From Betaproteobacteria bacterium (lineage in GTDB: Bacteria; Pseudomonadota; Gammaproteobacteria; Burkholderiales; SHXO01): DNA of 64,000 nt. Of the stretch, positions 1-64,000 are shown piece by piece. A program made the translations under genes and the position numbers. Below the pieces are notes generated by a model that made no database searches, had not been told where the DNA came from, and was given only the letters and a program-made list of their open reading frames with translations. Positions within the stretch are counted from its first letter, which is position 1. The number at the start of each line of letters is the position of its first letter. The DNA is taken from positions 1 to 64,000 of the forward strand of contig JANXRW010000157.1 of assembly GCA_025356655.1 (NCBI GenBank), in the 5' to 3' direction.

Positions 1-448
1 GGTCTGACCGCGCCCGCGCGGGCCGTCGCGACAAGCGGATGGGCAGCTGCAAAAATGTAGTGCCATACGCACGGCAATAACGCTCTACGTTGTTGCTTTA
101 ATTAGGGTTGACGGAGCGTGATGACAAACTCGGGTTAGGGCAGCCGGGGCTGTGGATAAGTCTGTGATCAATTTGCGCCGCAGCCCCTCCCCCGGCTGCG
201 GGAAAGCCCTATCCAGATACTTGAGGAAACGTTGCAGGAGCCCGATTGGCTTATTATATTCAACGGCTTACGAGAATATCGGACACCCCGTGGCGGGCAC
301 CAAAAAAAACCGCGCAGAAGTCAACCCGATTGTGCATAAGTGCAAGGGCTTGACAAGGCATTAGAAGCCCGGAATCCTCACAGCGACGGGCGAGTGCGGG
401 ATCGCGGAGCGCGCGTCAAGCACTTCCCGAGAGGGGCACCCCCTCGCC
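1..448. other. Left-end intergenic region, no gene recognised
   Basis: I see no convincing protein gene or RNA gene here. Short open frames exist but lack family resemblance and run through low-complexity or stem-like sequence. The region carries two exact matches to the DnaA-box consensus (listed separately), an A/T-rich patch near 247-280 that stands out from the surrounding GC-rich DNA, and a TTGACA hexamer at 350-355 with no good -10 partner. Confidence 0.5.
151..339. promoter_or_regulatory. Two DnaA-box-like 9-mers flanking an A/T-rich patch
   Basis: TGTGGATAA at 151-159 and TGTGCATAA at 331-339 are both exact minus-strand matches to TTATNCACA. A degenerate copy, CTATCCAGA, lies at 209-217. 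Between the two exact matches is an A/T-rich stretch. This could be a titration or regulatory cluster, a remnant of an origin, or chance. No dnaA, dnaN, parA or gidA gene is visible to support a chromosomal origin. Confidence 0.3.
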
Positions 449-760
449 TTACGCGCCGAGGGAAACCTCCCGCGCGGGCTCGGCGAGGGAACGGGTCAGC
501 GTTCCACGTGGCTGCAGGAAGCCAACGATGCGCCAATCCTTCAGCAGGCAGAGGGCGAGATCAAAATCCGCGTGCTTGAGTTCGTAGATCCGGTCCAATT
601 CAAAGGCGGCGTCCGTATCCAGGGCGATGACCAAGTCCCGCAGCACGGCAAGCCCTGGATCGTCCGGGTTGGCGCGAATACGTTCCACGACTTGCTTGAA
701 GGACATCATGGGGCCTCCGTCGAACTGGGTTAAATCCACGGCGACAAATTTCTCGGGCAT
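449..760 (-). CDS. Small hypothetical protein, 103 aa
   Basis: Not recognised. It is a soluble, acidic protein without a signal peptide or membrane segment. It reads like an alpha-helical domain (residues about 15-80, rich in Asp, Leu and Ala) followed by a short tail. I chose the ATG at 760 because AAAAGGGG lies just upstream. A TTG start 27 nt further up is possible. It follows the parvulin-type isomerase gene by 63 bp on the same strand, so it may be the last gene of that transcript. No function is proposed. Confidence 0.55.
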   Translation of the reverse strand: MPEKFVAVDLTQFDGGPMMSFKQVVERIRANPDDPGLAVLRDLVIALDTDAAFELDRIYELKHADFDLALCLLKDWRIVGFLQPRGTLTRSLAEPAREVSLGA

Positions 761-823
761 GCTACGACCCCTTTTCCGCATCGTCAATCCACCCCGCCCA
801 GAGTGACCGGGAGGGCGGCTCGC

Positions 824-1723
824 CTACTTGACCATGCCCTGTAAGCGTCCGAGTTCGATCTGGTTGACGCTGATCGGCGTCTTCGCCATGACCGCCTCCA
901 GGTAGCTACGCTCGGTCTCCTGGGCGCGGCGCAAGCGAAGGTTGGACGACAGGAGTTCATGCACTTCGGGCAAAGGCCGCACCACTGAGGGCTTGCGGTC
1001 CGCTAGGCGGATCACGTGGTAGCCGCCGTTGGCCTTGATGGGGGCGCTGATTTCCCCCTTGGCGAGCTTGAGAACCGCCGTGCGCAGTTCCGGTACCAAG
1101 CGGTCCTCGGGAAGCCAACCCAGGTCGCCGCCCTTGGCGCCCACTTCCTTGTTGTCGGAGAGTTCCCGGGCCAGCTTGGCGAAGTCCTGGGGCGCTTTCT
1201 GCAGCCGAGCGCTGAGATCGGCCAGTTTCCGCTGAGCCGCCGCCGCGCTCTTGTCCGTGTCGTCAGAAACCGCCACGAAGATCTGCGAGAGTTGGTACTC
1301 TGCAGGCGCCATCAACTGAGCTTTACTGGCCTCGTAGAGTGCTCTGACTTCCTCATCACTGGGGTAGGTGGCGGGGGGGCGCGCCACGTTGTTCATGTAG
1401 CTCTGCGCGAGGGCCTGCTCGCGCGCCTGTTCCACGGCTTGAACGACCTCGGGGCGTTTATCCCAGCCCTTCTCGCGCGCCTCCGCCACGACGGCGTTGC
1501 GCACCATCAACTGCCGCAGCAGGCGGTCAAGTTCCTGGGGGCTTGCGGCGAGCTGCTTACGCGCGTCAGCTCCGAGGGCATCGATAAGATGCTGTATCTG
1601 GCTCGATCGCATTTCCAGCGCACCCATCTTCGCGATCACCGGGTCATCCTTGGTCTGGGCGTGAACAAACAGGGGCGCTCCCAGCGCAAGGCACAGCACC
1701 ATCAAACGAATCAATATCGCCAT
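824..1723 (-). CDS. Periplasmic parvulin-type peptidyl-prolyl cis-trans isomerase (SurA/PpiC-like)
   Basis: This is a 299-residue exported chaperone/isomerase that should assist folding of outer-membrane or secreted proteins. A signal peptide spans about residues 1-22. A SurA-type N-terminal helical domain follows at 25-130, with a conserved pattern of Arg, Gln and Ala around a QLMVRNAVVAEA core. The parvulin domain at about 142-244 has the typical GGDLGW and GGYHVIRL signatures. The ATG at 1723 has GGAGAAGG four bases upstream; an upstream ATG would put non-signal sequence in front of the leader. It lies 45 bp after galE and probably shares its transcript. It differs from EpsD at the other end of the locus in having no lipobox and a well-preserved parvulin domain. 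Confidence 0.9.
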   Translation of the reverse strand: MAILIRLMVLCLALGAPLFVHAQTKDDPVIAKMGALEMRSSQIQHLIDALGADARKQLAASPQELDRLLRQLMVRNAVVAEAREKGWDKRPEVVQAVEQAREQALAQSYMNNVARPPATYPSDEEVRALYEASKAQLMAPAEYQLSQIFVAVSDDTDKSAAAAQRKLADLSARLQKAPQDFAKLARELSDNKEVGAKGGDLGWLPEDRLVPELRTAVLKLAKGEISAPIKANGGYHVIRLADRKPSVVRPLPEVHELLSSNLRLRRAQETERSYLEAVMAKTPISVNQIELGRLQGMVK

Positions 1724-1768
1724 GGGTCCTTCTCCGTGAACAGGAATCCGGCCGACGGGCCGGAACAA

Positions 1769-2749
1769 TCAGCGAGAGGCCGGGTGGGCCTGGTGAAACC
1801 GCCAGGCGTCCGCCACGATGGCCTCGATGCGGGGATAACGGGGCACCCATTTCAGCAGATCCCGTGCCAGGGCGGCGTCCGCCACGAGCCGCGCGGGGTC
1901 GCCGTCACGCCGCGGCGCATGCACCACCGGAACGCTTCTCCCCGTGACCTCCTCCGCAGCCCGGATCACCTCCAGAACGGAGAAGCCACTGCCGTTACCG
2001 AGATTGAAGGCTTGGCTGGGCTTGCCCTGTTCTAGCCATTCCAATCCCTGCAGATGCGACGCACATAAATCCATGACGTGGATGTAATCGCGGATGCAGG
2101 TGCCATCGGGCGTGGGGTAGTCGTTGCCAAACACCTGGATGTTTGGCCGCAGCCCGGCGGCGGCTTGCAGCACCAGAGGGATCAGGTGGGTTTCCGGGTC
2201 GTGGCGCTCACCGAGGTGGCCGCGCGGATGGGCGCCTGCCGCGTTGAAGTAGCGAAAGCACACGGAGCGCAACCCGAAGGCGCGGTCGTAATCTGCTAGC
2301 GCGCGCTCCACCATGGCCTTGGATGCCCCGTACGGGTTGATGGGCGCGTTCGGGTGGCCTTCGTTGATGGGCACGGCTACGGGCTCGCCAAAAATGGCCG
2401 CCGTCGAAGAGAAGATGAACCGCTTGACGCCAGCAGCCACTGCCGCATCCATGAGATTTAACGTGTGGGCGAAATTGTTGCGGTAGTAGAGGTCCGGCCG
2501 ACGCACAGACTCGCCCACTTGGATAAAGGAGGCGAAGTGCATCACCGCATCGAAGGACTGGGCAGCGAGGGCTGCATCGAGCGCGCTGCGGTCGGCGAGA
2601 TCAGCGAGGATGAACTCCCCGCCAGGCACGGCATCACGGTGCCCGCTGCTGAGGTTGTCCAGGGTCACCGGCGCATGGCCCGCGTCGAGCAGGGTCTGGA
2701 CCATGTGCGAGCCGATGTAGCCTGCGCCTCCTACTACCAGTACCTTCAT
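1769..2749 (-). CDS. galE: UDP-glucose 4-epimerase
   Basis: Interconverts UDP-glucose and UDP-galactose, supplying galactose donors for the polysaccharide. The 326-residue length is normal for GalE. It is an extended short-chain dehydrogenase with the NAD-binding GGAGYIG loop at residues 7-13, the catalytic Ser region at 114-115 and the YxxxK pair Tyr140/Lys144, plus the NPYGASK context typical of GalE. The reading frame stays open upstream, but the family N-terminus is the Met at 2749. The gene points away from the GT-C gene across a 517-bp gap. Confidence 0.95.
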   Translation of the reverse strand: MKVLVVGGAGYIGSHMVQTLLDAGHAPVTLDNLSSGHRDAVPGGEFILADLADRSALDAALAAQSFDAVMHFASFIQVGESVRRPDLYYRNNFAHTLNLMDAAVAAGVKRFIFSSTAAIFGEPVAVPINEGHPNAPINPYGASKAMVERALADYDRAFGLRSVCFRYFNAAGAHPRGHLGERHDPETHLIPLVLQAAAGLRPNIQVFGNDYPTPDGTCIRDYIHVMDLCASHLQGLEWLEQGKPSQAFNLGNGSGFSVLEVIRAAEEVTGRSVPVVHAPRRDGDPARLVADAALARDLLKWVPRYPRIEAIVADAWRFHQAHPASR

Positions 2750-3266
2750 AACATCGCTCCCTGACGCGTGCCGCGCCGCCCCAGCGGCCCGAGGGAATGG
2801 GCCGACGGCGCGAGATTGTACCCTGATTCCCGGCGACATACCGTCGCCGCGAAATCCCTGTGGCGCCCGTTGCACGGGCCTTCCAGGTCCGGGCGCTGGC
2901 ATGGATAGTGCATAATGCAGGCCAGCGAGGTGGACGCCGTTATCTCGCGCGGCCACATGCTTGCAGCGGTGACACGACGCGCGCACGCTTCGCACGCCGA
3001 CAGGCATGCCGTGGCCCCCTATCGGGGTGCAGGTACCATCGGCCCCATTGGTACCAGCAGTTCCCACAACCGGGCTACCCTTTATTTTTTTCCGGATGTT
3101 CGATGCAACTATTCCCGCCGAATCAGGCTACCGAGCTCAGCGCCGCGGCAGGCGCATGCGAAGTCGCGCATGCGATGGACATCACCAACGACACCCTCGA
3201 CTCCTCGGGGCGCGCAATTGCGCACGCGGGTGACGGTACAGGGCAGTTACGCGCCGGAGTTCCTCG
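2750..3266. other. Divergent intergenic region between galE and the GT-C gene
   Basis: No gene is recognised in these 517 bp. It should carry the promoters of both divergent units. Visible structures are a GGTACC-spacer-GGTACC repeat near 3031-3055, two copies of GCGCATGCG near 3150-3174 and a perfect 12-bp palindrome GCGCAATTGCGC near 3213-3224. None matches a regulator site I can name. Confidence 0.4.
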
Positions 3267-4523
3267 GTGATCGCCTGGATACTGAGTAACGCGAGGCGCC
3301 TCACCCCGCTACAACTGGGGCTGCTCATCGCCGGCCTTGCGCTGGCCGTGGCCGTCCGCCTTCCCTGCCTGCGCTGCACGAATCTCGATATGATCATCTG
3401 GGAGATCCCCTGGTATCGCTACATCGTCGACTACGGCACCTACCACGCCCTGGTGGACGAATACAGCAACTACCCGCCGGCCTTCATTTACCTATTGATG
3501 CTGGCCACGCACCTGAATGCCGGTTGGGTGGTGGAACTCACCGCCATCAAGATGATCTCCATCGCCTTCGACTTCGCGGCGGCGACAGTGGCCTTCCACC
3601 TCGTTGCCTTCCTGCGTCCCGCGGGCATCGCCCGCTGGGTGGCCTTCTTCGGCATCCTCCTCTCGCCGACGGTCGTCACCAACAGTTCCGTGTGGGGGCA
3701 ATCCGACGTCATCTACACAACGTTCCTGTTAGGGTTTGTTTATTTCGCCTGCAAGGACAAACCGGTGCAGGCCGTGCTGTGTTTTGGCGGCGCGTTCTGC
3801 TTCAAGCTGCAGTCCATGTGGCTCGCGCCCTTCCTGCTGCTCCTGCTGCTCAACGGGCGCGTGCGCCTGCGCCACCTCTTCCTGATACCAGGTCTCTATG
3901 TACTGCTGGCGCTGCCCCAACTCATCGCTGGCCGCGCCTGGGACAGCGTCCTACTGGTTTATATGAAGCAGGCAACCACGACGCACAGCCTAGCCCATAG
4001 CATCGCCAATCTGTATTTCCTAATGCCGGCCAATCTCTACGACCTCATGCTTCCCGTTGGCCTCGCGACCGCCGCCCTCGCAGCCCTTGCGCTGGGCGCC
4101 ACGGGATGGATGGTCGGACGGCGCCTGCGCCCGGAGGAGTTGCTGCAGGCGGCCCTGCTGTCCGCCTTCATGATGCCCAGCCTACTGCCGAAGATGCACG
4201 ACCGCTACTTTTTTAGCGCGGATTGCCTGGCGGTGGTGTTGGCCTGCGTTTTCCCGCGCTATTGGTTCGCGCCCTTGGTCATCCAGGCAGGTTCCCTGGC
4301 AGGCTACCTACCCTTCCTGCTCGGTGACCACCCACCAGCCTTCGCGCCTCTGTGGTTTACGACCCTATTCCACATCCACCGCACCGACACCCTTCTCAGC
4401 GTGCTGATCGGTCTCGGCGCCATCGGCAACTGGCTGCTGCTGGGTCTGCTGACGCTGAGTTACCTGCGCAGCGTGTTTCCACCGCGAAGCGGAACAACGA
4501 CAGCGGGGCACGCGAGGGTATAG
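3267..4523 (+). CDS. Integral-membrane GT-C family glycosyltransferase
   Basis: A 418-residue protein with 10 or more hydrophobic segments. It is probably a polyprenyl-phosphate-sugar-dependent transferase acting on the periplasmic side. After the first membrane segment comes an acidic loop (NLDMIIWEIPWY), and a W-G-Q-S-D motif follows near residue 150. Both are typical of the mannosyltransferase/DUF2029 type of GT-C enzymes. A basic region and further membrane helices make up the C-terminus. The GTG start at 3267 is supported by GGAG at 3256-3259. It is one of only two genes in the polysaccharide locus on the plus strand and converges on the WecG gene. The donor and acceptor sugars cannot be read from the sequence. 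Confidence 0.8.
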   Translation: MIAWILSNARRLTPLQLGLLIAGLALAVAVRLPCLRCTNLDMIIWEIPWYRYIVDYGTYHALVDEYSNYPPAFIYLLMLATHLNAGWVVELTAIKMISIAFDFAAATVAFHLVAFLRPAGIARWVAFFGILLSPTVVTNSSVWGQSDVIYTTFLLGFVYFACKDKPVQAVLCFGGAFCFKLQSMWLAPFLLLLLLNGRVRLRHLFLIPGLYVLLALPQLIAGRAWDSVLLVYMKQATTTHSLAHSIANLYFLMPANLYDLMLPVGLATAALAALALGATGWMVGRRLRPEELLQAALLSAFMMPSLLPKMHDRYFFSADCLAVVLACVFPRYWFAPLVIQAGSLAGYLPFLLGDHPPAFAPLWFTTLFHIHRTDTLLSVLIGLGAIGNWLLLGLLTLSYLRSVFPPRSGTTTAGHARV

Positions 4524-4582
4524 GGCGGGGGCGCTCGGACCTGGGGCGAGGGTCACAGCGCTCTTCTTGGCAGGACTAAGCC

Positions 4583-5422
4583 TTAGCGGCGGTTCTGCAG
4601 CAACTGCCAGGTCATCTTCACCAAGAAGACCGTGTTGGTGACGAAGTAGCGTCGCGCCAATCGGCGCGGTTCCGAGAACAGGCGGTGCAGCCACTCCAGA
4701 CCCAGGTTCTGAATCCACAGCGGTGCGCGACTCTTCACTCCCGCGTGGAAATCGAAGGCGGCCCCCACGCCCAGCATCAGCGCGTTGACCCGCCCGCGGT
4801 GCTGCGCCATCCAGATCTCCTGCTTCGGGCAGCCCAGGCCAACGAGCACCGCGTGGGCGCCAGAGGCGTTGATACGTTCCACTACGGCCTGGTCTTCGGC
4901 TTCCGTTAACTCACGGAACGGCGGCGAATAGGCCTCCACGATCTGCAGGCCGGGTATGCCGGCACGCAGATGCTCCTGGAGTTTGTCCAGCGTCTCGGGC
5001 GTGCTGCCATAAAGAAACACGCGCTGACCGGCTGCGGCGGCCATCTCGCAGTAATTCCACATGAGATCGGGGCCCGCCAGACGCCGCTGTCCGGGGAAGC
5101 CCAGAAGGCGCAGGGCCAAGGCGACGGGGGCGCCGTCAGGCACCGCCATATCGGCATGGTTGACCGCGTTACGAAGGGCGGCAAGCGTGGATGCGGTGAC
5201 CACCACATGCACGTTTGCAGCGCAAAGATAACGCGACTGCCGGCTCTGTGCCCACTTCCCAACCAAGGCTAGCGCCTGCTCCCAGGTGAGCGCGTCGATG
5301 AAGGTCCCCAGGACGCGTGCGCCCTGGCGAGTGCGGGTCGTTTCCATGATCCCAGCTGGCGCTCTCAGACGTTGCTCTAAGGTTTCGTGGGGCTGTTTTG
5401 TGGGCGTTGACAAGGACATCAT
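4583..5422 (-). CDS. WecG/TagA/CpsF family glycosyltransferase
   Basis: A 279-residue member of the GT26 family, which usually transfers ManNAc(A) or glucose to a lipid-linked intermediate at the cytoplasmic face. Family landmarks are ANVHVVV near residue 70, PDGAPVAL, the RLAGPDL motif, FLYGS, VGLGCPKQE and GVGAAFDFHAG, all in the usual order. The first 25 residues look non-conserved, so translation might start at the internal Met near residue 26. It follows the GT4 gene by 43 bp on the same strand. Confidence 0.92.
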   Translation of the reverse strand: MMSLSTPTKQPHETLEQRLRAPAGIMETTRTRQGARVLGTFIDALTWEQALALVGKWAQSRQSRYLCAANVHVVVTASTLAALRNAVNHADMAVPDGAPVALALRLLGFPGQRRLAGPDLMWNYCEMAAAAGQRVFLYGSTPETLDKLQEHLRAGIPGLQIVEAYSPPFRELTEAEDQAVVERINASGAHAVLVGLGCPKQEIWMAQHRGRVNALMLGVGAAFDFHAGVKSRAPLWIQNLGLEWLHRLFSEPRRLARRYFVTNTVFLVKMTWQLLQNRR

Positions 5423-5465
5423 GTGCTCGCGAGGTGCTCAACATGCAAGAAAGATACCATTGGCG

Positions 5466-6662
5466 TCACTTCTGCACTGAAGCAATCGCCTGGCGGTAGA
5501 TGGTACGCAATTGCAGGTAATTCTGATCCGGCGTGTACAGCGCTTCGTAACGCGACCGCGCCGCCCGTCCCATGTCGATTATGCGCGCGGGATTGCTACA
5601 GGCCCATTGCAACTGGCGGGCAAGGTCCTGAGCGTCGCCCGGGTTGAAGAGCAGTCCCGTGACGCCGTCCTCGACCAGTTCGGCCAGGGCCCCGATGCGC
5701 GCGGCTACCACGGGCAGCCCACAGGCAAACGCCTCGACGATGGTGCGCGGAAAGTTTTCGTACCAGATGCTCGGCAACACCAGGAAGGCTGCCGCGCGCA
5801 TGTGCTCGTAGACCGCCGCAGCGTCCATCCAGCCAAGCCAGCGGAGATTCGCCGCGGCCTTCACCTCGGGCTCCAGTGGACCGGTCCCCACGACGTCGAT
5901 GGTCTGTCCGGGCAGCGCGGCCGCAGCAGCCGCGAGCGTCGCCACGCCCTTCTCCACCGAGAGTCGCCCGACGAACAGTCCGCCGCGTCGAGCACCGCTG
6001 GGGGGCGCGGGAAGATCCACGAAATTGGGTTTCACCACCATGCGCTCAGCGGGCAAGCCGCCTTGGATGAACTTCGCACGGCAGAATTCATTGAGGGCGA
6101 TGTAGCGGGCCACGTGCTTGCGATAGGTGCCCAGCGCCCGGTGAAGGACTTGGTTGGAGGCAAGGACTGCGGACTGGGCGGTGGAATCCCGGTAACAACG
6201 CCGGGCGACGGCGCGCCAGGGCAAACGGCCCAGGCAATCCTCGCACACCGCGCCTTGCCGCAGGAACATGGCTTGGGCGCAAAACAAGCGGAAATTGTGC
6301 AGGGTCTGCACGACGGGGACCCCCCGACGCGCCGCGGCCCAGTAAAGTGATGCCGAGATGAGCGGGAAGGTGTTGTGCACGTGGATGACTTGGGGCCGGT
6401 AGGCCTCCAGCAAGGCATCGAGTTCGCGCGCGGTGCGTGAGGACCAAAGGGTATCGCGCGCGGCAGCAAACCGCGGCATCCCCGCGAGATCGTCATTGTG
6501 TCGGGTGTAGGTCTCAACCGCGTGGCCGCGCTCGCGCAGGAGAGCCACCTCAGAGGCAACGACAGCGTCCTCGCCGCCACGTTGCTGATAGTAGTTGTGC
6601 ACGACCAGCACACGTTCTGGAGGGCCTTCCTGCCTCAAGTCAGGCGCGGCAGGGAGGTTCAT
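5466..6662 (-). CDS. GT4 family glycosyltransferase
   Basis: A retaining GT-B enzyme of 398 residues that should add one sugar to the repeat unit in the cytoplasm. The N-terminal domain has the glycine-rich YYQQRGGED loop. The middle holds a cysteine-containing stretch (CEDCLG, then RRCYRD) often seen in this subgroup. The C-terminal domain has GRLSVEKG and the E-x7-E motif ENFPRTIVE followed by ACGLPVVA. The ATG at 6662 is the family start. It lies after the glycoside hydrolase, separated by a strong hairpin. Confidence 0.92.
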   Translation of the reverse strand: MNLPAAPDLRQEGPPERVLVVHNYYQQRGGEDAVVASEVALLRERGHAVETYTRHNDDLAGMPRFAAARDTLWSSRTARELDALLEAYRPQVIHVHNTFPLISASLYWAAARRGVPVVQTLHNFRLFCAQAMFLRQGAVCEDCLGRLPWRAVARRCYRDSTAQSAVLASNQVLHRALGTYRKHVARYIALNEFCRAKFIQGGLPAERMVVKPNFVDLPAPPSGARRGGLFVGRLSVEKGVATLAAAAAALPGQTIDVVGTGPLEPEVKAAANLRWLGWMDAAAVYEHMRAAAFLVLPSIWYENFPRTIVEAFACGLPVVAARIGALAELVEDGVTGLLFNPGDAQDLARQLQWACSNPARIIDMGRAARSRYEALYTPDQNYLQLRTIYRQAIASVQK

Positions 6663-6757
6663 GGTCTGAGACTCCAGGTGAGGCGCGCGGCGCGGCCGGT
6701 GGAGGCAACCCAGGTGCGACGACGCATGCCCGAACCCACGGGGGGCCTAGACGCCCG

Positions 6758-6803
6758 GACGCCGGCACGGCCAGCCCCCGTCGGGGGCCGCCGTGCCGGC
6801 GTC
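6758..6803. terminator. Strong GC hairpin between glycoside hydrolase and GT4 genes
   Basis: Perfect 14-bp arms (GACGCCGGCACGGC at 6758-6771 pairing with 6790-6803) enclose a second C-run/G-run stem. It lies 26 bp after the stop of the glycoside hydrolase on the minus strand. No T-tract follows, so it is better seen as an attenuator or mRNA-stability element than as a classical intrinsic terminator. Confidence 0.55.
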
Positions 6804-6828
6804 CGCTCCTGGCAAGCGGTTGTACGGA

Positions 6829-8430
6829 TCAGCGGGCCCAGTCAGCACCCCAGGCGGAGGTATCGGTCTTCACCAGCACCGGGTAGCGGCCGATCGGCAC
6901 GCCACTGCCCTTCGCGCTCAAGTGCGTAACCCCGGGGGTGTAGATGGTCTCGTACTCAACGGCGTCCGGAGACACGAAGCTCGCTGCGGTGTTGACGCCT
7001 TTGGTGCCCGCAGTGTCATTGACCTGCCAGACAACCCAGGCCACGCGACCGGTGCGTTCTAGTTTGCAGGCGAAGGTCACGTTGTCATTGGTTTTGCAAC
7101 CGTCGATGGTGGCGTCCTTCATCCAACGTGCCATTTGGATCCACGCCTGGCCCGGCCGGGTGGGGTTTCCGTCCTGGCCGATCATGCCGGCCTCGGGTCG
7201 GTCGAAGCGGTGGTAGAACACCCGTTCGATGCCCAGGGACGCGGCGATGAGGAGGTAGCGCGCGGTGCGGATTCCCACCTCGTCGGTGTTCGCCACCACT
7301 TCCTGCCAGCCGTTGTAGGCGCCGGTGTTATTCGTGGTGTAGGCGAATTCCGTCATCCAGGAGCCCTTGGTTGCGGGCTTGAGCGGACCATTGGCAGCAC
7401 CACCATTCGCCACCGTTTCGGTGAAGTTGCGCACCCACGTCACCTGCCGCTTGTAGTAGTCGAACAGGTCCTCAGGCGGGTTGGCATAGGCGTGGAAGGC
7501 CACCACGGAGTGGGACTTCTGCGCCACCGGATCCAGCATGTACAGTTTCATTCGCCCCAAGTCCCCGGTGAAACCCGGTGAGAGCAATTGATCGGTGGGA
7601 TCCACGGCGCTCAATGCCTTGTGCGCCGCAGCGGTCATCTGGATCAGCGCGGCCTTGCTGCCGGTAAAGTAACCCTTGCCGCCACCGGGGATGTCGGTGA
7701 AGGTGGGCTCGTTCCATATTTCGTAGTACTTGATCTTGCCCACGTAACGAGAAGCCACGTTGGTGACATAGGCGGAGAAATCGGCCAGGGTGTGGGGCTC
7801 CGCCGCGGCGCCGAAACCGTAGACGAATCGCTCCTTGGGTCGGGCCGAGGCCCAGGTGGGCGTCACGCCAAAGGTGTAGAGCATCTCGACGTCGTGTTCC
7901 ACGGCGTCATTGACCATGATGTCGAGCTTGGAGAAGTCCCAGGTGGCGCGCTTCACGGGGCTTCCCTGGAGATGTTCCCAGGTCGTGCCACTGTCCCAGG
8001 TCCGCCAACTCCCGATCGGAACGGTGGAGGGCCACTTGGCGAGCTTGTCGGCGTAGTGGATATGAACACCGAAGAAGCGTTTGCTCACCGGTCCGACGGG
8101 CTTATCGGTAAAGGTGAAGCTCGATGCCAGCACCTGCGGCAGGCCCTTACTGGGAGGGGGGGGCGGCGTAGGCGTGCTGGCCGCACTCGCCTTGGGTGGC
8201 GGCGGGGGCGTGGGCGTCGACGCGGCAGCGGGTGCTGCCGGTGCGGGTGCGGGCGGAGGGGTCGGTGTGGCAGCAGCCGGCTTAGCCGGCGCTGGTTTCA
8301 CGCCAGGCGGGGGCTTGTCCGAAAAATTGATGGTGCCGTCAGGGCTGACCCACTTGTACAGCATGGCTTCGGCATTCCCTGACAGGAAGATCACCCCGGT
8401 TAGCAGGGACAAGAATACGGTACGTTTCAT
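6829..8430 (-). CDS. Secreted clan-A glycoside hydrolase (GH39/PslG-like) with DUF4124 N-terminus
   Basis: A 533-residue exported enzyme likely to cut or edit the polysaccharide made by this locus in the periplasm or outside. A signal peptide spans residues 1-22. A DUF4124 motif follows at 23-42 (LYKWVSPDG...FSDKPPPG), then a Pro/Ala/Thr-rich linker at 43-97, then a TIM-barrel-like domain from about 100 to 450. The putative acid/base is Glu241 in YYEIWNEP, and the putative nucleophile is Glu361 in WMTEFAY. These spacings fit clan GH-A enzymes such as GH39. The C-terminal 80 residues look beta-rich. Assignment to GH39 rather than GH5 or GH30 is inferred, and the substrate is unknown. Confidence 0.8.
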   Translation of the reverse strand: MKRTVFLSLLTGVIFLSGNAEAMLYKWVSPDGTINFSDKPPPGVKPAPAKPAAATPTPPPAPAPAAPAAASTPTPPPPPKASAASTPTPPPPPSKGLPQVLASSFTFTDKPVGPVSKRFFGVHIHYADKLAKWPSTVPIGSWRTWDSGTTWEHLQGSPVKRATWDFSKLDIMVNDAVEHDVEMLYTFGVTPTWASARPKERFVYGFGAAAEPHTLADFSAYVTNVASRYVGKIKYYEIWNEPTFTDIPGGGKGYFTGSKAALIQMTAAAHKALSAVDPTDQLLSPGFTGDLGRMKLYMLDPVAQKSHSVVAFHAYANPPEDLFDYYKRQVTWVRNFTETVANGGAANGPLKPATKGSWMTEFAYTTNNTGAYNGWQEVVANTDEVGIRTARYLLIAASLGIERVFYHRFDRPEAGMIGQDGNPTRPGQAWIQMARWMKDATIDGCKTNDNVTFACKLERTGRVAWVVWQVNDTAGTKGVNTAASFVSPDAVEYETIYTPGVTHLSAKGSGVPIGRYPVLVKTDTSAWGADWAR

Positions 8431-8714
8431 GGCAGATTAACCTCCTCATCGCTGTCGGCGCGCGCCCCATTCAGCGCTCGAACTTTGCTGACCGGCCCGC
8501 AGCGTCCTAGGCGAGGTTTTAACGAAAGTTGCTTCTCGACCGGAACAAGCCGCTGTTATTTTATTGACCCCCCGCGATCCAGCGTCCACCCACGCCAGCC
8601 GGTGCATCCAGCTCCCTTGGCGCGGCGACGAATCGGACGGGGTCCTGCTTCGTGCGGCTTTGGTGACACATGCTGCAAGTTCCGTACCCGGCTGGGCCTG
8701 GCCCCCGCGGGGGT
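8431..8714. other. Intergenic region upstream of the glycoside hydrolase
   Basis: These 284 bp separate the hydrolase start from the stop of a GT4 gene on the same strand. AGGAGG lies just upstream of the hydrolase ATG (seen as cctcct near 8441-8446). I see no gene and no convincing promoter or terminator in the rest. Confidence 0.4.
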
Positions 8715-9860
8715 TTAACCGGTCAAGAACGCCGCCAAGCGCCCCGCCACCTTTGGCTCATCGAATGCTTCCCTGAAGCGGCTGCGCGCATTTGCGCTCA
8801 TACGCGCTCTTAGGGTGTCGTCCTCCAGCAATTCGATCAGGTAGCGCGCCGCGGCCTCAGCGTCATCGAGCGGCCAGAAGAACCCTTCCACGCCATCGGA
8901 GAACACCTCCGGGATTCCCCCCACGGGCGCCGCCAGCAGGGGTAGGCCGTAGGATAGCGCCTCGAGCAGCACGATACCCTGGCTCTCCATGCGTGCAGCA
9001 TGAGCGTACACCCGATGGGTTTCCAGCAGCGAGGCCGCGTGCAGCACGCGCCCGAGGAAGCGGACCTGTCCGGCCAGACCTAACCGGGCGCACAACCCCT
9101 CGAGCGTGGCGCGATCGGGTCCATCGCCCACCAGGGTGAGACTATATTGCCGCCCGGAGGCCTTGGCCGCGGCCAGTACGCGCAGCAGGTAGGCTTGGTT
9201 CTTCCGGGGCTCGAGTGTACCAATGCTGATGAGATCGGCGGCTTGGCGGGCGTCCATGGGTTGCGACTCCGCCTGCGGCGCACGCACAAAATTGGGAATC
9301 ACCGCTGACGGGACTTGAGCAAGCGCGGGTATGCGCTCCTGCAGTCGTTCCCGCATAAAGGCCGACACGTAGACCAGTGCGTCAAGCCGCGGCAGGACCT
9401 GTGCCTCCAGGGCCTGGATCCCGCGGTAGAGGGTTCCTCCTGGGGCGATCTTGCCTTTCTCCGCCCACTCATCGGCCTGGGAGACATTGAAATGCACGAC
9501 CATGCACACGCGCTGCTGCGCCGAGCGTCGGGCGCGCAGAGCAGCCGCGGCGGAGAGCGGACACTGCGCATAGATCACCTCATCCCCGCGCAGGCGAAGC
9601 CGCAGGGCGGCCCACAATAGCAGCGCGTGCCAGAAGCGGTACCACCAGACGCTTGCCGGACCGGAGAGCCGGTCGAGGACTCGCCGCACGCCAAAAGTTG
9701 GAACGACCAGGGCCCTGGGAAGGTCGAAGGGTGTCACTACACGGCAATGATCGCCGCGCGCCGCCAAGTACGCTGCGAAGGCATTAAAGTGGGTCTGCAC
9801 CCCAGTCTCGCCTTCAGGACGCATGATCGTCGCCACGATCACCGGCGTTGTGCGCGCCAT
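8715..9860 (-). CDS. GT4 family glycosyltransferase, paralogue A
   Basis: A 381-residue GT-B transferase. The N-terminus ends in GETGVQTHFN, matching the DTGVQTHFN of the paralogue at 13245-14486. The C-terminal domain has SIGTLEPRKNQ, GRVLHAASLLE and the E-x7-E motif ESQGIVLLE, followed by PVGGIPEVFSDGVEG. The start at 9860 overlaps the preceding GT2 stop by one base (TGATG), which indicates translational coupling. A 111-bp stretch (8958-9068) is almost identical to 13578-13688 in the paralogue, although the rest has diverged. Confidence 0.92.
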   Translation of the reverse strand: MARTTPVIVATIMRPEGETGVQTHFNAFAAYLAARGDHCRVVTPFDLPRALVVPTFGVRRVLDRLSGPASVWWYRFWHALLLWAALRLRLRGDEVIYAQCPLSAAAALRARRSAQQRVCMVVHFNVSQADEWAEKGKIAPGGTLYRGIQALEAQVLPRLDALVYVSAFMRERLQERIPALAQVPSAVIPNFVRAPQAESQPMDARQAADLISIGTLEPRKNQAYLLRVLAAAKASGRQYSLTLVGDGPDRATLEGLCARLGLAGQVRFLGRVLHAASLLETHRVYAHAARMESQGIVLLEALSYGLPLLAAPVGGIPEVFSDGVEGFFWPLDDAEAAARYLIELLEDDTLRARMSANARSRFREAFDEPKVAGRLAAFLTG

Positions 9861-10747
9861 CAGGAACCCTGCGCGGACTTGTGGGCCCGGCTCGGGAAGA
9901 TGCGCCGCGTGGTGAGCAGAACCTTCAGGTAGGGCCAGGCCCACACGAGTGGCCAGAGTGCGCCGGCGTGACGCCGCACGAGGAGCGCCCAAGGCCCCGG
10001 CGGCAGGCCCTTGCGGTGCACGAGTTTGCGCCAGCGCACCGCCAGTGGCAGCTCCCGATCGTGCATGGTGTTAGTAAGGGGATTGTGCGAGCAGGTCCCC
10101 ACGTAGCCTGGCATGACCCAGCAGCCAAGGCCGGCGCGGGTGACGCGTAGGCCATAGTCAAAATCACCCAGCCCGTGCACGAAGCCCTCGTCGATGTTGC
10201 CGATGGCGCGCGCGAGCGCGGCGCTAATGAGCACGCAGTTTCCGTTCACCGTATCGCAGCGCTGCGGCTCGCTCCCGGGCATGACCTTGAGAAAACGCAT
10301 GGGGCGCAGCGCGCTACCGCGTCGCTGCCCACCGTAGGTCAGTGCGCCGGTGCGCTCGTCGCGTGTGCTGCCCACGACAAGAACCCCACGCACGGCGTCG
10401 GGCAAATTCCGCGCGGTACGCACGAGACTGGAGATGGCACCGGCGTCGAGGATGGTGTCGTCGTTTAACCAGAGGTAGAAGTCGAAGCCCTGAGCAAGCG
10501 CATGGCCGAAGGCCTTGCGCATGCCGCCGGCCCAGAACAGGGATCCGTCGCCCGACAGGATCTCGGTTTGCGGGAACTGCAAGCGCACCGCTTCGGCAGT
10601 CCCATCGGTGCTCCCATCATCGACCAGGATCACCTGCAAGCCGAGGCCGGGTTCCAGGGACGCCTCGCGCAGCGCGCCCAGGCAGCGCAGCGTGATGTCA
10701 CGGCGATTGTGGCAGCTCAGCAGGACGGCGATACGCGTGGCGCTCAT
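9860..10747 (-). CDS. GT2 family glycosyltransferase
   Basis: A 295-residue inverting GT-A enzyme similar to rhamnosyl- or galactosyltransferases of surface polysaccharides. It starts with the LLSCHNRRD nucleotide-binding strand, has VDDGSTDGT near residue 43 and a metal-binding DxD-like LWLNDDT near residue 95, then a GLGDFDYGLRVTRAG acceptor-side motif. The start at 10747 overlaps the polymerase stop by four bases (ATGA). Its own stop overlaps the next GT4 start. Confidence 0.92.
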   Translation of the reverse strand: MSATRIAVLLSCHNRRDITLRCLGALREASLEPGLGLQVILVDDGSTDGTAEAVRLQFPQTEILSGDGSLFWAGGMRKAFGHALAQGFDFYLWLNDDTILDAGAISSLVRTARNLPDAVRGVLVVGSTRDERTGALTYGGQRRGSALRPMRFLKVMPGSEPQRCDTVNGNCVLISAALARAIGNIDEGFVHGLGDFDYGLRVTRAGLGCWVMPGYVGTCSHNPLTNTMHDRELPLAVRWRKLVHRKGLPPGPWALLVRRHAGALWPLVWAWPYLKVLLTTRRIFPSRAHKSAQGS

Positions 10748-12060
10748 GCGGGAGCCACCCGGCCGCGACGCCCCGCTCGGCGCATCAACAACGGCCGACA
10801 AAGGGCGCCCGCCAAGCCCAGCCAGACGCCCTGCTGTGGTGGCAGGCCGTAGGTTATGGAGAACACCAGTTGTATGGCCAGCATCACGATGAGCAGGTCC
10901 GCTTCGGCCCCGAGTTCCTCCCGGGCGCCCCTCAACAGGCGCCGAAAGCTCCAAACGAAGTAGGCGAGCCAAGCCAACAACCCGAGGATTCCCATGTGCT
11001 GCAGCCGTTGGAGGTAGTCGTTGTGCACGCTGAAGGTCTGGCGCGCGCCGGTATCGAAGTGCAGTTCGTAGCTGCTGCCGAAGGGTTTGCCGATCACCTG
11101 GTAGATGGGACCCGCCTTGGCGTACTCGGTCATGAAACTACCCCAACTGCCCACGCGCGCGCCGAAGGTTCCACCCGAGGTGGCCGAACCCGCTTCGGCG
11201 GTCTTGGAGATTTCCTGGGCCACCTGCTCGCCCTTACCCGAACTGAGGAAGGGCAAGGCGACGGAGGCGGCCAAAACCGCCACCGCACCGGCGGTAGCCA
11301 GGAGTTTTCCGCGGCCCCCGCGCGCGCGGCCGAAGACGAGAAATATGCCAAGCACCGTGCACAGCCACACGGTGCGCTGCTGCGCTCCGATGATGGTGGC
11401 GAGCAGCACGGGGAAAAAGAAAATCCAGCCGCGCGCCCCCACGCCCCGGGTGAAGGCGAAGAGAATGACCGCGAGCCCTTGACCCAGCATGAGGGCGTAG
11501 GTACCCGGCAGCACTCGGCCCTTGATACCGGTGTTGTCGAGCCAGGCGTAGTCGTCGATGTCCAGCAGCATGTTGGTCCAGCGGTAGACGCACAGGCCCA
11601 CGAGCAGGACGGCGCCCACGAGCCAGATGTTGGCCGCGCGGCGCACAAAGCCGCGGTCCACGTCGAAGGTAAGGAAGTAGTAGATGGTGATGGCCAAGTA
11701 GAAGGCCCCGCGCGCTTCCATGGCGCCGCCCACGCCGCTTTGCGCCACGCCGATCACCAGGCTCAACACCATCATGAAGAAGAAGCCCATCATGGGCCAG
11801 GGAATCCGCGCGAGCGCGCCGCGGCGCAGGCTGCGCATCCCGGCGCCCCCGAGGATCAGGCCGTAGAACACGTCACTCATGTGCACCGTGAGGCCAAGGC
11901 GCATGGCGGGCAGATCCGGAAAACAGGCATACAGGAACGCATCGGCGACGACAATAATCAGGCCCACCTCGGCATAGAGGGACGTCAGCCCAATCAGTAC
12001 CCACACGGCGATCGCTAGCCCCACGGCGACGCTCAGTGTTATTCCTATCGCCTCGTACAC
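10744..12060 (-). CDS. O-antigen ligase/polymerase-like membrane protein (Wzy type)
   Basis: A 438-residue polytopic protein with about 10-12 membrane segments. A large soluble loop around residues 290-345 contains the SVHNDYLQRLQHMGILGL signature of the Wzy_C/O-antigen ligase family. In a Wzx/Wzy-type locus it most likely polymerises repeat units in the periplasm. Because exosortase loci also carry O-glycosylation ligases of this superfamily, transfer of glycan to protein is the main alternative. It sits between two glycosyltransferases, with 11 bp to the upstream gene. Confidence 0.85.
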   Translation of the reverse strand: MYEAIGITLSVAVGLAIAVWVLIGLTSLYAEVGLIIVVADAFLYACFPDLPAMRLGLTVHMSDVFYGLILGGAGMRSLRRGALARIPWPMMGFFFMMVLSLVIGVAQSGVGGAMEARGAFYLAITIYYFLTFDVDRGFVRRAANIWLVGAVLLVGLCVYRWTNMLLDIDDYAWLDNTGIKGRVLPGTYALMLGQGLAVILFAFTRGVGARGWIFFFPVLLATIIGAQQRTVWLCTVLGIFLVFGRARGGRGKLLATAGAVAVLAASVALPFLSSGKGEQVAQEISKTAEAGSATSGGTFGARVGSWGSFMTEYAKAGPIYQVIGKPFGSSYELHFDTGARQTFSVHNDYLQRLQHMGILGLLAWLAYFVWSFRRLLRGAREELGAEADLLIVMLAIQLVFSITYGLPPQQGVWLGLAGALCRPLLMRRAGRRGRVAPA

Positions 12061-12071
12061 GGGTGGCGCCC

Positions 12072-13208
12072 CTAGCGGCCGACGACGGCGGAGGGCGCAC
12101 GTGCCTGCCCAGCCGCGGCCCGCTCGTATAAGTGTGTATAAGCGCGCGCGCCCTGCTCGATGCCAAACATCTCGCGTGTGCGCACGGCGTTGGCCTCCAG
12201 GGGCTCGGCGAGCGAGCCCGCGGGCCGCGCCATCAAGTCCTCCAGAGCGGCGCGGATGCTGACCGAATCGATTCCAGTGTACCAGACCCGCAGCCCATAT
12301 TGGCGGAAGTCCTTGAGCCCGGGACAGTCGGCAAATACGCAGGGCACGCCACAGGCCAGGGCCTCGGCAGCAGCGATACCAAAACCCTCGTAGATGGAGG
12401 GCATGACGTAGGCATCAGCGGCAAAGAAGAGTTCGCGCACGTCCATGACCGGGCCCAGGAAGCGCACGCTGGACTCCAGGCGCAACGCGCGGGCCGCGGC
12501 CAATTCCTCCCGCCCGGGTGTCTCCGTGCCCGCGTGCAGGTAAAGAAAGGGCTTCCCCGCGGGAAGCGCGCCTAGCGCGTCGACGAGCGCGCCGTGATTC
12601 TTCACGGCCGAACAGTTGCCCACGGAGAGCACAACGAAGCGCTCGTCAGCGCCCAGGACCGCCTGCCGCGCCGCGGCACGTTCTTGCGCCGTGGGCAGGC
12701 GAAACCGATGACTGTCGTACCAGTTGTTGACCACCTCGGAGGCACAGCCGAAGCGCTGGCTTTCGTTGTCCTTGACCGAGGGGCTGATGGCAACGCCCAG
12801 GACACCCAAGCGCCCCAGCAGGCGCCTCTCAAAACCGCGCACCCGGCGCAGCAGGCCCTCGAAGGGGTAGGCATTGTGGAAGGTTCGCAGAGCGCCCACT
12901 CGGCCGGTGGAGAGGATCGTGAGCCCGATCCAAAAGTTGGCGCGCTCCGTGTGGCTGTGGACCACGTCGCAACCGGAGTCCAGGATGAGCCGGCGCAGCG
13001 CCAAAAAGAACGCGGGGGATTTCCTGAAGGGCAGGTGTAGCACGCGGTAGCCCGCGCGCTCCAGTTCCGGGGCGAAAATGCCGGGTTGCGCGCCCGTGGC
13101 AAGGATAGTCCCCTCAACGCCCAGTGCCGTGAACTCCGTCGCTGCAGAGCGCAACATCACCTCGGCGCCCGAGGGCTTTAATTCGTTCAGTATGTGCAGC
13201 ACACGCAT
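12072..13208 (-). CDS. GT4 family glycosyltransferase
   Basis: A 378-residue GT-B transferase. The N-terminus MRVLHILNELKPSGAEVML is typical of GT4 enzymes of capsule and EPS loci. HSHTERANFW lies near residue 85, VGNCSAVKNH in the donor domain, and the E-x7-E motif EGFGIAAAE before ACGVPCVFAD. It is followed 11 bp later by the polymerase and preceded by a 36-bp gap after the paralogue B gene. Confidence 0.92.
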   Translation of the reverse strand: MRVLHILNELKPSGAEVMLRSAATEFTALGVEGTILATGAQPGIFAPELERAGYRVLHLPFRKSPAFFLALRRLILDSGCDVVHSHTERANFWIGLTILSTGRVGALRTFHNAYPFEGLLRRVRGFERRLLGRLGVLGVAISPSVKDNESQRFGCASEVVNNWYDSHRFRLPTAQERAAARQAVLGADERFVVLSVGNCSAVKNHGALVDALGALPAGKPFLYLHAGTETPGREELAAARALRLESSVRFLGPVMDVRELFFAADAYVMPSIYEGFGIAAAEALACGVPCVFADCPGLKDFRQYGLRVWYTGIDSVSIRAALEDLMARPAGSLAEPLEANAVRTREMFGIEQGARAYTHLYERAAAGQARAPSAVVGR

Positions 13209-13244
13209 GGGGAAGTTCCGTATTCCGGCAGCAAGGACCGTCGC

Positions 13245-14486
13245 CTAGCAAGCATTGACCGTTCCGGCCGCTGACGCGGCGCAACGGGGTGGGGACCCGA
13301 ACTCGGCTCCGAGTTTTGGCTCGGCCTCGTCGCGCACATCGAACAACGCCTGGAGCCAGCGCGGCCCAAGCAAATCGGGCCGGTATCGTTCCTCATAGCG
13401 CCGACGCGCAGCCGCACTGGCCTGCGCATAGATCTGCTCAGACTCCAGCAAGGCGATCAACCGGTCCGCCGCGCCGGAGACGTCCTCGAGATCCCAGGAG
13501 AAGCCCTCGACGCCGTCGGTGAAGGTCTCCGGGATCCCGCCCACCGCAGCTGCCAGCACGGGGCGGGCACTACGCAACGCCTCGAGCAGCACGATACCCT
13601 GGCTCTCCATGCGTGCGGCATGGGCGTACACCCGATGGGTTTCCAGCAGCGAGGCCGCGTGCGGCACGCGCCCGAGGAAGCGGACCTGGGCAGTCACGCC
13701 CAGCCGCTCGGCGAGTGCCCGGAACGCCCCCTCGCTCGGCCCGCTGCCGGCTAGTGTCAAGCTGTAGACATGGCCGCGCACGCGCGCCTGCGCCAGCACC
13801 TCGATCAAGAACCCCTGGTTCTTGCGCGGCTCCAAAGTGCCGATGGAGAGGATGTCGCCAGTGGGTGCATCGGGTCCCGCCGCAGGGACGGGCTGGGGCA
13901 GGTTGGAAACCACCCGGGCGGGCACCGCAGCCACACCCGGAACCCGGCGCAGTACCTCGGCGCGCAGAAACTCCGTGGGAAAGAGCAGCGCGTCTACCCG
14001 TGGCAGGACGGCGCGCTCCTGCTCGAGCAACCGGCGATGGAGCCTGCCGCCCTCGCGCGTGAGCCCAGCGAGCGATGCCTCCCAGGCCTCGGAAATGTTG
14101 AAGTGACAGATCGCAACCAGCCGGAAGTCGTAACCCTCATCGCGAAGCGCAAGCGCGGCCCGCGCCGAGAGCGGGTCCTGAGCGTAGAGCACCACCGCCT
14201 GCGCGCGACGCCGGCGCAACTCGGCCCGCAGCAGGCGCTCGAGGCAATACCGGTGGACCCCCCGGTGCCAGAGGACGCTCGACTCCCGGTCCAATCTGCG
14301 CAGCACCCGGGTGACAAGGTTGGCCGCACGCCGTCGCCAAGTGCGATCATCCTGCGCGCTCAGCACACCCACAGCCACGCCCTGTGAACGGGCGTAGTCG
14401 CCAAAGACGTTGAAGTGCGTCTGCACGCCCGTGTCACCCTGGGCCAGCAACTGGGTCAGCACCAGAATGGCGCGCGGCGCGCTCAT
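13245..14486 (-). CDS. GT4 family glycosyltransferase, paralogue B
   Basis: A 413-residue GT-B enzyme related to the gene at 8715-9860. Both share TGVQTHFN near the N-terminus, a SIGTLEPRKNQ motif, a GRVPHAASLLETHRVY segment and the ESQGIVLLE E-x7-E motif. The ATG at 14486 overlaps the flippase stop by four bases (ATGA); the open frame upstream belongs to the overlapping gene. The C-terminal 40 residues are not shared with paralogue A. Confidence 0.92.
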   Translation of the reverse strand: MSAPRAILVLTQLLAQGDTGVQTHFNVFGDYARSQGVAVGVLSAQDDRTWRRRAANLVTRVLRRLDRESSVLWHRGVHRYCLERLLRAELRRRRAQAVVLYAQDPLSARAALALRDEGYDFRLVAICHFNISEAWEASLAGLTREGGRLHRRLLEQERAVLPRVDALLFPTEFLRAEVLRRVPGVAAVPARVVSNLPQPVPAAGPDAPTGDILSIGTLEPRKNQGFLIEVLAQARVRGHVYSLTLAGSGPSEGAFRALAERLGVTAQVRFLGRVPHAASLLETHRVYAHAARMESQGIVLLEALRSARPVLAAAVGGIPETFTDGVEGFSWDLEDVSGAADRLIALLESEQIYAQASAAARRRYEERYRPDLLGPRWLQALFDVRDEAEPKLGAEFGSPPRCAASAAGTVNAC

Positions 14487-16027
14487 GGGACGGCCCCGGG
14501 GACGGCGAGCATGGGCTTCAAGAACCCCGGCAGCCGCCCCTGTAGCTTGCCCAGCAGCCAGCCAATGCTGCCGCCCAGGATTTGCCGGCGCAGCAAGAAC
14601 GCCCCCGCCGCCCACCCCGCGCCGCCGCAAAGTCCCGCAAGGGCGAGTCGAGCCACGGGGGGCACAGCGTGCGCAGTAGCCAGGGCGTCGAGCAGCCGCA
14701 CGACGGCGGCGCAGCCAAGGGCCAGAAGGATTCCCAAGCGCAAGGCCTGCCACAGCTCGGTCCAGCGCGCCTGCACCAAGTAGAGGGCCACGCCAGCCAC
14801 AAGGATGAAGCGCAGCAGGAAAACCAGGACCAGGGTCCAGGAGAGCGCGAGCAAAGAGTAGAGGCTAGCCAAGCACAGCGCCAGGATCATGATCACGGCG
14901 ATAAGGGCCTGCCGATAGAGTTCGCGCTCGACCCGCCCGGTCCCCATGGACAGGGGACCCGTGGCGGCGAGCAGTCCATTCAGGGGCATGGCGATGGCAA
15001 GCGGCACGAGCAGCGGTACCGCCGCGCGCCATTTCTCACCGTAGAGTCCGAGGACCACCGTCTCGGGTACGGCCGCCAGCACCAGATAGGGTGGCAGCAG
15101 GAGCAGCCCGATCACCCCCACGGAGGCCAGGTAACAGCGCCGCAGTCCCTCTACATCGCCCTGGGCTCGGGCGTAGGCGGGAAACAGCACGGCCTGGAGG
15201 TTGGACATGAAGGCGTTCATGGGTGTGTTCACCAGCTGCAACGCCCGGTTATACAGCCCGAGATCCGAGGCGCCAAAGGCACGTCCCACCACCGCCGTGT
15301 CCGTATTACTGATGGTGAAATTCGCCAGATTGCTCAGCGTGACGTTGGAACCGAAGCGGAAGAATCCAGCCTGCTGCGCGCTGAAACACGGGCGAAGGGC
15401 GTGAGGCGAGGCCCGGTACAGGAGCGCCAAGTTCAGCACCGACTGCGCGACGGCGGCGCCCACCAAGCTCCAGACGCCAAAATCCAGGTAGGCCAGGGGC
15501 ACGCCGAGGCCAAGGAATCCCGCCAAGTAAGAAAACACCTGTGCCGTCTGAATTGCCCGGAAGTTGAGCGCACGGCGCAGCAGACTGGCCGGCACTTGGC
15601 TCATGGCCTGGAAGATGAACAGCACGGCCAGCGCACGGAGCACAGGCACGGCGTCCGGACGACGAAAGAAAGCGGCAATGAGCGGGGCTGTAGCGACGAC
15701 GCCCAAAAAGAGCAAGGTTCCCATGCCCACCAGCAAGGTGAAGACGAACCGCACGTCGCGCTCGTGGATGTCCTTACGCTGGACCAGGGCGCTGCCGAAG
15801 CCAAGGTCAGCGATCAGACCGCCGAAGCCCACCACCACCCAGGCGATAGCCACCAAGCCGAAGGGTTCCGGCCCTAGTAGCCGGGCAAGCACGATGCCAA
15901 TCACCAGTTGCGAGAGCACCCGCACCAGCGCCCCCATGTAGTTCCACTTGAGCGCGGAGAAGCTGCGCTCTGCCAAGCTGGGCCCTGGCCGAGGTTCGGG
16001 GCGGCGGTCTGAGGGGAGGCCCATCAT
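14483..16027 (-). CDS. Wzx-like polysaccharide flippase (MVF/WzxC type)
   Basis: A 514-residue integral membrane protein with about 12-14 hydrophobic segments, expected to flip lipid-linked repeat units across the inner membrane. The N-terminus (LAERSFSALKWNYMGALVRVLSQ, then VLARLLGPEPFGLVA) and an acidic/aromatic loop near SNVTLSNLANFTISNTDTAVVGR match the WzxC/lipopolysaccharide exporter family. Two consecutive ATGs at 16027 and 16024 are the likely starts, 14 bp after fcl. Upstream in-frame sequence overlaps fcl and has no family resemblance. Confidence 0.9.
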   Translation of the reverse strand: MMGLPSDRRPEPRPGPSLAERSFSALKWNYMGALVRVLSQLVIGIVLARLLGPEPFGLVAIAWVVVGFGGLIADLGFGSALVQRKDIHERDVRFVFTLLVGMGTLLFLGVVATAPLIAAFFRRPDAVPVLRALAVLFIFQAMSQVPASLLRRALNFRAIQTAQVFSYLAGFLGLGVPLAYLDFGVWSLVGAAVAQSVLNLALLYRASPHALRPCFSAQQAGFFRFGSNVTLSNLANFTISNTDTAVVGRAFGASDLGLYNRALQLVNTPMNAFMSNLQAVLFPAYARAQGDVEGLRRCYLASVGVIGLLLLPPYLVLAAVPETVVLGLYGEKWRAAVPLLVPLAIAMPLNGLLAATGPLSMGTGRVERELYRQALIAVIMILALCLASLYSLLALSWTLVLVFLLRFILVAGVALYLVQARWTELWQALRLGILLALGCAAVVRLLDALATAHAVPPVARLALAGLCGGAGWAAGAFLLRRQILGGSIGWLLGKLQGRLPGFLKPMLAVPGAVP

Positions 16028-16040
16028 CGGCTGCGCGGCC

Positions 16041-17024
16041 TCAGGCCGGAGCGGGCACCGCGTTGGGCCCCGCGGGGACCCGGGACAGGAAGTCCGCGTA
16101 GGCGCGCGCAACCCCCTCGTGAAGTTCCACTTTGGCGCTCCAGCCCAGTTCGCGCATGCGCGAGACATCGAGCAGTTTGCGCGGCGTCCCGTCGGGCTTG
16201 CTCGCATCGAAGGCGAGTTCACCCCGGAAGCCCACGACATCCATAACCAAGTGAGCTAGTTCACGGATGGTCACGTCGGTGCCCGTACCCACGTTGTAGA
16301 GCCCCTCGCCCACGCCCATCTCCATGAGGCGCACACAGGCGTCCGCCAGGTCGTCCACGTAGAGGAACTCGCGGCGGGGAGACCCCGTTCCCCAAATGGG
16401 GAAGGTGGCGTCCGCACGCTCCCGGGCCTCGTGTGCCTTGCGGATCAGCGCAGGGAGCACGTGGCTGCTGCTCAGGTCGTAGTTGTCGTTAGGCCCGTAG
16501 AGGTTGGTCGGCATCACCGAAGCGAAGTGAGTCCCGTATTGGCGGTTGAGCGACTCACAAAGCTTAATGCCGGCGATCTTGGCAATGGCGTAGGGCTCGT
16601 TCGTCGGCTCGAGCGGACCCGTGAGGAGGTACTCCTCGCGGATGGGCTGCGGGCAGTCGCGCGGATAGATACAGCTCGAGCCCAGAAAGAGGAGACCCGT
16701 CACGCCGCTCAATCGGGCGGCGTGGATGACGTTCCCCTGCAGCGTGAGGTTCTGGTAGATGAAATCCCCGCGCGCGGTGTTGTTCGCCTGGATGCCGCCC
16801 ACCTTGGCGGCGGCCAGGAACACGTAGTCGGGCTTTTCGGTGTCGAAGAACCGGGCCACGGCCGCTTGGTCGAGCAGGTCGAGTTGCGCACGCGAACGCA
16901 CGAGGACGCGCCCGTACCCGGCCGCCTGCAGGCGGCGGCAGATGGCCGAGCCGACCATGCCCCGGTGTCCGGCGACAAAAATCCTGGCATCAAAGCCCAG
17001 TTGGAAAGCGCGCGCAGCGGTCAT
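16041..17024 (-). CDS. fcl: GDP-L-fucose synthase
   Basis: Converts GDP-4-keto-6-deoxymannose to GDP-L-fucose, so the polymer probably contains fucose. The 327-residue protein has the NADP-binding GHRGMVG loop near residue 19, the LAAAKVGGI motif, the SSCIYP catalytic Ser/Cys region, and the YxxxK pair in [21 protein letters not shown] and REFLYVDD also match Fcl/WcaG. The partner enzyme GDP-mannose 4,6-dehydratase (gmd) is not in the window and must lie elsewhere. Confidence 0.95.
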
Positions 17025-17050
17025 GGAGAAATCCTCGAGCCTAGGGACGA

Positions 17051-17743
17051 TCAGAGGGTACCGGTGAAGCGCTTACGGTCCCGCTCGGGAACGACGGCCA
17101 GCATGGCGTTGATGAATTCATCATGGTTGCGGTAGGCCACGGCCGTGTCGCGCTCCAGACTGGAGACCCGGATGAGCATCCCGTCGGTCACCTGACCGGT
17201 GAGCTTATTCACGATGACGGCGACCTTGCGGCGAAATCCCGTGCTGACCGCATTCTCACCAACGGTGATCCAGTAGCTGATCGGCTCGACCCGGCTGCCC
17301 ACACGCGCCACCATGCGCTTGACCGGGATGAAACCGAAGGGGCTCTGCACCTTCTGCCACTCGATTTTGTTGACCTCGAAGCCCTGCGCTGGATAGCACG
17401 TCTCCGGCCGGTGGATATTCATGGCGGAATCGATATGCCCGGTATAGGCGATGGAGAGCATGATCCGCTCGCCCTTGTGATTGACGAACGTGCGGGTGAG
17501 CAACTGCTCGTAGATGTGCTTCAACTCCGCCGCCACGTCCCCGGCGGGGCGCAGGGGGGACACGGAAGGGTCGACCTTCCAGTCACCGAAGGCCTCAGGG
17601 ACATCGTCGCCGAGCACGAATTGGTGCGCAGTAGCCGCGCCCTCAATGGGCGCGTGCAGGTGGCGCGAGAGGCCAAAGGCCGTTCCCATGCTGAGCAACA
17701 TGCAGAGCCCGAAGAGGGCGTGCGGGAGACTAAGTTGCGGCAT
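17051..17743 (-). CDS. epsI: Exosortase-associated protein EpsI
   Basis: A 230-residue membrane-anchored periplasmic protein of the EpsI family (DUF3485). One hydrophobic segment near residues 6-25 is followed by a soluble domain. Diagnostic motifs are FGDWKVD, the [14 protein letters not shown] segment with its conserved Cys, and YWITVGE. It overlaps the end of xrtB by 14 bp. The Met at 17743 fits the signal anchor best. In other species EpsI-type proteins are fused to or next to exosortases; their exact role in sorting or EPS export is unsettled. Confidence 0.93.
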
Positions 17744-18629
17744 CGGCTTTCTCCGGACGAGGGGCGGCTGGGAAGAATTTGCCAAGCAGGGTATCCATCA
17801 GGAAGAACAGGCCCATGGCCACCGCGAAGAGCACCATGCCGGCAAATTCGTGGAGGAAGCCCTGCCCGGCAGCATCGCCAAGGTGGTAGGTGATGAGCAC
17901 CAACGCCATGACCCGCAGCGAGTTGGCGAGGAAGGTGATGGGCAGCACACTCGCCATGAGCAGCACGCTGCGAACCCAGTTGCCGTGCTTCATGAGGTAG
18001 ATGTAGAGCAGCCCGAGGGCCGTCAGCGAGTAGAGCGAGCGCTCGCCCGAACAGGCATCCGCCACGAGTAACTGGTAGTTGCCGATGCTCAGCGTCACCC
18101 CGGAGCGTGCGATCGGGTAACCCAGGCGATAGAGCACTTGCTCCACCGCCACGGAAATGCCTTCCTTCAGCGAACTGGTCAGTCCTTCCAGGATGAAACC
18201 CGGCAAGGGCACGGTGAACAGCAAGAAAAGGAACACGATCCAGAGCTTGCGCGCCACCGGGAAACCGACCAGCCCGACCACCAGGCCCGCGAGTACCGGC
18301 ACCACGGAGCCGAGTTTGAAGATCTCGACGTTGGCCGCCACACCCATGACGTAGACGATGGCACCGAAGGCGAAGAACAGACCGCCCCATACCGGCGAGG
18401 GGCGGTCGTCGGATTGCAGGAGGAGGCTACGATTGGTCCAGAGGATCCACCCGCACACGGCCAGTACCACAGGGGCGTGCGTGTCGGAGTCGCCCGACCA
18501 GAAGTTCTTCGCCGCGTGGAAATACACCGGAGCGTACATCGCGATAAACCCGAAAAACACCGGGAGCCAGCGGATCAGATCCTGCGGCATGCTACGAACG
18601 GGGGCGCTGCCAGGCATCACGTCGGACAT
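17730..18629 (-). CDS. xrtB: Exosortase B (XrtB)
   Basis: A 299-residue, eight-helix membrane transpeptidase-like enzyme that cleaves PEP-CTERM sorting signals. The expected catalytic triad is present: Cys193 in DACSGER, Arg239 in NSLRV and His260 in LHEFAG. The epsG-xrtB-epsI gene order is that of the Methylobacillus methanolan locus, where this gene is epsH. The recognisable substrate in this window is the protein at 47374-48198. The gene is 75 bp after epsG on the same strand. Confidence 0.95.
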   Translation of the reverse strand: MSDVMPGSAPVRSMPQDLIRWLPVFFGFIAMYAPVYFHAAKNFWSGDSDTHAPVVLAVCGWILWTNRSLLLQSDDRPSPVWGGLFFAFGAIVYVMGVAANVEIFKLGSVVPVLAGLVVGLVGFPVARKLWIVFLFLLFTVPLPGFILEGLTSSLKEGISVAVEQVLYRLGYPIARSGVTLSIGNYQLLVADACSGERSLYSLTALGLLYIYLMKHGNWVRSVLLMASVLPITFLANSLRVMALVLITYHLGDAAGQGFLHEFAGMVLFAVAMGLFFLMDTLLGKFFPAAPRPEKADAAT

Positions 18630-18704
18630 GCCACGCTTCCTCTTTGGTCCTGGTCCGCCCGGGCGGCCGCTAGGCGAGCGCGGGCGCCCAGGCGCTGGCT
18701 GAGA

Positions 18705-19598
18705 TCAAAAATCATTGGTGATGGCCCCGACGACTTTGGCCCCGGCGTGTTCCACGTTTTCCAGGAGGAGCCGGGCGTCGCGGGTGCGAGTGTGCGCCTG
18801 CCGAGTGACCAGGAGTGCGCCACCGACCACGCCGGCAACGCGCTGCGCGTCAGCGCTCTCCACACCGGCGGGCGTATCATAGAGTATTACCTCGAAGCGC
18901 GACGCAAAAGCCTCGGCCAACTGGGCGAAGGCCGGCCGCTCCAAGAGTTCCTGGGGATTGGGCGGGACCGGACCGGCAGTGATCACGGACAGGTCCACCA
19001 AGCCGTGGATCTTCTGCACCGCCTCGGCCGATCGCCCCGAGAGCAGCGTCGACAGCCCTACGCGGTTGTCGATTCCGAAGACCTTATGCTGCCGAGAGTT
19101 GCGCAGGTCGCAATCCACCAGCAGCGTGCGCTGTCCCAATTGTGAGAAAACCACGGCAAGATTTGCCGCGGTGTAGCTCTTGCCATCCCCACGGCGGGGG
19201 CTAACGATAGCCAGACCCCGGTGGGGGGGCACGGCGCGGAACCAGCGCAACTGCAGTTGGGTGCGCAGACCGCGCAGCGCCTCCACTTGGGGCGTGAAGG
19301 GCTGGTAGGCCGCGATCACCTCCGGGCTGAAGCCGCCTTCCCCGGGCAGCAGGTAGGGATAGTCGAACTGTTCGGCTAGTGCCCGCTGAACGTCGGCCTC
19401 GGTGAGGAGCCCCAAGCTGATGGCGGCCTCGCCAAAGCGGACGCCCTTCAGGTTCTGCAGCTCGGCGATCCGGTCCACGTCCTCCTGGCGCAGCGTGCCG
19501 CGCTCGATGAGAAGGCGACCCAAGCGCCGCTCGGGGACGTCGTTCATGTTGACCACTGCCTGGGCCACGCCCCGCAGTTCCGCAGACGACAATTGCAT
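18705..19598 (-). CDS. epsG: Chain-length tyrosine-kinase-like ATPase EpsG
   Basis: The cytoplasmic kinase half of a split Wzc system, working with EpsF. The 297 residues start with a GspE-N/MshEN-like helical domain (about 25-85, LGRLLIERGTL and FGEAAISLGLL). The BY-kinase domain follows: Walker A PRRGDGKS at 134-141, Walker A' VDCDLR at 161-166 and Walker B ILYDTPAG at 238-245. No C-terminal tyrosine cluster is visible, so autophosphorylation may differ from Wzc. I chose the Met at 19598 because AAGGAG lies six bases upstream; a Met at 19613 is possible. Confidence 0.93.
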   Translation of the reverse strand: MQLSSAELRGVAQAVVNMNDVPERRLGRLLIERGTLRQEDVDRIAELQNLKGVRFGEAAISLGLLTEADVQRALAEQFDYPYLLPGEGGFSPEVIAAYQPFTPQVEALRGLRTQLQLRWFRAVPPHRGLAIVSPRRGDGKSYTAANLAVVFSQLGQRTLLVDCDLRNSRQHKVFGIDNRVGLSTLLSGRSAEAVQKIHGLVDLSVITAGPVPPNPQELLERPAFAQLAEAFASRFEVILYDTPAGVESADAQRVAGVVGGALLVTRQAHTRTRDARLLLENVEHAGAKVVGAITNDF

Positions 19599-19615
19599 CG
19601 GGTTCTCCTTCATGA

Positions 19616-21091
19616 TCAGGCTGCTGCCGAGGCGCCGCCCCGGCGCCGGAACAGCCCAGGCCTGGAGCCAGGGCCGCCGCGTCTGGACCACCAGCCCGAG
19701 CGTTTGGTCTTGGCCGCACTACTCTTCTTCACCTTGGCTTTCTCCAGGCTGCCCAGCAGCACCAGACCCAGGCTGTCGGCCACGTCCTCGCCGGAGCGAA
19801 TGCGTGCGTCGATCAACTCCAGTCCGATGGCCAGACCGATGCCCAGCATGGTGCCCACGAAACCGGCCACCAGCATATTCACCAGCATCCTCGGCGAGGA
19901 GGGATAGAGCGGCTCCACGGCCGGGGTCAGGAGTGCGACGTTGGTCTGCCCGGACTGACTCTCCATACTCGTCTGGGTAAAGCGGGCCAGGGCGCTATCG
20001 TAGCCGCGCTGGGCGCTCTCCTGGTCACGCAGCAGGATCTGCAACTCGTCGCGCTGATGCTTGATCTCCAGCACGCGAGCCTTCTGTGCGGCGGCCTGGG
20101 AACGGGCACTGCCCTCCCGCTGGCTCGCTTGGTGGGCCGAATTGGCCACGGTCTGGGCGATGTTCTGCATCTCCGTCTTCAGGCGACGGCGGACCTCGCC
20201 CGCCTCCTCCACCGCGCGCTGATAGGCCGGGTAGTTGTCGCCGAACTGGGCCTGCATCTCCTTGAGCTTACCCTCGGTACGCACGAGTTCCGTGCGTAGA
20301 CCCATGACAATGCCGTTGTTCGCCACTTCGGGAATGTCATCGAGCGGCCGGCCTTGCCGGATAGCATCCTCCACCTGGCGTTGACGGCCCTGAAGGTCCG
20401 TGGACTGGCCCTGGAGAGTGATTACCTGGGTGGTTAGTTCCTGAAGCTTGGAGTTCTCCACGTCGATGCGCTCGTCGGTCGCGACGATGCCGTTATTGCG
20501 CTGGAACTCCGACAGACGCTGCTGGGCGCGCTCGAGATCTGCACGCAGGGTCTTCAACTGCCCGTCAAACCAATGCGCCACGTCCTTTGCCGGATTGTTC
20601 TTCAACTCCAGCGTGGTGTCGATGTAGGCTTGGGCGAAACCGTTGGCCATGGCCGTGGCGTAGCGCGGGTCAGGGTGCTTGTATTCCAGCTCCAACAGCG
20701 TGCCTTCCTTGGCTGGCTTTACCTTGAGCGGCGTGGAAATGAAATCCGCCGCCCAGTCGTCGATGGAGCCGCGGCCCTTGGTCGCCTCGAGGAACTGCTC
20801 GCGGATCTTGGCGTTATCGGCGAGCTTCAGGTTTTTGGCCACCTTCAGGGCAACCCGGTGGCTGGTGACGATCTCCACCTGAGTGCCCACGAAGGTGGGA
20901 GAGAGTCCCGCGGGATTAATCTGCCCAGTCACCTCGGAGCTCTTGGGATCCAGGAGCACGGTGGCCGTCGAGGTGAACTTCGGCGTCATCAGCTCGGTGA
21001 CTACGAAACCCAGCACCGAGCAAACCACCAGCGTCAGCAGTGCCACCCACCAGCGCGCCTTGAGCGCGATCAGTGCTTGTTGGAAAGTCAT
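19616..21091 (-). CDS. epsF: Polysaccharide chain-length determinant EpsF (Wzz family)
   Basis: A 491-residue inner-membrane copolymerase. A Wzz N-terminal domain contains the first transmembrane helix (about residues 13-32). Long periplasmic coiled-coil helices follow at about 160-390, rich in Gln, Glu and Arg. The second membrane helix near 405-430 is preceded by the proline-rich motif PLYPSSPRM. The cytoplasmic tail is basic and Ser/Gly-rich. It ends just before epsG, which supplies the ATPase function. EpsE lies 19 bp upstream. Confidence 0.95.
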   Translation of the reverse strand: MTFQQALIALKARWWVALLTLVVCSVLGFVVTELMTPKFTSTATVLLDPKSSEVTGQINPAGLSPTFVGTQVEIVTSHRVALKVAKNLKLADNAKIREQFLEATKGRGSIDDWAADFISTPLKVKPAKEGTLLELEYKHPDPRYATAMANGFAQAYIDTTLELKNNPAKDVAHWFDGQLKTLRADLERAQQRLSEFQRNNGIVATDERIDVENSKLQELTTQVITLQGQSTDLQGRQRQVEDAIRQGRPLDDIPEVANNGIVMGLRTELVRTEGKLKEMQAQFGDNYPAYQRAVEEAGEVRRRLKTEMQNIAQTVANSAHQASQREGSARSQAAAQKARVLEIKHQRDELQILLRDQESAQRGYDSALARFTQTSMESQSGQTNVALLTPAVEPLYPSSPRMLVNMLVAGFVGTMLGIGLAIGLELIDARIRSGEDVADSLGLVLLGSLEKAKVKKSSAAKTKRSGWWSRRGGPGSRPGLFRRRGGASAAA

Positions 21092-21110
21092 CGGTGCGGC
21101 CGCCTGTCGT

Positions 21111-21944
21111 TCAGAACAGGCTCTCCTTGATATAGAACACGTCGTCGGACTGGACGTAATCCGCCAGCGAAGGGGTGAAGGTACGCAGATTGCCCTGCTG
21201 ATCCCTGCGGGTGACCTGCATGTTGCGCAGGGTCCCCCGTGGGGTCACGCCACCGGCCACGGCCATGGCCTGCATAACCGTCATTCGCGCTTCCACGCGG
21301 AACTGGCCGGGCCGCTGGATCTCGCCATAAGCGTAGTAATAGGGGGCGCGAGGCACGTAGATCACATCCCCACCCTGCACCGCCAAGTCGCGGTCGAGCT
21401 TGCCCTCGTCAAACATCTCCAGGTGGTTGATCTCAAGTAGCTGGGGCTTCCCCGACACGCTACGCACGATCCGTACCACGTCGGCGCCCGAGGGGAGTAT
21501 TCCACCGGCCTGAGCGAGGAAGTCCGACAGGCGGGCCGGATGCTGGTCGATGGGGAAGCGCCCGGGGCGTCCCACGTGCCCCAGGATATCGATTTGTTGA
21601 CTGCGATAGACCGTCAGCAGGATGTTGACCTGAGGCTTCTTGAGAAAGCCGCCGCCAACCAAGGCGGACACCAGGGCGGACTCCGTCTGACTGGTGCTGA
21701 GCCCTCCCACGGGGACCTCGCCCACCAGGGGAAACCGGATTCGGCCCGTCTCCGAGACGCGCACTTCGGTGGCCAGTTCGGGGTGCTCGAAAACGCTGAT
21801 CTTGATTACGTCCCCGGGACCCAGGATGTACTCACGCTCGGACGCCGCGAGAGCGGTCCCCGTTCCCAGGAGCAAGCTCCAAAGCATCATCAGGAAAAGC
21901 ACGGGGAGGAGGCGGTGGCGGGGACTGGTCATCGGCATATCCAT
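21111..21944 (-). CDS. epsE: Outer-membrane polysaccharide export protein EpsE (Wza-like)
   Basis: A 277-residue exporter of the Poly_export/SLBB family. A signal peptide ends near the ALA of GTALAAS and has no lipobox cysteine, so it is not an obvious lipoprotein. The PES domain starts with YILGPGDVIKISVFEHPEL. Two SLBB domains follow, with IDILGHVGRPGRFPI and YAYGEIQRPGQFRVE. It sits between epsD (61 bp) and epsF (19 bp) and should form the translocation channel across the outer membrane. Confidence 0.95.
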   Translation of the reverse strand: MDMPMTSPRHRLLPVLFLMMLWSLLLGTGTALAASEREYILGPGDVIKISVFEHPELATEVRVSETGRIRFPLVGEVPVGGLSTSQTESALVSALVGGGFLKKPQVNILLTVYRSQQIDILGHVGRPGRFPIDQHPARLSDFLAQAGGILPSGADVVRIVRSVSGKPQLLEINHLEMFDEGKLDRDLAVQGGDVIYVPRAPYYYAYGEIQRPGQFRVEARMTVMQAMAVAGGVTPRGTLRNMQVTRRDQQGNLRTFTPSLADYVQSDDVFYIKESLF

Positions 21945-22005
21945 GGGTTGGGGTGGCGGGTACTGGGGAATCGACCGGACGCTGCCCAGCGTCCGGTCGC
22001 AGCGC

Positions 22006-22971
22006 TTACTTCAGGCCCTTGTCGAGGACTCCCGCGGCAGGCGCCGAGGCGGCCGCGCCTGCGGGCGCTTCACCCTCGGGCTTCGCGTCGGCCTTCGGCG
22101 GTGCCTTGAACTCGCCCGTGTAGTCGATCTTCGCCCCTTCACGCACCTTCTTCATCTCCAGGTTCGACAACTCGAGGCGGGTACGATTCTGCAGGAATTG
22201 TTCGATATAGGGTGTCGCCTGCTGGTCATTCATGGGAGCGGTCTGCGAAGCCACCAACTGGGTCACCACGAAGCCGCCGTTACGCGGAACCAGCAGCAGG
22301 TCCCCATCCTTCATGGAATGGAATCGCGCTGCGATCTCGAGCGGCAGTTGCTCCGCTGCCTGTGCCCCCTGCTGCACCTGAAACTTGATGTTCTGCCCCT
22401 TGAGCCATTCAGCCAGGTCGCTGAGGACCTTGTTCTTGTCGGCCTGCTTATCCACTTCCTTTAGCTCTGCTTCGAGCTTTGCCTGAAAATCTCTGGGCGC
22501 GCCCAGGGCCATCTCGCGAAAGCGGTAGACGCGGCGGTCGGAAAACAGCTCAGGATGTTGGTTCAAAAACTCTTTGATCTGTTCGGGTGAGGGCTTCTGG
22601 GCAGCGGAGGTGACCTGTTCCATGTAGGCTTGGGCCAGCAACTGGCGGCGCGACGCCTCCAGCATCGCCACGACCTTGGGATCACGGTCGAGCTTCTTCT
22701 CCATGGCCTTTTGCACCAGGAGTTGCTGGTCGATCAAGCGCTCGAGGGCCTGCCCCTGGGCCTGCTTTTGCTGGGCCTCGGGAATGGCGCCCACGCGCGA
22801 CAAGGCTTGGTTGATCTGGTGAACCGTGATCTCGTCCCCGTTCACCTTGGCAGCCACCTGAGTGGCCTTCTTATCGTCGCCGCCACCACCACCACAGGCG
22901 GTCAGGGCAAGCAGCCCAGCCAGGCCTACAAGGAAACGCGTCCTGGACGTAATAATCACTGAAAGCTCCAT
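22006..22971 (-). CDS. epsD: EpsD lipoprotein, peptidyl-prolyl isomerase-like
   Basis: A 321-residue periplasmic lipoprotein of the EpsD family of EPS-associated isomerases. The signal peptide ends in LLALTAC, a good lipobox with Cys at about residue 26, followed by a GGGGG spacer. The SurA-like N-terminal domain (about 40-150) is clear. The parvulin-like segment at 150-250 is degenerate and lacks the GGDLGW motif seen in the isomerase at 824-1723, so a chaperone role may be more likely than catalysis. The C-terminal 35 residues are Pro/Ala-rich. It is the first gene of the eps export block. Confidence 0.9.
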
Positions 22972-23323
22972 AATTTTTAGGGTTTCTCTAAAGGTCGTAT
23001 GCCGCAGACAGGTCGAGTCCGTGACGGGACGCTTCGGCTGCGCCTGCGGCCCTGCGCAGTCTATGCGATCCGTGTGACGCGTCTGTGGCAAAGCGATAAG
23101 TGTACCATAACGACTTAACTCATTGATACAAAAGGAAACAGCCATCCCACTCCATCCATTGTGGATGCTCCGCCGTCCCGCCAAGCCCTGGCAGGACTTG
23201 ACTTCCCGCGACCACAAAAGCCGCTGCGCGCACAGCCCGGTCGCAACATTTCCGATAAAGCGCCCCCCGCCCACCCGGCCGAGGCGGGGCAACAGCGCGG
23301 AGTTTAGCTTCCAGACCAAGGGC
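22972..23323. promoter_or_regulatory. Divergent regulatory region between epsD and the TIGR03790-type gene
   Basis: These 352 bp contain no gene. For epsD I can propose a minus-strand promoter: TTGTAT (seen as atacaa at 23126-23131) and TATGGT (seen as accata at 23104-23109), 16 bp apart. An imperfect inverted repeat AGTCCG-TGA-CGGGAC begins at 23016. Its AGTCCG half-site equals the half-site of the palindrome upstream of the exosortase substrate gene. Both suggestions are weak. Confidence 0.3.
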
Positions 23324-24409
23324 ATGGGGTTCGTAGGACGCTTCCTTCTTTGCTTGCTGATCATGCCAGCAGGCCCTGGGGCAGCCGCCCCACTGCAGAA
23401 GTTTGCCCCTGTGTCCGTGCTGGGGGCTGAGGAAACGGGCCTGATCATCAATGTGATGGATCCCCTTTCCGTTGTGGTCGGCGAGTATTATGCCGCCCGT
23501 CGGCATCTTCCGCCGGGAAACATCCTGCGCGTGAAGTTCCTCTCGGGTTGGTCAGGATTGGCACCAGATGAATTCGAGGCCCTGAAGGCTCATGTGGACG
23601 CCCTGCTGCCGCGTCGGGTTCAGGTGCTAGCGCTCGCCTGGACAGCTCCTTACCGGGTCGGCTGCATGTCCATGACCACGGCCTTCGCCTTTGGCTATGA
23701 CCCGAGCTTCTGCGGCAACCATTGCTCGCTCACGCGCCGCAGTGTGTACTTCGACTCCCCCAGTCGCCTGCCCTTCGAGGAACTTGGAATCCGCCCGGCC
23801 ATGATGCTCGCGGCACGCGACTTCGAGCACGCCCGCGCGCTCATCGACCGCGGCGCCGCTTCCATGGGCCGCCGCCCCTCGGGCAGCGCTTATTTGCTGG
23901 CGACGTCGGACCGCACCCGTAGCGTCCGGCAGGCCCTGTTTCCGGCGGCGCTGGCGGTGGCGCGCGGGCGCATCAACGCCTATGCGCTACGCCAGGAAAT
24001 GCTCCTGGACCGATCGGACGTACTCTTCTACTTCACCGGAGCCCAGCGTGTGGCCGGCCTGGAGACCCTGGGCTTCATCCCTGGGGCGATCGCTGACCAT
24101 TTGACGTCCTTCGGCGGACAACTAACCGACAGCCCGCAGATGAGCATCCTGCGTTGGCTGGAAGCGGGCGCCACGGGCAGTTACGGAACCGTGGTGGAGC
24201 CCTGCAACCATCTGCAGAAATTTCCCAACCCAGCCATTGTCATGGCCCGCTACCTGCAGGGTGAAACCTTGGTGGAGGCCTACTGGAAGAGCGTCGCAAT
24301 GCCCGGCGAGGGGGTCTTCGTGGGCGACCCCCTGGCGGCGCCCTTCGCGCTGCCCGAACCCACCGCGGTGAGCCGAGCGACGCGGCTCAAAACTGCAGGG
24401 AAGCGTTGA
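23324..24409 (+). CDS. TIGR03790-type exosortase-associated secreted protein
   Basis: A 361-residue exported protein with a signal peptide (residues 1 to about 22). It resembles family TIGR03790, which I recall as restricted to genomes that carry exosortases and which has no known function. Visible landmarks are a conserved start of the domain ([23 protein letters not shown]), CGNHCS with two Cys, a LATSDRT turn and the [19 protein letters not shown] region near the C-terminus. The start at 23324 is chosen from the signal peptide. It converges with epsL, overlapping its 3' end by 23 bp. Confidence 0.75.
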
Positions 24410-25664
24410 CGGACGTGGTCAGGTCGATAAATGTCGCGCCAGCAATGCTGCTCTCCCGTCGAGCGTAGTTGACCGAGGCACTCACCTGGGCGTTGCGTGT
24501 GACGGAATAGACCAGGCTGTTGGAATAGTTCGTGAGGTGATCCTGGCGCTCGGGGAAGAAAGCCAGCAAAAACGCCGGAAGGAACCCCGTGTTGCCTTGG
24601 TAGCGGGCATTTATCCACTGCGCGTTGCCTCGCCACAACAGCTTGTTGGTGAGTTCATAGCTCGGGCTCACGCTCAGCGTGTAGGAGCGGCGGTACACCT
24701 GCACGAGGTCACCGCCGCCGCCCAGTTCGCGGTTCACGTTGACGCCCAAGGCTCCGCGGGCAGTGGCCTGGTAGTTGTAGGACAGGGAACCCACGAAGCC
24801 ATTGAAGTTGCGTTGGGGCACGTCCGGATGCTTGCGGTCAACGAGTCCCCACTCGCCGCCCAGGTTCGAACGTGCCGAGAGGACGAAATAAAATGGGTTG
24901 GTGGCCCGCACCTCGGTGTAGCGATTATCCACGATGGAGTTTGGCGTAATCGTCTGGTTCGGGGTCTGCCCGTCGTCGACCCGCAGTTTCAGCCCCAGGG
25001 ATGAACCGGTGGTCCATCGGTACTGCGCCAATTCCTGCACGGAGACCGTGTTGCTGTCGCCGCTCTGGAACAAGGCGCTGCCGTTTACGTGGTTGGCATA
25101 GTCGGCGATGGTGGTGAACTGCCAGCGCGTGTCGAGGTCGTAGCGCCCCAGGAGATGGTAAAAATTGTTCGTGATCAAGTTCTTGTTCGGATTCGCGTTG
25201 AAATTCTCAAAACTCTGGATCACCCGGCCGCTGCTGTAGCTCAGGTCCCCGGTCCAGTCGCGCCCCGCCCGCCAGTGCCAGGCCGCATTGGCCTGCGTGG
25301 AGGTGTAGTCGAGCGTTGGGCTGTTGACGAAGCGGTTCAAGCTGGCGTTGAAACTGCCTTCGAAGCTCTGGCGGGCGTAGGGCAACTTGAAATTCGCCCC
25401 CAGCCCATAGGTAAAGATGGTCTCGCTGATTTTGTCCACGCCGATGAGCCGCAGCGTGGCCGGCGACTGGGCCTGGGGCGAGAGCCGGTAGAGGTTACTG
25501 TCGTGCGAGACCCCAGCGCTGGCATCGACGAAAACCGTGTCATTGCCCAGTGCCAGAGCCTGCGTCGCGGTGCCGGGGCCTAGAAGCGCAAGCGCCCAAA
25601 CCAGGCAGCATCGGCTGCCCGGAAACCGCCCCCGGGAGGGGACGGCACTTGCCATTGCCATCAA
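24387..25664 (-). CDS. epsL: EpsL outer-membrane beta-barrel protein
   Basis: A 425-residue outer-membrane protein of the EpsL family from exosortase-linked EPS loci. After a signal peptide (cleavage near residue 38, before LGNDTVFVDASAG) the chain is a series of alternating beta-strands rich in Tyr, Asn and Arg, ending in a terminal aromatic (SLQF) as expected for Bam-dependent barrels. The N-terminal SHDSNLYRL motif is typical. It probably helps carry or anchor polymer at the outer membrane; direct evidence for the family is thin. Confidence 0.85.
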   Translation of the reverse strand: MMAMASAVPSRGRFPGSRCCLVWALALLGPGTATQALALGNDTVFVDASAGVSHDSNLYRLSPQAQSPATLRLIGVDKISETIFTYGLGANFKLPYARQSFEGSFNASLNRFVNSPTLDYTSTQANAAWHWRAGRDWTGDLSYSSGRVIQSFENFNANPNKNLITNNFYHLLGRYDLDTRWQFTTIADYANHVNGSALFQSGDSNTVSVQELAQYRWTTGSSLGLKLRVDDGQTPNQTITPNSIVDNRYTEVRATNPFYFVLSARSNLGGEWGLVDRKHPDVPQRNFNGFVGSLSYNYQATARGALGVNVNRELGGGGDLVQVYRRSYTLSVSPSYELTNKLLWRGNAQWINARYQGNTGFLPAFLLAFFPERQDHLTNYSNSLVYSVTRNAQVSASVNYARRESSIAGATFIDLTTSVNASLQF

Positions 25665-25688
25665 GAGCGTGTTCCTTGTCTGGAGGAT

Positions 25689-26426
25689 CTACCAGAACTG
25701 CCAGTGCTGAGTGTACAACACCCAGGCGCCAAGCAATCCGTTGGTCAGGCCATGCGCGACGACGGGCACCCAGAGCTTGCCCGTGCGCAGGTATAGCCAG
25801 CCGTAGACCAGGCCCGCCAAGATACCTGCAAGCCAGAGGCTATGCTCCGAGCCGAAGAGCGCAGCCGACAGCCAAAGGGGCATGGCCAGCAGCCCGATGG
25901 ATTGGGGTGCGACCTGCTGGAACTCCCGATTGGCGATCCAGCGCAAGATGAAAGAGCGCCAGAAAAGTTCCTCCATCACCGGCACCACCAGGGCAGCGCC
26001 CGCCACCCGGACCACCGCCAGCGGCCAGAGGATCGCGCCACCTTCGTCCAAAGGATTAAACCCTTCCTTTGGCTCTGGCGTGCCCATGCTCATCCAGGGC
26101 GCATCCATATTGATCCAAGCGACGAACACCCCCACGCCGGCGAGCAGCGCGAGGCCCCACTCGCCCCCCGTGGGGCGCGGGAAGCGAAACTCCTCGTAGC
26201 CCTTCCAGTACCAGACGAGCGCCAAGCTCACCAGGGCCACTTGGACGGCATACCACCAGCGCCCGTCCATCCCGGGCAGCTCGAAGAGCCCGGGGTTGCC
26301 GAGGGCCTGAGCAAGAGACTTACGCGCGAGGAAAGCGATGTAGATGCCAAAGGGCAGGATCCGTGCAAGGGACGGATCCTTGGTGTCAAGGCCCTGTGTC
26401 CCCGGGTTCACCGGCTGCGTTCGCAT
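25689..26426 (-). CDS. CPBP/CAAX-type intramembrane glutamic protease, exosortase-associated
   Basis: A 245-residue integral membrane protease of the type repeatedly found with PEP-CTERM systems (TIGR03008-like). The three catalytic motifs are intact: E152-E153 and R157 in EELFWR, H195 in FGSEHS, and H225/N229 in HGLTN. About eight hydrophobic segments are visible. The only ATG in the N-terminal region is at 26426; a TTG 42 nt upstream would add 14 residues. It lies 24 bp before epsL, so co-expression is likely. The substrate is unknown; processing of sorted proteins is an inference. Confidence 0.88.
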   Translation of the reverse strand: MRTQPVNPGTQGLDTKDPSLARILPFGIYIAFLARKSLAQALGNPGLFELPGMDGRWWYAVQVALVSLALVWYWKGYEEFRFPRPTGGEWGLALLAGVGVFVAWINMDAPWMSMGTPEPKEGFNPLDEGGAILWPLAVVRVAGAALVVPVMEELFWRSFILRWIANREFQQVAPQSIGLLAMPLWLSAALFGSEHSLWLAGILAGLVYGWLYLRTGKLWVPVVAHGLTNGLLGAWVLYTQHWQFW

Positions 26427-26497
26427 GTGGGTTTTGGTTTCGTCAAGAGGGTGCAGCGCATAAAGCAATTCCCGCGCCGAACGCCGGATTTTGACGA

Positions 26498-27202
26498 TTA
26501 TTTCACTTGCGGCGCAATCCGGCCAGTCTGAAGTGATTCCTTGTAGTCCTGCACCAGGTTTTCCAACTGCACGCGTTTCAAGCGCGTGAAGGGTTCGTTG
26601 GAGAGCAAGGCGTCAAACACACCCTTGTTGCGGTAGCGCTCCAGCAACTCTGTTCCCACGCCATAGAGACTGGCATTGCGGTCCTTGCAGTGGCGCAGGT
26701 TGTCGCGCTCCGCGAGAACAGCAGCCGTCATGGCGGCCTTCTCAGCCGCAGCCGCTTCTGCGGCCGCCTGCAACTGCGCCTTCAGCGGCGGCACCTCGCC
26801 GCGGGCGGCGGTGAGTCCCCGCGCGAGGTCCTCGGCCTTCTCCGTCGCTGCACGCAGTTTGGCCGTCTCTTCCTCGAGTTGCTTCTTCAGCAATTCCAGG
26901 CTGCGATTTGCGCCCTTCAAGGCCCCGGCACTCCGAGCAGCCTCAGCCAGTTCTTTTTTCAGCTTCTCACCCGCAGCCTTCTCCGCGGTGAGCGCCTGCT
27001 CCAAGCGCGCCTTCTCGTCGTTAGCCTGGGCCACCTGGCCCTGTATCCGACGCAGCAGTTCACGCTCGCGCTTCTGTCCGGCATCGGGCTCGGCGGTCGC
27101 GCAAAACGCCTGCAAGCCCAGCCACAGGGCCAGCGCGAGGGGCAGCAGCCGGGGTGTATGGCCCGCGTTGACGGCGCGGGTCGCCTTGTGGATTTCGTCC
27201 AT
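26498..27202 (-). CDS. Periplasmic coiled-coil protein of the Ton-like cluster
   Basis: A 234-residue exported protein. A signal peptide spans about residues 1-37. A long coiled coil follows at 43-165, dominated by Ala, Glu, Lys and Leu heptads. The C-terminal domain at 170-234 is conserved-looking and ends in a compact helical region (RYRNKGVFDALLSNEPFTRLKRVQLENLVQDY). It lies 7 bp downstream of the putative porin and is surely co-transcribed with it. It may bridge the porin and peptidoglycan or TonB, but I know no characterised homologue. Confidence 0.75.
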   Translation of the reverse strand: MDEIHKATRAVNAGHTPRLLPLALALWLGLQAFCATAEPDAGQKRERELLRRIQGQVAQANDEKARLEQALTAEKAAGEKLKKELAEAARSAGALKGANRSLELLKKQLEEETAKLRAATEKAEDLARGLTAARGEVPPLKAQLQAAAEAAAAEKAAMTAAVLAERDNLRHCKDRNASLYGVGTELLERYRNKGVFDALLSNEPFTRLKRVQLENLVQDYKESLQTGRIAPQVK

Positions 27203-27209
27203 GGTGGGC

Positions 27210-28994
27210 TCAGAACCTCAGGTTCAAGTCCAACTGCAACACATCGATGGCCAGCGGCGGCCCGTCGATGGCATCCGCAGACATCCAGCGCAGCCGCACT
27301 GACGTGTTCTTGGCGATGCCGTAGGTGACGCCAACGGCATAGCCCTTGGTATCGGTACCGCCGAGGTGGAAATCCGGATCGTTGAAGGCGTCCAGGACCG
27401 CGTCGCGCTCGAGGTAGCGGTACATGGCGAAGACCTGCCATTCGTGGGCATTGGTCACAGCGGGATGGCCGAAGGTGAGCATCGCCTGATAACCATTGAC
27501 CCGCGGACGCGGCAACTGGTCGGCGGGCTGGCCGGTACGACGGGCAATTTCCGCCTGGTTGTAAGCCACGTTACGCACCCAGTCCCCGGCGAGTTTCAGA
27601 CGATAGGGTCGCAGCACGTCGAGTTCCACGGAGCCGTTGATGTCCGCCTCGCGGAACCGGGAGAGAACCCCGTACTTCTGCTGCGGCGGCCCGTTGGCCA
27701 CGTTGATGTCGAAGAGGGAATTGCCCTTTTGCAGGAAGGGGGGCAGGGTCCAGTCGTTGGACGAGAGCCCAAGCCCGTCGGGCCGCCCTTCGACATTCTG
27801 GTAGTCGTAGTAGGCCACTGCCAAGCGCGCGGTGTTGTCGCGAGCAATCTTCCAGTCCGCCCCCGTCTGCACGCCGTAGAGCGATTTCGCTCGGGGGGTG
27901 CCCGCGGACAAGCTGGCGCCGGGATTGGCCCCCTGGAGCAGGAAGGCGCCCGCCGTGAGCAACCCGGTGACGGAGGAACCTAGGTGCGGCCGGAAGGTGG
28001 CGGCAGCGCCATCGAAGTTGAGGTCGTTCCAGAACACCAGTTCGCTGCTCTCGAAGGGCCGCGGCATGCGACCGGCCTGCAGCGTCGCCCAGGATGCGGG
28101 CGTGTAGTTGACGTAGGCCAGATCCAATTGCACGTTGTACCCGGCGCCGTAGCTTCCAAGGTCCTGGTTGAGCGACACGGGGTTTTGGGCACTGCCCGTG
28201 GCCAGGCGCACGGTCGCACTAACCGAAGGAGTCAACTGCGCGGCCAGCCCGAGCCGTGCGCGAACCCGGCCCCAGTTCTCATCACTGGTGGTGTTGTTGA
28301 CCTTGGTGGAACCGGTCGCGCCTTGGAATTGGCTGGCGGTGACGTTGTCGATACCATAGCGGTTCGCCTGCGCCCGCAGCCGCAGGTCACCTAGCAAGGT
28401 GATGCGATCGAGCCAGGCGGGCAGGCTCTCGGGCTGCGCCCAGCGCTCCGCCTTGGCCTGAGCCATGACCTCGTCACGCACCTGTTCGCGTAGTTCCTTT
28501 TTCACGAATTCCGGCACGAAGGGGATACGCTGCACCTTACCTTCGGGCTTGGGCGTCATCTCCGCCGCCGCCTCGACCGCAGGGGCCACCCGGGGGGCAC
28601 TGGCTTCGGGCTGCAGCGCACTCTCCGGCAACTCCGTGCCACCCGCGGCGGATTGAAGCAGCGCATTGGCCTTGTCGCGGGTGAGCACGCCTTGGGCCAC
28701 GAGCAGCTTCAACAGGTTGTCGGTGAGGCCGCGCAGGCGCTTGAGTTCAGCGGAGGTGCCCCCGAGCGCTTCCGCGGCCGCGCCGTCTGCCGGGGCCGCA
28801 GCCAGCTTCGGCGAAGGGCGGCGCTGCCGCGACGGCGTTTTGGCAGGCTTAGCTCCCGCGGCGGGGAGCGAGTCGGCGGCGCGCTGGGCGGCTGGCGCGG
28901 GCGAGGCCTTGGCGCCGTTGGCGTCGGGCTGCTGGGCCCCAACAGCAGCGCTCAAGAGGAGCAGGGTAAGCGCGGCAGAGTGGCGGGCTGTCAT
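27210..28994 (-). CDS. Putative outer-membrane porin with N-terminal helical extension
   Basis: A 594-residue exported protein. Signal peptide 1-20, then a Pro/Ala/Lys-rich stretch to about 75, then a helical segment with SAELKRLRGLTDNLLKLLVAQGVLTRDKANALL. After a second linker comes a beta-barrel from about 195 to the terminal LNLRF. The LLVAQGVLTRDKANALL element followed by a barrel is typical of the 'putative porin' family (PF16930). It lies 96 bp after tonB. The position suggests it is the outer-membrane client or partner of the Ton-like motor, although it has no visible TonB box or plug domain. Confidence 0.8.
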   Translation of the reverse strand: MTARHSAALTLLLLSAAVGAQQPDANGAKASPAPAAQRAADSLPAAGAKPAKTPSRQRRPSPKLAAAPADGAAAEALGGTSAELKRLRGLTDNLLKLLVAQGVLTRDKANALLQSAAGGTELPESALQPEASAPRVAPAVEAAAEMTPKPEGKVQRIPFVPEFVKKELREQVRDEVMAQAKAERWAQPESLPAWLDRITLLGDLRLRAQANRYGIDNVTASQFQGATGSTKVNNTTSDENWGRVRARLGLAAQLTPSVSATVRLATGSAQNPVSLNQDLGSYGAGYNVQLDLAYVNYTPASWATLQAGRMPRPFESSELVFWNDLNFDGAAATFRPHLGSSVTGLLTAGAFLLQGANPGASLSAGTPRAKSLYGVQTGADWKIARDNTARLAVAYYDYQNVEGRPDGLGLSSNDWTLPPFLQKGNSLFDINVANGPPQQKYGVLSRFREADINGSVELDVLRPYRLKLAGDWVRNVAYNQAEIARRTGQPADQLPRPRVNGYQAMLTFGHPAVTNAHEWQVFAMYRYLERDAVLDAFNDPDFHLGGTDTKGYAVGVTYGIAKNTSVRLRWMSADAIDGPPLAIDVLQLDLNLRF

Positions 28995-29090
28995 GATTCG
29001 GGCGGGACTCTGAGTCGGGTTAAAGGGAATTCGCGCGGCGGGAGGATGGAAGCCCGGCCGCAGGACCTTGGTACACGCAGGGGAGCCAAG

Positions 29091-29804
29091 CTAGCCCGAT
29101 CCCTGGGACAACAGTTGCAGCTTCATGGGTTGCGGCATGTCCGCCGGCGGGGCCTGGGGCAGCCGCGCGACGCTCAGGTCGGTGCGGATGCTCTGGTCCA
29201 TGGTCTCGTTTCCCGTGCCCTTTAACAGCTCCACACGGGTGACGTGCCCGTCCGGGGAAATCCAGACCTTCGCCAGCGCCCGGTAGTTGGCCGTGTGCAG
29301 TACGGGGTTGCGCGCCACCTGATCCGTGAGATACCGCTCCACGGTGTGCAGATAGAGTTTGTATTTGAGCCGGTTACTGCCCCCCCCGCCACCGCCGCCG
29401 ATGCTGGTGATATCGCGCCCGCCCTTGCGGCCCTGCAGCCCGAAGCCGTCGCCCGAGCCGGAGCCCTCGGCGTCGACGCCGAGCGTCTCTGCGGGTGGCG
29501 CCGGGTCGGCCTCCTTCGGCTCATTTTTAGGCGTGGGGTCATCGATCTTGATCTCTTCCTTCTTGATCTCCGGCTCGGGCGGCTTCTCCTCCGGTTTCGG
29601 CGGCGGCGGGGGGGGCGGCGGGGGCAGCTTCAGCAGCGACACCTGGACGATCTTGTGCGCCCGGGAGCTCGGTTGGGTCAGGAGCTTCCAGACCATGAGG
29701 CCCAGGCCCACCACGACCCCCAGGGCGATCAGGGCACCGAGGATGCGTAGCGTCCAGAGCCTCGAGACCGACTGCGGTTTCTCTTCCTCCAGATCCCATT
29801 GCAT
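29091..29804 (-). CDS. TonB-like energy transducer
   Basis: A 237-residue TonB family protein that should carry proton-motive energy from ExbB/ExbD to the outer membrane. It has a short cytoplasmic tail, one transmembrane helix (about 18-41), a proline run followed by alternating Pro-Glu-Lys repeats (about 60-105), a Gly-rich stretch (about 120-145) and a C-terminal TonB domain (about 150-237). The start at 29804 excludes an unlikely upstream extension and lies 22 bp after exbD. The canonical SHLS motif of E. coli TonB is absent from the membrane helix. Confidence 0.9.
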   Translation of the reverse strand: MQWDLEEEKPQSVSRLWTLRILGALIALGVVVGLGLMVWKLLTQPSSRAHKIVQVSLLKLPPPPPPPPPKPEEKPPEPEIKKEEIKIDDPTPKNEPKEADPAPPAETLGVDAEGSGSGDGFGLQGRKGGRDITSIGGGGGGGSNRLKYKLYLHTVERYLTDQVARNPVLHTANYRALAKVWISPDGHVTRVELLKGTGNETMDQSIRTDLSVARLPQAPPADMPQPMKLQLLSQGSG

Positions 29805-29826
29805 GGCGGCGCTGCCCCCCCCCGCC

Positions 29827-30231
29827 CTACTTGACCAGCTTCTGGGTAACCAAGCCCAGCTGCGTGATATCCACCCGGCCAAGCAACTCCAGCACTTCCA
29901 TGACTTTGCCGTACTGCACCGTGGTGTCGCCCTTGACCACCACGGGGAAACTGGGGTTCGCCGCCTTCATGGCGCGCAGTCGCGACTCCAGTTCCTGGAC
30001 GGTCACCGGATAGGCGTCCAAAAAGATCTGCCCGTCCTCCCGGATAGTGATGGCCTTGGTGCTGGGCTTGGCCAGGCTGGGCGCGGAGCTTGCCTTGGGC
30101 AGGTTGACCTTGATGCCCTGCACGGACGCCGTGGTCATGATGATGAAGATGACCAGCAGCACGTACGCCAAGTCCAGCATGGGCGTGACGTTGATGTCGT
30201 CATAGGGTTGGTTTTCGCTCTGGACCTGCAT
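29827..30231 (-). CDS. ExbD/TolR-family proton-channel protein
   Basis: A 134-residue single-pass inner-membrane protein. The DDINVTPMLDLAYVLLVIFI segment contains the conserved membrane aspartate of ExbD/TolR (in MLDLAYVLL), the proton-carrying residue of this family. The periplasmic domain follows at about 45-134. It is 17 bp downstream of the ExbB gene and 22 bp upstream of tonB, so the three form a motor unit. Confidence 0.95.
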   Translation of the reverse strand: MQVQSENQPYDDINVTPMLDLAYVLLVIFIIMTTASVQGIKVNLPKASSAPSLAKPSTKAITIREDGQIFLDAYPVTVQELESRLRAMKAANPSFPVVVKGDTTVQYGKVMEVLELLGRVDITQLGLVTQKLVK

Positions 30232-30248
30232 GGCTCATTCCCCCGCGC

Positions 30249-31976
30249 TCAGGCGCTGTAGGTCTCCGCGAGACGCGACACCAGTTCGTCGCTGAACACC
30301 GCCATGTCGTTGGATATGCCCTTGATCCGGCTGGCCAGATAGTTGTAGCCGAAGAGCGAGGGGATGGCCACGCCCAGGCCTGCCACCGTGGCCACGAGGG
30401 CGGCGGCGATACCCGGCGCGATGGAGTTGACGTTGACGTCGCCCGCCGCGGCAATGGCGGCGAAGGTGATCATGACGCCCACCACGGTGCCCAGCAGCCC
30501 CAGGAAAGGCCCGCCGGAGATGGCGATGGTCAGCAGCACCATCTGGCTATTCAGGCGGGCGTTCTCGCGCACGGAGGTGGCATCGAGCACTGCCTTGATG
30601 GCGTTGAGCGCTTGCGGGGAAAGCCCGCGCGCCTGCGACTTGCTGTCCTGGGCGGAGAAACGCGTGGCGATCTCGTCCAGCGCCACCCGCCACATGCCGT
30701 GCAGGTTCGAGGCGCGGAACTGCTTGGGCGACTGGGACGGGACCTTGGTCGGGTCCAGCATCTCGTCAAGGTGCCCCTTGAAGTGCTTGAGGAAGCGGCG
30801 GTTTGAGCCATCGACCTGGATGACGAAACGCGCCTTGGTGATCATGACGACGAAGCTCACCACCATCATCACCATCAGGATGCCGATGACCACCCAACCG
30901 TCGATCGTTACCGATTTGAGCAGGATGGTGAAATAGGACTTGCCGCCGCCGTTCTGCTCTGTTTCACCGATTGCCGCCAGTTTGGTCTCCGAGACCAGCC
31001 CGGCGTAGCCGGCCTTGATCCAGTCCGGCGAACGGGCGGTGCCCGCCACCACGACCTCGTCCATGTCGCCCTTGAACCCCGGCCCGCCGATCGCCAGCGG
31101 CCCGGTCAGCGCCGGCAGCACGCTCGGCGCCTCGGCCTCCTGCTTACCGTCGACATAGACGATGAGTTTCTGCCCCAGCACCACGCTCACCGCGTGCCAG
31201 GAGCTTGGCGCGAGATCGGTCGTGCCCTGGACCTGGGCACCGGGCACCCGCACGCTCACCTTCGCGCCGTCGAGCCCCACCCAGAGCCCGCTGCCGTCAG
31301 CCGGAAAAACCAGCAGCGGCGCGCCCTTGCCCGCCTCGGCCGGCTTCACCCAGAGCGACACCGTGAGCCCGGCGCTGCCGGCTTTGAGCGTGGGCGCGGC
31401 CGGGATGTTGATCTGCGCCGAACCGTTGAAGGACACGCCGGCGCCGGAGAGCCCATTGGCCGCCGACGTGGCGGTGGACTCGCCGACCGGGTGGGCGTAG
31501 CTCGAGGAGTCCTGCGGCGCACCCTGCTTCTCGGCGAAGTGCAGTGCCAGCAGCGTGGCGGGTTCATGGGTGCCGCGGGCGTCGCTCTCCGCCACGGCCT
31601 TCTGGTTGCCGTAGTACAGGTAGATGAACTGGGCGTTGGAGTTCGGCCCCAGGTTGGGCACGCGCACCCAGACCAGTGCCAGTTCGTTGGTGGAGTCGAA
31701 GGACTCCACCTGGTATTTGAGGGGGGTCTTGTCGTCCTGAGCCACGAAGCGCAGGTCCGATCCATCGGGCTTGCCGTCCGGAAACGTGTAATTTCCTGTG
31801 TGCAGGCGCAGCAGCACGGGTAGGTCGACCAGCGCCTCCGTGGTAGCAGCCCCCGCCGGCGTGGTGTTCAGGGTGATTTTCTGGCGCAGGGTCCAGTCTT
31901 CGTTCCACCAGGCCTGGGCGAGACCAGGAAAGGTCGCAAGCATCGCGACCAGAACAATCAATTGCCGTAGCTTCAT
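30249..31976 (-). CDS. DUF2341/LamG-like-ExbB (MotA/TolQ/ExbB) fusion protein
   Basis: A 575-residue protein in which a proton channel carries a large exported domain. A signal peptide (1-22) leads into a DUF2341-type domain at about 23-115 (AWWNEDWTLRQKITLNTT, with YLYYGN near its end) and a LamG/concanavalin-like beta-sandwich at about 150-320 (SLWVKPAEAG, SSWHAVSVVLGQ). The ExbB part has membrane helices at about 361-380, 478-508 and 519-545 with the LLGTVVGVMITF signature. Ordinary ExbB proteins are about 240 residues. The ectodomain should face the periplasm. The gene starts 155 bp after tpsA and heads exbD-tonB-porin. Confidence 0.92.
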   Translation of the reverse strand: MKLRQLIVLVAMLATFPGLAQAWWNEDWTLRQKITLNTTPAGAATTEALVDLPVLLRLHTGNYTFPDGKPDGSDLRFVAQDDKTPLKYQVESFDSTNELALVWVRVPNLGPNSNAQFIYLYYGNQKAVAESDARGTHEPATLLALHFAEKQGAPQDSSSYAHPVGESTATSAANGLSGAGVSFNGSAQINIPAAPTLKAGSAGLTVSLWVKPAEAGKGAPLLVFPADGSGLWVGLDGAKVSVRVPGAQVQGTTDLAPSSWHAVSVVLGQKLIVYVDGKQEAEAPSVLPALTGPLAIGGPGFKGDMDEVVVAGTARSPDWIKAGYAGLVSETKLAAIGETEQNGGGKSYFTILLKSVTIDGWVVIGILMVMMVVSFVVMITKARFVIQVDGSNRRFLKHFKGHLDEMLDPTKVPSQSPKQFRASNLHGMWRVALDEIATRFSAQDSKSQARGLSPQALNAIKAVLDATSVRENARLNSQMVLLTIAISGGPFLGLLGTVVGVMITFAAIAAAGDVNVNSIAPGIAAALVATVAGLGVAIPSLFGYNYLASRIKGISNDMAVFSDELVSRLAETYSA

Positions 31977-32050
31977 GGGTGACCTGCTGTGGGAACCGGG
32001 ATTTAAGCCCAGCGATCTTGGGGCATGGATGTTGCAAGACTGTTACGACG

Positions 32051-32077
32051 GCGGGCAAGGGTAGCCTCCTTGCCCGC
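32051..32077. terminator. Hairpin between tpsA and the ExbB-fusion gene
   Basis: Perfect 10-bp arms GCGGGCAAGG (32051-32060) and CCTTGCCCGC (32068-32077) with a 7-nt loop, 54 bp after the tpsA stop on the minus strand. A T-run follows only on the plus strand. For minus-strand transcripts it is better read as an attenuator or processing site, which could lower expression of the Ton genes relative to tpsA. Confidence 0.6.
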
Positions 32078-32131
32078 TTTTACTCAATGCGGATACCCAA
32101 AAAAGGCCTTCCAATCAATGCCGTCCCGTGC

Positions 32132-35100
32132 TCAACGTGAACCGGCCCGATCGAAGTCCTCGTCGCCCAGTCCGACCACGTCCACGGTGATGAAAGAGGG
32201 GCGGAACTGCAGCTTTCTGCCGCCGTTCCCGCCCGCTGCCGACTGGGTCGCCTGCTCGGCCTGCCGGGAGGCACCCGCTCCGCTGGCCGCCGCACCCGCC
32301 ACACTGGCAGACACCGCCGTGGACACGGTCACCGGCACCCCGACGGACACCCCGCCGACGGCGATGTTCTCGGCGCCAACCACGCGCAGCGCCGCAATGG
32401 TCAGGTTACCTGCCGCCCGGATGCCCGCGTCGCCCGCGTTCACCTCTCCCTTGGGCGCGATCAGCGAGACGTCACCCGCGGGCGTCCCGGGAACCGTGAG
32501 CAATTCGCCGATCCCGGAACCGCTCACCACGCCGGATAGATCCACCTCCGTATTGCCGTTGGCATCGGTGCGGATCAGGGGCGGCGGCGCGGAGGCTGCC
32601 GTTTTCGCGCCCTTGCCCGCGTCGATGTTGCCCTGGGAGGCCCAGAGCAGGATGTCCCCACCAGCGAGCGTGAACACGCGCGAGGTATTGACCAGGAAAT
32701 CCTGGCCCACGACAGCGTTCACGCTGCCGCTCTGGGCGTTGCCCAGCGAGGGCGGCGACTCCAGAGGAGCGTCGAGCAGGAGCTTCGACAGGGCCCGGGC
32801 GCCCAGCCCGCGGTCAGCGACGATGCCCAGCACGGAGGCGAGGTCGGCCCCCTTGGCTGCGGCCAAGTCGGCCGGGGTGTTGATCACGCCGGCGTTGACA
32901 CTGCCGAAGGGCGTGAACAGGTTGATGTCGCCTCCGCGGATGGTCTTGATCTGGCTAAAGAAGACATTGAGATTACCGCCCTGCCCCGCCGCCGGTGTGC
33001 CGAAGAGCGTCGAGATGGCGTCGTAGCCCGGCTGGTAGGCTTCGGGACCGGTCTGCACGGCCGCCGCGCCCGCCATGCGCGCCTCCTGGTAGACGATGCC
33101 GCCGAGGAGCGGGAGCTGCAAGGAAACCGGCAGGCTGGTGAGGGCGCCGAAGGCAAGCACCGCCCTCTGTTGGGTCGCCGGGAGGACCTGGTAGAGACCG
33201 TAGAGCGAATCGAGTGCCTGTGCATCGGTGGCCGGTAATGGGACGGCCCCGCCGACCGCCGAGCGCAATCCGCTTGGCAGCCCCTGGTAGACGCGTAGCG
33301 GCCCCTGCGCGGCGAGCTCGTGTAGGTCGAGCGCGGCCTGGAAAAGGCGCGGGCTGGCCAGCCCGAAGAGTGCCGCGGCCTGGGTGTCGCTCGCCGGGGC
33401 AGCGCCACCGGAGGCGGCGACCAGATCCCCGCGTAGCGCCGCGGGGAGGGCCAGATAGGTCTTAAGCGCCGTGGGCAGGTAAGCACTCACGAGTGCGGCG
33501 CGCTGGTCCGAAGCCGATGCATTGGCCAGTAACGCCAGGGCTTCCCCATCGGTGGCGGGCAGGGCTTGTCCGAGGCTTGTCTGCACCGATGTGGGCAGCC
33601 GCTGGTAGAGCTTAAGCGGTGACGCCACGCCGGCCAGCAGCAGCACCGACTGCTGGGTGGCGGACGGCAAGGTGGCATAGAAGTCCAGGATTTGGCGCGC
33701 CGTCAGCTGACCCGGCCGGGACGCGTCAGTCTGAGCCAGCAACGCCGACTGCAGGGTGGCTGGCAAAGCTGCGTAGAGGCCGCTGGCCTGCGACGGGGTC
33801 ATGGCCAGTGCGGGCAGACCTCCGGTGACCAGCGTGGAGAGATAGTCCGCGGCCTGTTGGGCATGCCCGGCAGACGTGGTCAGCTTGGGATCGAGCAGAT
33901 AGCGGGAGGCGAAGGCGCCCGTGTTCATGGCCGTCGTACCGGCCAGCGTGGTGACCGCCGCGCCCACATCGGGCAGGAATGGGTTTTCCAGGTTACCCAG
34001 GCTGGTGATACCGAAGGCGTTACCCAGGTCGATGTTGCGCCCAGCCATGACCAGGAGTTGGCCGGGCCCCCCCACGCTGATCCCACTTGTGTTGGAGGTG
34101 AACAGGCCGGTGGGTCCGCGCGCGGTGTCGAAGAGGACGTCGCGCCCAGCCGACAGGGTCGTCACGTCGCTCGTCGCCACGTGTTGGATGTCGAGGGTCA
34201 GGTTGCGGATATCGCGGCCGGCGGTGATCTCCGCCCGCTTAGGCAGCACCGCGAAAGGCCCAGAGGCGCTACCCACCACGTCGCCCGTATTCGCCGTGAT
34301 CTGTACCGGCACGGTCAGGGTCAGCGTGCCGGTGCCAAGGGCGATATCCGTTGTGTCGCCCGCATGGAGCAACTGGGGCGCGTGGTGGATGATGTCCGCC
34401 GCGGGCTGGTCTACTAGGGCGAAGAACCCACCGTTGGGGTTGTTGGCATTCACGGCCTGGTCTATGGGCAGAAACTGGGAAGGATCCGCGTCCGCCATCA
34501 GGATTCGAGTGCTGGCGCCCTGGACGCTGCCCTGGGCCAGCAGGCGCAGGTTGCCGGTGGCCGAGGGCGCCAGGTCGAAGGAATTGTTGAGGACCACGTC
34601 CCCGGAAAAGGCCGTGGCCGTCAGTGTGCCCGGGAAGATCTGCGTGCCGAGCCGCCTCGATGCCGCCAGCACGACGTCCTTGGGGAAGAGCGCGGAGAGC
34701 ACCCGGGGGCTCGGGTCCAGGACCACGTCGCCCCCAGCCGACGCAATAGCGATGCCGCTGGTGGCCCCGTAAAGGAAGAAGTCGCCTGCGGCGGGTGCCG
34801 AGGGTCCCCGGGGCAGGGCCGTGGGGGCGTATACGGTCTCTAATCCGGCGCTGTTACGGGCGTTGAATTGCACCTGCCCCTGTCCCAGCGCAACGATGGG
34901 ATAGGCGACGGCGACAGCCCCTCCGTCGAGGAGATCGTGGCCCGAGATCGCGCCCCCGGCGGAGACCCGCCCAGCGCCCAGCCCCACGTAGAAGACACCC
35001 GAGATCACATCCTGGCCGGCCCGCAGACTCAGATCGCCGCCGCCGCGGACCACCAGCGTCTGGGTAGGGTCACCCGGCCCGGTGCCGGTTAGCCGCCCGT

Positions 35101-38100
35101 TGGAGACGACGGCGGCACTCAGGTTGTCAAGGTTACCGCCCGCGACCACCGAGACATCACCGCCCCCCAGTGCAGCAAAGCTAAACTCCGCCCCGCGTTT
35201 GAGCGGGTCGGTCGACGTCCCGGAAATTAGCGGGTGATAGTTGGAGAACACGGGCCACCAGGCGGGGTTTACCGTATAGGTTTGCGTGCCATCGCCGTTG
35301 GTGTTCACGACCCCGCTCTCGGAGAGCCACGCGCCGACCAGTTGCTGGGGCGTAGTTCCCACCACGTCCCGGCCGGCGCTCACGCGGATCGCGCCGCCCT
35401 GCGTGGGCCAGATGCCAGCGTCGTTTCCGGCGGATCCCCCACGGTGGGCAAAGGCGCCGCTCACGAGCGTGGCATCCGGGACACCGGCGGTGTACACGGC
35501 CGCGCCGCTGTTAACGCGAACGTCCAGCGCGGCGGACACGTTGATGAACCCGTTGCCGGTACGCACCAGGGACAGTGCCGGATCGGTGTCGGAGCCCGTG
35601 CGCGCCACGCTGAAGATCACAGACCCCTTGGTGGCTTGGGTCTTGGCGGCTTGGGTCCCGAGGGTCGCAAGCGGGTTGGCCGCAGCCAAAGCCGCGCCCC
35701 CGGTGAAGCGGTAGGACCAGGAGTCGCCCCCCTGCAGGGCCCACTGCGACAGGTTGACGTTCTTCGCGGAGAATCCGTCCGTGATGCTGCCGTTGATGCT
35801 CAGGTCGCCCGCGGCGCGCAGGGTCAGGACTCCGGGCTCCTGGACGCTGGTGCCTGGAACACTGTAGCGCCAATCGGCGAGGTTCCATCCCCGCTTGCCC
35901 GCTGCCGCCGAGTTCGCCTCATTCACGGAGACGGTCATATCCCCGCTGCTCACCACTTCCACACCTGGGCGGAGGTGCGCGTTTGGGATGGCCATCGCGC
36001 CGAGGATGGTGGGCGCGTTGCTCATAAAGGCCCTGTTGTCCGCATCCAGGTCCGGGCTGGCGGCGTACACGGCCGAAAAACTCCGGGTCGCCGTGGTGGT
36101 CGTGGTCGTCGCGACCGTCACCGTAGTCGTCGTCACGGAATTCCCCGATGCGCTGGAGGTGGTGCTCACCGTGGCTGGAGGGGTGTCGGTGCTGACCACC
36201 GGGGTCGTGGACCCAGCATCCGCCGCCAAGCCAGGGTCGGTGGCTACGCTCGTGCTCGGGGTCGATGTGGTCTTGGTGACCACTGCGGGTTTCGTCGTGG
36301 TGGCCACTTTCTGGGTCTTGGGATCCGTCACGGCCGTGCTCACCACTTTGGTGGTGGTGGTCTGTGTGACCTGCGTGGTCTTGGTTGACACGCTATACCC
36401 TAGCAACGGGACCTCAAAACCCACCGTGACGACGCCCGTCTTCGCCGTGTTGATGATCTTGACCCCGCCGACGGTGGCCAGGGGTGCATAGGTCTTCACG
36501 GCTTCCACGACCACTTCCCCGCCGCCCGCCTGGAGGACGGGCGTGCCGGTGACACTCACCGCCACGCCGTCGCCCGCGCTGGCGCCCGCCGCGTTCAGGC
36601 GCGGCGCGCGCAGCAGGATCTGGCCCGGGTTCGCGTTAGTCGCCTCGTGCACGTCGATGCGTGCGCCGTCCTTCAGGAGAATCTGCTGGCCTGGGCCAGG
36701 GTTACCGGCGCTGCTCGCGATCCCCAGGGTTACGTTGCCGCCCGCCCCCTGGGTTCCGCTCCCGTTGGCGTCCACGGAACCGAGCGTGCTGAACGCGTTG
36801 AGCACCGCCGTGGTTTCCAGGGTAAGCGAACCCTTGCCGCTGGCATTCTGCTGCCCGGCGAAGAGGTTGATCTGCCCTCCCTTGGCGCCGGTCGCGTCAA
36901 GCTTGGCGACGACGGCCAAGTTGCCGTCATCCAGGGAGATGTCGATATTCTGCGCGGTGACGCCCGCGTTCAGCGTCAGGTCACCACTGCGCAGCCGCAG
37001 AGAAAACGCCTGCGTGAACTCCGCGCCGGCTTGAGCAAGCCCGCCGAAGGTCCCGGCCATCGACCCCAGGTCCAGGCTGAGCGAGCCCTGGAGTGCCGGT
37101 AGGCTGGCGCCAGCCACTTGGACGGCTGCGCCATGCAAGGTCCCATCCAACTGCACCGTCCCATGCACAGCCGACAGGATGAGTTGTCCCGCATCGGCGC
37201 CACCCTGCGCAGAAACGTCCACGACCGCCCCGGAGAGCAGCCCCACACTGCCCTGGTCGGCGGTAAGCGCGACGCGCCCGGCGGCGGCCGCCGCGGTCGT
37301 GCCCTGATACTGACGCAGGAAGCCCCCGGCGGCGATACGCGACCCGGCATCGAGGACGATATCCCCCGTGGTGGCCTCGAGGGAGACCAAGCCCGCGGGC
37401 AGGTCGATGTTGCCACCTTGCTCGATGGAGGGCCCTTTGAGCGTCAAACTGCCGCCCGGCGTGTTCGCCGGCAGGCTCAGCGCCGTCTGCGTGCTGAAGC
37501 CCGTGCGCAGCGCTCCCAGCGCCTCGACGCGATAGCTTGAACCGGCGCCAGCGGTAATACGCGTGGCCAACAGGCTCAGGCTGCCACCGTTTTGCCGGAA
37601 ACTGCCCGCCCCGCTGGCGAGAATCTGTCCTGCCGCGTCGACGGTGGCGTCGGTGAACCCCTGCAGGGTCACCGAACCGGCGGAGAAGAGTTCGACGTTA
37701 CCTGCCACCAGGCGAAGTTGTGCCGTGCCCAGGTCAGATGCGCTGTCACTGCCCGCGCCTGTGTTGCCCAGACGCAGGCTAGCCGCCTGGAGGGTCACGA
37801 CCCCGCCGCCATGCCCCACGAGGCCCGCGGCATCGATTTGCAGGCTGCGTAGCGATGCGCCACCCACCTGCAGTTTACCGTCGGGCCCGGTGTAGAAATC
37901 CACCGTCCCATAGCTCACCAGCGAGAGATCGGACAGCGCCAGTGCCTGCAGGTCGGTCGCATTGAGCACCACGCCCGTGCTAGCGGGTGTGACGCCGGCC
38001 GCCGCAAAACTGATCCCGGCCGAGCCCACACGAAGGGCGGCACCTGCGGGTGATTGGATCGAGGACCCCTGCAGCGTGACCGTACCGGTGGCATCGGCGA

Positions 38101-41100
38101 TGATCGAGCCGCCGGCGCTGGCGATCGAGAGGCGCGCGCTGGGGTCGACCAGGAGCACGGCGCCGCCCTGGCTGTTCGAGCCCGAGCGCAGGAGGCCGGC
38201 TTGGCCGCCCGTGGAGAGCCGCAGCAGCGCGCCGGGGCCGATCAGGTAGCTGGGCGCACTGCCTGCGTAGACCCCCTCGGCTTTGACCGCCGCTCCGGCG
38301 GCCAATGTAAGCTTCCCGCTCGCCACGAGCAGGACTTCCGCAGCGGCGAGCGGATGAGCGGAACTATTGGCCACCAGCACATCCGTGCTCAGCACGTCGA
38401 CGCGCTGGCCGGAGCCGGTGGCTGCCTCGCGCCAGCCGCCGAGCAGCAGGCTCGACACGCCGGTGCCGAGCAACTGATCTACGGAAAGGGTGAAGTACGT
38501 CGTGTCCGTCGGCGCAGCCGCGAGGTCGTCGACCAGGCGCAGCCTCGGTGCCACCAGATCGAATTGGCCACCCAGGCCGCCCGTTCCCGGCGCGAAGGCC
38601 ACCTGGCCGTCAAGCGTAAGACCGGAGCCCTTAACCTGCACCGCGAAGCGACCGGCATCCTGCGGCAAGCGCGGCCGGTCGACGCCCGCGAGCGCGGCGG
38701 CCGCAGCGAAGAATCCGTTGCCCGATGTCTCGTTGAACTGCGACTGGCTGCGCAGAACCACGCCCGGCGTCAGCAGGAAACCGGAACTGCGCGCGTCCTG
38801 GACCGGGGTACCGGCCACCGCGCGATACCCCGCGATTAAGCTGGAGCCGTCCGCGGTCTGCTGGTTGGCCCGCGCGAGCCGGTCGGTTGTTCCCGCCACG
38901 GCGGTCAGCGCAAATCCACCGGGCAGCAGGGCGTAATGCGCGGGCAGGAGTGTGTAGGTGCCGGCCGGTAAGCCCGGCGCGCCACTGAGATAGACACTGT
39001 CGCCGGGACCCAAGCCGGACCCTGCGCCGTACTGGAAGTCACGGGGCGCCACACCGTTGACGAAGCCCGGCAGTACGGCCCAGGTCGTGCTTGCCGCGAG
39101 TACGTCGCGCGACCCGCCGGGCCCGGGGCTAAACTCGTAGGCGTAGAGATTCCCGCCCCCGGAGACATCTACCCGCGCGCCACTGTTAACGGTCACGCTG
39201 GCCCCAGTGAGTTCCACGGCTTTGGTGGGTGGCGTGGAAATAACCTGCGTGAAGTCCGCGTAGGCGTAGATCCACGTGTTGCCGTTCTGCGTGCTGCCGT
39301 AGGGGATGAGATGGCCATCGGCGGAAACCGACGTGAGGCTGCCGGCGGCAAGGGTGAGTGCCCCCGCGGCGTCGAAGCTGAGGGTCCCCAGCGGGGCCCT
39401 CAACACGGCGCCCTGTTTGATGTCGATGACCGCCGCGCTCACCGTCAAGCTGCCCCCTGCCGAGAGGGGGAAGGGGGAACTCGTCCCACCGCTGCCGGCA
39501 AAAGAGACCTGCGCCCCGGGGGCATCGATACGGAAGTTGCTGTTCGTGCTGGGGTAGACCTGCTGTGCCAGGAAGGCGATGTCCCCAGCGCTGGCCAGGC
39601 GACCGTCGACGCTGAGGGCCGTGGCCGTGCTGCCCTGCCCAGCGGGAGCGATCTCCACCCCATTGAACCGGATGTCCTGGCCGCTGGAGAGGCGGGTGGA
39701 GGCAACCGAACCGATGGTTACGCTGCCCGTCAGGTCCACGAGTTGGGTGGCTTGGACGTCGAGTGTGCTACCGCCAACCGGGGGGGTCGCGAGCCCCGCG
39801 CTTTGATAGACGGGATTGCTATTGCGCAGTTCCACATAGCCCGTGGTCGCCACGCGGCCGTCGGCCGGATTGGCGCTGCGGGCGAGCGACCCGAGCCAAG
39901 CGCTTACCGCGCTGTGATCCTCGCCGGCAGCCTGGATCAGCGGAGTGTCGAGGGTAAGTGAAATCCGGGGCGCGAACTCCAGATTGCTCCCCAGCACGAT
40001 ACGGTCGCGGGCCATCAAGCTGACACGGTCAAAGCCGCCTGCCGTGATGGCCGCGGCCGGGACCAACGCCATCCCGTTGACGCTCGTCTCGACGCCCGCG
40101 GGGGAGAGCGTGGAGGCCAAGCCGGCGGGAAGCACGCCGTTGCCATCCCCCAGGCCAAGACCGGCGGGAAGGCGGCTGCTGGGGTTCATGGTCAGTACGA
40201 GCACGCGCTCGGCCAGCCCCGTCCCCGCCGCATTGCGGGCGTAACCCACCAGATTCGACAGCGCGCCGGCGTCGTTTCCGGGCTGATCGGCCCGGTCGAT
40301 GGATAGGCTCAGGGTGCCGCCCGCGGCGCCGCTACTACCCGCCCGAGCGCGCAGCCGACCCGCGAGGAGAATTCCCTCGCGCGCACTCAGGCTGATGCTG
40401 CCCGCATTGGAGCCCACGGCCGTGGGCACCCGCTGCGTGAAAAGCCCCTGAGCAAGGGGCAGGTCCACTACCGCGCTGCCACCGGAGACATCCACCAGAG
40501 ATCCCGCCTGCGTGATCAGGTAGCCCTGATTCGCGGCAATGTTCACGCGCCCACCCGTGAAGACCGAACCCACCGCCGCGCCCGTGGCATCGGGGTAGAC
40601 GCTACCCACGCCCGCAGCATCGACCCGTGCCGTGTTGCCCAGGATGATCGCTTGGGTAGCATCAAAGATGACTTGGGTACCGCTCTGAGCAGCCGCGGTC
40701 ACGTCCTGGGAAGAGCCCAAAGTCAAGGAGAGCAGCCCGCCCGGGGCCCGGAGTGTCCCCAACAGGCTCACCTGATGACTGGCCGAGAGGTTGATACTCG
40801 CCCCCGGATCCACGGTGATGGAGGACTGGGCGTCCACGCGGACGCTGCCGTCGGCAGCATCGCTGAAGGTGTAGCTCGAGCGACTCGCACGCAGGCTGAT
40901 GCTCGTGGGCGCGCGTGTGACCGGCGCGCCGATGGCAGCCAGCGTCACCGCCTGGAACACACTGTCCAGGGCCGTCCCGGAGACCTGAAAGCGGGCGTCA
41001 GGGCGGCGCTGGTAGGTCTGCGCCAGGGGTTGGATCACCGCCCTTGTCACCACAACGCGATCGAGCCCGGAGATGCTGTATTGGGTAAACCCGCCGGTCT

Positions 41101-43861
41101 GAAAGAAGGTGGGATCGAGCACCAGCTCGCCCGGCAGGCCATCCGGGGTGCCGCCAAGGGTCAGGTGGCCTGCACTCAGGGTCAGACTGCCGCCCACCCC
41201 CGCGGAATAGGCGCGCAGCGCCCCGCCCAGGACCACGGTGCCGGTGCGCGGCGCCCCGGAGTCCACATCCTTGCCGGTGGCGGCGTCACGGTTGCTCTGC
41301 AGGGTAATGGAGCCCGCCGCGCCGGCGCTGAAGCTGCCGTTACTCTTTAACTGCCCGCCCCCGGAGACGTCGATGACGGAGCCCTGGCCCAGGGTCACCG
41401 AACCCAGAGCGATAAAGACGGCCTTGCCGCCGGTGATGTAAACGGGTGCCGGCGACGCGCCGGCGATCAGGTCGGCGGCGTCGTTCACCCAGCGCCCGGC
41501 GAGATCAAGCCGAACGCCGTCGGCGACGGTGATGCCGATGGTGCTCGGATCGGGGTTCAGTGGCGTGGCGCTGGCCTTGAGCGTCAGACTTCCGCCGGGA
41601 AGCGACAGGCTGCGTTCGACGCTCACGCGGCTACCCCAGAGGCTTAAGGAAGCGCCGGGCCGGAACGCAAGCGCCTGGCCGGGCAGGATGCGGATGGTGC
41701 CGTTGGTGTTCACGGACAGGACGGAGAGATCGGAGAGCTGGTCCGCACCGAGTAAGAGCGTGTCCTGGGCCAGCGAGGTATCGCCCACCGGACCGGCGCT
41801 CATGTCTCCCAACAGAACCCTGGCATTGAGGATTTGATTTTCGTCAGGCGGATTGGGGGCACTGCCCAGCGAAAGCGACGCCCCGAGGGGACGGCTCGCC
41901 GCCGTGCGTTGCAGAGCCCCCGCAATCACCGCGCCCTTGATACGGCCTGCGAGCGCAATGGACGGTGCGGAAATGCTTAGCTGGCCGGCACTCGCTCCCT
42001 GGGTGTAGCCTTGCTCGAAGGTGCCGAGCGCGAAGGGCATGTTGAAGGTTCTGGTCACACCCCACTTGGGATCGCTGCGCGTGATGCGATCGGCGAAACC
42101 GCTGTAGGCACGGTCGGGGGTGGCCACGGAAATGTCCACCACCTGCCCGTTGGAGATCAATTGCGTGGTCTTCAGGTAGCCCGCAAGGTACTCCACCCTC
42201 CCGCCGGAGAGGTCCACGGTGGCCGTGGGCTGGACGAGCACATTGCCCGTGGAGTTGACCGTCAGCGTGCCCCCGGTGGCCATTTTCTCCAAAACGGTGC
42301 GGCCGATTTGGCTGGCGTAGCCGGAGACGTCGGCCAGGCAGGTGCCCACCTGGCCGTTGCAATTCGCGCGCACGTCGAAGTAAACGGTCTGACCACGCAG
42401 AAAACTGCTCCGCAGCAAGGGTGAATTAGCGAGTTCGGGGCCGCGCAACTGAGCGGCAACGGAGTTGCGCGACATGCTGATCTGCGCCACCGCCTCGCCG
42501 GCACGCTCAGTGCTGGTGGAACCGCTGCCGATGCCGCTCAGGTCGATCAGCGCCTTGGGGTCCACCAGGACCAGGCGCGGATTGTCGGGCGTCTGGGTGC
42601 CCGGCAGCAAAATGGCCTCCAGGGTCATCGACGCATTGGGCGACACCACCCGGGCAGCGGACGCCACCCGCACTTGGTCGCCCTTCAAGACAATGACCGA
42701 GGGACGAAAGGTCTGCAGATCAGTGAGCGTGGCGGGGTCGTTGGATTCCGGCAGGATCACCGTGCTGCTGCCGCTACCCAGCGTCACCGTACCGCCCTCG
42801 GTGGGGCTGACGAAGTGGGTCGCGGTGTCCACTACCGGCGGGAGGCCACCGCTGCTGAGCGACTGGGCGCGCAGGTAAACGGATCCGTTGGCATTGACCG
42901 AGGTCGTGGCAAACACCAATCCGGATTGATTCACCGCCAGCCCCACCATGGCCACGTTGCCACGCCGCGACAGGATTCGACCGGTGGGCGCGTTCGTCAC
43001 CGTGCCCGTGCCCGTGGTCGCGGCCGAGACGCTGGCGGGCAGGCTGACCTGCGTGGTGCGGTCGTTGTCCACCTCCACCACGATCCCGCGCACGTTCGGG
43101 TCGCTGCTCGCGGCGAGATAAACCTTCTGCCCGGCCGCCAGGATCACCTGTCCATCGGGCGCGCTCAAGCTACCCGCATTGGAGACCACCGGGGCGAACA
43201 TCATCACCTTGCCGCCACTGGCGGTGGTGATGTTGGCACCCGCGTCCACCTGGATGTAGGCCTTGCTCCCGGGCGATCCCTGAACGCTGGTGAAGGCGGC
43301 CGCGCCGTCACGCGCGGAGAGGATCCCGGCCTTGAAGACGGTGGGGCTCAAGTCCAACGTGGAGACCAACAACGAGCCCACGTTGACACTCGCATGCTTG
43401 CCAAAAAGAATGCCGTTTTGATTCAGCAGGTAGACCTGCCCCCGGGCATTGATGCTGCCGAAAATAGTGCTCGCGTTCTGGTCGAAAATTCGGTTGAGCG
43501 CGATCCATGTGCTGTCCCGTTGGTTGAAGGTGATGCTCTCGCCAGCGGCCAGGTTGAAGCGGTCCCAGTTGAGCGTGGCCGAGGGTGCGGTCTGGTTGAT
43601 CACGAGCGACTTGGCCGTGGAGTTTCCCAACGCGGCGTTCGTGAACTGCAACTGCCCCAGTTTGTATTGCGGCACCAGCCCGGCGGGTATAGTTGGCGCG
43701 GCCGAGGCAACTCCCAGGCCCGCAGCGAGCAGCGTGGCGAGCAGGGTCATCCGCACGAGAGGAGATTTGCCCCGGGCGCTGTGGCTGCGGGCGCATTCGG
43801 GAACCGGGACCTTCATCTCATGCAGGCGGCTTTGTACCAGGCGATAGCAGCGGCTATTCAT
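32132..43861 (-). CDS. Giant filamentous-haemagglutinin-type exoprotein (TpsA)
   Basis: A 3909-residue secreted protein, the cargo of the TpsB gene just upstream. Residues 1-32 form an extended signal-peptide region (MNSRCYRLVQ...ARSHSARGK), followed by the leader ending near VASAA. The TPS secretion domain at about 55-330 contains LLNQNGILFG, the usual anchor motif. A long right-handed beta-helix of degenerate Gly/Ala/Val/Ser repeats follows. A Thr/Val-rich linker occupies about 2490-2600, and an alpha-helical repeat block lies at about 3345-3595. A DUF3739-like region at about 3610-3850 contains GGDINLFTPFGSVNAG. No PEP-CTERM signal and no CdiA-type toxin end are visible. The uniform frame over 11.7 kb argues for a functional gene. 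Confidence 0.95.
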   Translation of the reverse strand: MNSRCYRLVQSRLHEMKVPVPECARSHSARGKSPLVRMTLLATLLAAGLGVASAAPTIPAGLVPQYKLGQLQFTNAALGNSTAKSLVINQTAPSATLNWDRFNLAAGESITFNQRDSTWIALNRIFDQNASTIFGSINARGQVYLLNQNGILFGKHASVNVGSLLVSTLDLSPTVFKAGILSARDGAAAFTSVQGSPGSKAYIQVDAGANITTASGGKVMMFAPVVSNAGSLSAPDGQVILAAGQKVYLAASSDPNVRGIVVEVDNDRTTQVSLPASVSAATTGTGTVTNAPTGRILSRRGNVAMVGLAVNQSGLVFATTSVNANGSVYLRAQSLSSGGLPPVVDTATHFVSPTEGGTVTLGSGSSTVILPESNDPATLTDLQTFRPSVIVLKGDQVRVASAARVVSPNASMTLEAILLPGTQTPDNPRLVLVDPKALIDLSGIGSGSTSTERAGEAVAQISMSRNSVAAQLRGPELANSPLLRSSFLRGQTVYFDVRANCNGQVGTCLADVSGYASQIGRTVLEKMATGGTLTVNSTGNVLVQPTATVDLSGGRVEYLAGYLKTTQLISNGQVVDISVATPDRAYSGFADRITRSDPKWGVTRTFNMPFALGTFEQGYTQGASAGQLSISAPSIALAGRIKGAVIAGALQRTAASRPLGASLSLGSAPNPPDENQILNARVLLGDMSAGPVGDTSLAQDTLLLGADQLSDLSVLSVNTNGTIRILPGQALAFRPGASLSLWGSRVSVERSLSLPGGSLTLKASATPLNPDPSTIGITVADGVRLDLAGRWVNDAADLIAGASPAPVYITGGKAVFIALGSVTLGQGSVIDVSGGGQLKSNGSFSAGAAGSITLQSNRDAATGKDVDSGAPRTGTVVLGGALRAYSAGVGGSLTLSAGHLTLGGTPDGLPGELVLDPTFFQTGGFTQYSISGLDRVVVTRAVIQPLAQTYQRRPDARFQVSGTALDSVFQAVTLAAIGAPVTRAPTSISLRASRSSYTFSDAADGSVRVDAQSSITVDPGASINLSASHQVSLLGTLRAPGGLLSLTLGSSQDVTAAAQSGTQVIFDATQAIILGNTARVDAAGVGSVYPDATGAAVGSVFTGGRVNIAANQGYLITQAGSLVDVSGGSAVVDLPLAQGLFTQRVPTAVGSNAGSISLSAREGILLAGRLRARAGSSGAAGGTLSLSIDRADQPGNDAGALSNLVGYARNAAGTGLAERVLVLTMNPSSRLPAGLGLGDGNGVLPAGLASTLSPAGVETSVNGMALVPAAAITAGGFDRVSLMARDRIVLGSNLEFAPRISLTLDTPLIQAAGEDHSAVSAWLGSLARSANPADGRVATTGYVELRNSNPVYQSAGLATPPVGGSTLDVQATQLVDLTGSVTIGSVASTRLSSGQDIRFNGVEIAPAGQGSTATALSVDGRLASAGDIAFLAQQVYPSTNSNFRIDAPGAQVSFAGSGGTSSPFPLSAGGSLTVSAAVIDIKQGAVLRAPLGTLSFDAAGALTLAAGSLTSVSADGHLIPYGSTQNGNTWIYAYADFTQVISTPPTKAVELTGASVTVNSGARVDVSGGGNLYAYEFSPGPGGSRDVLAASTTWAVLPGFVNGVAPRDFQYGAGSGLGPGDSVYLSGAPGLPAGTYTLLPAHYALLPGGFALTAVAGTTDRLARANQQTADGSSLIAGYRAVAGTPVQDARSSGFLLTPGVVLRSQSQFNETSGNGFFAAAAALAGVDRPRLPQDAGRFAVQVKGSGLTLDGQVAFAPGTGGLGGQFDLVAPRLRLVDDLAAAPTDTTYFTLSVDQLLGTGVSSLLLGGWREAATGSGQRVDVLSTDVLVANSSAHPLAAAEVLLVASGKLTLAAGAAVKAEGVYAGSAPSYLIGPGALLRLSTGGQAGLLRSGSNSQGGAVLLVDPSARLSIASAGGSIIADATGTVTLQGSSIQSPAGAALRVGSAGISFAAAGVTPASTGVVLNATDLQALALSDLSLVSYGTVDFYTGPDGKLQVGGASLRSLQIDAAGLVGHGGGVVTLQAASLRLGNTGAGSDSASDLGTAQLRLVAGNVELFSAGSVTLQGFTDATVDAAGQILASGAGSFRQNGGSLSLLATRITAGAGSSYRVEALGALRTGFSTQTALSLPANTPGGSLTLKGPSIEQGGNIDLPAGLVSLEATTGDIVLDAGSRIAAGGFLRQYQGTTAAAAAGRVALTADQGSVGLLSGAVVDVSAQGGADAGQLILSAVHGTVQLDGTLHGAAVQVAGASLPALQGSLSLDLGSMAGTFGGLAQAGAEFTQAFSLRLRSGDLTLNAGVTAQNIDISLDDGNLAVVAKLDATGAKGGQINLFAGQQNASGKGSLTLETTAVLNAFSTLGSVDANGSGTQGAGGNVTLGIASSAGNPGPGQQILLKDGARIDVHEATNANPGQILLRAPRLNAAGASAGDGVAVSVTGTPVLQAGGGEVVVEAVKTYAPLATVGGVKIINTAKTGVVTVGFEVPLLGYSVSTKTTQVTQTTTTKVVSTAVTDPKTQKVATTTKPAVVTKTTSTPSTSVATDPGLAADAGSTTPVVSTDTPPATVSTTSSASGNSVTTTTVTVATTTTTTATRSFSAVYAASPDLDADNRAFMSNAPTILGAMAIPNAHLRPGVEVVSSGDMTVSVNEANSAAAGKRGWNLADWRYSVPGTSVQEPGVLTLRAAGDLSINGSITDGFSAKNVNLSQWALQGGDSWSYRFTGGAALAAANPLATLGTQAAKTQATKGSVIFSVARTGSDTDPALSLVRTGNGFINVSAALDVRVNSGAAVYTAGVPDATLVSGAFAHRGGSAGNDAGIWPTQGGAIRVSAGRDVVGTTPQQLVGAWLSESGVVNTNGDGTQTYTVNPAWWPVFSNYHPLISGTSTDPLKRGAEFSFAALGGGDVSVVAGGNLDNLSAAVVSNGRLTGTGPGDPTQTLVVRGGGDLSLRAGQDVISGVFYVGLGAGRVSAGGAISGHDLLDGGAVAVAYPIVALGQGQVQFNARNSAGLETVYAPTALPRGPSAPAAGDFFLYGATSGIAIASAGGDVVLDPSPRVLSALFPKDVVLAASRRLGTQIFPGTLTATAFSGDVVLNNSFDLAPSATGNLRLLAQGSVQGASTRILMADADPSQFLPIDQAVNANNPNGGFFALVDQPAADIIHHAPQLLHAGDTTDIALGTGTLTLTVPVQITANTGDVVGSASGPFAVLPKRAEITAGRDIRNLTLDIQHVATSDVTTLSAGRDVLFDTARGPTGLFTSNTSGISVGGPGQLLVMAGRNIDLGNAFGITSLGNLENPFLPDVGAAVTTLAGTTAMNTGAFASRYLLDPKLTTSAGHAQQAADYLSTLVTGGLPALAMTPSQASGLYAALPATLQSALLAQTDASRPGQLTARQILDFYATLPSATQQSVLLLAGVASPLKLYQRLPTSVQTSLGQALPATDGEALALLANASASDQRAALVSAYLPTALKTYLALPAALRGDLVAASGGAAPASDTQAAALFGLASPRLFQAALDLHELAAQGPLRVYQGLPSGLRSAVGGAVPLPATDAQALDSLYGLYQVLPATQQRAVLAFGALTSLPVSLQLPLLGGIVYQEARMAGAAAVQTGPEAYQPGYDAISTLFGTPAAGQGGNLNVFFSQIKTIRGGDINLFTPFGSVNAGVINTPADLAAAKGADLASVLGIVADRGLGARALSKLLLDAPLESPPSLGNAQSGSVNAVVGQDFLVNTSRVFTLAGGDILLWASQGNIDAGKGAKTAASAPPPLIRTDANGNTEVDLSGVVSGSGIGELLTVPGTPAGDVSLIAPKGEVNAGDAGIRAAGNLTIAALRVVGAENIAVGGVSVGVPVTVSTAVSASVAGAAASGAGASRQAEQATQSAAGGNGGRKLQFRPSFITVDVVGLGDEDFDRAGSR
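33080..33830 (-). repeat. Alpha-helical repeat block near the TpsA C-terminus
   Basis: Inside tpsA (residues about 3345-3595) the beta-helix pattern gives way to imperfect repeats of about 25-45 residues. They follow the scheme Y-x-x-L-P-x-x-x-Q-x-x-L with a later A-L-x-x-L, for example LYAALPATLQSALLAQ, LYQRLPTSVQTSLGQ and VYQGLPSGLRSAVGG. Roughly seven units can be counted. This is unlike the rest of the protein and may be a binding or retention module. Confidence 0.7.
36065..36400 (-). repeat. Thr/Val/Ser-rich low-complexity linker in TpsA
   Basis: About 110 residues of TpsA (about 2490-2600) consist largely of Thr, Val, Ser and Lys, including runs such as TTTTT. The coding DNA is a matching GT/GG-rich low-complexity stretch. 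It separates the long N-terminal beta-helix from the C-terminal third. It could be a flexible or glycosylated linker and could also be a slippage hotspot. Confidence 0.8.
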
Positions 43862-43922
43862 CGTCTCGGGCTCCGGGGGCTGGTGCGTTCTGGGTCAGGG
43901 GCCAGCTCTTTGGCGGCGGGCT

Positions 43923-45551
43923 TCAGAATTCGTAGGCCAGCTGGAACAGCAGCCGGTTCGTGTTGGCAGTGGTGCGCACGCCATCTTCCAGTACGTGCGC
44001 CAGATCCAGGCCGAGGGTGAATCCCGTGGAGGGCTTCAGGCGCAGGCCCACACCGGTGCTCAACAGGGAAAAGGAATACTGCTGGGGCGCAATGGGGTCG
44101 AGCACGCGTAGCCGGGCCCCATCGACGAAAACCAGCGCATAGCCGTTGGCGGTGCCCAGCCCCAGGCCGCGTGAGGGCGTGCGCAGCTCCAGCTTGGCGC
44201 GCAGCCCTATATCGCCTATGGCCTCGGCCTCCAGGTAGCCGCGCACGCTGTCCGCGCCACCGGCGACGAACTGCTCGTTGCTGATCAGAGGTCGGCTGGA
44301 GAATTGCCCGTTTACCGCGGCCACCACCACGAACTCCCGCGAGAGGTGCTGCTCGTACTGTAGGTCGGTGCGCAGGTGGAACCAGCTGGAGTCGGAATTA
44401 AACCGGTTGTTGTTGAAGTCCGCATCGTTGTTGCCGAGCAAGTGCCGCGGCGCGAAGCTGGCGCCGAAGGTGGCGCTGGTGGTGCTCTTCTCGCCGGCGT
44501 GGGAGAGTTGGACCTGGGCCAGTAGCGGGACGTAGCGGATGGGCGTCACGTCACCGGCTTGCCCGGGCACGGCCACCGTGCTGGTGAAATCCTTGTAGTC
44601 CGCACCCAGAGTAAAGGTGCCGTTGACGTCGCCCACCGGTTGGGCGTTGAAGATGGCGCGCACGCCGTAGATGTTGCCATTGCCCAGGACGTTCAGATCG
44701 CCCAGCGTTGCCACTGCGCTGCGCGAGCGCACGGCGTAGAAGGCGATGGCATTGGCGGTATGCGGCACGGGTACGACGTAGGTGCCACTGAGCGTACGCA
44801 CCTGGGTCAGATCCGCGGGCGTGGTCTGGTAACGCAGCGAGGCGCTGTGCTCGGCCTGCCATAGGTTGTCGTATTGGATCTGGCCCGACAGGCGCAGGGC
44901 CCGCGTGTCGGGGCTCGCGCGATTGTTCAGTTCCAGGCCGCCATGCAGCGGCAGTTTGTCTTCGACGCGTAGTTCCACATCCACGGTCCCGGGCGTGGCG
45001 CCTGCCTTGAGTACGGGCGTCACCTGGCGATCCGGCGTACGGTTCACCTCGCCCAATTGGCGCTGCACTTCCGGAAAGAGAGGAACACTGCCCACCGCCA
45101 ATTCGGGCACGCGGCGACGGATCTCGCCGCGATCGAAGTAGCGCGAGCCGGTAACCCTTAGCTCCGCCACCTTGCCTTCCGTGACCCGCAGGCGGACCAC
45201 GCCGCTTTGCACTTTCTGTTCGGGTACATCCACCAGCACGGTGGAATAGCCGGCCCGCTGGTAGGCCTGTTCCAGGGCTACACGCGCCCGCTCCACATCC
45301 TCGATGGTCTTGTCCTCGCCCATAAAGGGGTAGACGAGGCGCTCCACCTCGATCTCCGGGAGGCGGGAATTGCCTTCGACCTGGAATTCGAGGACGTCAA
45401 AATGGGGAATCGCCTCGGCGGCCGCGGCGATCGACGGAGGGGCCTCCCTGGCCAGTGCGAGCGAGCTCAGCCCGACGAACAAGAGCAGCAGCGTCCGTAG
45501 TGCCGGAGGCAAGAGGGTCAAATTCGATTTCACGATGGGTACGCCCCACAT
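43923..45551 (-). CDS. TpsB outer-membrane transporter (ShlB/FhaC/HecB family)
   Basis: A 542-residue Omp85-superfamily translocator for the adjacent TpsA. A signal peptide covers about residues 1-32. Two POTRA domains lie at about 45-125 and 126-200 (EFQVEGNSRLPEIEVERLVYP, then LRVTGSRYFDRGEIRRRVP). The 16-strand barrel follows, with the conserved VRGYLEAEAIGD loop-6 motif and a C-terminal Phe in LLFQLAYEF. I prefer the ATG at 45551. The tpsA gene starts 61 bp after its stop, so the pair is one unit. Confidence 0.95.
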   Translation of the reverse strand: MWGVPIVKSNLTLLPPALRTLLLLFVGLSSLALAREAPPSIAAAAEAIPHFDVLEFQVEGNSRLPEIEVERLVYPFMGEDKTIEDVERARVALEQAYQRAGYSTVLVDVPEQKVQSGVVRLRVTEGKVAELRVTGSRYFDRGEIRRRVPELAVGSVPLFPEVQRQLGEVNRTPDRQVTPVLKAGATPGTVDVELRVEDKLPLHGGLELNNRASPDTRALRLSGQIQYDNLWQAEHSASLRYQTTPADLTQVRTLSGTYVVPVPHTANAIAFYAVRSRSAVATLGDLNVLGNGNIYGVRAIFNAQPVGDVNGTFTLGADYKDFTSTVAVPGQAGDVTPIRYVPLLAQVQLSHAGEKSTTSATFGASFAPRHLLGNNDADFNNNRFNSDSSWFHLRTDLQYEQHLSREFVVVAAVNGQFSSRPLISNEQFVAGGADSVRGYLEAEAIGDIGLRAKLELRTPSRGLGLGTANGYALVFVDGARLRVLDPIAPQQYSFSLLSTGVGLRLKPSTGFTLGLDLAHVLEDGVRTTANTNRLLFQLAYEF

Positions 45552-45592
45552 CAAAAGGGCCACCCCCTGAGGAGCGGCCCGTCTTACCTGTC

Positions 45593-45618
45593 CCACCGGG
45601 ACCCGAAGGTCCCCGTGG
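45593..45618 (-). terminator. C(UUCG)G tetraloop hairpin upstream of tpsB
   Basis: In minus-strand RNA, CCACGGGGACC - UUCG - GGTCCCGGTGG forms an 11-bp stem with one mismatch and a very stable C(UUCG)G tetraloop. It lies between the stop of the binding-protein-like gene (45637) and the tpsB start. No T-tract follows, so partial termination or 3'-end protection of the upstream mRNA is the best guess. Confidence 0.55.
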
Positions 45619-45636
45619 AGATCCCGGCAACCGGTA

Positions 45637-47217
45637 TTACTTCACCAGTTGGGCGGGCTTGCAGCTCTGGCCGCTGCGGATGAATTTCGCAACGTTGTTG
45701 GTGCCGTCGAACTGGGGAGCCGTCGTGCCATCCGCGCCCGGAACGATGTAGATCCCCTTGGCGTCATGGACCGCGGGGTTGGCCAAGACGGTGGTCAAGA
45801 AGGTCATCAGGCCGGCCTCGCCAACCGTGGCGTGCGTGGAAACCAGCGCCTCGGACTCGACCGCCAGGGGGTAGCTGCCATTGAGGATGTTGGCGCGCTG
45901 CTGGGCATCGGAGGTCGGGCTGACGCCGTCCAACTTCACGAAGGCCCACTTGTCGGTGGCGGAGGGGCTGTTCTCCAGGGAGAGCACACCCAGCGCGTAG
46001 ACGTCGTTGACCGTGTAGGTCACGTTGTCGATGTTTTTCAGCACGTCGTTGAAGGTGCTCAGGCACTTCTTGTTGTTGCCGGTGGAACTGGCTTCAACGA
46101 TGTGGTAAGCCGCCGTCGCGTCGCCCGGGAAATTGTTAAGCGTCGTTGCGGTCGCACCGGTGGTGGGATCGGTCACATACGACGTGCCAATGGCCTTGGC
46201 GGCATAGGACGGGGTTGCGTCGCCGGGGGTGCTGGCATTGATACCGCAGGGCGTGTTGACGAAGAACAAGTCCGAAGTGGCCTGGGTACCGGAGGTGTTG
46301 GTGCGACGGCAGACGTTCACGTTGTGCGTGTCGGCGGAGCCGAAGACCGCGGTCCAATTCGCATGGTACGCGGACACGTCGTTACGCACGATGGCCGAGA
46401 CCTGGGCACGCGTCAGCGAAGGCTGGCAGGCGACCGAGGTGAGGTCGTTGGCGCAACCAGCGCCCAGGCCCTGGGCGGTCTGCAGGGCACCGTAGAGCTT
46501 CTGGGTCACGGCGACACCGAAGCCCTGGCCAGCAAAGCCCTGGATGGCGGTGAAGCCGTTGTTGGTCACGAACTGGGCCGTCGGGTTGCCTTCGTTGGCG
46601 CTCAGGTAATCGTTACGGGCGGACCAGATCGCATCTTCCACGTCGCTCAGACCCAGGTGCGCGGTCTGGTTGCTGGTACCGGCGCAGGTCTTGACGTTCA
46701 GGTTCACGGCGCGGCCGGGGGCCTGGCCGTAGACGAAGGTCTGAGCGGCGGCGGCGGTGTTGCAGGCCGCCTTGGTGGTGATCATGAAGCTCTGGGGCAG
46801 TTCGTTGACCACGGGACCGACACCCTGGAAGGAACCACCGCCATCGCGCTTGACCACCAGAACTTTCTTGCCGACGGGAATGGAGCCCGCGGCCGTGCCC
46901 AAGGCCACGCGGCTGGTACAGAACACGGCGGTGTAGGTGCTGCCAATCACGGGGTTGGAGGAAGCGACGTCAACGTAGATGGTGGCGGTGGTGGTACCGG
47001 CCAGCAACGTGGTCGTGCCCGTGCCGGCAGTGCCCTGGCACAGACCACTGGTGGGGTCCAGGAGCACGCCCATCAGGCCGGGGGTCTGTGCGGACGCGCC
47101 GGCGACGTAGATGGTGACATCGGGGGTATCGGTTTGCAGGTCCAGGGCAGCGGCTTGCACCTGCAGGCCGGTGGCGATCGCGGTGAGCGCGAAGGCGGCT
47201 TTGATCATGCTTTTCAT
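45637..47217 (-). CDS. Secreted protein resembling a PstS-like periplasmic binding protein
   Basis: A 526-residue exported protein with a signal peptide (1-23). The mature N-terminus DVTIYVAGASAQTPGLMGV resembles the phosphate/PstS-type binding fold (strand then glycine-rich ligand loop). LGLSDVEDAIW and VSAIVRNDVSAYHANW recall later elements of that fold. The chain is rich in Thr, Ala and Asn and has about ten cysteines, which suggests disulphides. No PEP-CTERM tail is present. AGAGAGGA lies 5 bp upstream of the ATG, the same leader as in the exosortase substrate gene. Ligand and function are unknown. Confidence 0.7.
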   Translation of the reverse strand: MKSMIKAAFALTAIATGLQVQAAALDLQTDTPDVTIYVAGASAQTPGLMGVLLDPTSGLCQGTAGTGTTTLLAGTTTATIYVDVASSNPVIGSTYTAVFCTSRVALGTAAGSIPVGKKVLVVKRDGGGSFQGVGPVVNELPQSFMITTKAACNTAAAAQTFVYGQAPGRAVNLNVKTCAGTSNQTAHLGLSDVEDAIWSARNDYLSANEGNPTAQFVTNNGFTAIQGFAGQGFGVAVTQKLYGALQTAQGLGAGCANDLTSVACQPSLTRAQVSAIVRNDVSAYHANWTAVFGSADTHNVNVCRRTNTSGTQATSDLFFVNTPCGINASTPGDATPSYAAKAIGTSYVTDPTTGATATTLNNFPGDATAAYHIVEASSTGNNKKCLSTFNDVLKNIDNVTYTVNDVYALGVLSLENSPSATDKWAFVKLDGVSPTSDAQQRANILNGSYPLAVESEALVSTHATVGEAGLMTFLTTVLANPAVHDAKGIYIVPGADGTTAPQFDGTNNVAKFIRSGQSCKPAQLVK

Positions 47218-47373
47218 GGAAGTCCTCTCTAGAGTTTGGGCGCTACTTGGCGCCGTGAAGCGGATTGCGCCACGGCACAGGTCTACGGCGAAGTTGTTCT
47301 TATTGGTCGACGTACTTTACGTGCGACAACTACGGGGGGGCAGACAGTACGCCGCCGCCCCCGGGGGCACTCT
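47218..47373. other. Short spacer between the exosortase substrate and binding-protein-like genes
   Basis: This 156-bp spacer holds a near-perfect stem GTCGACGTA-CTT-TACGTGCGAC and a GCCCCCGGGGGC palindrome about 15 bp after the substrate gene stop. The latter could end that transcript, although no T-run follows. Confidence 0.4.
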
Positions 47374-48198
47374 TTAGGCAGCGATGCGGCGACGGGCCAC
47401 GGCAGCCATGAACAGACCACCGGCAACCAGCATGGCGTAGGTGTCGGCTTCGGGGACGGGGACGGCCCACTCGGCGACGGTGTGGCTGACGCCGGATGCG
47501 TCGATGGTGCGCGACACGGTCCAGGTACCGATCTGACCATCAGCGGCATCACCGTAAACGGTGTAGCCGGGAACGGTCTGCTTCATGTAGTTGAAGTTCA
47601 GGGAATTACCCAGGGCCGTCATGCTGGTGAACTTGAGGTTCTGGGCCCAGTTCTTGTTGAAGGTGGTGAGGAAGCTCGTGGTGTTGTTCGCACCCGTGGC
47701 GCCGGCCGCGTTGATATTGAACAGGGCGCTCCAGGGCTGGAAGCCACCGGCCTGCATGCTGTTCTTCAGGGCCGCGGAGTTCGCCGTACCGTTCAACTGG
47801 GTGACGGTGGAGGTGGTCGTGGAGGTGGCTAAGTATTCTTTGGTGGGGTAGTTCTCACCAAACACGCCGAACCGGATGTCGTCGGTGGCGCCGTTGGTGG
47901 TCATCGCGTCGAGCGCGGCGCCCAAGTCAAATTTCAGGTCCGTGCCACGCGACTGGAAGGCGCTAGCGGCCGGCAGCGTGCCGGCAAAGGCGGGCTGGCC
48001 GGCGTAGTCCGCCGCGGTGAACACGCCACCGGTGGACACGACGGTGGTGGGCGCGTTCAGGATGGCTTCGAAGCTGTGGCTGTTGGTGAAGTCGGCGATC
48101 ATGACGACGATCTGGCCGTTGGTGGCGGCGAAGGCGGCCATGGCTTGGCCCGAGGCCAGGGAGGCGACGGCGGCTGCGATCAGGGAAAGACGTTTCAT
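47374..48198 (-). CDS. PEP-CTERM (PEADTYAM variant) exosortase substrate
   Basis: A 274-residue secreted protein predicted to be sorted by XrtB. A signal peptide (1-21) is followed by a Thr/Asn/Ala-rich mature domain of about 220 residues with an FGVFGENYP motif. The C-terminal sorting signal consists of VPVPEADTYAM, a hydrophobic stretch (LVAGGLFMAAV) and the basic end ARRRIAA. Cleavage would fall next to the PEA motif. AGAGAGGA lies 7 bp upstream of the ATG. The gene lies directly downstream of epsA and a palindromic operator candidate. Confidence 0.92.
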   Translation of the reverse strand: MKRLSLIAAAVASLASGQAMAAFAATNGQIVVMIADFTNSHSFEAILNAPTTVVSTGGVFTAADYAGQPAFAGTLPAASAFQSRGTDLKFDLGAALDAMTTNGATDDIRFGVFGENYPTKEYLATSTTTSTVTQLNGTANSAALKNSMQAGGFQPWSALFNINAAGATGANNTTSFLTTFNKNWAQNLKFTSMTALGNSLNFNYMKQTVPGYTVYGDAADGQIGTWTVSRTIDASGVSHTVAEWAVPVPEADTYAMLVAGGLFMAAVARRRIAA

Positions 48199-48624
48199 AT
48201 GTGAATCCTCTCTAGGTCAGTAAAATTTTCAGGTTTGCCGCACCTTTGGCGACCTGCTCGCTCGCACAAGGCACGGCTATTGCTTCGCGCTATTCCAGAC
48301 TTACCACGACCTGATCCCAAGCCGAACTGGACACAGCGGTGGACTTGCCTGCTACGTTCCCTGCGTTCCTCATTCCCGGCGGAGTTTAGGCGAATCAAAC
48401 CCGTCCAGTAATCCTTAAATCTTGAAAACTTATAGTCCGTTCGGACTATGACGAGGGCTTGTCCCACTCCCTCGCCGCGACACCGATGATAGATGCTGCG
48501 CATTACGGCCACTCGAGGATTCCCCTCTTCCAAACGGCCCACACGGCTCACTGTTTTTTGCCGAACCGGCAACAACAATGTCAAACAATTGTCACATGCC
48601 TCAAAAGCCAGCCGAGGGGCCGAT
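48199..48624. promoter_or_regulatory. Leader and control region of the exosortase substrate gene
   Basis: A 426-bp gene-free region between epsA and the substrate gene, far longer than a simple spacer. On the minus strand it holds AGAGAGGA (48206-48213) as ribosome-binding site and a perfect 18-bp inverted repeat at 48432-48449. A long untranslated leader is likely. No known riboswitch pattern fits. A plus-strand -24/-12-like sequence at 48269-48283 is discussed among the rejected items. Confidence 0.5.
48432..48449. promoter_or_regulatory. Perfect inverted repeat, candidate EpsA operator
   Basis: ATAGTCCG-TT-CGGACTAT is an exact 8+2+8 palindrome, a size typical of dimeric LuxR/NarL-type regulators. 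It lies about 234-251 bp upstream of the exosortase substrate start and next to epsA, which encodes such a regulator. The assignment to EpsA is inferred from position only. Confidence 0.45.
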
Positions 48625-49407
48625 TCAGGCGGGCATCCCGGTGAGTTTCAGGCTCATGCCACGGGCCACGGCCTGGGCGCGATTCTGCACGTTGAGCTTG
48701 CGCAGAATCTTCTGAACGTGATTCTTGACCGTCAGCGGACTGATGCTGAGGATCTGGGCAATTTCGCTGTTGCTCTTGCCCCGCTGGACCCAGTGCAGAA
48801 TTTCCGATTCGCGCTGAGTGAGCACATCCGCCGTTGGGCCGGGGCGGGTCTCGGTGATCTGGGGCCGATCGATGCTAGCGCGCAAAAAGGCGGCGTGCAG
48901 GTAGGGAAGCAGCAGCTGCAGGCGCCGGACGTGTTGTTGGGTGATTTTCCCGCCCACTTGGAAAAACGCAAAAAACCCCAGGGGCCGGCCGTCCAGACCC
49001 GGCAACCCGTGCGCGACGGTGTTGCGTAGCCGCATGCCATCGAGCAGCCTGATCAGCACCTCATCCGCGCCAGCACCTAGGTCGTCCTCTGGCTCCACCC
49101 GCACGGGGCGCCAAGCGCTGCGCTGCCACCGGTTGATCAGCTGATGCACCAAACCGTCGTCGGGGCGACTCAACTCGGCAAACTGCGGTGGGCTCACCGG
49201 GAAACTGGCCATCCAGTCCATTTGCAGGCCCCCGCCGCCAGGGGTGGCCAGCGCGCAGATCAGGCACTCGTGCGGGATCATGGCCTGGAACACGCCCTGC
49301 ACCCAGGAAAAGAAGTCGGGGCGCTTTTTTACGCGCAGCGCGCACTCGATGTTGACCAGCAATTGGTCTAGGTCCGCGTGATCCTGGATAAACAGTTCGT
49401 CGTCCAC
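48625..49407 (-). CDS. epsA: LuxR-type transcriptional regulator EpsA
   Basis: A 260-residue regulator. The N-terminal 180 residues form a sensor-like domain with no receiver aspartate pattern. The C-terminal HTH at about 190-255 shows the LuxR signature LTQRESEILHWVQRGKSNSEIAQILSIS...VKNHVQKILRKLNVQNRAQAVA. Together these match the EpsA family tied to betaproteobacterial exosortase B loci. A GTG start at 49407 fits the domain start. The gene ends 426 bp before the exosortase substrate gene. It probably controls EPS and sorting genes; the signal it senses is unknown. Confidence 0.92.
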   Translation of the reverse strand: MDDELFIQDHADLDQLLVNIECALRVKKRPDFFSWVQGVFQAMIPHECLICALATPGGGGLQMDWMASFPVSPPQFAELSRPDDGLVHQLINRWQRSAWRPVRVEPEDDLGAGADEVLIRLLDGMRLRNTVAHGLPGLDGRPLGFFAFFQVGGKITQQHVRRLQLLLPYLHAAFLRASIDRPQITETRPGPTADVLTQRESEILHWVQRGKSNSEIAQILSISPLTVKNHVQKILRKLNVQNRAQAVARGMSLKLTGMPA

Positions 49408-49549
49408 GGCGGCTTGAAGCTCCCAGAGTCCTTCCGGCGGATCAGCCGGGCCCCCGGGACCCGGAGGCGTCCGGACCGATCCGGAGCCCTATGATGACCA
49501 GCGAACATGTCGAAAAGATGAACGCGAGCACGGGCGAGGCGATTTCGCG

Positions 49550-50362
49550 CTAGGGGTTGGGTTCGCCCGAGAAGGCGCTCAGGCAGGCGGTGAGGCGCGC
49601 CTCTGTTTGCAACAGGCACTGGGCCAGGTTGCGTGCGGTCGGAAACTTGTCCGGGTAACGCGTCCGACACTGCGCGGCAGTAACCTCCTGCTGGTGCGCG
49701 CAGGCAGCGGCCCGCGCGCCCTCGTCCAGCGGCGGCGGGGGTGGCGGGGTGCCATCACTCGGCGGGGGAGTGCCGTCACCCGGCGGAGGATTGCCCCCAG
49801 GCGGCGCGCCCGGGCCTCCCGGCGGCGGATCATTGGCCCCCCCCGGAGGCACGGGGGTGATTCCCGGCTGGGTTGCGAGCACCGGTACGGCGTAGGAAAA
49901 TTTCCACTCCTGGTAACTGTGCGCGTCAGCCAAGCTGAGCGTGCCGATACTGCCGGCGCGGCGCAGGGGGCGATCGGTGGATTGGCTGTAGACGCCCGCG
50001 ATGCCCAGATTGCCGACCCGGATGAGGCCCCAGTCCGTCGTGCCCGTCATGGGATCGACATACATGCGCCGCAGGTGACGCAGCAGTACCAGCGAGCGCT
50101 TGTCCTCCAGCAGATCTTCAAGTTTCTCCGGGAGCTTCTTGGCCGCCTCGGGCGTGGCCTGGTAATAATCGCCGATGGCCTGGACGAAGGCCTGGCCCAC
50201 GAAGAGCAGTTCCAGTTCCTTCTCGCGCTTGGCGGTGGTGCTCCATACCTCGGAGACCGCCGTGAGTGCCAAGCCCATGATTGCCACGAGGAACAACAAA
50301 CCCAGGTAGGTGAACCCACGCTGCCCCGCCTTGATGGCTCCGGGCCGGCGCTCTCCTACCAC
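49550..50362 (-). CDS. Atypical pseudopilin with proline-rich tail
   Basis: A 270-residue member of the type II secretion pseudopilin set. The processing site G-FTYLGLL is followed by a hydrophobic helix, but position +5 is Gly where most pseudopilins have Glu; loss of Glu5 is known for the tip pseudopilin GspK. The globular domain (about 60-155) contains MYVDPMTGTTDWGLI. A Pro/Gly run at about 165-215 leads to a C-terminal domain with CAHQQEVTAAQCRTRYPDKF and further Cys. The GTG start overlaps the previous stop. It is the last gene of the operon. Confidence 0.85.
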   Translation of the reverse strand: MVGERRPGAIKAGQRGFTYLGLLFLVAIMGLALTAVSEVWSTTAKREKELELLFVGQAFVQAIGDYYQATPEAAKKLPEKLEDLLEDKRSLVLLRHLRRMYVDPMTGTTDWGLIRVGNLGIAGVYSQSTDRPLRRAGSIGTLSLADAHSYQEWKFSYAVPVLATQPGITPVPPGGANDPPPGGPGAPPGGNPPPGDGTPPPSDGTPPPPPPLDEGARAAACAHQQEVTAAQCRTRYPDKFPTARNLAQCLLQTEARLTACLSAFSGEPNP

Positions 50363-50742
50363 CGGCTGTACTCGGTCCCGTCGGCGCCCTGGCCCGGTGC
50401 GCCGCTGTGCACGTCGTAGACTTCCCCCTTGACCGAGGAGTCCGGGGGGGGCAAGACCTGCCAGGAAGTGTCCGTCTCCGTGAAAGGATCCTTCGGCACG
50501 CGGCGCAAGTAGCGCTGGGTCACGAGTTCCTCCAGAGAGGCCGGATAGCGGCCGCGATCCCCGTAGTACTTGTCGATGGCATCGCGCAACACCGCCAGGT
50601 CCTCGCGCAGCACCGCCTCGCGGGCCCGGTCCACGTGGGCGAAGTAGCGCGGAACGGCGATGGTGAGCAGGATCGCGATGATGGCCATCACCACGAGCAG
50701 TTCGATCAGGGTAAAGCCGCGGCGGCGCAAGGGCGTCACCAC
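50356..50742 (-). CDS. GspG/PulG-type pseudopilin (second)
   Basis: A 128-residue pseudopilin with a standard prepilin site, RRG-FTLIELLVVMAIIAIL, and a short globular domain ending in DPFTETDTSWQV...YDVHSG. The YYGDRGRYPASLEEL segment matches the GspG fold. Two adjacent GTG codons (50742 and 50739) can serve as start; the second makes a GTGA overlap with the upstream stop, the pattern used at other junctions of the operon. Confidence 0.9.
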   Translation of the reverse strand: MVTPLRRRGFTLIELLVVMAIIAILLTIAVPRYFAHVDRAREAVLREDLAVLRDAIDKYYGDRGRYPASLEELVTQRYLRRVPKDPFTETDTSWQVLPPPDSSVKGEVYDVHSGAPGQGADGTEYSRW

Positions 50743-51239
50743 TTCCGGTAGGGCACGCCGTTTAAGCCCGTGCGCTCCGAGAGTGCGTACACGTCGAAGA
50801 CATCCTTGCCCGGTCGCGGGTCGTCCGGCGGACTCTCGTAGGAACGAACGCCCCAGGTGTCCTCCGGCCGCGCGGTCTCGTCCGTGTTGAAGGGGTCGCG
50901 CGGCAGGCGGCGCAGGAAGTAGATCTTCGCCCCCTCGGCGCTGCGCAGGTCGGGGACGCCGCTGACCAGAACGTCCAGGCTGGGCGGATAGCCGCTGGCG
51001 GCGGCGTCCTTCTTCAGGCGTCCGTCCTGGGTGGCCTTCTTGTACTCGTCGAGCGCGCCGCGGATCTGGCGCAGCGCGCGACGCAGGTCCATCTCCTTGC
51101 CTCGGGTGAGCGCCAGTTCGCCCAGGGGCACCAGCCCGCTAGCGAGGATCGCCACGATCGCCACGGTGACGATCAGCTCGATCAGCGTGAAACCCCGCGC
51201 ACCGCCGCCGCAGAGACCCGCCTGGCGCTCCGGGATCAC
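50736..51239 (-). CDS. GspG/PulG-type pseudopilin (first)
   Basis: A 167-residue pseudopilin with the processing site ARG-FTLIELIVTVAIVAIL. The body contains LRQIRGALDEYKKATQDGRL, RRLPRDPFNTDE and DVFDVYALSERTG, matching the same fold as the next gene but longer. It starts with GTG inside a GTGA overlap with the secretin stop (51236-51239). Confidence 0.9.
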   Translation of the reverse strand: MIPERQAGLCGGGARGFTLIELIVTVAIVAILASGLVPLGELALTRGKEMDLRRALRQIRGALDEYKKATQDGRLKKDAAASGYPPSLDVLVSGVPDLRSAEGAKIYFLRRLPRDPFNTDETARPEDTWGVRSYESPPDDPRPGKDVFDVYALSERTGLNGVPYRKW

Positions 51240-53524
51240 GAGCCGACGGCCAACTCGAGCGAGGTCGGCGCCTGCATGGGCACGCCCGCAGACTCGTTGC
51301 GCAGCAGCAGATTACTCACGCCCAATTCGCCATGCGAGCCGGCCGGACCCACGGCCTTGAAGCGCAGATCCACTGACCCGCCCTTGCCTGCGCTGAGCGC
51401 GAGGCGCACGGTGAGGGTGCCCCCATCGGCGGAGACCGCGACCGGGGAACCCACGAACTGCCAGAGCGCCGGATCAAAATTCACCTGCATCTGTGCCTGG
51501 GTCGCGGCGCTGGCCGGGATCGCCACGCGGACCTGAAACTCCTCCTGGTAACCCACCAGCGAAGGACCCGTGAGTTGGGCCTGTGCACCGGCCGGCGCTG
51601 GTGGCGGGGCGGCCTCGGCGGCGGCGACCGGAGGAGCCGCCACCGACGGGGCAACCGGCGGCAGGCTGGCCGCAACGCGGGCCCCAGGGCCTGAGCGCGG
51701 GAGCCCCACGGAGAGCGAGCCCGGCGCCATGGGACGCACGCGCAGCGGCGCGGCACCCGCGGCAGCCTCGGTGCCGGAGGGGAACTCTATCTCCACGCCC
51801 TCGGGTCGCTCGATGTTGTGGACGACCCGTGGGGTCATGAGCAGGATGATCTCGGTCTTCGTCGCGTTGTTGTTGTCGTTGCGGAACAGCCGCCCGACGA
51901 TGGGCAGGTCGGCCAAGCCGGGCACTTTGGCGGCGTTGCGCCGCTCCTGGTCATCGATGAGCCCGGCCAGTATCTGCGTCTCGCCGTCATGCAGGCGCAG
52001 GCTGGTGGCCGCATTCCGCGTTCCTAGCCGGTAGGTCCGGGTGCCGGAGATGTCGATGGTCTCCAGGATGCTACTCACCTCCAGGCTCAGCTTGATGCCG
52101 ATCTCGTCATCAAGGTAGATGGTGGGCTCCACGTCTAGCTTCAGGCCGGTGTCGAGATAGCTCACCGAGGCGGACACGCCCACGTTCGCGGTGCTGGTGG
52201 TGGTAACGACGGGTACCTTCTCGCCGATATGGACCTTGGCCTGCCCCTTGTTCTTCACCCGGATGCGCGGGTTGGACAGGATGCGCGTCTGGCCGTCGGT
52301 GCGGGTGAGATTGAATGTCGCCACGGGGTTCCCCACGAGCCAGGTGAGACCGTGGCTGAGCGGATGGATCGGGCCCGTGTCCAAGGTGGTCGTGGTACCG
52401 CCGCCCGTGGTGCCGCTGGCGCTAGTCGCCGAACCCAGCAGGACCTGAGAAGGGTACTTGACGCCCAGGTCGTCCAGGCGCGAGCGACCGACCTCCAGGA
52501 CTTCCAGGTCCAACAGCACCTCCGGTTCGGCCAGATCCTGCGCCCGGATCAGCCGTTCAGCCAAGCGCACCGCCTCAGGAGTGTCCCGGATCACCACCAT
52601 ATTGAGCTTCTCGTCGACGAAGACGTCCCGGCTCTTCGCCAGGGTTTTGAGCATGACCAGGGTCTGCTTGGCGTCCGCGCTGGCCAAGTAGAACGCGCGC
52701 ACGACCAGTTCCTGGTAGTCCTTCGCCTTGGCGGGAGAATTCGGGTAAATCAGCATCGAGTTGTCATTGAGCACCTTGCGCTCGAGCTGATTGGTGACCA
52801 GCAGCAGGCGGATGACGTCATCGATGGAGTTGTTGCGCACGAAGATATTGACCTTCGTGTCGGGGCGGACATCCTTGTCGAAGACGAAGTTCACCCCCGA
52901 GGTGCGCGAGATGACCTCGAAAACGGAGCCCAGCGTCGCATCCTTGAATTCCAGCGTAATGGGTTTGGCTAATACTGGGTTGAGCGGTGCGCCGGCCTCA
53001 CCAGCCTGGCGGGACTGCTCGTCGGCGATGCGTCGGGACAGACGCCGCGCCTCGGCGAAGTTGGGTCGCTCCGCAAGCACCCGGCCGACCGCTCGCTCGG
53101 CGGCCTTAATGTCGCCCGCCTGCAACTGCCGGCTGCCTTCCGCGACCGCCTGTCGCAGCCGCCGCTCCACTTCGATGCGGCGCAGGCCCTCCGCCCCGCG
53201 AGGGGTGCGTGGCTCGAGGAGGAAGGCGCTTTCGAAGGCGCCCTGAGCCACATCGAGCCGGCCCTCCTGCAGGGCCTGCTCGCCGGCCTGCAGGCGAGCG
53301 GTCAACTCCGTCTCGCGCAAGCGGAACAGCGCCGTACGCAGTTCCGGGTCACTGGGCGCCGCCGCGAGGGCTTTTTCCAGGCGGGCGATGGCTTCCTCGG
53401 CGCGCCCATCGCGCGCCAAGTTGGAACTTTCACGGATCACCCGTGGCGGCGGCTCCACGGTGTTGGCGCAGCCAGCCACCGCGAGCAGGGCCAGAAGGGA
53501 TAGGATGATGCGGTCGGCGTTCAC
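51236..53524 (-). CDS. Type II secretion-type secretin with TPR-like and cohesin-like domains
   Basis: A 762-residue outer-membrane channel lipoprotein (lipobox LLAVAGC near residue 19). TPR-like helices at about 30-180 precede the secretin N-domains (about 190-340), which start with KPITLEFKDATLGSVFEVISRTSGVNF. The secretin core at about 345-590 contains the signature VPGLADLPIVGRLFR. The last 120 residues, after a Pro/Ala linker, form a cohesin-like beta-sandwich (QMQVNFDPALWQFVG). TPR plus secretin plus cohesin is the layout of delta-proteobacterial-type T2SS secretins, not of classical GspD. The GTG start overlaps the previous stop (GTGA). Confidence 0.92.
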   Translation of the reverse strand: MNADRIILSLLALLAVAGCANTVEPPPRVIRESSNLARDGRAEEAIARLEKALAAAPSDPELRTALFRLRETELTARLQAGEQALQEGRLDVAQGAFESAFLLEPRTPRGAEGLRRIEVERRLRQAVAEGSRQLQAGDIKAAERAVGRVLAERPNFAEARRLSRRIADEQSRQAGEAGAPLNPVLAKPITLEFKDATLGSVFEVISRTSGVNFVFDKDVRPDTKVNIFVRNNSIDDVIRLLLVTNQLERKVLNDNSMLIYPNSPAKAKDYQELVVRAFYLASADAKQTLVMLKTLAKSRDVFVDEKLNMVVIRDTPEAVRLAERLIRAQDLAEPEVLLDLEVLEVGRSRLDDLGVKYPSQVLLGSATSASGTTGGGTTTTLDTGPIHPLSHGLTWLVGNPVATFNLTRTDGQTRILSNPRIRVKNKGQAKVHIGEKVPVVTTTSTANVGVSASVSYLDTGLKLDVEPTIYLDDEIGIKLSLEVSSILETIDISGTRTYRLGTRNAATSLRLHDGETQILAGLIDDQERRNAAKVPGLADLPIVGRLFRNDNNNATKTEIILLMTPRVVHNIERPEGVEIEFPSGTEAAAGAAPLRVRPMAPGSLSVGLPRSGPGARVAASLPPVAPSVAAPPVAAAEAAPPPAPAGAQAQLTGPSLVGYQEEFQVRVAIPASAATQAQMQVNFDPALWQFVGSPVAVSADGGTLTVRLALSAGKGGSVDLRFKAVGPAGSHGELGVSNLLLRNESAGVPMQAPTSLELAVGS

Positions 53525-54066
53525 TGCGATGCTCCCAGGGCAAGCTGCTGCTGGATGTTCAGCGGCAGATAGGTCATGGTCAGTTGGTTGGGATCGATGT
53601 GATCCACCCGGTAGGTGTTGTCCAAGGTATCGCCCCCGCGTACGACGTAGGAGCGTCCCGCGCGCGTCAGGAAAGCCACCGTGTCATTGCCGTCGAGCAT
53701 CTTCCCCATGTAGGTAAAGGGCACGGGCGGAGCCTGCGGCGGCGGTGGCGGCGCCTCGGCCGCCTGCACCGCGGCCCGGGATATCTTCACCCGCGGCGGG
53801 GGCGGATCCCAGCTGCGCGGCGCGAAGAGGTCCGACTGCTCGACCCCGGCCAGCCGGCGCAGGCGTAGCGAGCGCTCGATGGCCGTTTCCGGCGCGGCTG
53901 GAGCAGGCGCGCCTGACGCTGCGCCCGGCGCCGGGGCGCCGCTGCGGACCACGGGGCGCCGGGCCCCCACCAGGGCATCGGCCTCGGGCGCTTCGTCTCG
54001 CAGCGTCACCCACACCGACGCACCGACGGCGAGTAACAGCGCGAGTCCCAGCATCAGGCGGCGCAC
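53521..54066 (-). CDS. GspC/PilP-like inner-membrane protein
   Basis: A 181-residue protein with one N-terminal membrane helix, a Pro/Ala-rich periplasmic linker and a C-terminal HR/PilP-like domain (VPFTYMGKMLDGNDTVAFLTRAGRSYVVRGGD) expected to contact the secretin. The GTG at 54066 puts the membrane helix directly at the N-terminus and leaves one base between it and the upstream stop. Confidence 0.75.
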   Translation of the reverse strand: MRRLMLGLALLLAVGASVWVTLRDEAPEADALVGARRPVVRSGAPAPGAASGAPAPAAPETAIERSLRLRRLAGVEQSDLFAPRSWDPPPPRVKISRAAVQAAEAPPPPPQAPPVPFTYMGKMLDGNDTVAFLTRAGRSYVVRGGDTLDNTYRVDHIDPNQLTMTYLPLNIQQQLALGASQ

Positions 54067-54067
54067 G

Positions 54068-54709
54068 TCAACGCCCCCTTGCCGGTGCCGAGCGCACCGC
54101 CGGGAGCGGTGCGGGGGCAGCCGACACGTCGGGCGCAGGCAGGGGTGCGCGTGCGCCGGCGCCCTCGGCCACGTAGAGCGTGAACCGGGCGCGTCCTGCC
54201 ACCTCTGGGTCGAACAGGTGTTCGCGCTTGACCGAGAGTTCCTCCAGGGCGAGACCGGGCACCGCCGCCAGCGCCTCACCCAAGAAACGACGCAGCCGCG
54301 GGTAATCGCCGTGCACGGGGAGGTCGATCTGGTAGGAGCTGATCCCCGTTTCGCGGTCGCGCCCGAGACGGTAGTCCCCCGACTCCAACGTCATGTGATG
54401 GTGCTCTGCCGCCTGCGCGATGCCCATGACCCGGCCCACCACCTGCTCGGGGGCGGCCATGAGGCGAACCACCTCACGCAGGTCCGCCTCCGGGGCCGCC
54501 TGGAGCGGCGCCGTACCGTGCAGCCGGCGCCGTTCAGTCCCCTGCTCGAGTTCTCCCACCAGTGCGGCCACCTGTCGACGCGCGGGGAACACGGCGCTGG
54601 CAAGAAAGGCCACGCTGAAAGCGAGCAGGGCCACCCCAACCATGGCGGTGCGCGGCAGGGAGCCTCCCGGGAGTCTCGCCAGGGGGGCTAGAAGGGTTCG
54701 TAGATCCAT
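54068..54709 (-). CDS. PilO/GspM-like inner-membrane protein
   Basis: A 213-residue single-pass membrane protein. A helix at about 20-42 is followed by a short coiled coil and a ferredoxin-like periplasmic domain (ISSYQIDLPVHGDYPRLRRFLGEALAAVPGLALEEL), the PilO/GspM fold. It overlaps the PilN-like gene by 22 bp. Confidence 0.78.
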   Translation of the reverse strand: MDLRTLLAPLARLPGGSLPRTAMVGVALLAFSVAFLASAVFPARRQVAALVGELEQGTERRRLHGTAPLQAAPEADLREVVRLMAAPEQVVGRVMGIAQAAEHHHMTLESGDYRLGRDRETGISSYQIDLPVHGDYPRLRRFLGEALAAVPGLALEELSVKREHLFDPEVAGRARFTLYVAEGAGARAPLPAPDVSAAPAPLPAVRSAPARGR

Positions 54710-55266
54710 CGTGCGGTCAGTGCGAAGCGAATACCTTGTTTGTGGGGTGTCCCGGCCGGCCTGTCGGCACCGGGCGGCGGCTCCTTGCCGTACTCGTGAC
54801 TGGCGAGGTAGACCCCCTCCAGCGAGGGTGTGGCCTCCAGGCGAGCGAGGTAGCGTTCCAGCGCACGGCGATCCTTCGCCTCGCCCGAGAGGCGCACCTG
54901 GTGCTGTGAGGGCATGGGTTGCAGCGCCAGCACGGCCACCTCCTCGTCGCTTGCAGCCTCCAGGTCATCGAAGAGTGACTGCCAGGGAATCGCCAAGCGC
55001 TCGGCCACGTCGCGGCGCGCCTTGAGGCGCAGGGTCGCCGTCCGGCTCTCCGCCTGCTGCTCGCGGCCCGCGGGCGCGCGCGGCGCTGGCGACCGCGTCG
55101 ACAGGGCCTCGATGCGCGCCTCCAGCGCCATTGCGGTCCGGCTGAGGTTCAGATACCAGAGCGTGTTTCCTGCCGCGGCCAGCACGCCCAGGGCGAGCAC
55201 CACGAGACCAAAGGTCTGGTTGCCCCGGCGCCTTACCTGAAAGTCCAGATCGAGCAAGGCGATCAT
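54688..55266 (-). CDS. PilN-like inner-membrane protein
   Basis: A 192-residue protein with a short cytoplasmic N-terminus (MIALLDLDFQVRRRGNQ), one membrane helix at about 18-38, a coiled coil and a PilN/GspL-C-like domain (VRLSGEAKDRRALERYLARLEATPSLEGVYL). It follows the PilM-like gene by 34 bp. Together they replace the single GspL of classical T2SS. Confidence 0.78.
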   Translation of the reverse strand: MIALLDLDFQVRRRGNQTFGLVVLALGVLAAAGNTLWYLNLSRTAMALEARIEALSTRSPAPRAPAGREQQAESRTATLRLKARRDVAERLAIPWQSLFDDLEAASDEEVAVLALQPMPSQHQVRLSGEAKDRRALERYLARLEATPSLEGVYLASHEYGKEPPPGADRPAGTPHKQGIRFALTARWIYEPF

Positions 55267-55300
55267 GCGCGGCCCCGGGCGGCGCGATTTAGGGCGCAGG

Positions 55301-56098
55301 TCATGCTGCCTGCGGCTCCTGCCGCAGTCCCTGCCATCCCCGACCCTCGGCGAGCACCGTGGCCGGCCATCCGGCCTGCCCCAGGTAGCGGGCCTCCTCG
55401 GCATCTGCGCCCACGAGGTAGACGGGACAGTGCTCCGCGCCGACGCCCTCGGCAAGGGCCGAGCCTTCCAGCAAATCGAGCAGCGCGCGGGGATCGGCCC
55501 CCAGGAAATGCTGGTTGCGCACGGCCTGCCAGGCGCCGGCGCGGTTCAACCCCAGGCACACCCGACCGGGCTCCAGCACACCCAGCCAAAAAGTCGTGCC
55601 GGAGAGCCCGCGGCGGAAGGTATTGCAGGCCCCGGCGAACAGGGGTTCAACCTGGGCGAGCCGCAGCCCCGCGCCAGTGGCGAGTTCCCGCAGCGCCAGC
55701 AGCAGTGGGGAGCGGATACCGGCGGCTAGGCGTGCCTCGCCCGCGCGGGCAGACGCCACCGTGAGTTCCAGCCCCCCGGCAAGCGCACCGTAGGCGCCGG
55801 CGAAGCAGTGCTGGGCATGCGCCAGGCGCTCCTCCTCGGTGTTGAGCCCGTCCACGGCCGGGATCACGGCGAAGCGCACGAAGTGGCCCGACAGGCGCAC
55901 ACGCAGCCGCCCTCGGCGCGCACCGCGTGCTGCCAAGCGCCGCCCGAGTTCGGCCACGGCCGGCGCAAAATCCGTCACGTCCTCGCCGGCGTCCAGGAGA
56001 CTCGCCTCCTCGCGCCCCGGCATCGCCCCCGCACGTGCGAGCGTCACCCCCAGGGGGCTGAGTACGGCTTCCAAACTCTCACCCCACCACGGTGACAC
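55301..56098 (-). CDS. PilM/GspL-N-like actin-fold protein
   Basis: A 265-residue cytoplasmic protein that probably couples the ATPase to the membrane assembly. I recognise it mainly from position between GspE and the PilN-like gene and from strands such as FWLGVLEPGRVCLGL and RLRVRLSGHFVRFAV, which suggest the PilM/GspL fold; sequence identity to PilM is low. The GTG at 56098 lies inside gspE and has GGAGGAG seven bases upstream, one of the best ribosome-binding sites in the operon. Confidence 0.65.
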   Translation of the reverse strand: MSPWWGESLEAVLSPLGVTLARAGAMPGREEASLLDAGEDVTDFAPAVAELGRRLAARGARRGRLRVRLSGHFVRFAVIPAVDGLNTEEERLAHAQHCFAGAYGALAGGLELTVASARAGEARLAAGIRSPLLLALRELATGAGLRLAQVEPLFAGACNTFRRGLSGTTFWLGVLEPGRVCLGLNRAGAWQAVRNQHFLGADPRALLDLLEGSALAEGVGAEHCPVYLVGADAEEARYLGQAGWPATVLAEGRGWQGLRQEPQAA

Positions 56099-57791
56099 GA
56101 TTGATCTCCTCCAATGTGGTCTCGCCGCGGCGGGCCAGTGCGAGCGCGCCTTCGCGCAGGAAACGCATGCCATTGCGGCGGGCAGCATCCTTGATCTGAC
56201 GCAGGGAGGCACGGCCGGCGATGAGTTCGCGCAATTCGTCATTCATCACTAACAACTCGGCGATGGCTCGCCGGCCCTTATAGCCGGCCCCCCGGCACAG
56301 CCCGCAGCCGCGCCCGGCACGGAAATCGAAGCCGGCGGCCTCTTCGCTGCTCAATCCCGAGGCCGCGACTAGGGCGGCTTCGGGTGGATGCGGTTCCGTG
56401 CACCCCGGGCAATTCAGGCGCACCAGGCGCTGGGCCACCGTGCCGGATAGGGCACCGACGAAGCTGAAGGGATCCACGCCCATGTGCGTGAAACGCCCAA
56501 TCACGTCGAGCACGCTGTTGGCGTGGACGCTGGTGAAGACCAGATGGCCGGTGAGTGCGGCCTGAATCGCAATCTGGGCCGTTTCCGGGTCGCGAATCTC
56601 GCCCACTAGGATCTTGTCCGGGTCGTGCCGCAGGATGGAGCGCAGGCCGCGCGCAAAGGTGAGTCCCTTGCGTTCGTTCACCGGGATCTGCAGCACCCCG
56701 GGTAGCTGGTACTCCACCGGATCCTCGATGGTGATGATCTTGTCGCGGCCGGTATTGATCTCCGAGATGGCGGCGTAGAGCGTCGTGGTCTTGCCACTGC
56801 CCGTGGGACCGGTGACGAGTAGCATGCCGTAGGGCTCGGCGGCCAGACGGCGGATCACCCGCATGGTCTCCGGCTCGAAGCCCAGGTAGTCCAGGCGCAG
56901 ACCACGCACCTGGTCCGACAGCGCCTGCTTGTCGAGGATCCGCAGCACGGCATCCTCGCCAAAGATACTGGGCATCACGGAGACGCGGAAGTCGATCTCC
57001 CGGTCACGCACCATCACCTTGAAACGACCGTCCTGAGGCACGCGCCGCTCGGAGATGTCCAGGTCGGACATCACTTTGATCCTGGAGACCACCTGCTCGG
57101 CGAACTGCAGCCCCGCGGCGGTGCCCACGGCGGAGAGCACGCCGTCCACACGGTATTTGACGGTGAGACCCGCCGGACTCGTCTCCAGGTGGATATCGCT
57201 GGCCCCCACCTTCAAGGCGTCATAGAGGGTGGAGCGCACGAGTTTCACCACCGGGCTCGTGTCGGCGCTGATGGATAGCAGCGACAGGTCCTCGGCGCGA
57301 GCGCCCTCGGGTATGGCCCCATCCTGGGCGCCGACCATGTCGTCCATGGCGCGCACGGTCTCTTCGTGACGCGTCAGGTAGGCCTGGATGTCCGCCCGGT
57401 GCGCGAGCGCCACGGCGAAGGAGCGGCGAACGCGTTGCTCGGCCCATTCGCGCAAATGGCCCGCGAAGGGATCTGCGGTCACCAACAGCAGTTCACCGCT
57501 TTCTTCCCGAAACAGAATGCATTCGCGCTGCACGGACTCCGGGAAGGGCAGCAGGTCAAATTGTGGGGTGAGCGCGTGCAGACGTTCCATGCTGGCCACG
57601 GGCAGCCGCGCCGCATTGCCCAGGCGGCGTAGGAACTCCTGCGGTGGCAAGCCCAGTTCGTCTTCCAGGGCATCGAGCAGTGGACGCCCCCCCGCCGCCG
57701 CCTGGCGCGCTCGGGCCAGAGCGGCAGCGGGAATCGCCTCCTCACCGACGGTCGCCGCGGCGTGGGCTGTGGAATCGGGGCGGTCGTTCAC
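56079..57791 (-). CDS. gspE: Type II secretion ATPase (GspE/PilB family)
   Basis: A 570-residue hexameric ATPase. The N-terminal MshEN/GspE-N domains span about 1-170. The motor domain has Walker A GPTGSGKTTTL near 327, an Asp box (ITIEDPVEYQLPG), Walker B LRHDPDKILVGEIRD and the His box (GHLVFTSVHANS). A tetracysteine zinc motif (CPGC, then CGLCRGAGYKGR) is present. The GTG start overlaps the gspF stop (GTGA). Confidence 0.95.
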   Translation of the reverse strand: MNDRPDSTAHAAATVGEEAIPAAALARARQAAAGGRPLLDALEDELGLPPQEFLRRLGNAARLPVASMERLHALTPQFDLLPFPESVQRECILFREESGELLLVTADPFAGHLREWAEQRVRRSFAVALAHRADIQAYLTRHEETVRAMDDMVGAQDGAIPEGARAEDLSLLSISADTSPVVKLVRSTLYDALKVGASDIHLETSPAGLTVKYRVDGVLSAVGTAAGLQFAEQVVSRIKVMSDLDISERRVPQDGRFKVMVRDREIDFRVSVMPSIFGEDAVLRILDKQALSDQVRGLRLDYLGFEPETMRVIRRLAAEPYGMLLVTGPTGSGKTTTLYAAISEINTGRDKIITIEDPVEYQLPGVLQIPVNERKGLTFARGLRSILRHDPDKILVGEIRDPETAQIAIQAALTGHLVFTSVHANSVLDVIGRFTHMGVDPFSFVGALSGTVAQRLVRLNCPGCTEPHPPEAALVAASGLSSEEAAGFDFRAGRGCGLCRGAGYKGRRAIAELLVMNDELRELIAGRASLRQIKDAARRNGMRFLREGALALARRGETTLEEINRVTVVG

Positions 57792-58975
57792 TGGAGGTTT
57801 CCCGCGAGGTCGAAGATGGGCATGTACATGAGCAGCACGACACCGCCGATGATAAGTCCGATGAAGAGCATGAGGATGGGCTCGAACACCCGGGTTGCCC
57901 AGTCCACCCAGCGGGCCATCTCCCGGTCATAGAAGGCGGCGATACGTTCCATCAACTCACCCATCTCGCCGCTGCGCTCTCCCACGCGGAGCATGCGCAG
58001 GGCCACCGGCGTGGTGAGCCCCGCCGTCTCCATGGCATTGGACACGGACTGCCCCTCGCGCAGAAGGCGCAGGGCCTCATCCAAACTGGGTCGCAGCGCT
58101 GCCGAGAGCAGGCCAGCGCTCATGCCAATGGCGGAAACCACGGGCACCCCGCCGCGCAGCAGCATCCCCGTGGTACGGAAGAAGCGCGAGAGTTGGTAAA
58201 CGCGCAGGCGCTCCCCCACGCCGGGGATCCGCCAAATGCGGCTGGCTATCCAGCGGCGCACGCGCGGCCGGCGCTGCGCCCAGACCAGCCCCACGACCCC
58301 CGCCACGAGCGCCGCCAGAATGCTCAGCCCGTGCTGCGCCAGGGTTTGGCCGAAGAAAAGCAGAGCGCGCGAAAGAAAAGGCATCTCGGTACCCAGGTCC
58401 GCGTAGATGGCGCTAAAGCGCGGCACTACGAAGCCCAACAGGAATAGAATCACGAGGCTGCCCACGGAGATGAGCAGCACCGGATAGATGGATGCGGCGA
58501 CGAGCTTTCCGCGCACTTCCTCCAACTGCGATTGGACGGCCACGAAACGCTCCAGGGCCTGCGGCAGGTCGCCGGTCCGCTCGCTCGCCCGAACCGTAGC
58601 CACATAGATCGAGGGAAAAACCCCCGGCACCTGTTCCAGCGCCGCAGAGAAAGTCTGCCCCTCGTAGAGCCGCTCGAGGATCTGCTTGAGCACCGAGCGC
58701 CCCGTGCTATCGCCGTGCTTCTCGGCCAGGGTCTCGATGGCTTCCACCAGTCCAAGGCCCGCGCCCAGCAGGGCCAGCAGTTCCTGACTAAAGAGCAACA
58801 GGGGGAAGCGGCTACGCGGTGCAAGCAGGCGCCGCGCCGGTGTCTTGATGCGGAGCACCGTGAGCCCCCGGCGTGCGGCCTCGGCGCGTGCCTCGGTCTC
58901 AGTGTCGGCGTCGACCTGGAGGTTTTCTAGGCCCTGGGGGCCGAGCGCACGTACCTCGAAGCGCATCTCGATCAC
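57788..58975 (-). CDS. gspF: Type II secretion inner-membrane platform protein (GspF family)
   Basis: A 395-residue polytopic protein with two T2SSF repeats (about 65-190 and 270-390) and membrane helices near 165-190, 215-235 and 365-385. Motifs such as FSQELLALLGAGLGLVEAIETLA and GEMGELMERIAAFYDREMARWVDW are typical. The start is GTG in a GTGA overlap with the gspG stop; an ATG three codons in (58966) is the alternative. Confidence 0.95.
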   Translation of the reverse strand: MIEMRFEVRALGPQGLENLQVDADTETEARAEAARRGLTVLRIKTPARRLLAPRSRFPLLLFSQELLALLGAGLGLVEAIETLAEKHGDSTGRSVLKQILERLYEGQTFSAALEQVPGVFPSIYVATVRASERTGDLPQALERFVAVQSQLEEVRGKLVAASIYPVLLISVGSLVILFLLGFVVPRFSAIYADLGTEMPFLSRALLFFGQTLAQHGLSILAALVAGVVGLVWAQRRPRVRRWIASRIWRIPGVGERLRVYQLSRFFRTTGMLLRGGVPVVSAIGMSAGLLSAALRPSLDEALRLLREGQSVSNAMETAGLTTPVALRMLRVGERSGEMGELMERIAAFYDREMARWVDWATRVFEPILMLFIGLIIGGVVLLMYMPIFDLAGNLQ

Positions 58976-59385
58976 CAGTTGGTGATGTCGGCGTCCTCAC
59001 CCGTGCCACCGGGGCGCCCATCCTTGCCATAGGAGAGCACGTCGAAATCGCCGTGCTCTCCGGGCTGCTTGTACAGGTAGGCGTGACCCCAGGGATCATC
59101 GGGGATCTTCTTGCTAATGTACGGTCCCGCCCAGCGCGCCTCATTCGGCGGTGCCACCAATAGGGCACCGAGGCCTTGCTCGGTGGTCGGGTAGTGGCCC
59201 ACGTCCAAGCGGTACTGATCCAGCGCATGCTCGAAGGACACCAGTTGGGAGCGGGCGGCCTTCACCTCGGACTTGCCCACCTGACCAAAATACTTGGGCG
59301 CCACATAGCCCGCCAGCAGGCCCAGGATAACCATCACCACGAGCAGTTCGAGCAGCGTGAAACCGGAATGTGATCTGCGTTGCAT
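58972..59385 (-). CDS. gspG: Major pseudopilin GspG
   Basis: A 137-residue classical GspG with the processing site SG-FTLLELLVVMVILGLLAGYVAPKYFG. Downstream are SQLVSFEHALDQYRLDVGHYPTTEQGL and the C-terminal calcium-site region YGKDGRPGGTGEDADITNW. Conservation with true T2SS GspG is strong, which supports secretion rather than pilus assembly. The Met at 59385 gives the usual six-residue leader. It is the first gene of the operon. Confidence 0.96.
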   Translation of the reverse strand: MQRRSHSGFTLLELLVVMVILGLLAGYVAPKYFGQVGKSEVKAARSQLVSFEHALDQYRLDVGHYPTTEQGLGALLVAPPNEARWAGPYISKKIPDDPWGHAYLYKQPGEHGDFDVLSYGKDGRPGGTGEDADITNW

Positions 59386-59942
59386 AGTTTGCCGGGTGGG
59401 TTGGGTGACCGCGAAGGAGCCGGTAGTGTAGGGGTGGATTGCGACAGTGGGGTTACATAGAGGGACCACTCGCCGCTTTCCAGTATAGTCAAATCGCCCG
59501 TACATCATCTAAAAGCGCCCTTAGCCCGCGCGAATCCGTTGCCGCGCTTCCAGAATGCCAATATCGACAGCAAGCCTGAAATCTTGCGTCCCTACCATCG
59601 CTCACGGCCAGCGTGCGGTTCCTTGACCGCGGGTTGGCGCAGAAACTGCTTTTGACGTTCCACGACGATGTGCTGCGGACGGCAACCGAGGAGAGATCCC
59701 CAGGCCCAAGCATCCATCCGGGAGTCCCGGCTAGGCAGGGCTAGTTCCTTAGCCCTCCGGCGGGCGCCCCGGGCGCTATCGGGCCCGAGACTGCCGCTGG
59801 TGCCGAATTAGAGTTCGCAGGCGCGCCTCAACGGCACACACGCCGCTAGCGACCAACGACGGGCTCCTAGTGCTCCGCAATACACAGCGGGTTCCAACCT
59901 AATTGGGTGGCCCCCAGCCGGGCCATTCGGGAGACAGTGGTG
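59386..59942. promoter_or_regulatory. Upstream region of the type II secretion operon
   Basis: No gene is supported in these 557 bp. A plausible -10 for the minus-strand operon is TATACT (seen as agtata at 59482-59487), directly preceded by TTTGAC; no good -35 can be fixed. The part from about 59580 to 59900 has mixed composition and several frame interruptions and might hold remnants of a mobile element, but I cannot name one. Confidence 0.35.
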
Positions 59943-60245
59943 ATGAGCGGAATCTCCAGCAGCAAGCGCAACATGATCGACCTGTTGGTCGCCAATGCCG
60001 TGTCAAGCGTGTCCGACGATCCCGACGGGACTTGGCTACGCCTGATCCTGCGCCGCGGCTTCAACGGCTTCGAGAACATGACCGAGGTGCAGCTTCGGAC
60101 CGAATTGCAAATGCGTGGGCTAGCCGGCTACGAAAGCCAGGACGCGGAGGAGGTCGACGCCGAGGACGACGAGGATGCAGGCGTCGAATGGCGCATGGAC
60201 TTCGGGCCCACCATGGCCGTGGCCTCGGACTTGGACGCCTACTGA
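59943..60245 (+). CDS. Small acidic hypothetical protein, 100 aa
   Basis: Not recognised. The N-terminal 70 residues look alpha-helical (KRNMIDLLVANAVSSVSDDPDG, then LRLILRRGFNGFENMTEVQL). The C-terminal 30 residues are very acidic (runs of Asp and Glu) and end in DLDAY. GGGAGA lies about nine bases before the ATG at 59943. It stands alone on the plus strand between the T2SS operon and the arsenic genes. Confidence 0.5.
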   Translation: MSGISSSKRNMIDLLVANAVSSVSDDPDGTWLRLILRRGFNGFENMTEVQLRTELQMRGLAGYESQDAEEVDAEDDEDAGVEWRMDFGPTMAVASDLDAY

Positions 60246-60397
60246 TCGTGCCGGACACGGCGGTGACGGCTGTGGTCAGTTTGTGCCATGGCGATTTTGT
60301 GACCGCCTGATCCTTCCGGCCCGGGGCGAGCGGCGCTGGCGGCGACGTCATCGCCGCGCCGCGGGTGCTCGCTCGAACAGCGGGGTGGCGGACCGAG

Positions 60398-60436
60398 CAT
60401 TGTAGGGTTCTACTGTTCTATCACCATGGAACAATG
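60398..60436. promoter_or_regulatory. Candidate ArsR operator
   Basis: Nested inverted repeats precede arsR: CATTGT (60398-60403) with ACAATG (60431-60436), and GTTC (60407-60410) with GAAC (60429-60432). They end 12 bp before the GTG taken as the arsR start. Position and symmetry fit autoregulation by ArsR; the sequence is not a textbook ars box. Confidence 0.35.
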
Positions 60437-60448
60437 GATTAACAAGGC

Positions 60449-60823
60449 GTGGTTTCCGCCCTGGCCGCAATGGCCCACCCGCTGCGGCTGCGGGTTTTCC
60501 GGGCGCTGGTCGTAGCCGGCCCGGCCGGACTCACCCCGGGCGTGCTGGCGCAGCGGATGGAAGTCCCCTCCAGCAGCCTGTCTTTCCATCTGAAAGAACT
60601 TGCCGGCGCCGGCTCGGCCTCCCAGGAGCGCGATAGTCGGCACTTGGTCTACCGTGCGCGCATCGACCGCATGGCGGGCCTGCTCTCCTTTTTGAGCGCC
60701 AACTGCTGCCAGGGCCAGGCCGGTGACCTGCCTGCGGTATTTTCTTGCGCGCCCGAAGCGTCGGCGCTAGCGACGAACCTCCCCCACCCTCGGCCCCTGC
60801 CCCGACGGAGCCCTCATGACTGA
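60449..60823 (+). CDS. arsR: ArsR-family transcriptional repressor
   Basis: A 124-residue winged-helix regulator. It has ALAAMAHPLRLRVFRALVVAGPAGLTPGVLAQRMEVPSSSLSFHLKELAGAG and a C-terminal NCCQG cysteine pair that may bind As(III), as in ArsR types with C-terminal cysteines. The GTG at 60449 is used. An ATG at 60426 would add MEQWINKA, which looks like the usual ArsR N-terminus but is out of frame by one base, so a single-base deletion near 60445 is possible. Its 3' end overlaps arsC by 8 bp. Confidence 0.82.
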   Translation: MVSALAAMAHPLRLRVFRALVVAGPAGLTPGVLAQRMEVPSSSLSFHLKELAGAGSASQERDSRHLVYRARIDRMAGLLSFLSANCCQGQAGDLPAVFSCAPEASALATNLPHPRPLPRRSPHD

Positions 60824-61322
60824 CGGCACCTCCAATGTGTTGATCCTCTGCACCCACAACTCGGCCCGCAGCGTGCTGGCCGAGGGCATGGTCAACCACC
60901 TCGCGCGGCGCTTCGCGGCGCCGCTACGCGCCTACAGCGCGGGAAGTTCGCCGAGCGGGCGGGTCAATCCCCTCGCCCTGGAGGTGCTCAAGCGTGCTGG
61001 CGTGGATGTCACCGGCCTGCGCAGCAAGCACTGGGACGAATTCGTCCAGGGAGGATGCTCCGCGCATGCGGCTGGTGATCACCGTCTGCGGTAACGCCGC
61101 CCAGGAGACTTGCCCGTACTGGCCGGGGGCTCCCTTGGCGTTGCACTGGGGCTATCCCGACCCCTCTGCCGCCACTGGCGATGAACAGGTGCTACGCGAT
61201 ACCTTCGAGCCCACCCGGCAAGCCATCGGCTTGCCGCATGCTGCAACTCGTGCAGTTGCCCTGGAGCGTCATGGCCGACGACGACCTGCGGCAGGCGCTC
61301 TCGGCGCTGGGCGCGAGCTGGC
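60816..61322 (+). pseudogene. arsC: Arsenate reductase (LMW-phosphatase type), frameshifted
   Basis: The frame from 60816 encodes the P-loop VLILCTHNSARSVLAEG and continues to SKHWDEFVQG near 61052. Homology then continues one frame over as DAPRMRLVITVCGNAAQETCPYWPG...HWGYPDPSA, so one extra base (near 61053) interrupts the gene. Near 61235 it shifts again to RMLQLVQLPWSVMADDDLRQAL. Each jump restores typical ArsC sequence after a single-base change. The catalytic Cys of CTHNSARS and the CGN/CPYW cysteines are present but in different frames. These are either real inactivating mutations or sequencing errors. Confidence 0.8.
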
Positions 61323-61979
61323 ATGTCGAGATTGGCACGACACCTCCTGGGCGAAGCCCTGGGCACCGCCCTGCTGCTTGCCGTTGTCATCGGCTCCGGG
61401 ATCATGGGGGAGCGGCTGTGCGCCGGCAACGTCGCGGTGGCGCTGCTGGCCAACACGCTCGCCACAGTGGGCGGCCTATACATCCTCATCGAGGTCTTCG
61501 GCCCAGTGAGCGGCGCACACTTTAACCCCGCCGTTAGCCTGGTCATGACGCTGCGCGGTGAACTGGCCGCGACCTGGCTCCTCCCCTGCGCGCTGGCGCA
61601 ACTCGCCGGTTCCCTGCTCGGGGCTTGGCTGGCACACGGCATGTTCGACCTCCCCATCCTGCAGTTCTCGTCCAAGGTGCGCAGTACCCCGGGGCTGTGG
61701 CTGGGCGAGGTGGTGGCGACCGCCGGCCTTCTGCTCGTCATCCTCCGCGCCCCGGCGGGGAAGGCGTCGGCCATGATCGCGGCCTACATCGGCGCCGCCT
61801 ACTGGTTCACTTCGTCGACATCCTTTGCGAACCCTGCGGCGGCCTTCGGGCGCATGTTCAGCGACAGCTTTGCGGGCATCGCACCGGCGAGCGTGCCGGC
61901 ATTTGTGCTCTGCGAGGTCGCCGGCGCGCTCCTCGGGTTGGCACTGCACCGGATGCTCTCGGCCCCGACGGACCGGTGA
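61323..61979 (+). CDS. AqpS-like aquaglyceroporin (MIP family)
   Basis: A 218-residue, six-helix channel probably releasing As(III) formed by ArsC, as known for aqpS genes inside ars operons. Both pore motifs are present: SGAHFNPAVS near residue 65 and SFANPAAAFGR near 165. The N-terminus EALGTALLLAVVIGSGIMGERL is characteristic of this subgroup. The ATG at 61323 lies just after the decayed arsC. The frame is intact throughout, in contrast with arsC. Confidence 0.9.
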   Translation: MSRLARHLLGEALGTALLLAVVIGSGIMGERLCAGNVAVALLANTLATVGGLYILIEVFGPVSGAHFNPAVSLVMTLRGELAATWLLPCALAQLAGSLLGAWLAHGMFDLPILQFSSKVRSTPGLWLGEVVATAGLLLVILRAPAGKASAMIAAYIGAAYWFTSSTSFANPAAAFGRMFSDSFAGIAPASVPAFVLCEVAGALLGLALHRMLSAPTDR

Positions 61980-62370
61980 GCGACGCCCGTCGCGCGTGAC
62001 CGGGTGCGTCGCCTGCGCTACCCGATGTTTGCGATCGGTGAGACCCGCGCCGCCGACAACAGCCTGGGTCCTGGCTAGGCGTTTGCGCAATGGGCACGCT
62101 TGCACTGACACGCGTCCACCTGCTCAAAGGAGACAGTTTGCACAGGCGATGCGCGTTGCCGCCGCCGTCAAGTGGGATCAATTCGGGCGCTTTTCCCCAA
62201 GGGCCGCACTGCCGAGATTGCCGGCCTGATGCGGGCGGGATTCGACGAATGATCGGAGATTTGAACGGCCCAAAATATCAGATGGTCCGCAACCTGTTTA
62301 ATAGGTCCTGAGCCTGGTTGAAGTTGCTGTTCGCAACCCAACACTCACTGGGCATCAGCCACGACCGCCG

Positions 62371-62424
62371 CAAGCCGCTCGCTCGCTACGGCGCTCCCGA
62401 TGGGCGCGCTTCGCGAGCAGCTTG
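62371..62424. repeat. Imperfect inverted repeat with 30-nt loop
   Basis: CAAGCCGCTCGC (62371-62382) pairs with GCGAGCAGCTTG (62413-62424) with one mismatch. The loop is GC-rich and itself structured. It could be a terminator-like or recombination-site-like element; no gene ends directly before it. Confidence 0.45.
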
Positions 62425-62562
62425 CTCTACTGAGATACACCGCCAGTGGGGGATAAGACTCAATTCGCTGATGTAACTCCCGGCGCGCGGGGAACGGAAA
62501 CACTTGTGGTTGCCTTCACCAAGGCCACAAAAGGGCTAGCCAATACGCACTATCCATGATAG

Positions 62563-62574
62563 GTTACATGTAAC
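62563..62574. promoter_or_regulatory. Palindromic operator candidate of the mazEF pair
   Basis: GTTACATGTAAC is a perfect 12-bp palindrome ending 18 bp before the antitoxin ATG. The pseudo-palindromic TATCCATGATA lies just upstream at 62551-62561. Autorepression by an antitoxin-toxin complex at such a site is usual for this gene type. Confidence 0.5.
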
Positions 62575-62592
62575 TGTTGTGGAGAAAGAGTC

Positions 62593-62817
62593 ATGACAAC
62601 GGCAGAAGGTGCGAAGTCCACGCGGATGAAGGTGCAGCAGCATCGCGAGCGGTTGCGGGCGCAAGGCTTGCGGCCCATCCAAATTTGGGTGCCGGACGTG
62701 CGTGCCGCAGCCTTCAAGGCGCAAGCGCACCAACAGTCGGCGGCGGTGGCCATGAGCGCCCATGCCGCCAAGGATCAGGCCTTCATCGACGCTGTATCCA
62801 CCTGGGGCGACAAGTGA
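62593..62817 (+). CDS. MazE-family antitoxin (DUF3018 type)
   Basis: A 74-residue antitoxin. The N-terminal part (STRMKVQQHRERLRAQGLRPIQIWVPDVRA) matches the DUF3018/MazE-like family, with a predicted ribbon-helix DNA-binding segment; the C-terminal half should wrap the toxin. GGAGAAAGAG precedes the ATG. The stop overlaps the toxin start (GTGA, 62814-62817), the usual coupling for such pairs. Confidence 0.88.
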   Translation: MTTAEGAKSTRMKVQQHRERLRAQGLRPIQIWVPDVRAAAFKAQAHQQSAAVAMSAHAAKDQAFIDAVSTWGDK

Positions 62818-63170
62818 GGCGCGGCGAGGTCTGGACCGTTTCCGGCGGCAAAGACTATGCGGGCAAGCCACGCCCGGTCGCCATTGTGCAAGACGACAGC
62901 TTCGACGCCACGGACTCAATTACCGTCTGCGCCTTCACCACGGACCCAACCGACGCGCCGCTGTTTCGGCTTACGGTGGAGCCGAACGAGCGCAACGGGC
63001 TTCTCTCTCCTTCACGGCTCATGGTGGACAAGATCACCACGGTCCCGAAGACCAAGGTCGGGGAACGGATCGGGCGGCTTGACCACGAGGATGTGGTCCG
63101 GCTCAATCAGGCGGTGATTGTATTTCTCGGCCTCGCTGTGTCGCCACGGCTTGGTCGGAGAGAAGAATGA
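62814..63170 (+). CDS. MazF/PemK-family endoribonuclease toxin
   Basis: A 118-residue toxin starting with RRGEVWTV, the conserved N-terminal strand of PemK/MazF. KPRPVAIVQDD and VDKITTVPKTKVGERIGRLDHEDV also match, including the Arg and Asp/Lys region near the RNA-binding face. The GTG at 62814 overlaps the antitoxin stop. Confidence 0.9.
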   Translation: MRRGEVWTVSGGKDYAGKPRPVAIVQDDSFDATDSITVCAFTTDPTDAPLFRLTVEPNERNGLLSPSRLMVDKITTVPKTKVGERIGRLDHEDVVRLNQAVIVFLGLAVSPRLGRREE

Positions 63171-63348
63171 TGCGTGGGCGCTGCGGCATCGTTCCTGACA
63201 TCTGGCAGGCTGCACGCACCGCCCCGCTTCCTATTCGATTTCCGCCACCCGCCGCCATACGCAAGTCTTTCTGCGCCGCTGTGCGAGATGGGCTTTGGCG
63301 AAGAAAAAGGCTCTTCTTTCAAAGCCCCCGTTCAACGATTCTGGGTGA

Positions 63349-63573
63349 ATGCCCCGCTCGCACCGTCAGCGCCATCCCACCGCATCAGAACAGCTTGAGA
63401 GGCTGTTGGGTTCTCCTTGGCCTTTCTCCGGCCGACCGCCAAAGCATGATCTATCGGAATGGATGGTCACCGACGACTGGTCCGATCCTGTTCCGGTCAC
63501 GCAAGCCGAGATCGAGGTTTTCGAACGCTGGTTCGGCGACCTCTTTGATGACCTGTTCGGGCCGGAACCATGA
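63349..63573 (+). CDS. Small hypothetical protein, 74 aa
   Basis: Not assigned to a named family. The sequence is hydrophilic and well composed (TASEQLERLLGSPWPFSGRPPKHDLSEW, then VPVTQAEIEVFERWFGDLFDDL) and looks like a real protein. It stops directly before the recombinase fragment. The 178 bp between it and the toxin gene hold nothing I can support. Confidence 0.5.
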   Translation: MPRSHRQRHPTASEQLERLLGSPWPFSGRPPKHDLSEWMVTDDWSDPVPVTQAEIEVFERWFGDLFDDLFGPEP

Positions 63574-64000
63574 TGTGAGAAGGAGCTGGAGAAACTGGAC
63601 GATCTCGTCGCCCAGCATCTTGAGAAGCGCCTGCTCGATCCCGCACGGCTTGAAGAGATACTTTCCACTGTCCTTGACCGCAGGCAGGAGCGTTCCGAAC
63701 GCAAGTCACAGCATATGGCGAAATTGAACAAACGCGCTACCGAAACCGATTTGCGCCTCAAGCGGCTCTATGACGCGATTGAAAGCGGGGTTGCCGGTCT
63801 CGACGATCCCGAACTGAAAGACCGCATCGCAGGCCTCAAGGCAACGCGCGACCAAGCCCGCATGGATGCTGACCGGGCCGCAGCAATGCTCGAAGCCGTC
63901 AATCAAGAATCCATCACGCCGAAAATGTTCAGCACCTTCGCCAGCATCGCCCGCGAGCGGATGCTCCTAGAGGGCGGTGGCTACCGCCGCGACCACTTGC
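63574..64000 (+). pseudogene. Serine site-specific recombinase, 3' fragment cut by the window end
   Basis: The frame is open from 63574 to the window edge and encodes the C-terminal coiled-coil region of large serine recombinases: KRLLDPARLEEILSTVLDRRQERSERKSQ, LRLKRLYDAIESGVAGLDD and GGGYRRDHL. No start codon, catalytic domain or zinc-ribbon precedes it, so the 5' part is missing and a breakpoint lies near 63574-63590. It may continue past the window. Confidence 0.8.

Follow-up and report, generated by a model that had tools for sequence, protein, structure and literature searches.

The stretch of DNA analyzed here (the window, 64,000 nucleotides) comes from one contig of a metagenome bin of 165 contigs that is 68.6% complete, and what it offers is a single case. 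It carries an exopolysaccharide operon on the minus strand that includes the gene of exosortase B (XrtB; 17730..18629; NCBIfam TIGR03113, 295 bits, above the cut-off of 275) as well as EpsI type B and EpsF. Two genes of this operon are the subject of the analysis, gene A (8715..9860), which encodes a GT4-family glycosyltransferase of the GT-B fold (PF00534, E 2.3e-33, and PF13439), and gene B (13245..14486), which encodes another GT4-family glycosyltransferase (PF00534, E 1.3e-26). Between them lie, on the same strand, a GT2 glycosyltransferase ORF (9860..10972; PF00535, E 1.6e-12), the gene of a Wzy-type polymerase/ligase (10744..12060; PF04932 Wzy_C, E 3.5e-8), and a third GT4 gene (12072..13208; PF00534, E 6.7e-22). 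A MOP-family, Wzx-like flippase is encoded upstream of B (14483..16240, minus strand; NCBIfam NF007773, 221 bits, below the cut-off of 273). Read from the sequence, the starts and stops of neighboring genes of the operon overlap: the inferred ATG start of A at 9860 shares one base with the stop of the GT2 gene, and that of B at 14486 overlaps the stop of the flippase gene.

Both proteins are far above the gathering score of PF00534 (115.6 bits for A and 93.6 bits for B versus 26.4 bits), and neither reaches a cut-off of the NCBIfam equivalogs listed. The AlphaFold model, made for A only, has a mean pLDDT of 94.4, and the solved structures nearest to it are those of BshA (Foldseek E 2e-20). The Glycos_transf_1 domain, the E-x7-E motif, and the GT-B fold, the latter taken from the model of A, identify them as members of the GT4/GT-B group. 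Residues H287, E292, and E300 do not vary among 23 sequences.

A and B share a tract of 111 bases (37 codons) that is identical at 108 of 111 positions. It occupies 8958..9068 in A, where it encodes residues 265 to 301 of the 381-residue protein, and 13578..13688 in B; both copies are on the minus strand, in direct orientation and in frame 0 of their genes, and their starts are 4,620 bases apart. The mismatches are at 8997/13617, 9003/13623, and 9043/13663 and leave exact runs of 25, 39, and 39 bases. The first-pass annotation had given the same coordinates, match, and sites of difference, and all of them were reproduced exactly. On the coding strand, each of the three differences is a C in B and a T in A; two are silent and one replaces Pro (B) by Leu (A). 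The repeat search detected no other direct repeat of 30 nt or more between 4000 and 20000, and across the whole window, the A/B tract is by far the strongest of three repeat families with a length of 40 nt or more. No third copy of the tract was detected in the genome bin at E ≤ 0.001, and the third GT4 gene does not carry it. In the model of A, the tract comprises the strand 266-270, the helix 275-281, the strand 282-287, the loop with E292, and most of the helix 296-303 with E300, and it lies in the C-terminal (donor-sugar) domain. Both glutamates of E-x7-E are thus inside the tract, as the first-pass annotation had claimed, and by homology the tract probably forms part of the donor-sugar site.

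The identity of the two genes changes abruptly at the tract. In the codon alignment, 36 of 37 residues are identical inside it and 140 of 340 (41%) outside, in line with the divergence of the flanking sequence described in the first-pass annotation. A level of identity that stays alike along the entire genes, named there as a result against conversion, was thus not observed. Indeed, the best window of 37 codons has a nucleotide identity of 0.97, compared to 0.545 over all aligned codons, tract included. This excess of 0.43 is by far the largest among the 253 pairs of the 23 family members, the next pair having 0.27, and none of the other pairs tested gave a sign of an exchange as strong as that of A and B. 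The homologs L050 and L054, encoded about 20 kb apart in genome G1321, show no such exchange either (best 37-codon window 0.64 versus 0.54 overall). The silent sites point in the same direction. At residues common to A and B, with Met and Trp left out, codons are identical in 33 of 35 cases inside the tract versus 60 of 138 outside (Fisher p 1.9e-8), and when silent states were shuffled 20,000 times, the best fragment was equaled in 2, 0, and 0 shuffles at mismatch penalties of 1, 2, and 4. Outside the tract, blocks of equal conservation between A and B have identical codons at 3 of 8 (TGVQTHFN), 3 of 11 (SIGTLEPRKNQ), 0 of 5 (YSLTL), and 2 of 6 positions (DGVEGF), with a higher value only for VGGIPE (4 of 6). 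Since such blocks are not codon identical, the identity of the tract is not a mere leftover of a conserved motif.

Placed on a backbone of six homologs, both tracts grouped best with the homolog L035, without significance, and therefore, more homologs were gathered. A scan of genome contigs gave four loci, one of which was too short to be used, and further members came from whole genomes searched with the family alignment. Excluded before tree building were L036 (34% identity along 140 residues), every weak hit (L004-L032) of the search in 60 relatives mentioned below, and L041-L043, which duplicate the loci L033-L035; the homologs L046-L048 were kept outside the analysis. The family is patchily distributed across the sampled genomes. 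With strict cut-offs, two holders were detected among 399 genomes of the order and one among 398 of the phylum, and both counts contain the genome of the window; beyond this genome, G650 (in the order sample) is the sole holder in the overlapping samples of class (369 genomes), order, and phylum. Among relatives of G650, the family was present in 1 of 199 genomes, and among relatives of four other holders in 3 of 197, 6 of 117, 7 of 121, and 4 of 119; these samples contain their center genomes and may overlap. No family homologs were found on plasmids (E ≤ 1e-30) or in viral contigs. Of 60 relatives searched, 57 have some GT4 match (E ≤ 0.001), the best outside the window's own genome having an E value of 2.6e-25 and 31% identity, and none is a close strain with the locus; the three genomes of the same genus reach E 3.2e-14 at best.

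Trees of the two parts of the gene contradict each other. In the tree of the sequence outside the tract, B is joined with L035 at an ultrafast bootstrap of 100%, and A is found elsewhere, adjoining the group around L033 (62% support). With IQ-TREE, a tree without transfer was compared with two transfer trees, in which either A was moved to B or B to A. For the tract, the tree without transfer is 25.4 lnL units below the best (AU p 0.0017 with LG, 0.0019 with WAG, and 0.0019 with JTT); for the remainder of the gene, both transfer trees are rejected, being 48 to 60 lnL units worse. A tract whose tree differs from that of the rest of the gene matches the prediction of a transfer. When 37-codon windows were slid along the gene, four of the 19 overlapped the tract, and only these clearly favor transfer (for B to A, +9.9 to +16.1); the remaining 15 range from −11.5 to +0.4. 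A short transplanted segment with well-defined borders would leave this profile. Otherwise, A and B are old, separate lineages, B being an old paralog of A.

Taken together, we consider it very likely that a short transfer, probably non-reciprocal, took place between A and B, that is, gene conversion in the broad sense and irrespective of the mechanism. In our model, about 111 bases of A, or slightly fewer, would have been replaced in one event by the matching stretch of B, located 4.6 kb upstream of the A stretch in the same operon and on the same strand, and the two silent changes and the Leu/Pro difference would have arisen later. The tract may also be a patch inside a longer conversion that is now eroded. 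As to the recent gene conversion postulated by the first-pass annotation, the tract tree and the silent sites uphold the transfer; "recent" holds relative to the rest of the genes only, and RecA-dependent conversion is not clearly the mechanism (see below).

The direction was probably from B, the likelier donor (without significance), to A, the likelier recipient. Within the tract, the B-to-A tree is ahead of the A-to-B tree by 2.7 (LG), 3.2 (WAG), and 2.8 (JTT) lnL units, a difference that is not significant, and A to B is not rejected (AU p 0.151, 0.148, and 0.141, respectively). Inside the tract, A reads YAHAARMES like L035, a relative on the B side, whereas L033 on the A side reads YIHSAKMEN; just past the end of the tract, A and L033 both read SYGLP. 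L035 matches 21 of the 37 tract residues, but L061 (20) and L050 (19), which are not relatives on the B side, match nearly as well, and this counts against the direction B to A. Base composition was tried as a further indicator and was not decisive: GC3 is 30/37 (A) and 32/37 (B) in the tract and 258/345 (A) and 305/377 (B) outside.

Could the tract be shared for other reasons? It spans the E-x7-E motif, and selection on catalytic codons, or another constraint on the DNA, might have kept it alike. However, 21 homologs match A at only 50 to 69 and B at only 48 to 72 of the 111 bases, and the nearest relatives are about half identical. A deep constraint on the catalytic motif was rejected on this basis. 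Equal conservation of the tract in distant orthologs, which the first-pass annotation had named as evidence against conversion, was found in none of the 21. With the equally conserved blocks of A and B lacking codon identity as well, selection alone is hardly credible. An artefact of assembly or binning, in which a misjoin or mixing of consensus sequences created the second copy, is imaginable in a bin so fragmented and incomplete. Nevertheless, the three differences keep the copies apart, both are embedded in uninterrupted reading frames with family-typical flanks on either side, and two chimeric joins within 111 bases would be needed, with 39 bases as the longest exact run; two distinct copies with three differences in intact frames make this explanation very unlikely. 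Similarly improbable is a third source, another paralog or incoming DNA, that gave the tract to both genes. Incoming DNA is conceivable and a paralog might be hidden in the missing part of the bin, but the bin as it stands has no third copy at E ≤ 0.001. Furthermore, the tract of B groups best with L035, like the rest of B (although for the tract without significance), and therefore, B needs no outside source.

The mechanism of the proposed transfer from B to A is less clear. In one scenario, RecA-dependent ectopic gene conversion copied B (or A) after the two genes had paired along a more extended stretch of higher local similarity. The direct orientation and the distance of 4,620 bp between the genes speak for it, as does the local identity of about 75% in the 20 codons from position 8942 down, where conserved codons around the C-terminal domain raise the similarity. 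Gene conversion in bacteria is, moreover, familiar from near-identical gene pairs, tuf among them (PMC5485169). On the other hand, according to work on transformation of B. subtilis (PMC6382021), RecA strand exchange operates up to a divergence of about 15%, and illegitimate, microhomology-anchored events are proposed beyond it. The present identity of A and B is far below what this limit demands, although the local identity at the time of the event may have been different. We hold RecA-dependent conversion for a real possibility with somewhat less than an even chance.

Outside the tract, the DNA of A and B is only about half identical, a divergence greater than RecA conversion usually tolerates, and a short-patch event must therefore be taken seriously as an alternative. 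For the same reason, anchoring on short matches may have taken the place of long RecA pairing: strands may have annealed at short matches in conserved codons, and homology-facilitated illegitimate recombination, short-patch double illegitimate recombination (SPDIR), and template switching during replication are the candidate routes. The shortness of the tract and its abrupt ends amid DNA that is about half identical fit an SPDIR-like replacement or template switching from B to A. SPDIR is an event type on record, reportedly from the work of Harms et al. in 2016. In view of the overall identity, the RecA limit, and the short, abrupt tract, the short-patch route appears about as likely as ordinary conversion and comes close to an even chance.

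The tract contains the strand-helix-strand-loop-helix unit of the donor domain with E292 and E300, and hence, with B as the donor, A would now have B's version of part of its predicted donor site. It is tempting to go further and assume that a single short-patch, microhomology-anchored event moved an E-x7-E donor-site module into an old paralog far too diverged for RecA and changed the sugar donor. We regard this full scenario as unlikely; if true, swapping of modules among the numerous GT4 genes within exopolysaccharide operons would be a route to polymer change that requires neither gain nor loss of genes. Another consequence can be calculated from the coordinates. Crossover between the two tracts would remove 4,620 bp, taking away the GT2 and polymerase genes together with the third GT4 gene, and join the 5′ part of B in frame with the 3′ part of A to give an open reading frame of 383 codons. 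The deletion of about 4.6 kb and its gene content, as put forward in the first-pass annotation, are arithmetically right and describe a predicted variant.

The A/B tract is a clean and statistically strong example of a short exchange between paralogs, at a divergence well outside that of the pairs usually chosen for studies of gene conversion, and it spans the predicted catalytic donor site of a polysaccharide enzyme. Should such exchanges recur in other operons, the specificity of glycosyltransferases would be recombinable in small modules; a single case in a single metagenome bin serves well as an example but does not establish a new principle. Among the open-license papers that our searches listed, none reported conversion between glycosyltransferase paralogs in a bacterial polysaccharide operon.

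A and B resemble the GT4 enzymes of XrtB exopolysaccharide loci in the GT-B fold, the E-x7-E motif, and an operon with XrtB, EpsI type B, and EpsF, and differ from them in that both score below every listed NCBIfam equivalog cut-off. The proposed exchange is similar to that of tufA/tufB (PMC5485169) and pilE/pilS (PMC10745880), in which a tract of one paralog replaces the matching tract of another in the same genome without reciprocity. The tuf copies, however, are near identical and homogenized along the gene (PMC5485169), whereas A and B have 41% identical residues outside one tract of 111 bases, and the pilE/pilS system is programmed and uses silent cassettes (PMC10745880), nothing like which was seen at A/B. 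The replacement of a resident segment by a short one of heterologous or homeologous DNA, with a possible anchoring on short matches, is shared with homology-facilitated illegitimate recombination (PMC6382021) and with SPDIR. In contrast to the experimental cases of this process and of SPDIR, the A/B event is deduced from one sequence. In sum, the kind of event is known, and the A/B pair is unusually diverged for it.

A 533-residue protein encoded at 6829-8430 (minus strand) matches DUF4124 at its N terminus (E = 8.5e-6) and contains a linker rich in proline and alanine; beyond DUF4124, no Pfam or NCBIfam match was found. A 29%-identical relative adjoins the A-family GT4 gene at L033, a locus in another genome. 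The product reads like a secreted glycoside-hydrolase-type protein belonging to the exopolysaccharide operon.

Elsewhere in the window lie three 40-nt repeats (50680-50719, 51156-51195, and 59326-59365) that are 70 to 85% alike. The first codes, on the minus strand, for GFTLIELLVVMAI, which we take, by eye, to be the type IV prepilin-like cleavage motif, and therefore the repeats probably represent ordinary pseudopilin genes.

Two members of the A/B GT4 family (L054 and L050) also occur about 20 kb apart in a second genome (G1321:C1:3318000-3339101), and their pairwise comparison revealed no common tract. At L035, a locus carrying a B-side relative, gene order across 1788-11377 (flippase, GT4, polymerase, GT2, A/B-family GT4, and fcl) is nearly that of window 8715-17024, with protein identities of 31 to 61%. 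Since L035 derives from a MAG labeled Actinomycetota (Kmv33), this likeness suggests that the polysaccharide cassette was transferred between phyla, or else that the L035 contig was misbinned.

Follow-up and report, generated by a model that had tools for sequence, protein, structure and literature searches.

A two-partner secretion locus encoded with its own Ton-type motor, and a conserved tag on the tail of its exoprotein

A two-partner secretion (TPS) pair and a Ton-type motor are encoded side by side in the window, the 64,000-nt stretch analysed here (contig JANXRW010000157.1 of a Betaproteobacteria bacterium), within a run of seven reverse-strand genes. The first, tpsB (43923–45596), encodes an outer-membrane TPS transporter of the ShlB/FhaC family (Pfam POTRA_2, 5.7e-18; ShlB, 3e-17), and the second, tpsA (32132–43861), a 3909-aa exoprotein with a TPS secretion domain at its N end (42851–43642; Pfam TPS, 4.3e-26) and DUF3739 near its C end; adjacent genes for a POTRA-plus-ShlB-barrel transporter and an exoprotein with an N-terminal TPS domain mark the pair as type Vb. 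There follow an exbB fusion (30249–31976) that joins a signal peptide, DUF2341 and a LamG-like domain (LamG_3) to a MotA_ExbB (ExbB/TolQ) proton channel, all assigned by Pfam; exbD (29827–30231; Pfam ExbD, 3e-28); tonB (29091–29804, taking a conserved ATG as the start; Pfam TonB_2, 9e-8); a gene for a Porin_5 outer-membrane barrel (27210–28994; 3.5e-148); and one for an exported coiled-coil protein with a conserved C-terminal ENLVQDYKESLQ region (26498–27202), which by its position is the counterpart of Pseudomonas aeruginosa PA0697. The successive intergenic gaps are 61, 155, 17, 22, 96 and 7 bp. A first-pass annotation of this DNA had described the seven genes, their order, their single strand and a spacing of 7–155 bp, all of which are present where it placed them. 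It had also seen no plug-domain receptor, and none is found in the operon; the three such receptors of the window genome (69% complete) are all on other contigs.

Close spacing on the same strand extends past both ends of this run. At 40 bp upstream of tpsB lies a gene for an unclassified secreted protein (45637–47217, reverse strand) that matched no Pfam or NCBIfam family; it resembles the product of the gene upstream of tpsB in genome G019 (BLASTP 2e-34) and a counterpart on Aquabacterium olei plasmid pTB101 (BLASTP 6e-19), and its relatives recur 5′ of tpsB in some clade-A loci, including that of G360. An SGTQ motif in this protein is faintly like that of PstS-type binding proteins, and it may be a distant binding-protein relative; kinship with PstS itself was set aside, there being no family match and no similarity to a PBP-like gene at a Methylosinus locus. 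Downstream, a CAAX-protease-related gene (25689–26468, reverse strand; NCBIfam TIGR03008, 6.2e-63) begins 29 bp after the coiled-coil gene and is followed after 24 bp by a gene for an epsL-like outer-membrane protein (24387–25664, reverse strand; TIGR03014, 8.3e-79), which, though linked to the block, is probably no part of the motor. Both belong to the stretch directly 3′ of the TPS–motor block that holds an exosortase-type EpsL-D-E-F-G exopolysaccharide block (18708–26468, reverse strand), and one or both follow the TPS–motor block in about 16 Burkholderiales relatives (CAAX-protease gene in about 16, epsL in about 14). Further upstream are type II secretion genes and a LuxR-type regulator (48628–59508, reverse strand), among them genes for a secretin (51239–53524), GspE (56082–57791), GspF (57791–58975) and GspG (58975–59508); such genes are also neighbours of the TPS–motor block on a Cupriavidus plasmid and, as Hxc, in P. 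aeruginosa. The product of 47377–48198 (reverse strand) bears a weak PEP-CTERM signal (E 0.007), and the protein at the same position in G019 (L063, 13523–14566) a clear one.

The motor and the exoprotein are found together far beyond the window. Across 399 sampled Burkholderiales genomes, with DUF3739 counted above the Pfam cut-off, the DUF2341–ExbB fusion occurred in 46 and DUF3739 in 44, and 43 genomes had both (43/46 and 43/44; Fisher p = 6e-53, which overstates the association because the genomes are related, yet the trait is patchy, with 24 of 159 genera having it). The three fusion-only genomes are fragmented assemblies, two of them 70–84% complete, and in the sole DUF3739-only genome the domain sits at a contig end. 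Both members of the pair were on one contig in 41 of the 43 genomes, within 20 kb in 39 and within 1 kb in 32. As a control, the TPS domain at large was found in 89 of 200 genomes, only 21 of which had the fusion; the link of the motor is therefore to the DUF3739 subclass. Judged by gene content, the motor–TPS set is co-inherited with this one TpsA subclass and not with TPS proteins at large.

We independently fetched 66 fusion loci for neighbourhood counts, and found TPS genes at 62, exbD at 62, tonB at 61, Porin_5 at 57 (the loci lacking it being mostly cut contigs) and the coiled-coil gene at 50. A TonB-dependent receptor was nearby at only four, and we rejected the idea that DUF2341–ExbB is a partner of such receptors; one receptor-adjacent locus is unsurprising, because its genome has 61 receptors. 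The proposal of a Ton motor and a TPS pair as a conserved unit, which would have suffered had DUF2341–ExbB genes been found mostly without TPS genes, thus stands, with 43 of the 46 fusion-bearing Burkholderiales genomes having a DUF3739-type TpsA and TPS genes far outnumbering receptors at the fetched loci. The gene arrangement is not chance. Loci of this kind span Burkholderiales, Steroidobacteraceae, Methylococcales, Acetobacteraceae and Desulfobacula, and 11 plasmids carry them, including ones from Klebsiella, Burkholderia, Cupriavidus, Variovorax and Methylosinus; the fusion is absent from all three sampled congeners of the window genome. At the fusion locus of genome G268 a beta-helix protein is encoded instead of the TPS genes, and one DUF3739 TpsA is encoded elsewhere in that genome. 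This 563-aa right-handed beta-helix protein (L050, 5921–7612, reverse strand) comes after tonB, in the usual place of the porin.

With its channel residues intact, the motor looks functional, as far as can be told from alignments. All 62 aligned ExbD sequences had the transmembrane aspartate (Asp20), and each of the 56 aligned ExbB sequences in which the column is represented had the channel threonines (in GLLGT and VATVAGL). TonB has the layout of a transmembrane anchor, a linker that is Pro-rich and then Gly-rich, and a TonB/TolA-like C-terminal domain (residues ~141–237, counted from the ATG); in its AlphaFold model a membrane helix leads through a long, disordered linker to a C-terminal domain with a pLDDT of about 90, for which the best PDB matches in Foldseek were TolA-III and TonB C-terminal domains. 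ExbB threonines, ExbD aspartate and a TonB/TolA-type periplasmic end domain together place the set among Ton/Tol motors. The ExbB part scored highest against TolQ and ExbD against TolR, and a Pfam scan of the operon genes gave no match to tolB or pal. The linker of TonB (29091–29804, reverse strand) includes a highly conserved Gly-rich stretch, LGVDAEGSGSGDGFGLxGRKGGRD, that is unusual for a TonB linker. Seven loci (L048, L085, L086, L104, L105, L106 and L167) carry a tandem pair of exbD genes between the ExbB fusion and tonB. The Porin_5 protein has a conserved, probably helical N-terminal part, and alignments of relatives revealed no conserved exposed motif or TonB box at the N-terminus of either TpsB or the porin.

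The tail of TpsA is where the new element lies. DUF3739 (32330–32662, reverse strand; Pfam 1e-37) is the last conserved part of the folded region and appeared as beta-rich in AlphaFold models, with a pLDDT of mostly 70–90 over most of its length; it is followed by an Ala/Ser/Gly-rich flexible linker of about 42 residues (32201–32326, reverse strand) and then by a conserved C-terminal tag, PSFITVDVVGLG (32165–32200, reverse strand), which we propose as a docking strand for the C-terminal domain of TonB. Linker and tail were disordered in the models, which covered the TpsA C-terminus of eight sequences only, the linker having a pLDDT of about 25–35. In the first set of 63 TpsA proteins, to which that of the window belongs, every member extends past DUF3739 into an Ala/Ser-rich linker, and nearly all of them then have the tag, with the consensus PSF[IL][TS]VEV[LI]GFG (V 90%, V 79%, G 83%, G 86%) and mostly acidic residues directly after it. 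In 70 relatives the linker was 31–51 residues long (two at 16; median 41), and the tag outscored all 100 shuffles of its own tail in 65 of the 70, with a consensus drawn from the same tails; it is degenerate in a few TpsA proteins, such as those of L084, L093 and L126. On the evidence of these alignments, the conserved tail tag PSF(I/L)(T/S)VEV(L/I)GFG on a linker of ~41 residues after DUF3739 is what is new here.

Past the tag, 27 of 1463 residues are cysteine, a 35-fold enrichment over the rest of TpsA (87 of 164,135); the linkers have none in 2805 residues. In 13 of the 70 tails the cysteines come as a pair directly behind the tag, and one tail has a single cysteine; the paired tails come from alpha-, beta- and gammaproteobacteria, and the tail of the window TpsA has no such pair. 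It is mainly because this pattern resembles that of HMW1 that we assign the tail to the periplasm, the compartment of the TonB end domain, and by that analogy the TpsA tail would stay in the periplasm. We also asked whether the tag is a canonical TonB box: against a matrix of 22 receptor boxes the tails scored low, and shuffled tails scored as high (median −0.1, against 2 to 20 for real boxes, each left out of the matrix in turn), and for this reason we do not call the tag a TonB box. A strand of another kind might serve a TonB that is dedicated and divergent.

A tree of 65 ExbB fusions separated two clades. The window clade comprises 46 rows, none of which has VreA (46/46), and here tpsA, where it is close, directly precedes exbB. 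In the sister clade (clade B; 18 rows, with nearly all VreA-bearing loci) it is tpsB that adjoins exbB, with tpsA apart; one divergent VreA row falls outside these 18. VreA is an STN domain joined to a TonB-like domain, as Llamas et al. had modelled it (PMC2729926). A VreA query of the window genome (G000, 69% complete) matched only the window's own TonB, and vreA–vreI–vreR-like genes adjoin the block on Klebsiella and Methylosinus plasmids, both of clade B. Clade-B tails often bear a second copy of the tag (VQVLGAG...LTxxER), which was seen only in genomes with VreA and its additional TonB-like domain. We rejected the rule that a second tag means VreA, since some VreA genomes lack that tag (the G302 genus, G155 and Methylosinus) and nearly all cases lie in one clade, because of which the correlation counts as about one evolutionary event.

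Ton motors normally power nutrient uptake. We suggest that the motor described here serves a TPS system of its own, with TonB pulling on the tag at the periplasmic tail of TpsA and thereby holding, tensioning or freeing the adhesin, a reading to which we give slightly less than an even chance; taken in its strictly mechanical form, with a Ton motor gripping a tag on a type Vb tail to hold, tension or release an adhesin and no plug receptor involved, it is plausible but somewhat more doubtful. TpsA would cross TpsB and fold outside as a long beta-helix, while its last ~65 residues would remain below or in the TpsB pore, with the tag as a hook for this TonB. Proton flow through ExbB–ExbD would let TonB pull on the tail and so hold the adhesin actively, and the pull could unplug, tension or free the adhesin from the pore. 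Organisation of the periplasmic side might fall to the coiled-coil protein and the porin's N-terminal part, and the DUF2341–LamG head of ExbB might sense or bind glycan or peptidoglycan in the periplasm; in the sister clade, VreA would read the same tail, often via the second tag copy. With the parts, their co-inheritance, the tag and the cysteine pattern evident in the sequences, we infer a contact between tag and TonB and, beyond it, a direction and a purpose for the pull.

The first-pass annotation had proposed that the motor acts on TpsA by release, extrusion, retraction or retention. Action on TpsA gains from the conserved tail tag and from the cysteine pairs, which point to a periplasmic tail, and loses from the negative test for a canonical TonB box. 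TonB pulls inward and therefore cannot simply push secretion, so that extrusion is hard to fit to such a motor; by sequence, all four modes look alike.

Foremost among the alternatives is an uptake machine in which TpsA is a surface capture filament and TonB energises the passage of the captured ligand through Porin_5, perhaps of phosphate-containing substrates. This we judge unlikely on balance, although the near-constant presence of Porin_5 in the operon (57/66, the others mostly cut contigs) argues for it, and capture of haemopexin by HxuA is a precedent (PMC5422565). PhoB and sigma-VreI control the P. aeruginosa block, which has a secreted alkaline phosphatase system for a neighbour (PMC7035377, PMC2729926); alkaline phosphatase genes are also present at the Methylomagnum plasmid locus, and the PBP-like gene at the Methylosinus locus points the same way. 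Yet the porin has neither a plug nor a conserved exposed N-terminal box, the phosphate link is regulatory and found in few species, and the motor is kept in G268 and Methylomagnum, where no Porin_5 neighbour was detected. Alternatively, the tag might only stop or lock TpsA in the POTRA domains or barrel of TpsB, leaving the Ton genes to act on the porin or the envelope. POTRA domains too bind substrates by strand addition, and the resemblance of the cysteine pairs to the HMW1 lock and the negative TonB-box test would both suit such a lock; we nevertheless find it improbable, for it leaves unexplained why a private ExbB–ExbD–TonB set is tied to exactly the DUF3739 subclass of TpsA.

That the motor tells the cell whether TpsA is, for instance, in contact or released, with an ECF sigma factor and STN-type proteins as the relay, seems very unlikely, the window clade having no VreA in any of its 46 tree rows, even though vreA–vreI–vreR-like genes adjoin the block in clade B, VreA itself joins STN to a TonB-like domain and many clade-B TpsA tails have a second tag. 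There is scarcely any chance, finally, that joint transfer alone put a spare TonB set beside a TPS system: the link holds where the genes lie apart (G268, G609 and G544), and one half alone is almost never found in near-complete assemblies. The patchy distribution (0/3 congeners) and the 11 plasmids do speak for such crowding, in that they show horizontal spread, which favours clustering.

Type V secretion is held to run without any energy source (PMC5422565). Textbook accounts of type Vb secretion have it require neither ATP nor proton-motive force. The one-to-one tie between motor and TpsA subclass suggests that at least the DUF3739 subclass uses proton energy for something, and whether the motor acts on the tail, as we favour, or on uptake, proton energy would be spent at a type V system.

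Several known systems share parts of this arrangement. Like classical TonB–ExbB–ExbD, the set keeps its channel residues and has a TonB/TolA-type C-terminal domain; unlike it, the window operon has no plug receptor, its ExbB bears a DUF2341–LamG head and no canonical TonB box is found. A survey of stators lists DUF2341 heads as extra domains on ExbB-type proteins and gives no function for them (PMC12505986). Whereas such TolQR-type stators (with DUF3450 or DUF2341 extras) and Tol–Pal itself offer the nearest comparison on that side, the partners in the window are TPS genes, and the set includes neither Pal nor TolB. Among TPS proteins, HMW1 is locked into the TpsB pore at its C-terminal end by a disulfide loop, and the end of HxuA is likewise expected to stay in the periplasm (PMC5422565). 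Thirteen of 70 relatives have, like HMW1, a cysteine pair close to the C-terminus, which the window tail lacks; neither the HMW1 nor the HxuA system has a dedicated Ton motor encoded with its TPS pair.

The only studied relatives are those of P. aeruginosa, where pdtA, pdtB, exbB2–exbD2–tonB4 and PA0696–PA0699 are under sigma-VreI (PUMA3) and PhoB; PA0696 is a putative porin, PA0698 belongs to the YbjN family, PA0699 is an isomerase, and the Ton genes of the block are described as uncharacterised (PMC7035377, PMC2729926). Llamas et al. reported in 2009 that TPS genes lie beside ExbBD and PA0696 homologues in several other genomes, and mutants in the P. aeruginosa tpsA, tpsB, tonB and PA0696 genes had wild-type virulence in zebrafish (PMC2729926), so that no motor phenotype is known in that species. 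Because the sigma-VreI regulon and the 2009 report already hold it, the pairing of motor and TPS system is not new; it is real, conserved and was earlier glimpsed in one pathogen. In the literature searched we found no mention of how widespread it is, of the one-to-one tie with DUF3739, of the two clades, of the tail tag or of the cysteine pattern, no function assigned to TonB4 or VreA, and no paper naming DUF3739.

A locus on a Klebsiella quasipneumoniae plasmid is a close relative of the P. aeruginosa block, and on Klebsiella plasmid pMagicconchshell_02 (L165, 3584–5250) the gene resembling tpsB is broken into two open reading frames. As in the Pdt/VreI block, the window has tpsB, exbB, exbD, tonB, a porin gene and a PA0697-type gene in the same order, together with TpsA, a likeness that refers to gene content and to the Klebsiella-plasmid and clade-B relatives rather than to the PAO1 sequence. 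The window falls in the other clade of the ExbB tree and, unlike P. aeruginosa, has tpsA between tpsB and exbB, no linked vreAIR, no adjoining YbjN gene, a single tail tag and a linked eps/exosortase-type block. If the contact between tag and TonB is true, it would give TonB4 a job, and VreA a partner, in P. aeruginosa.
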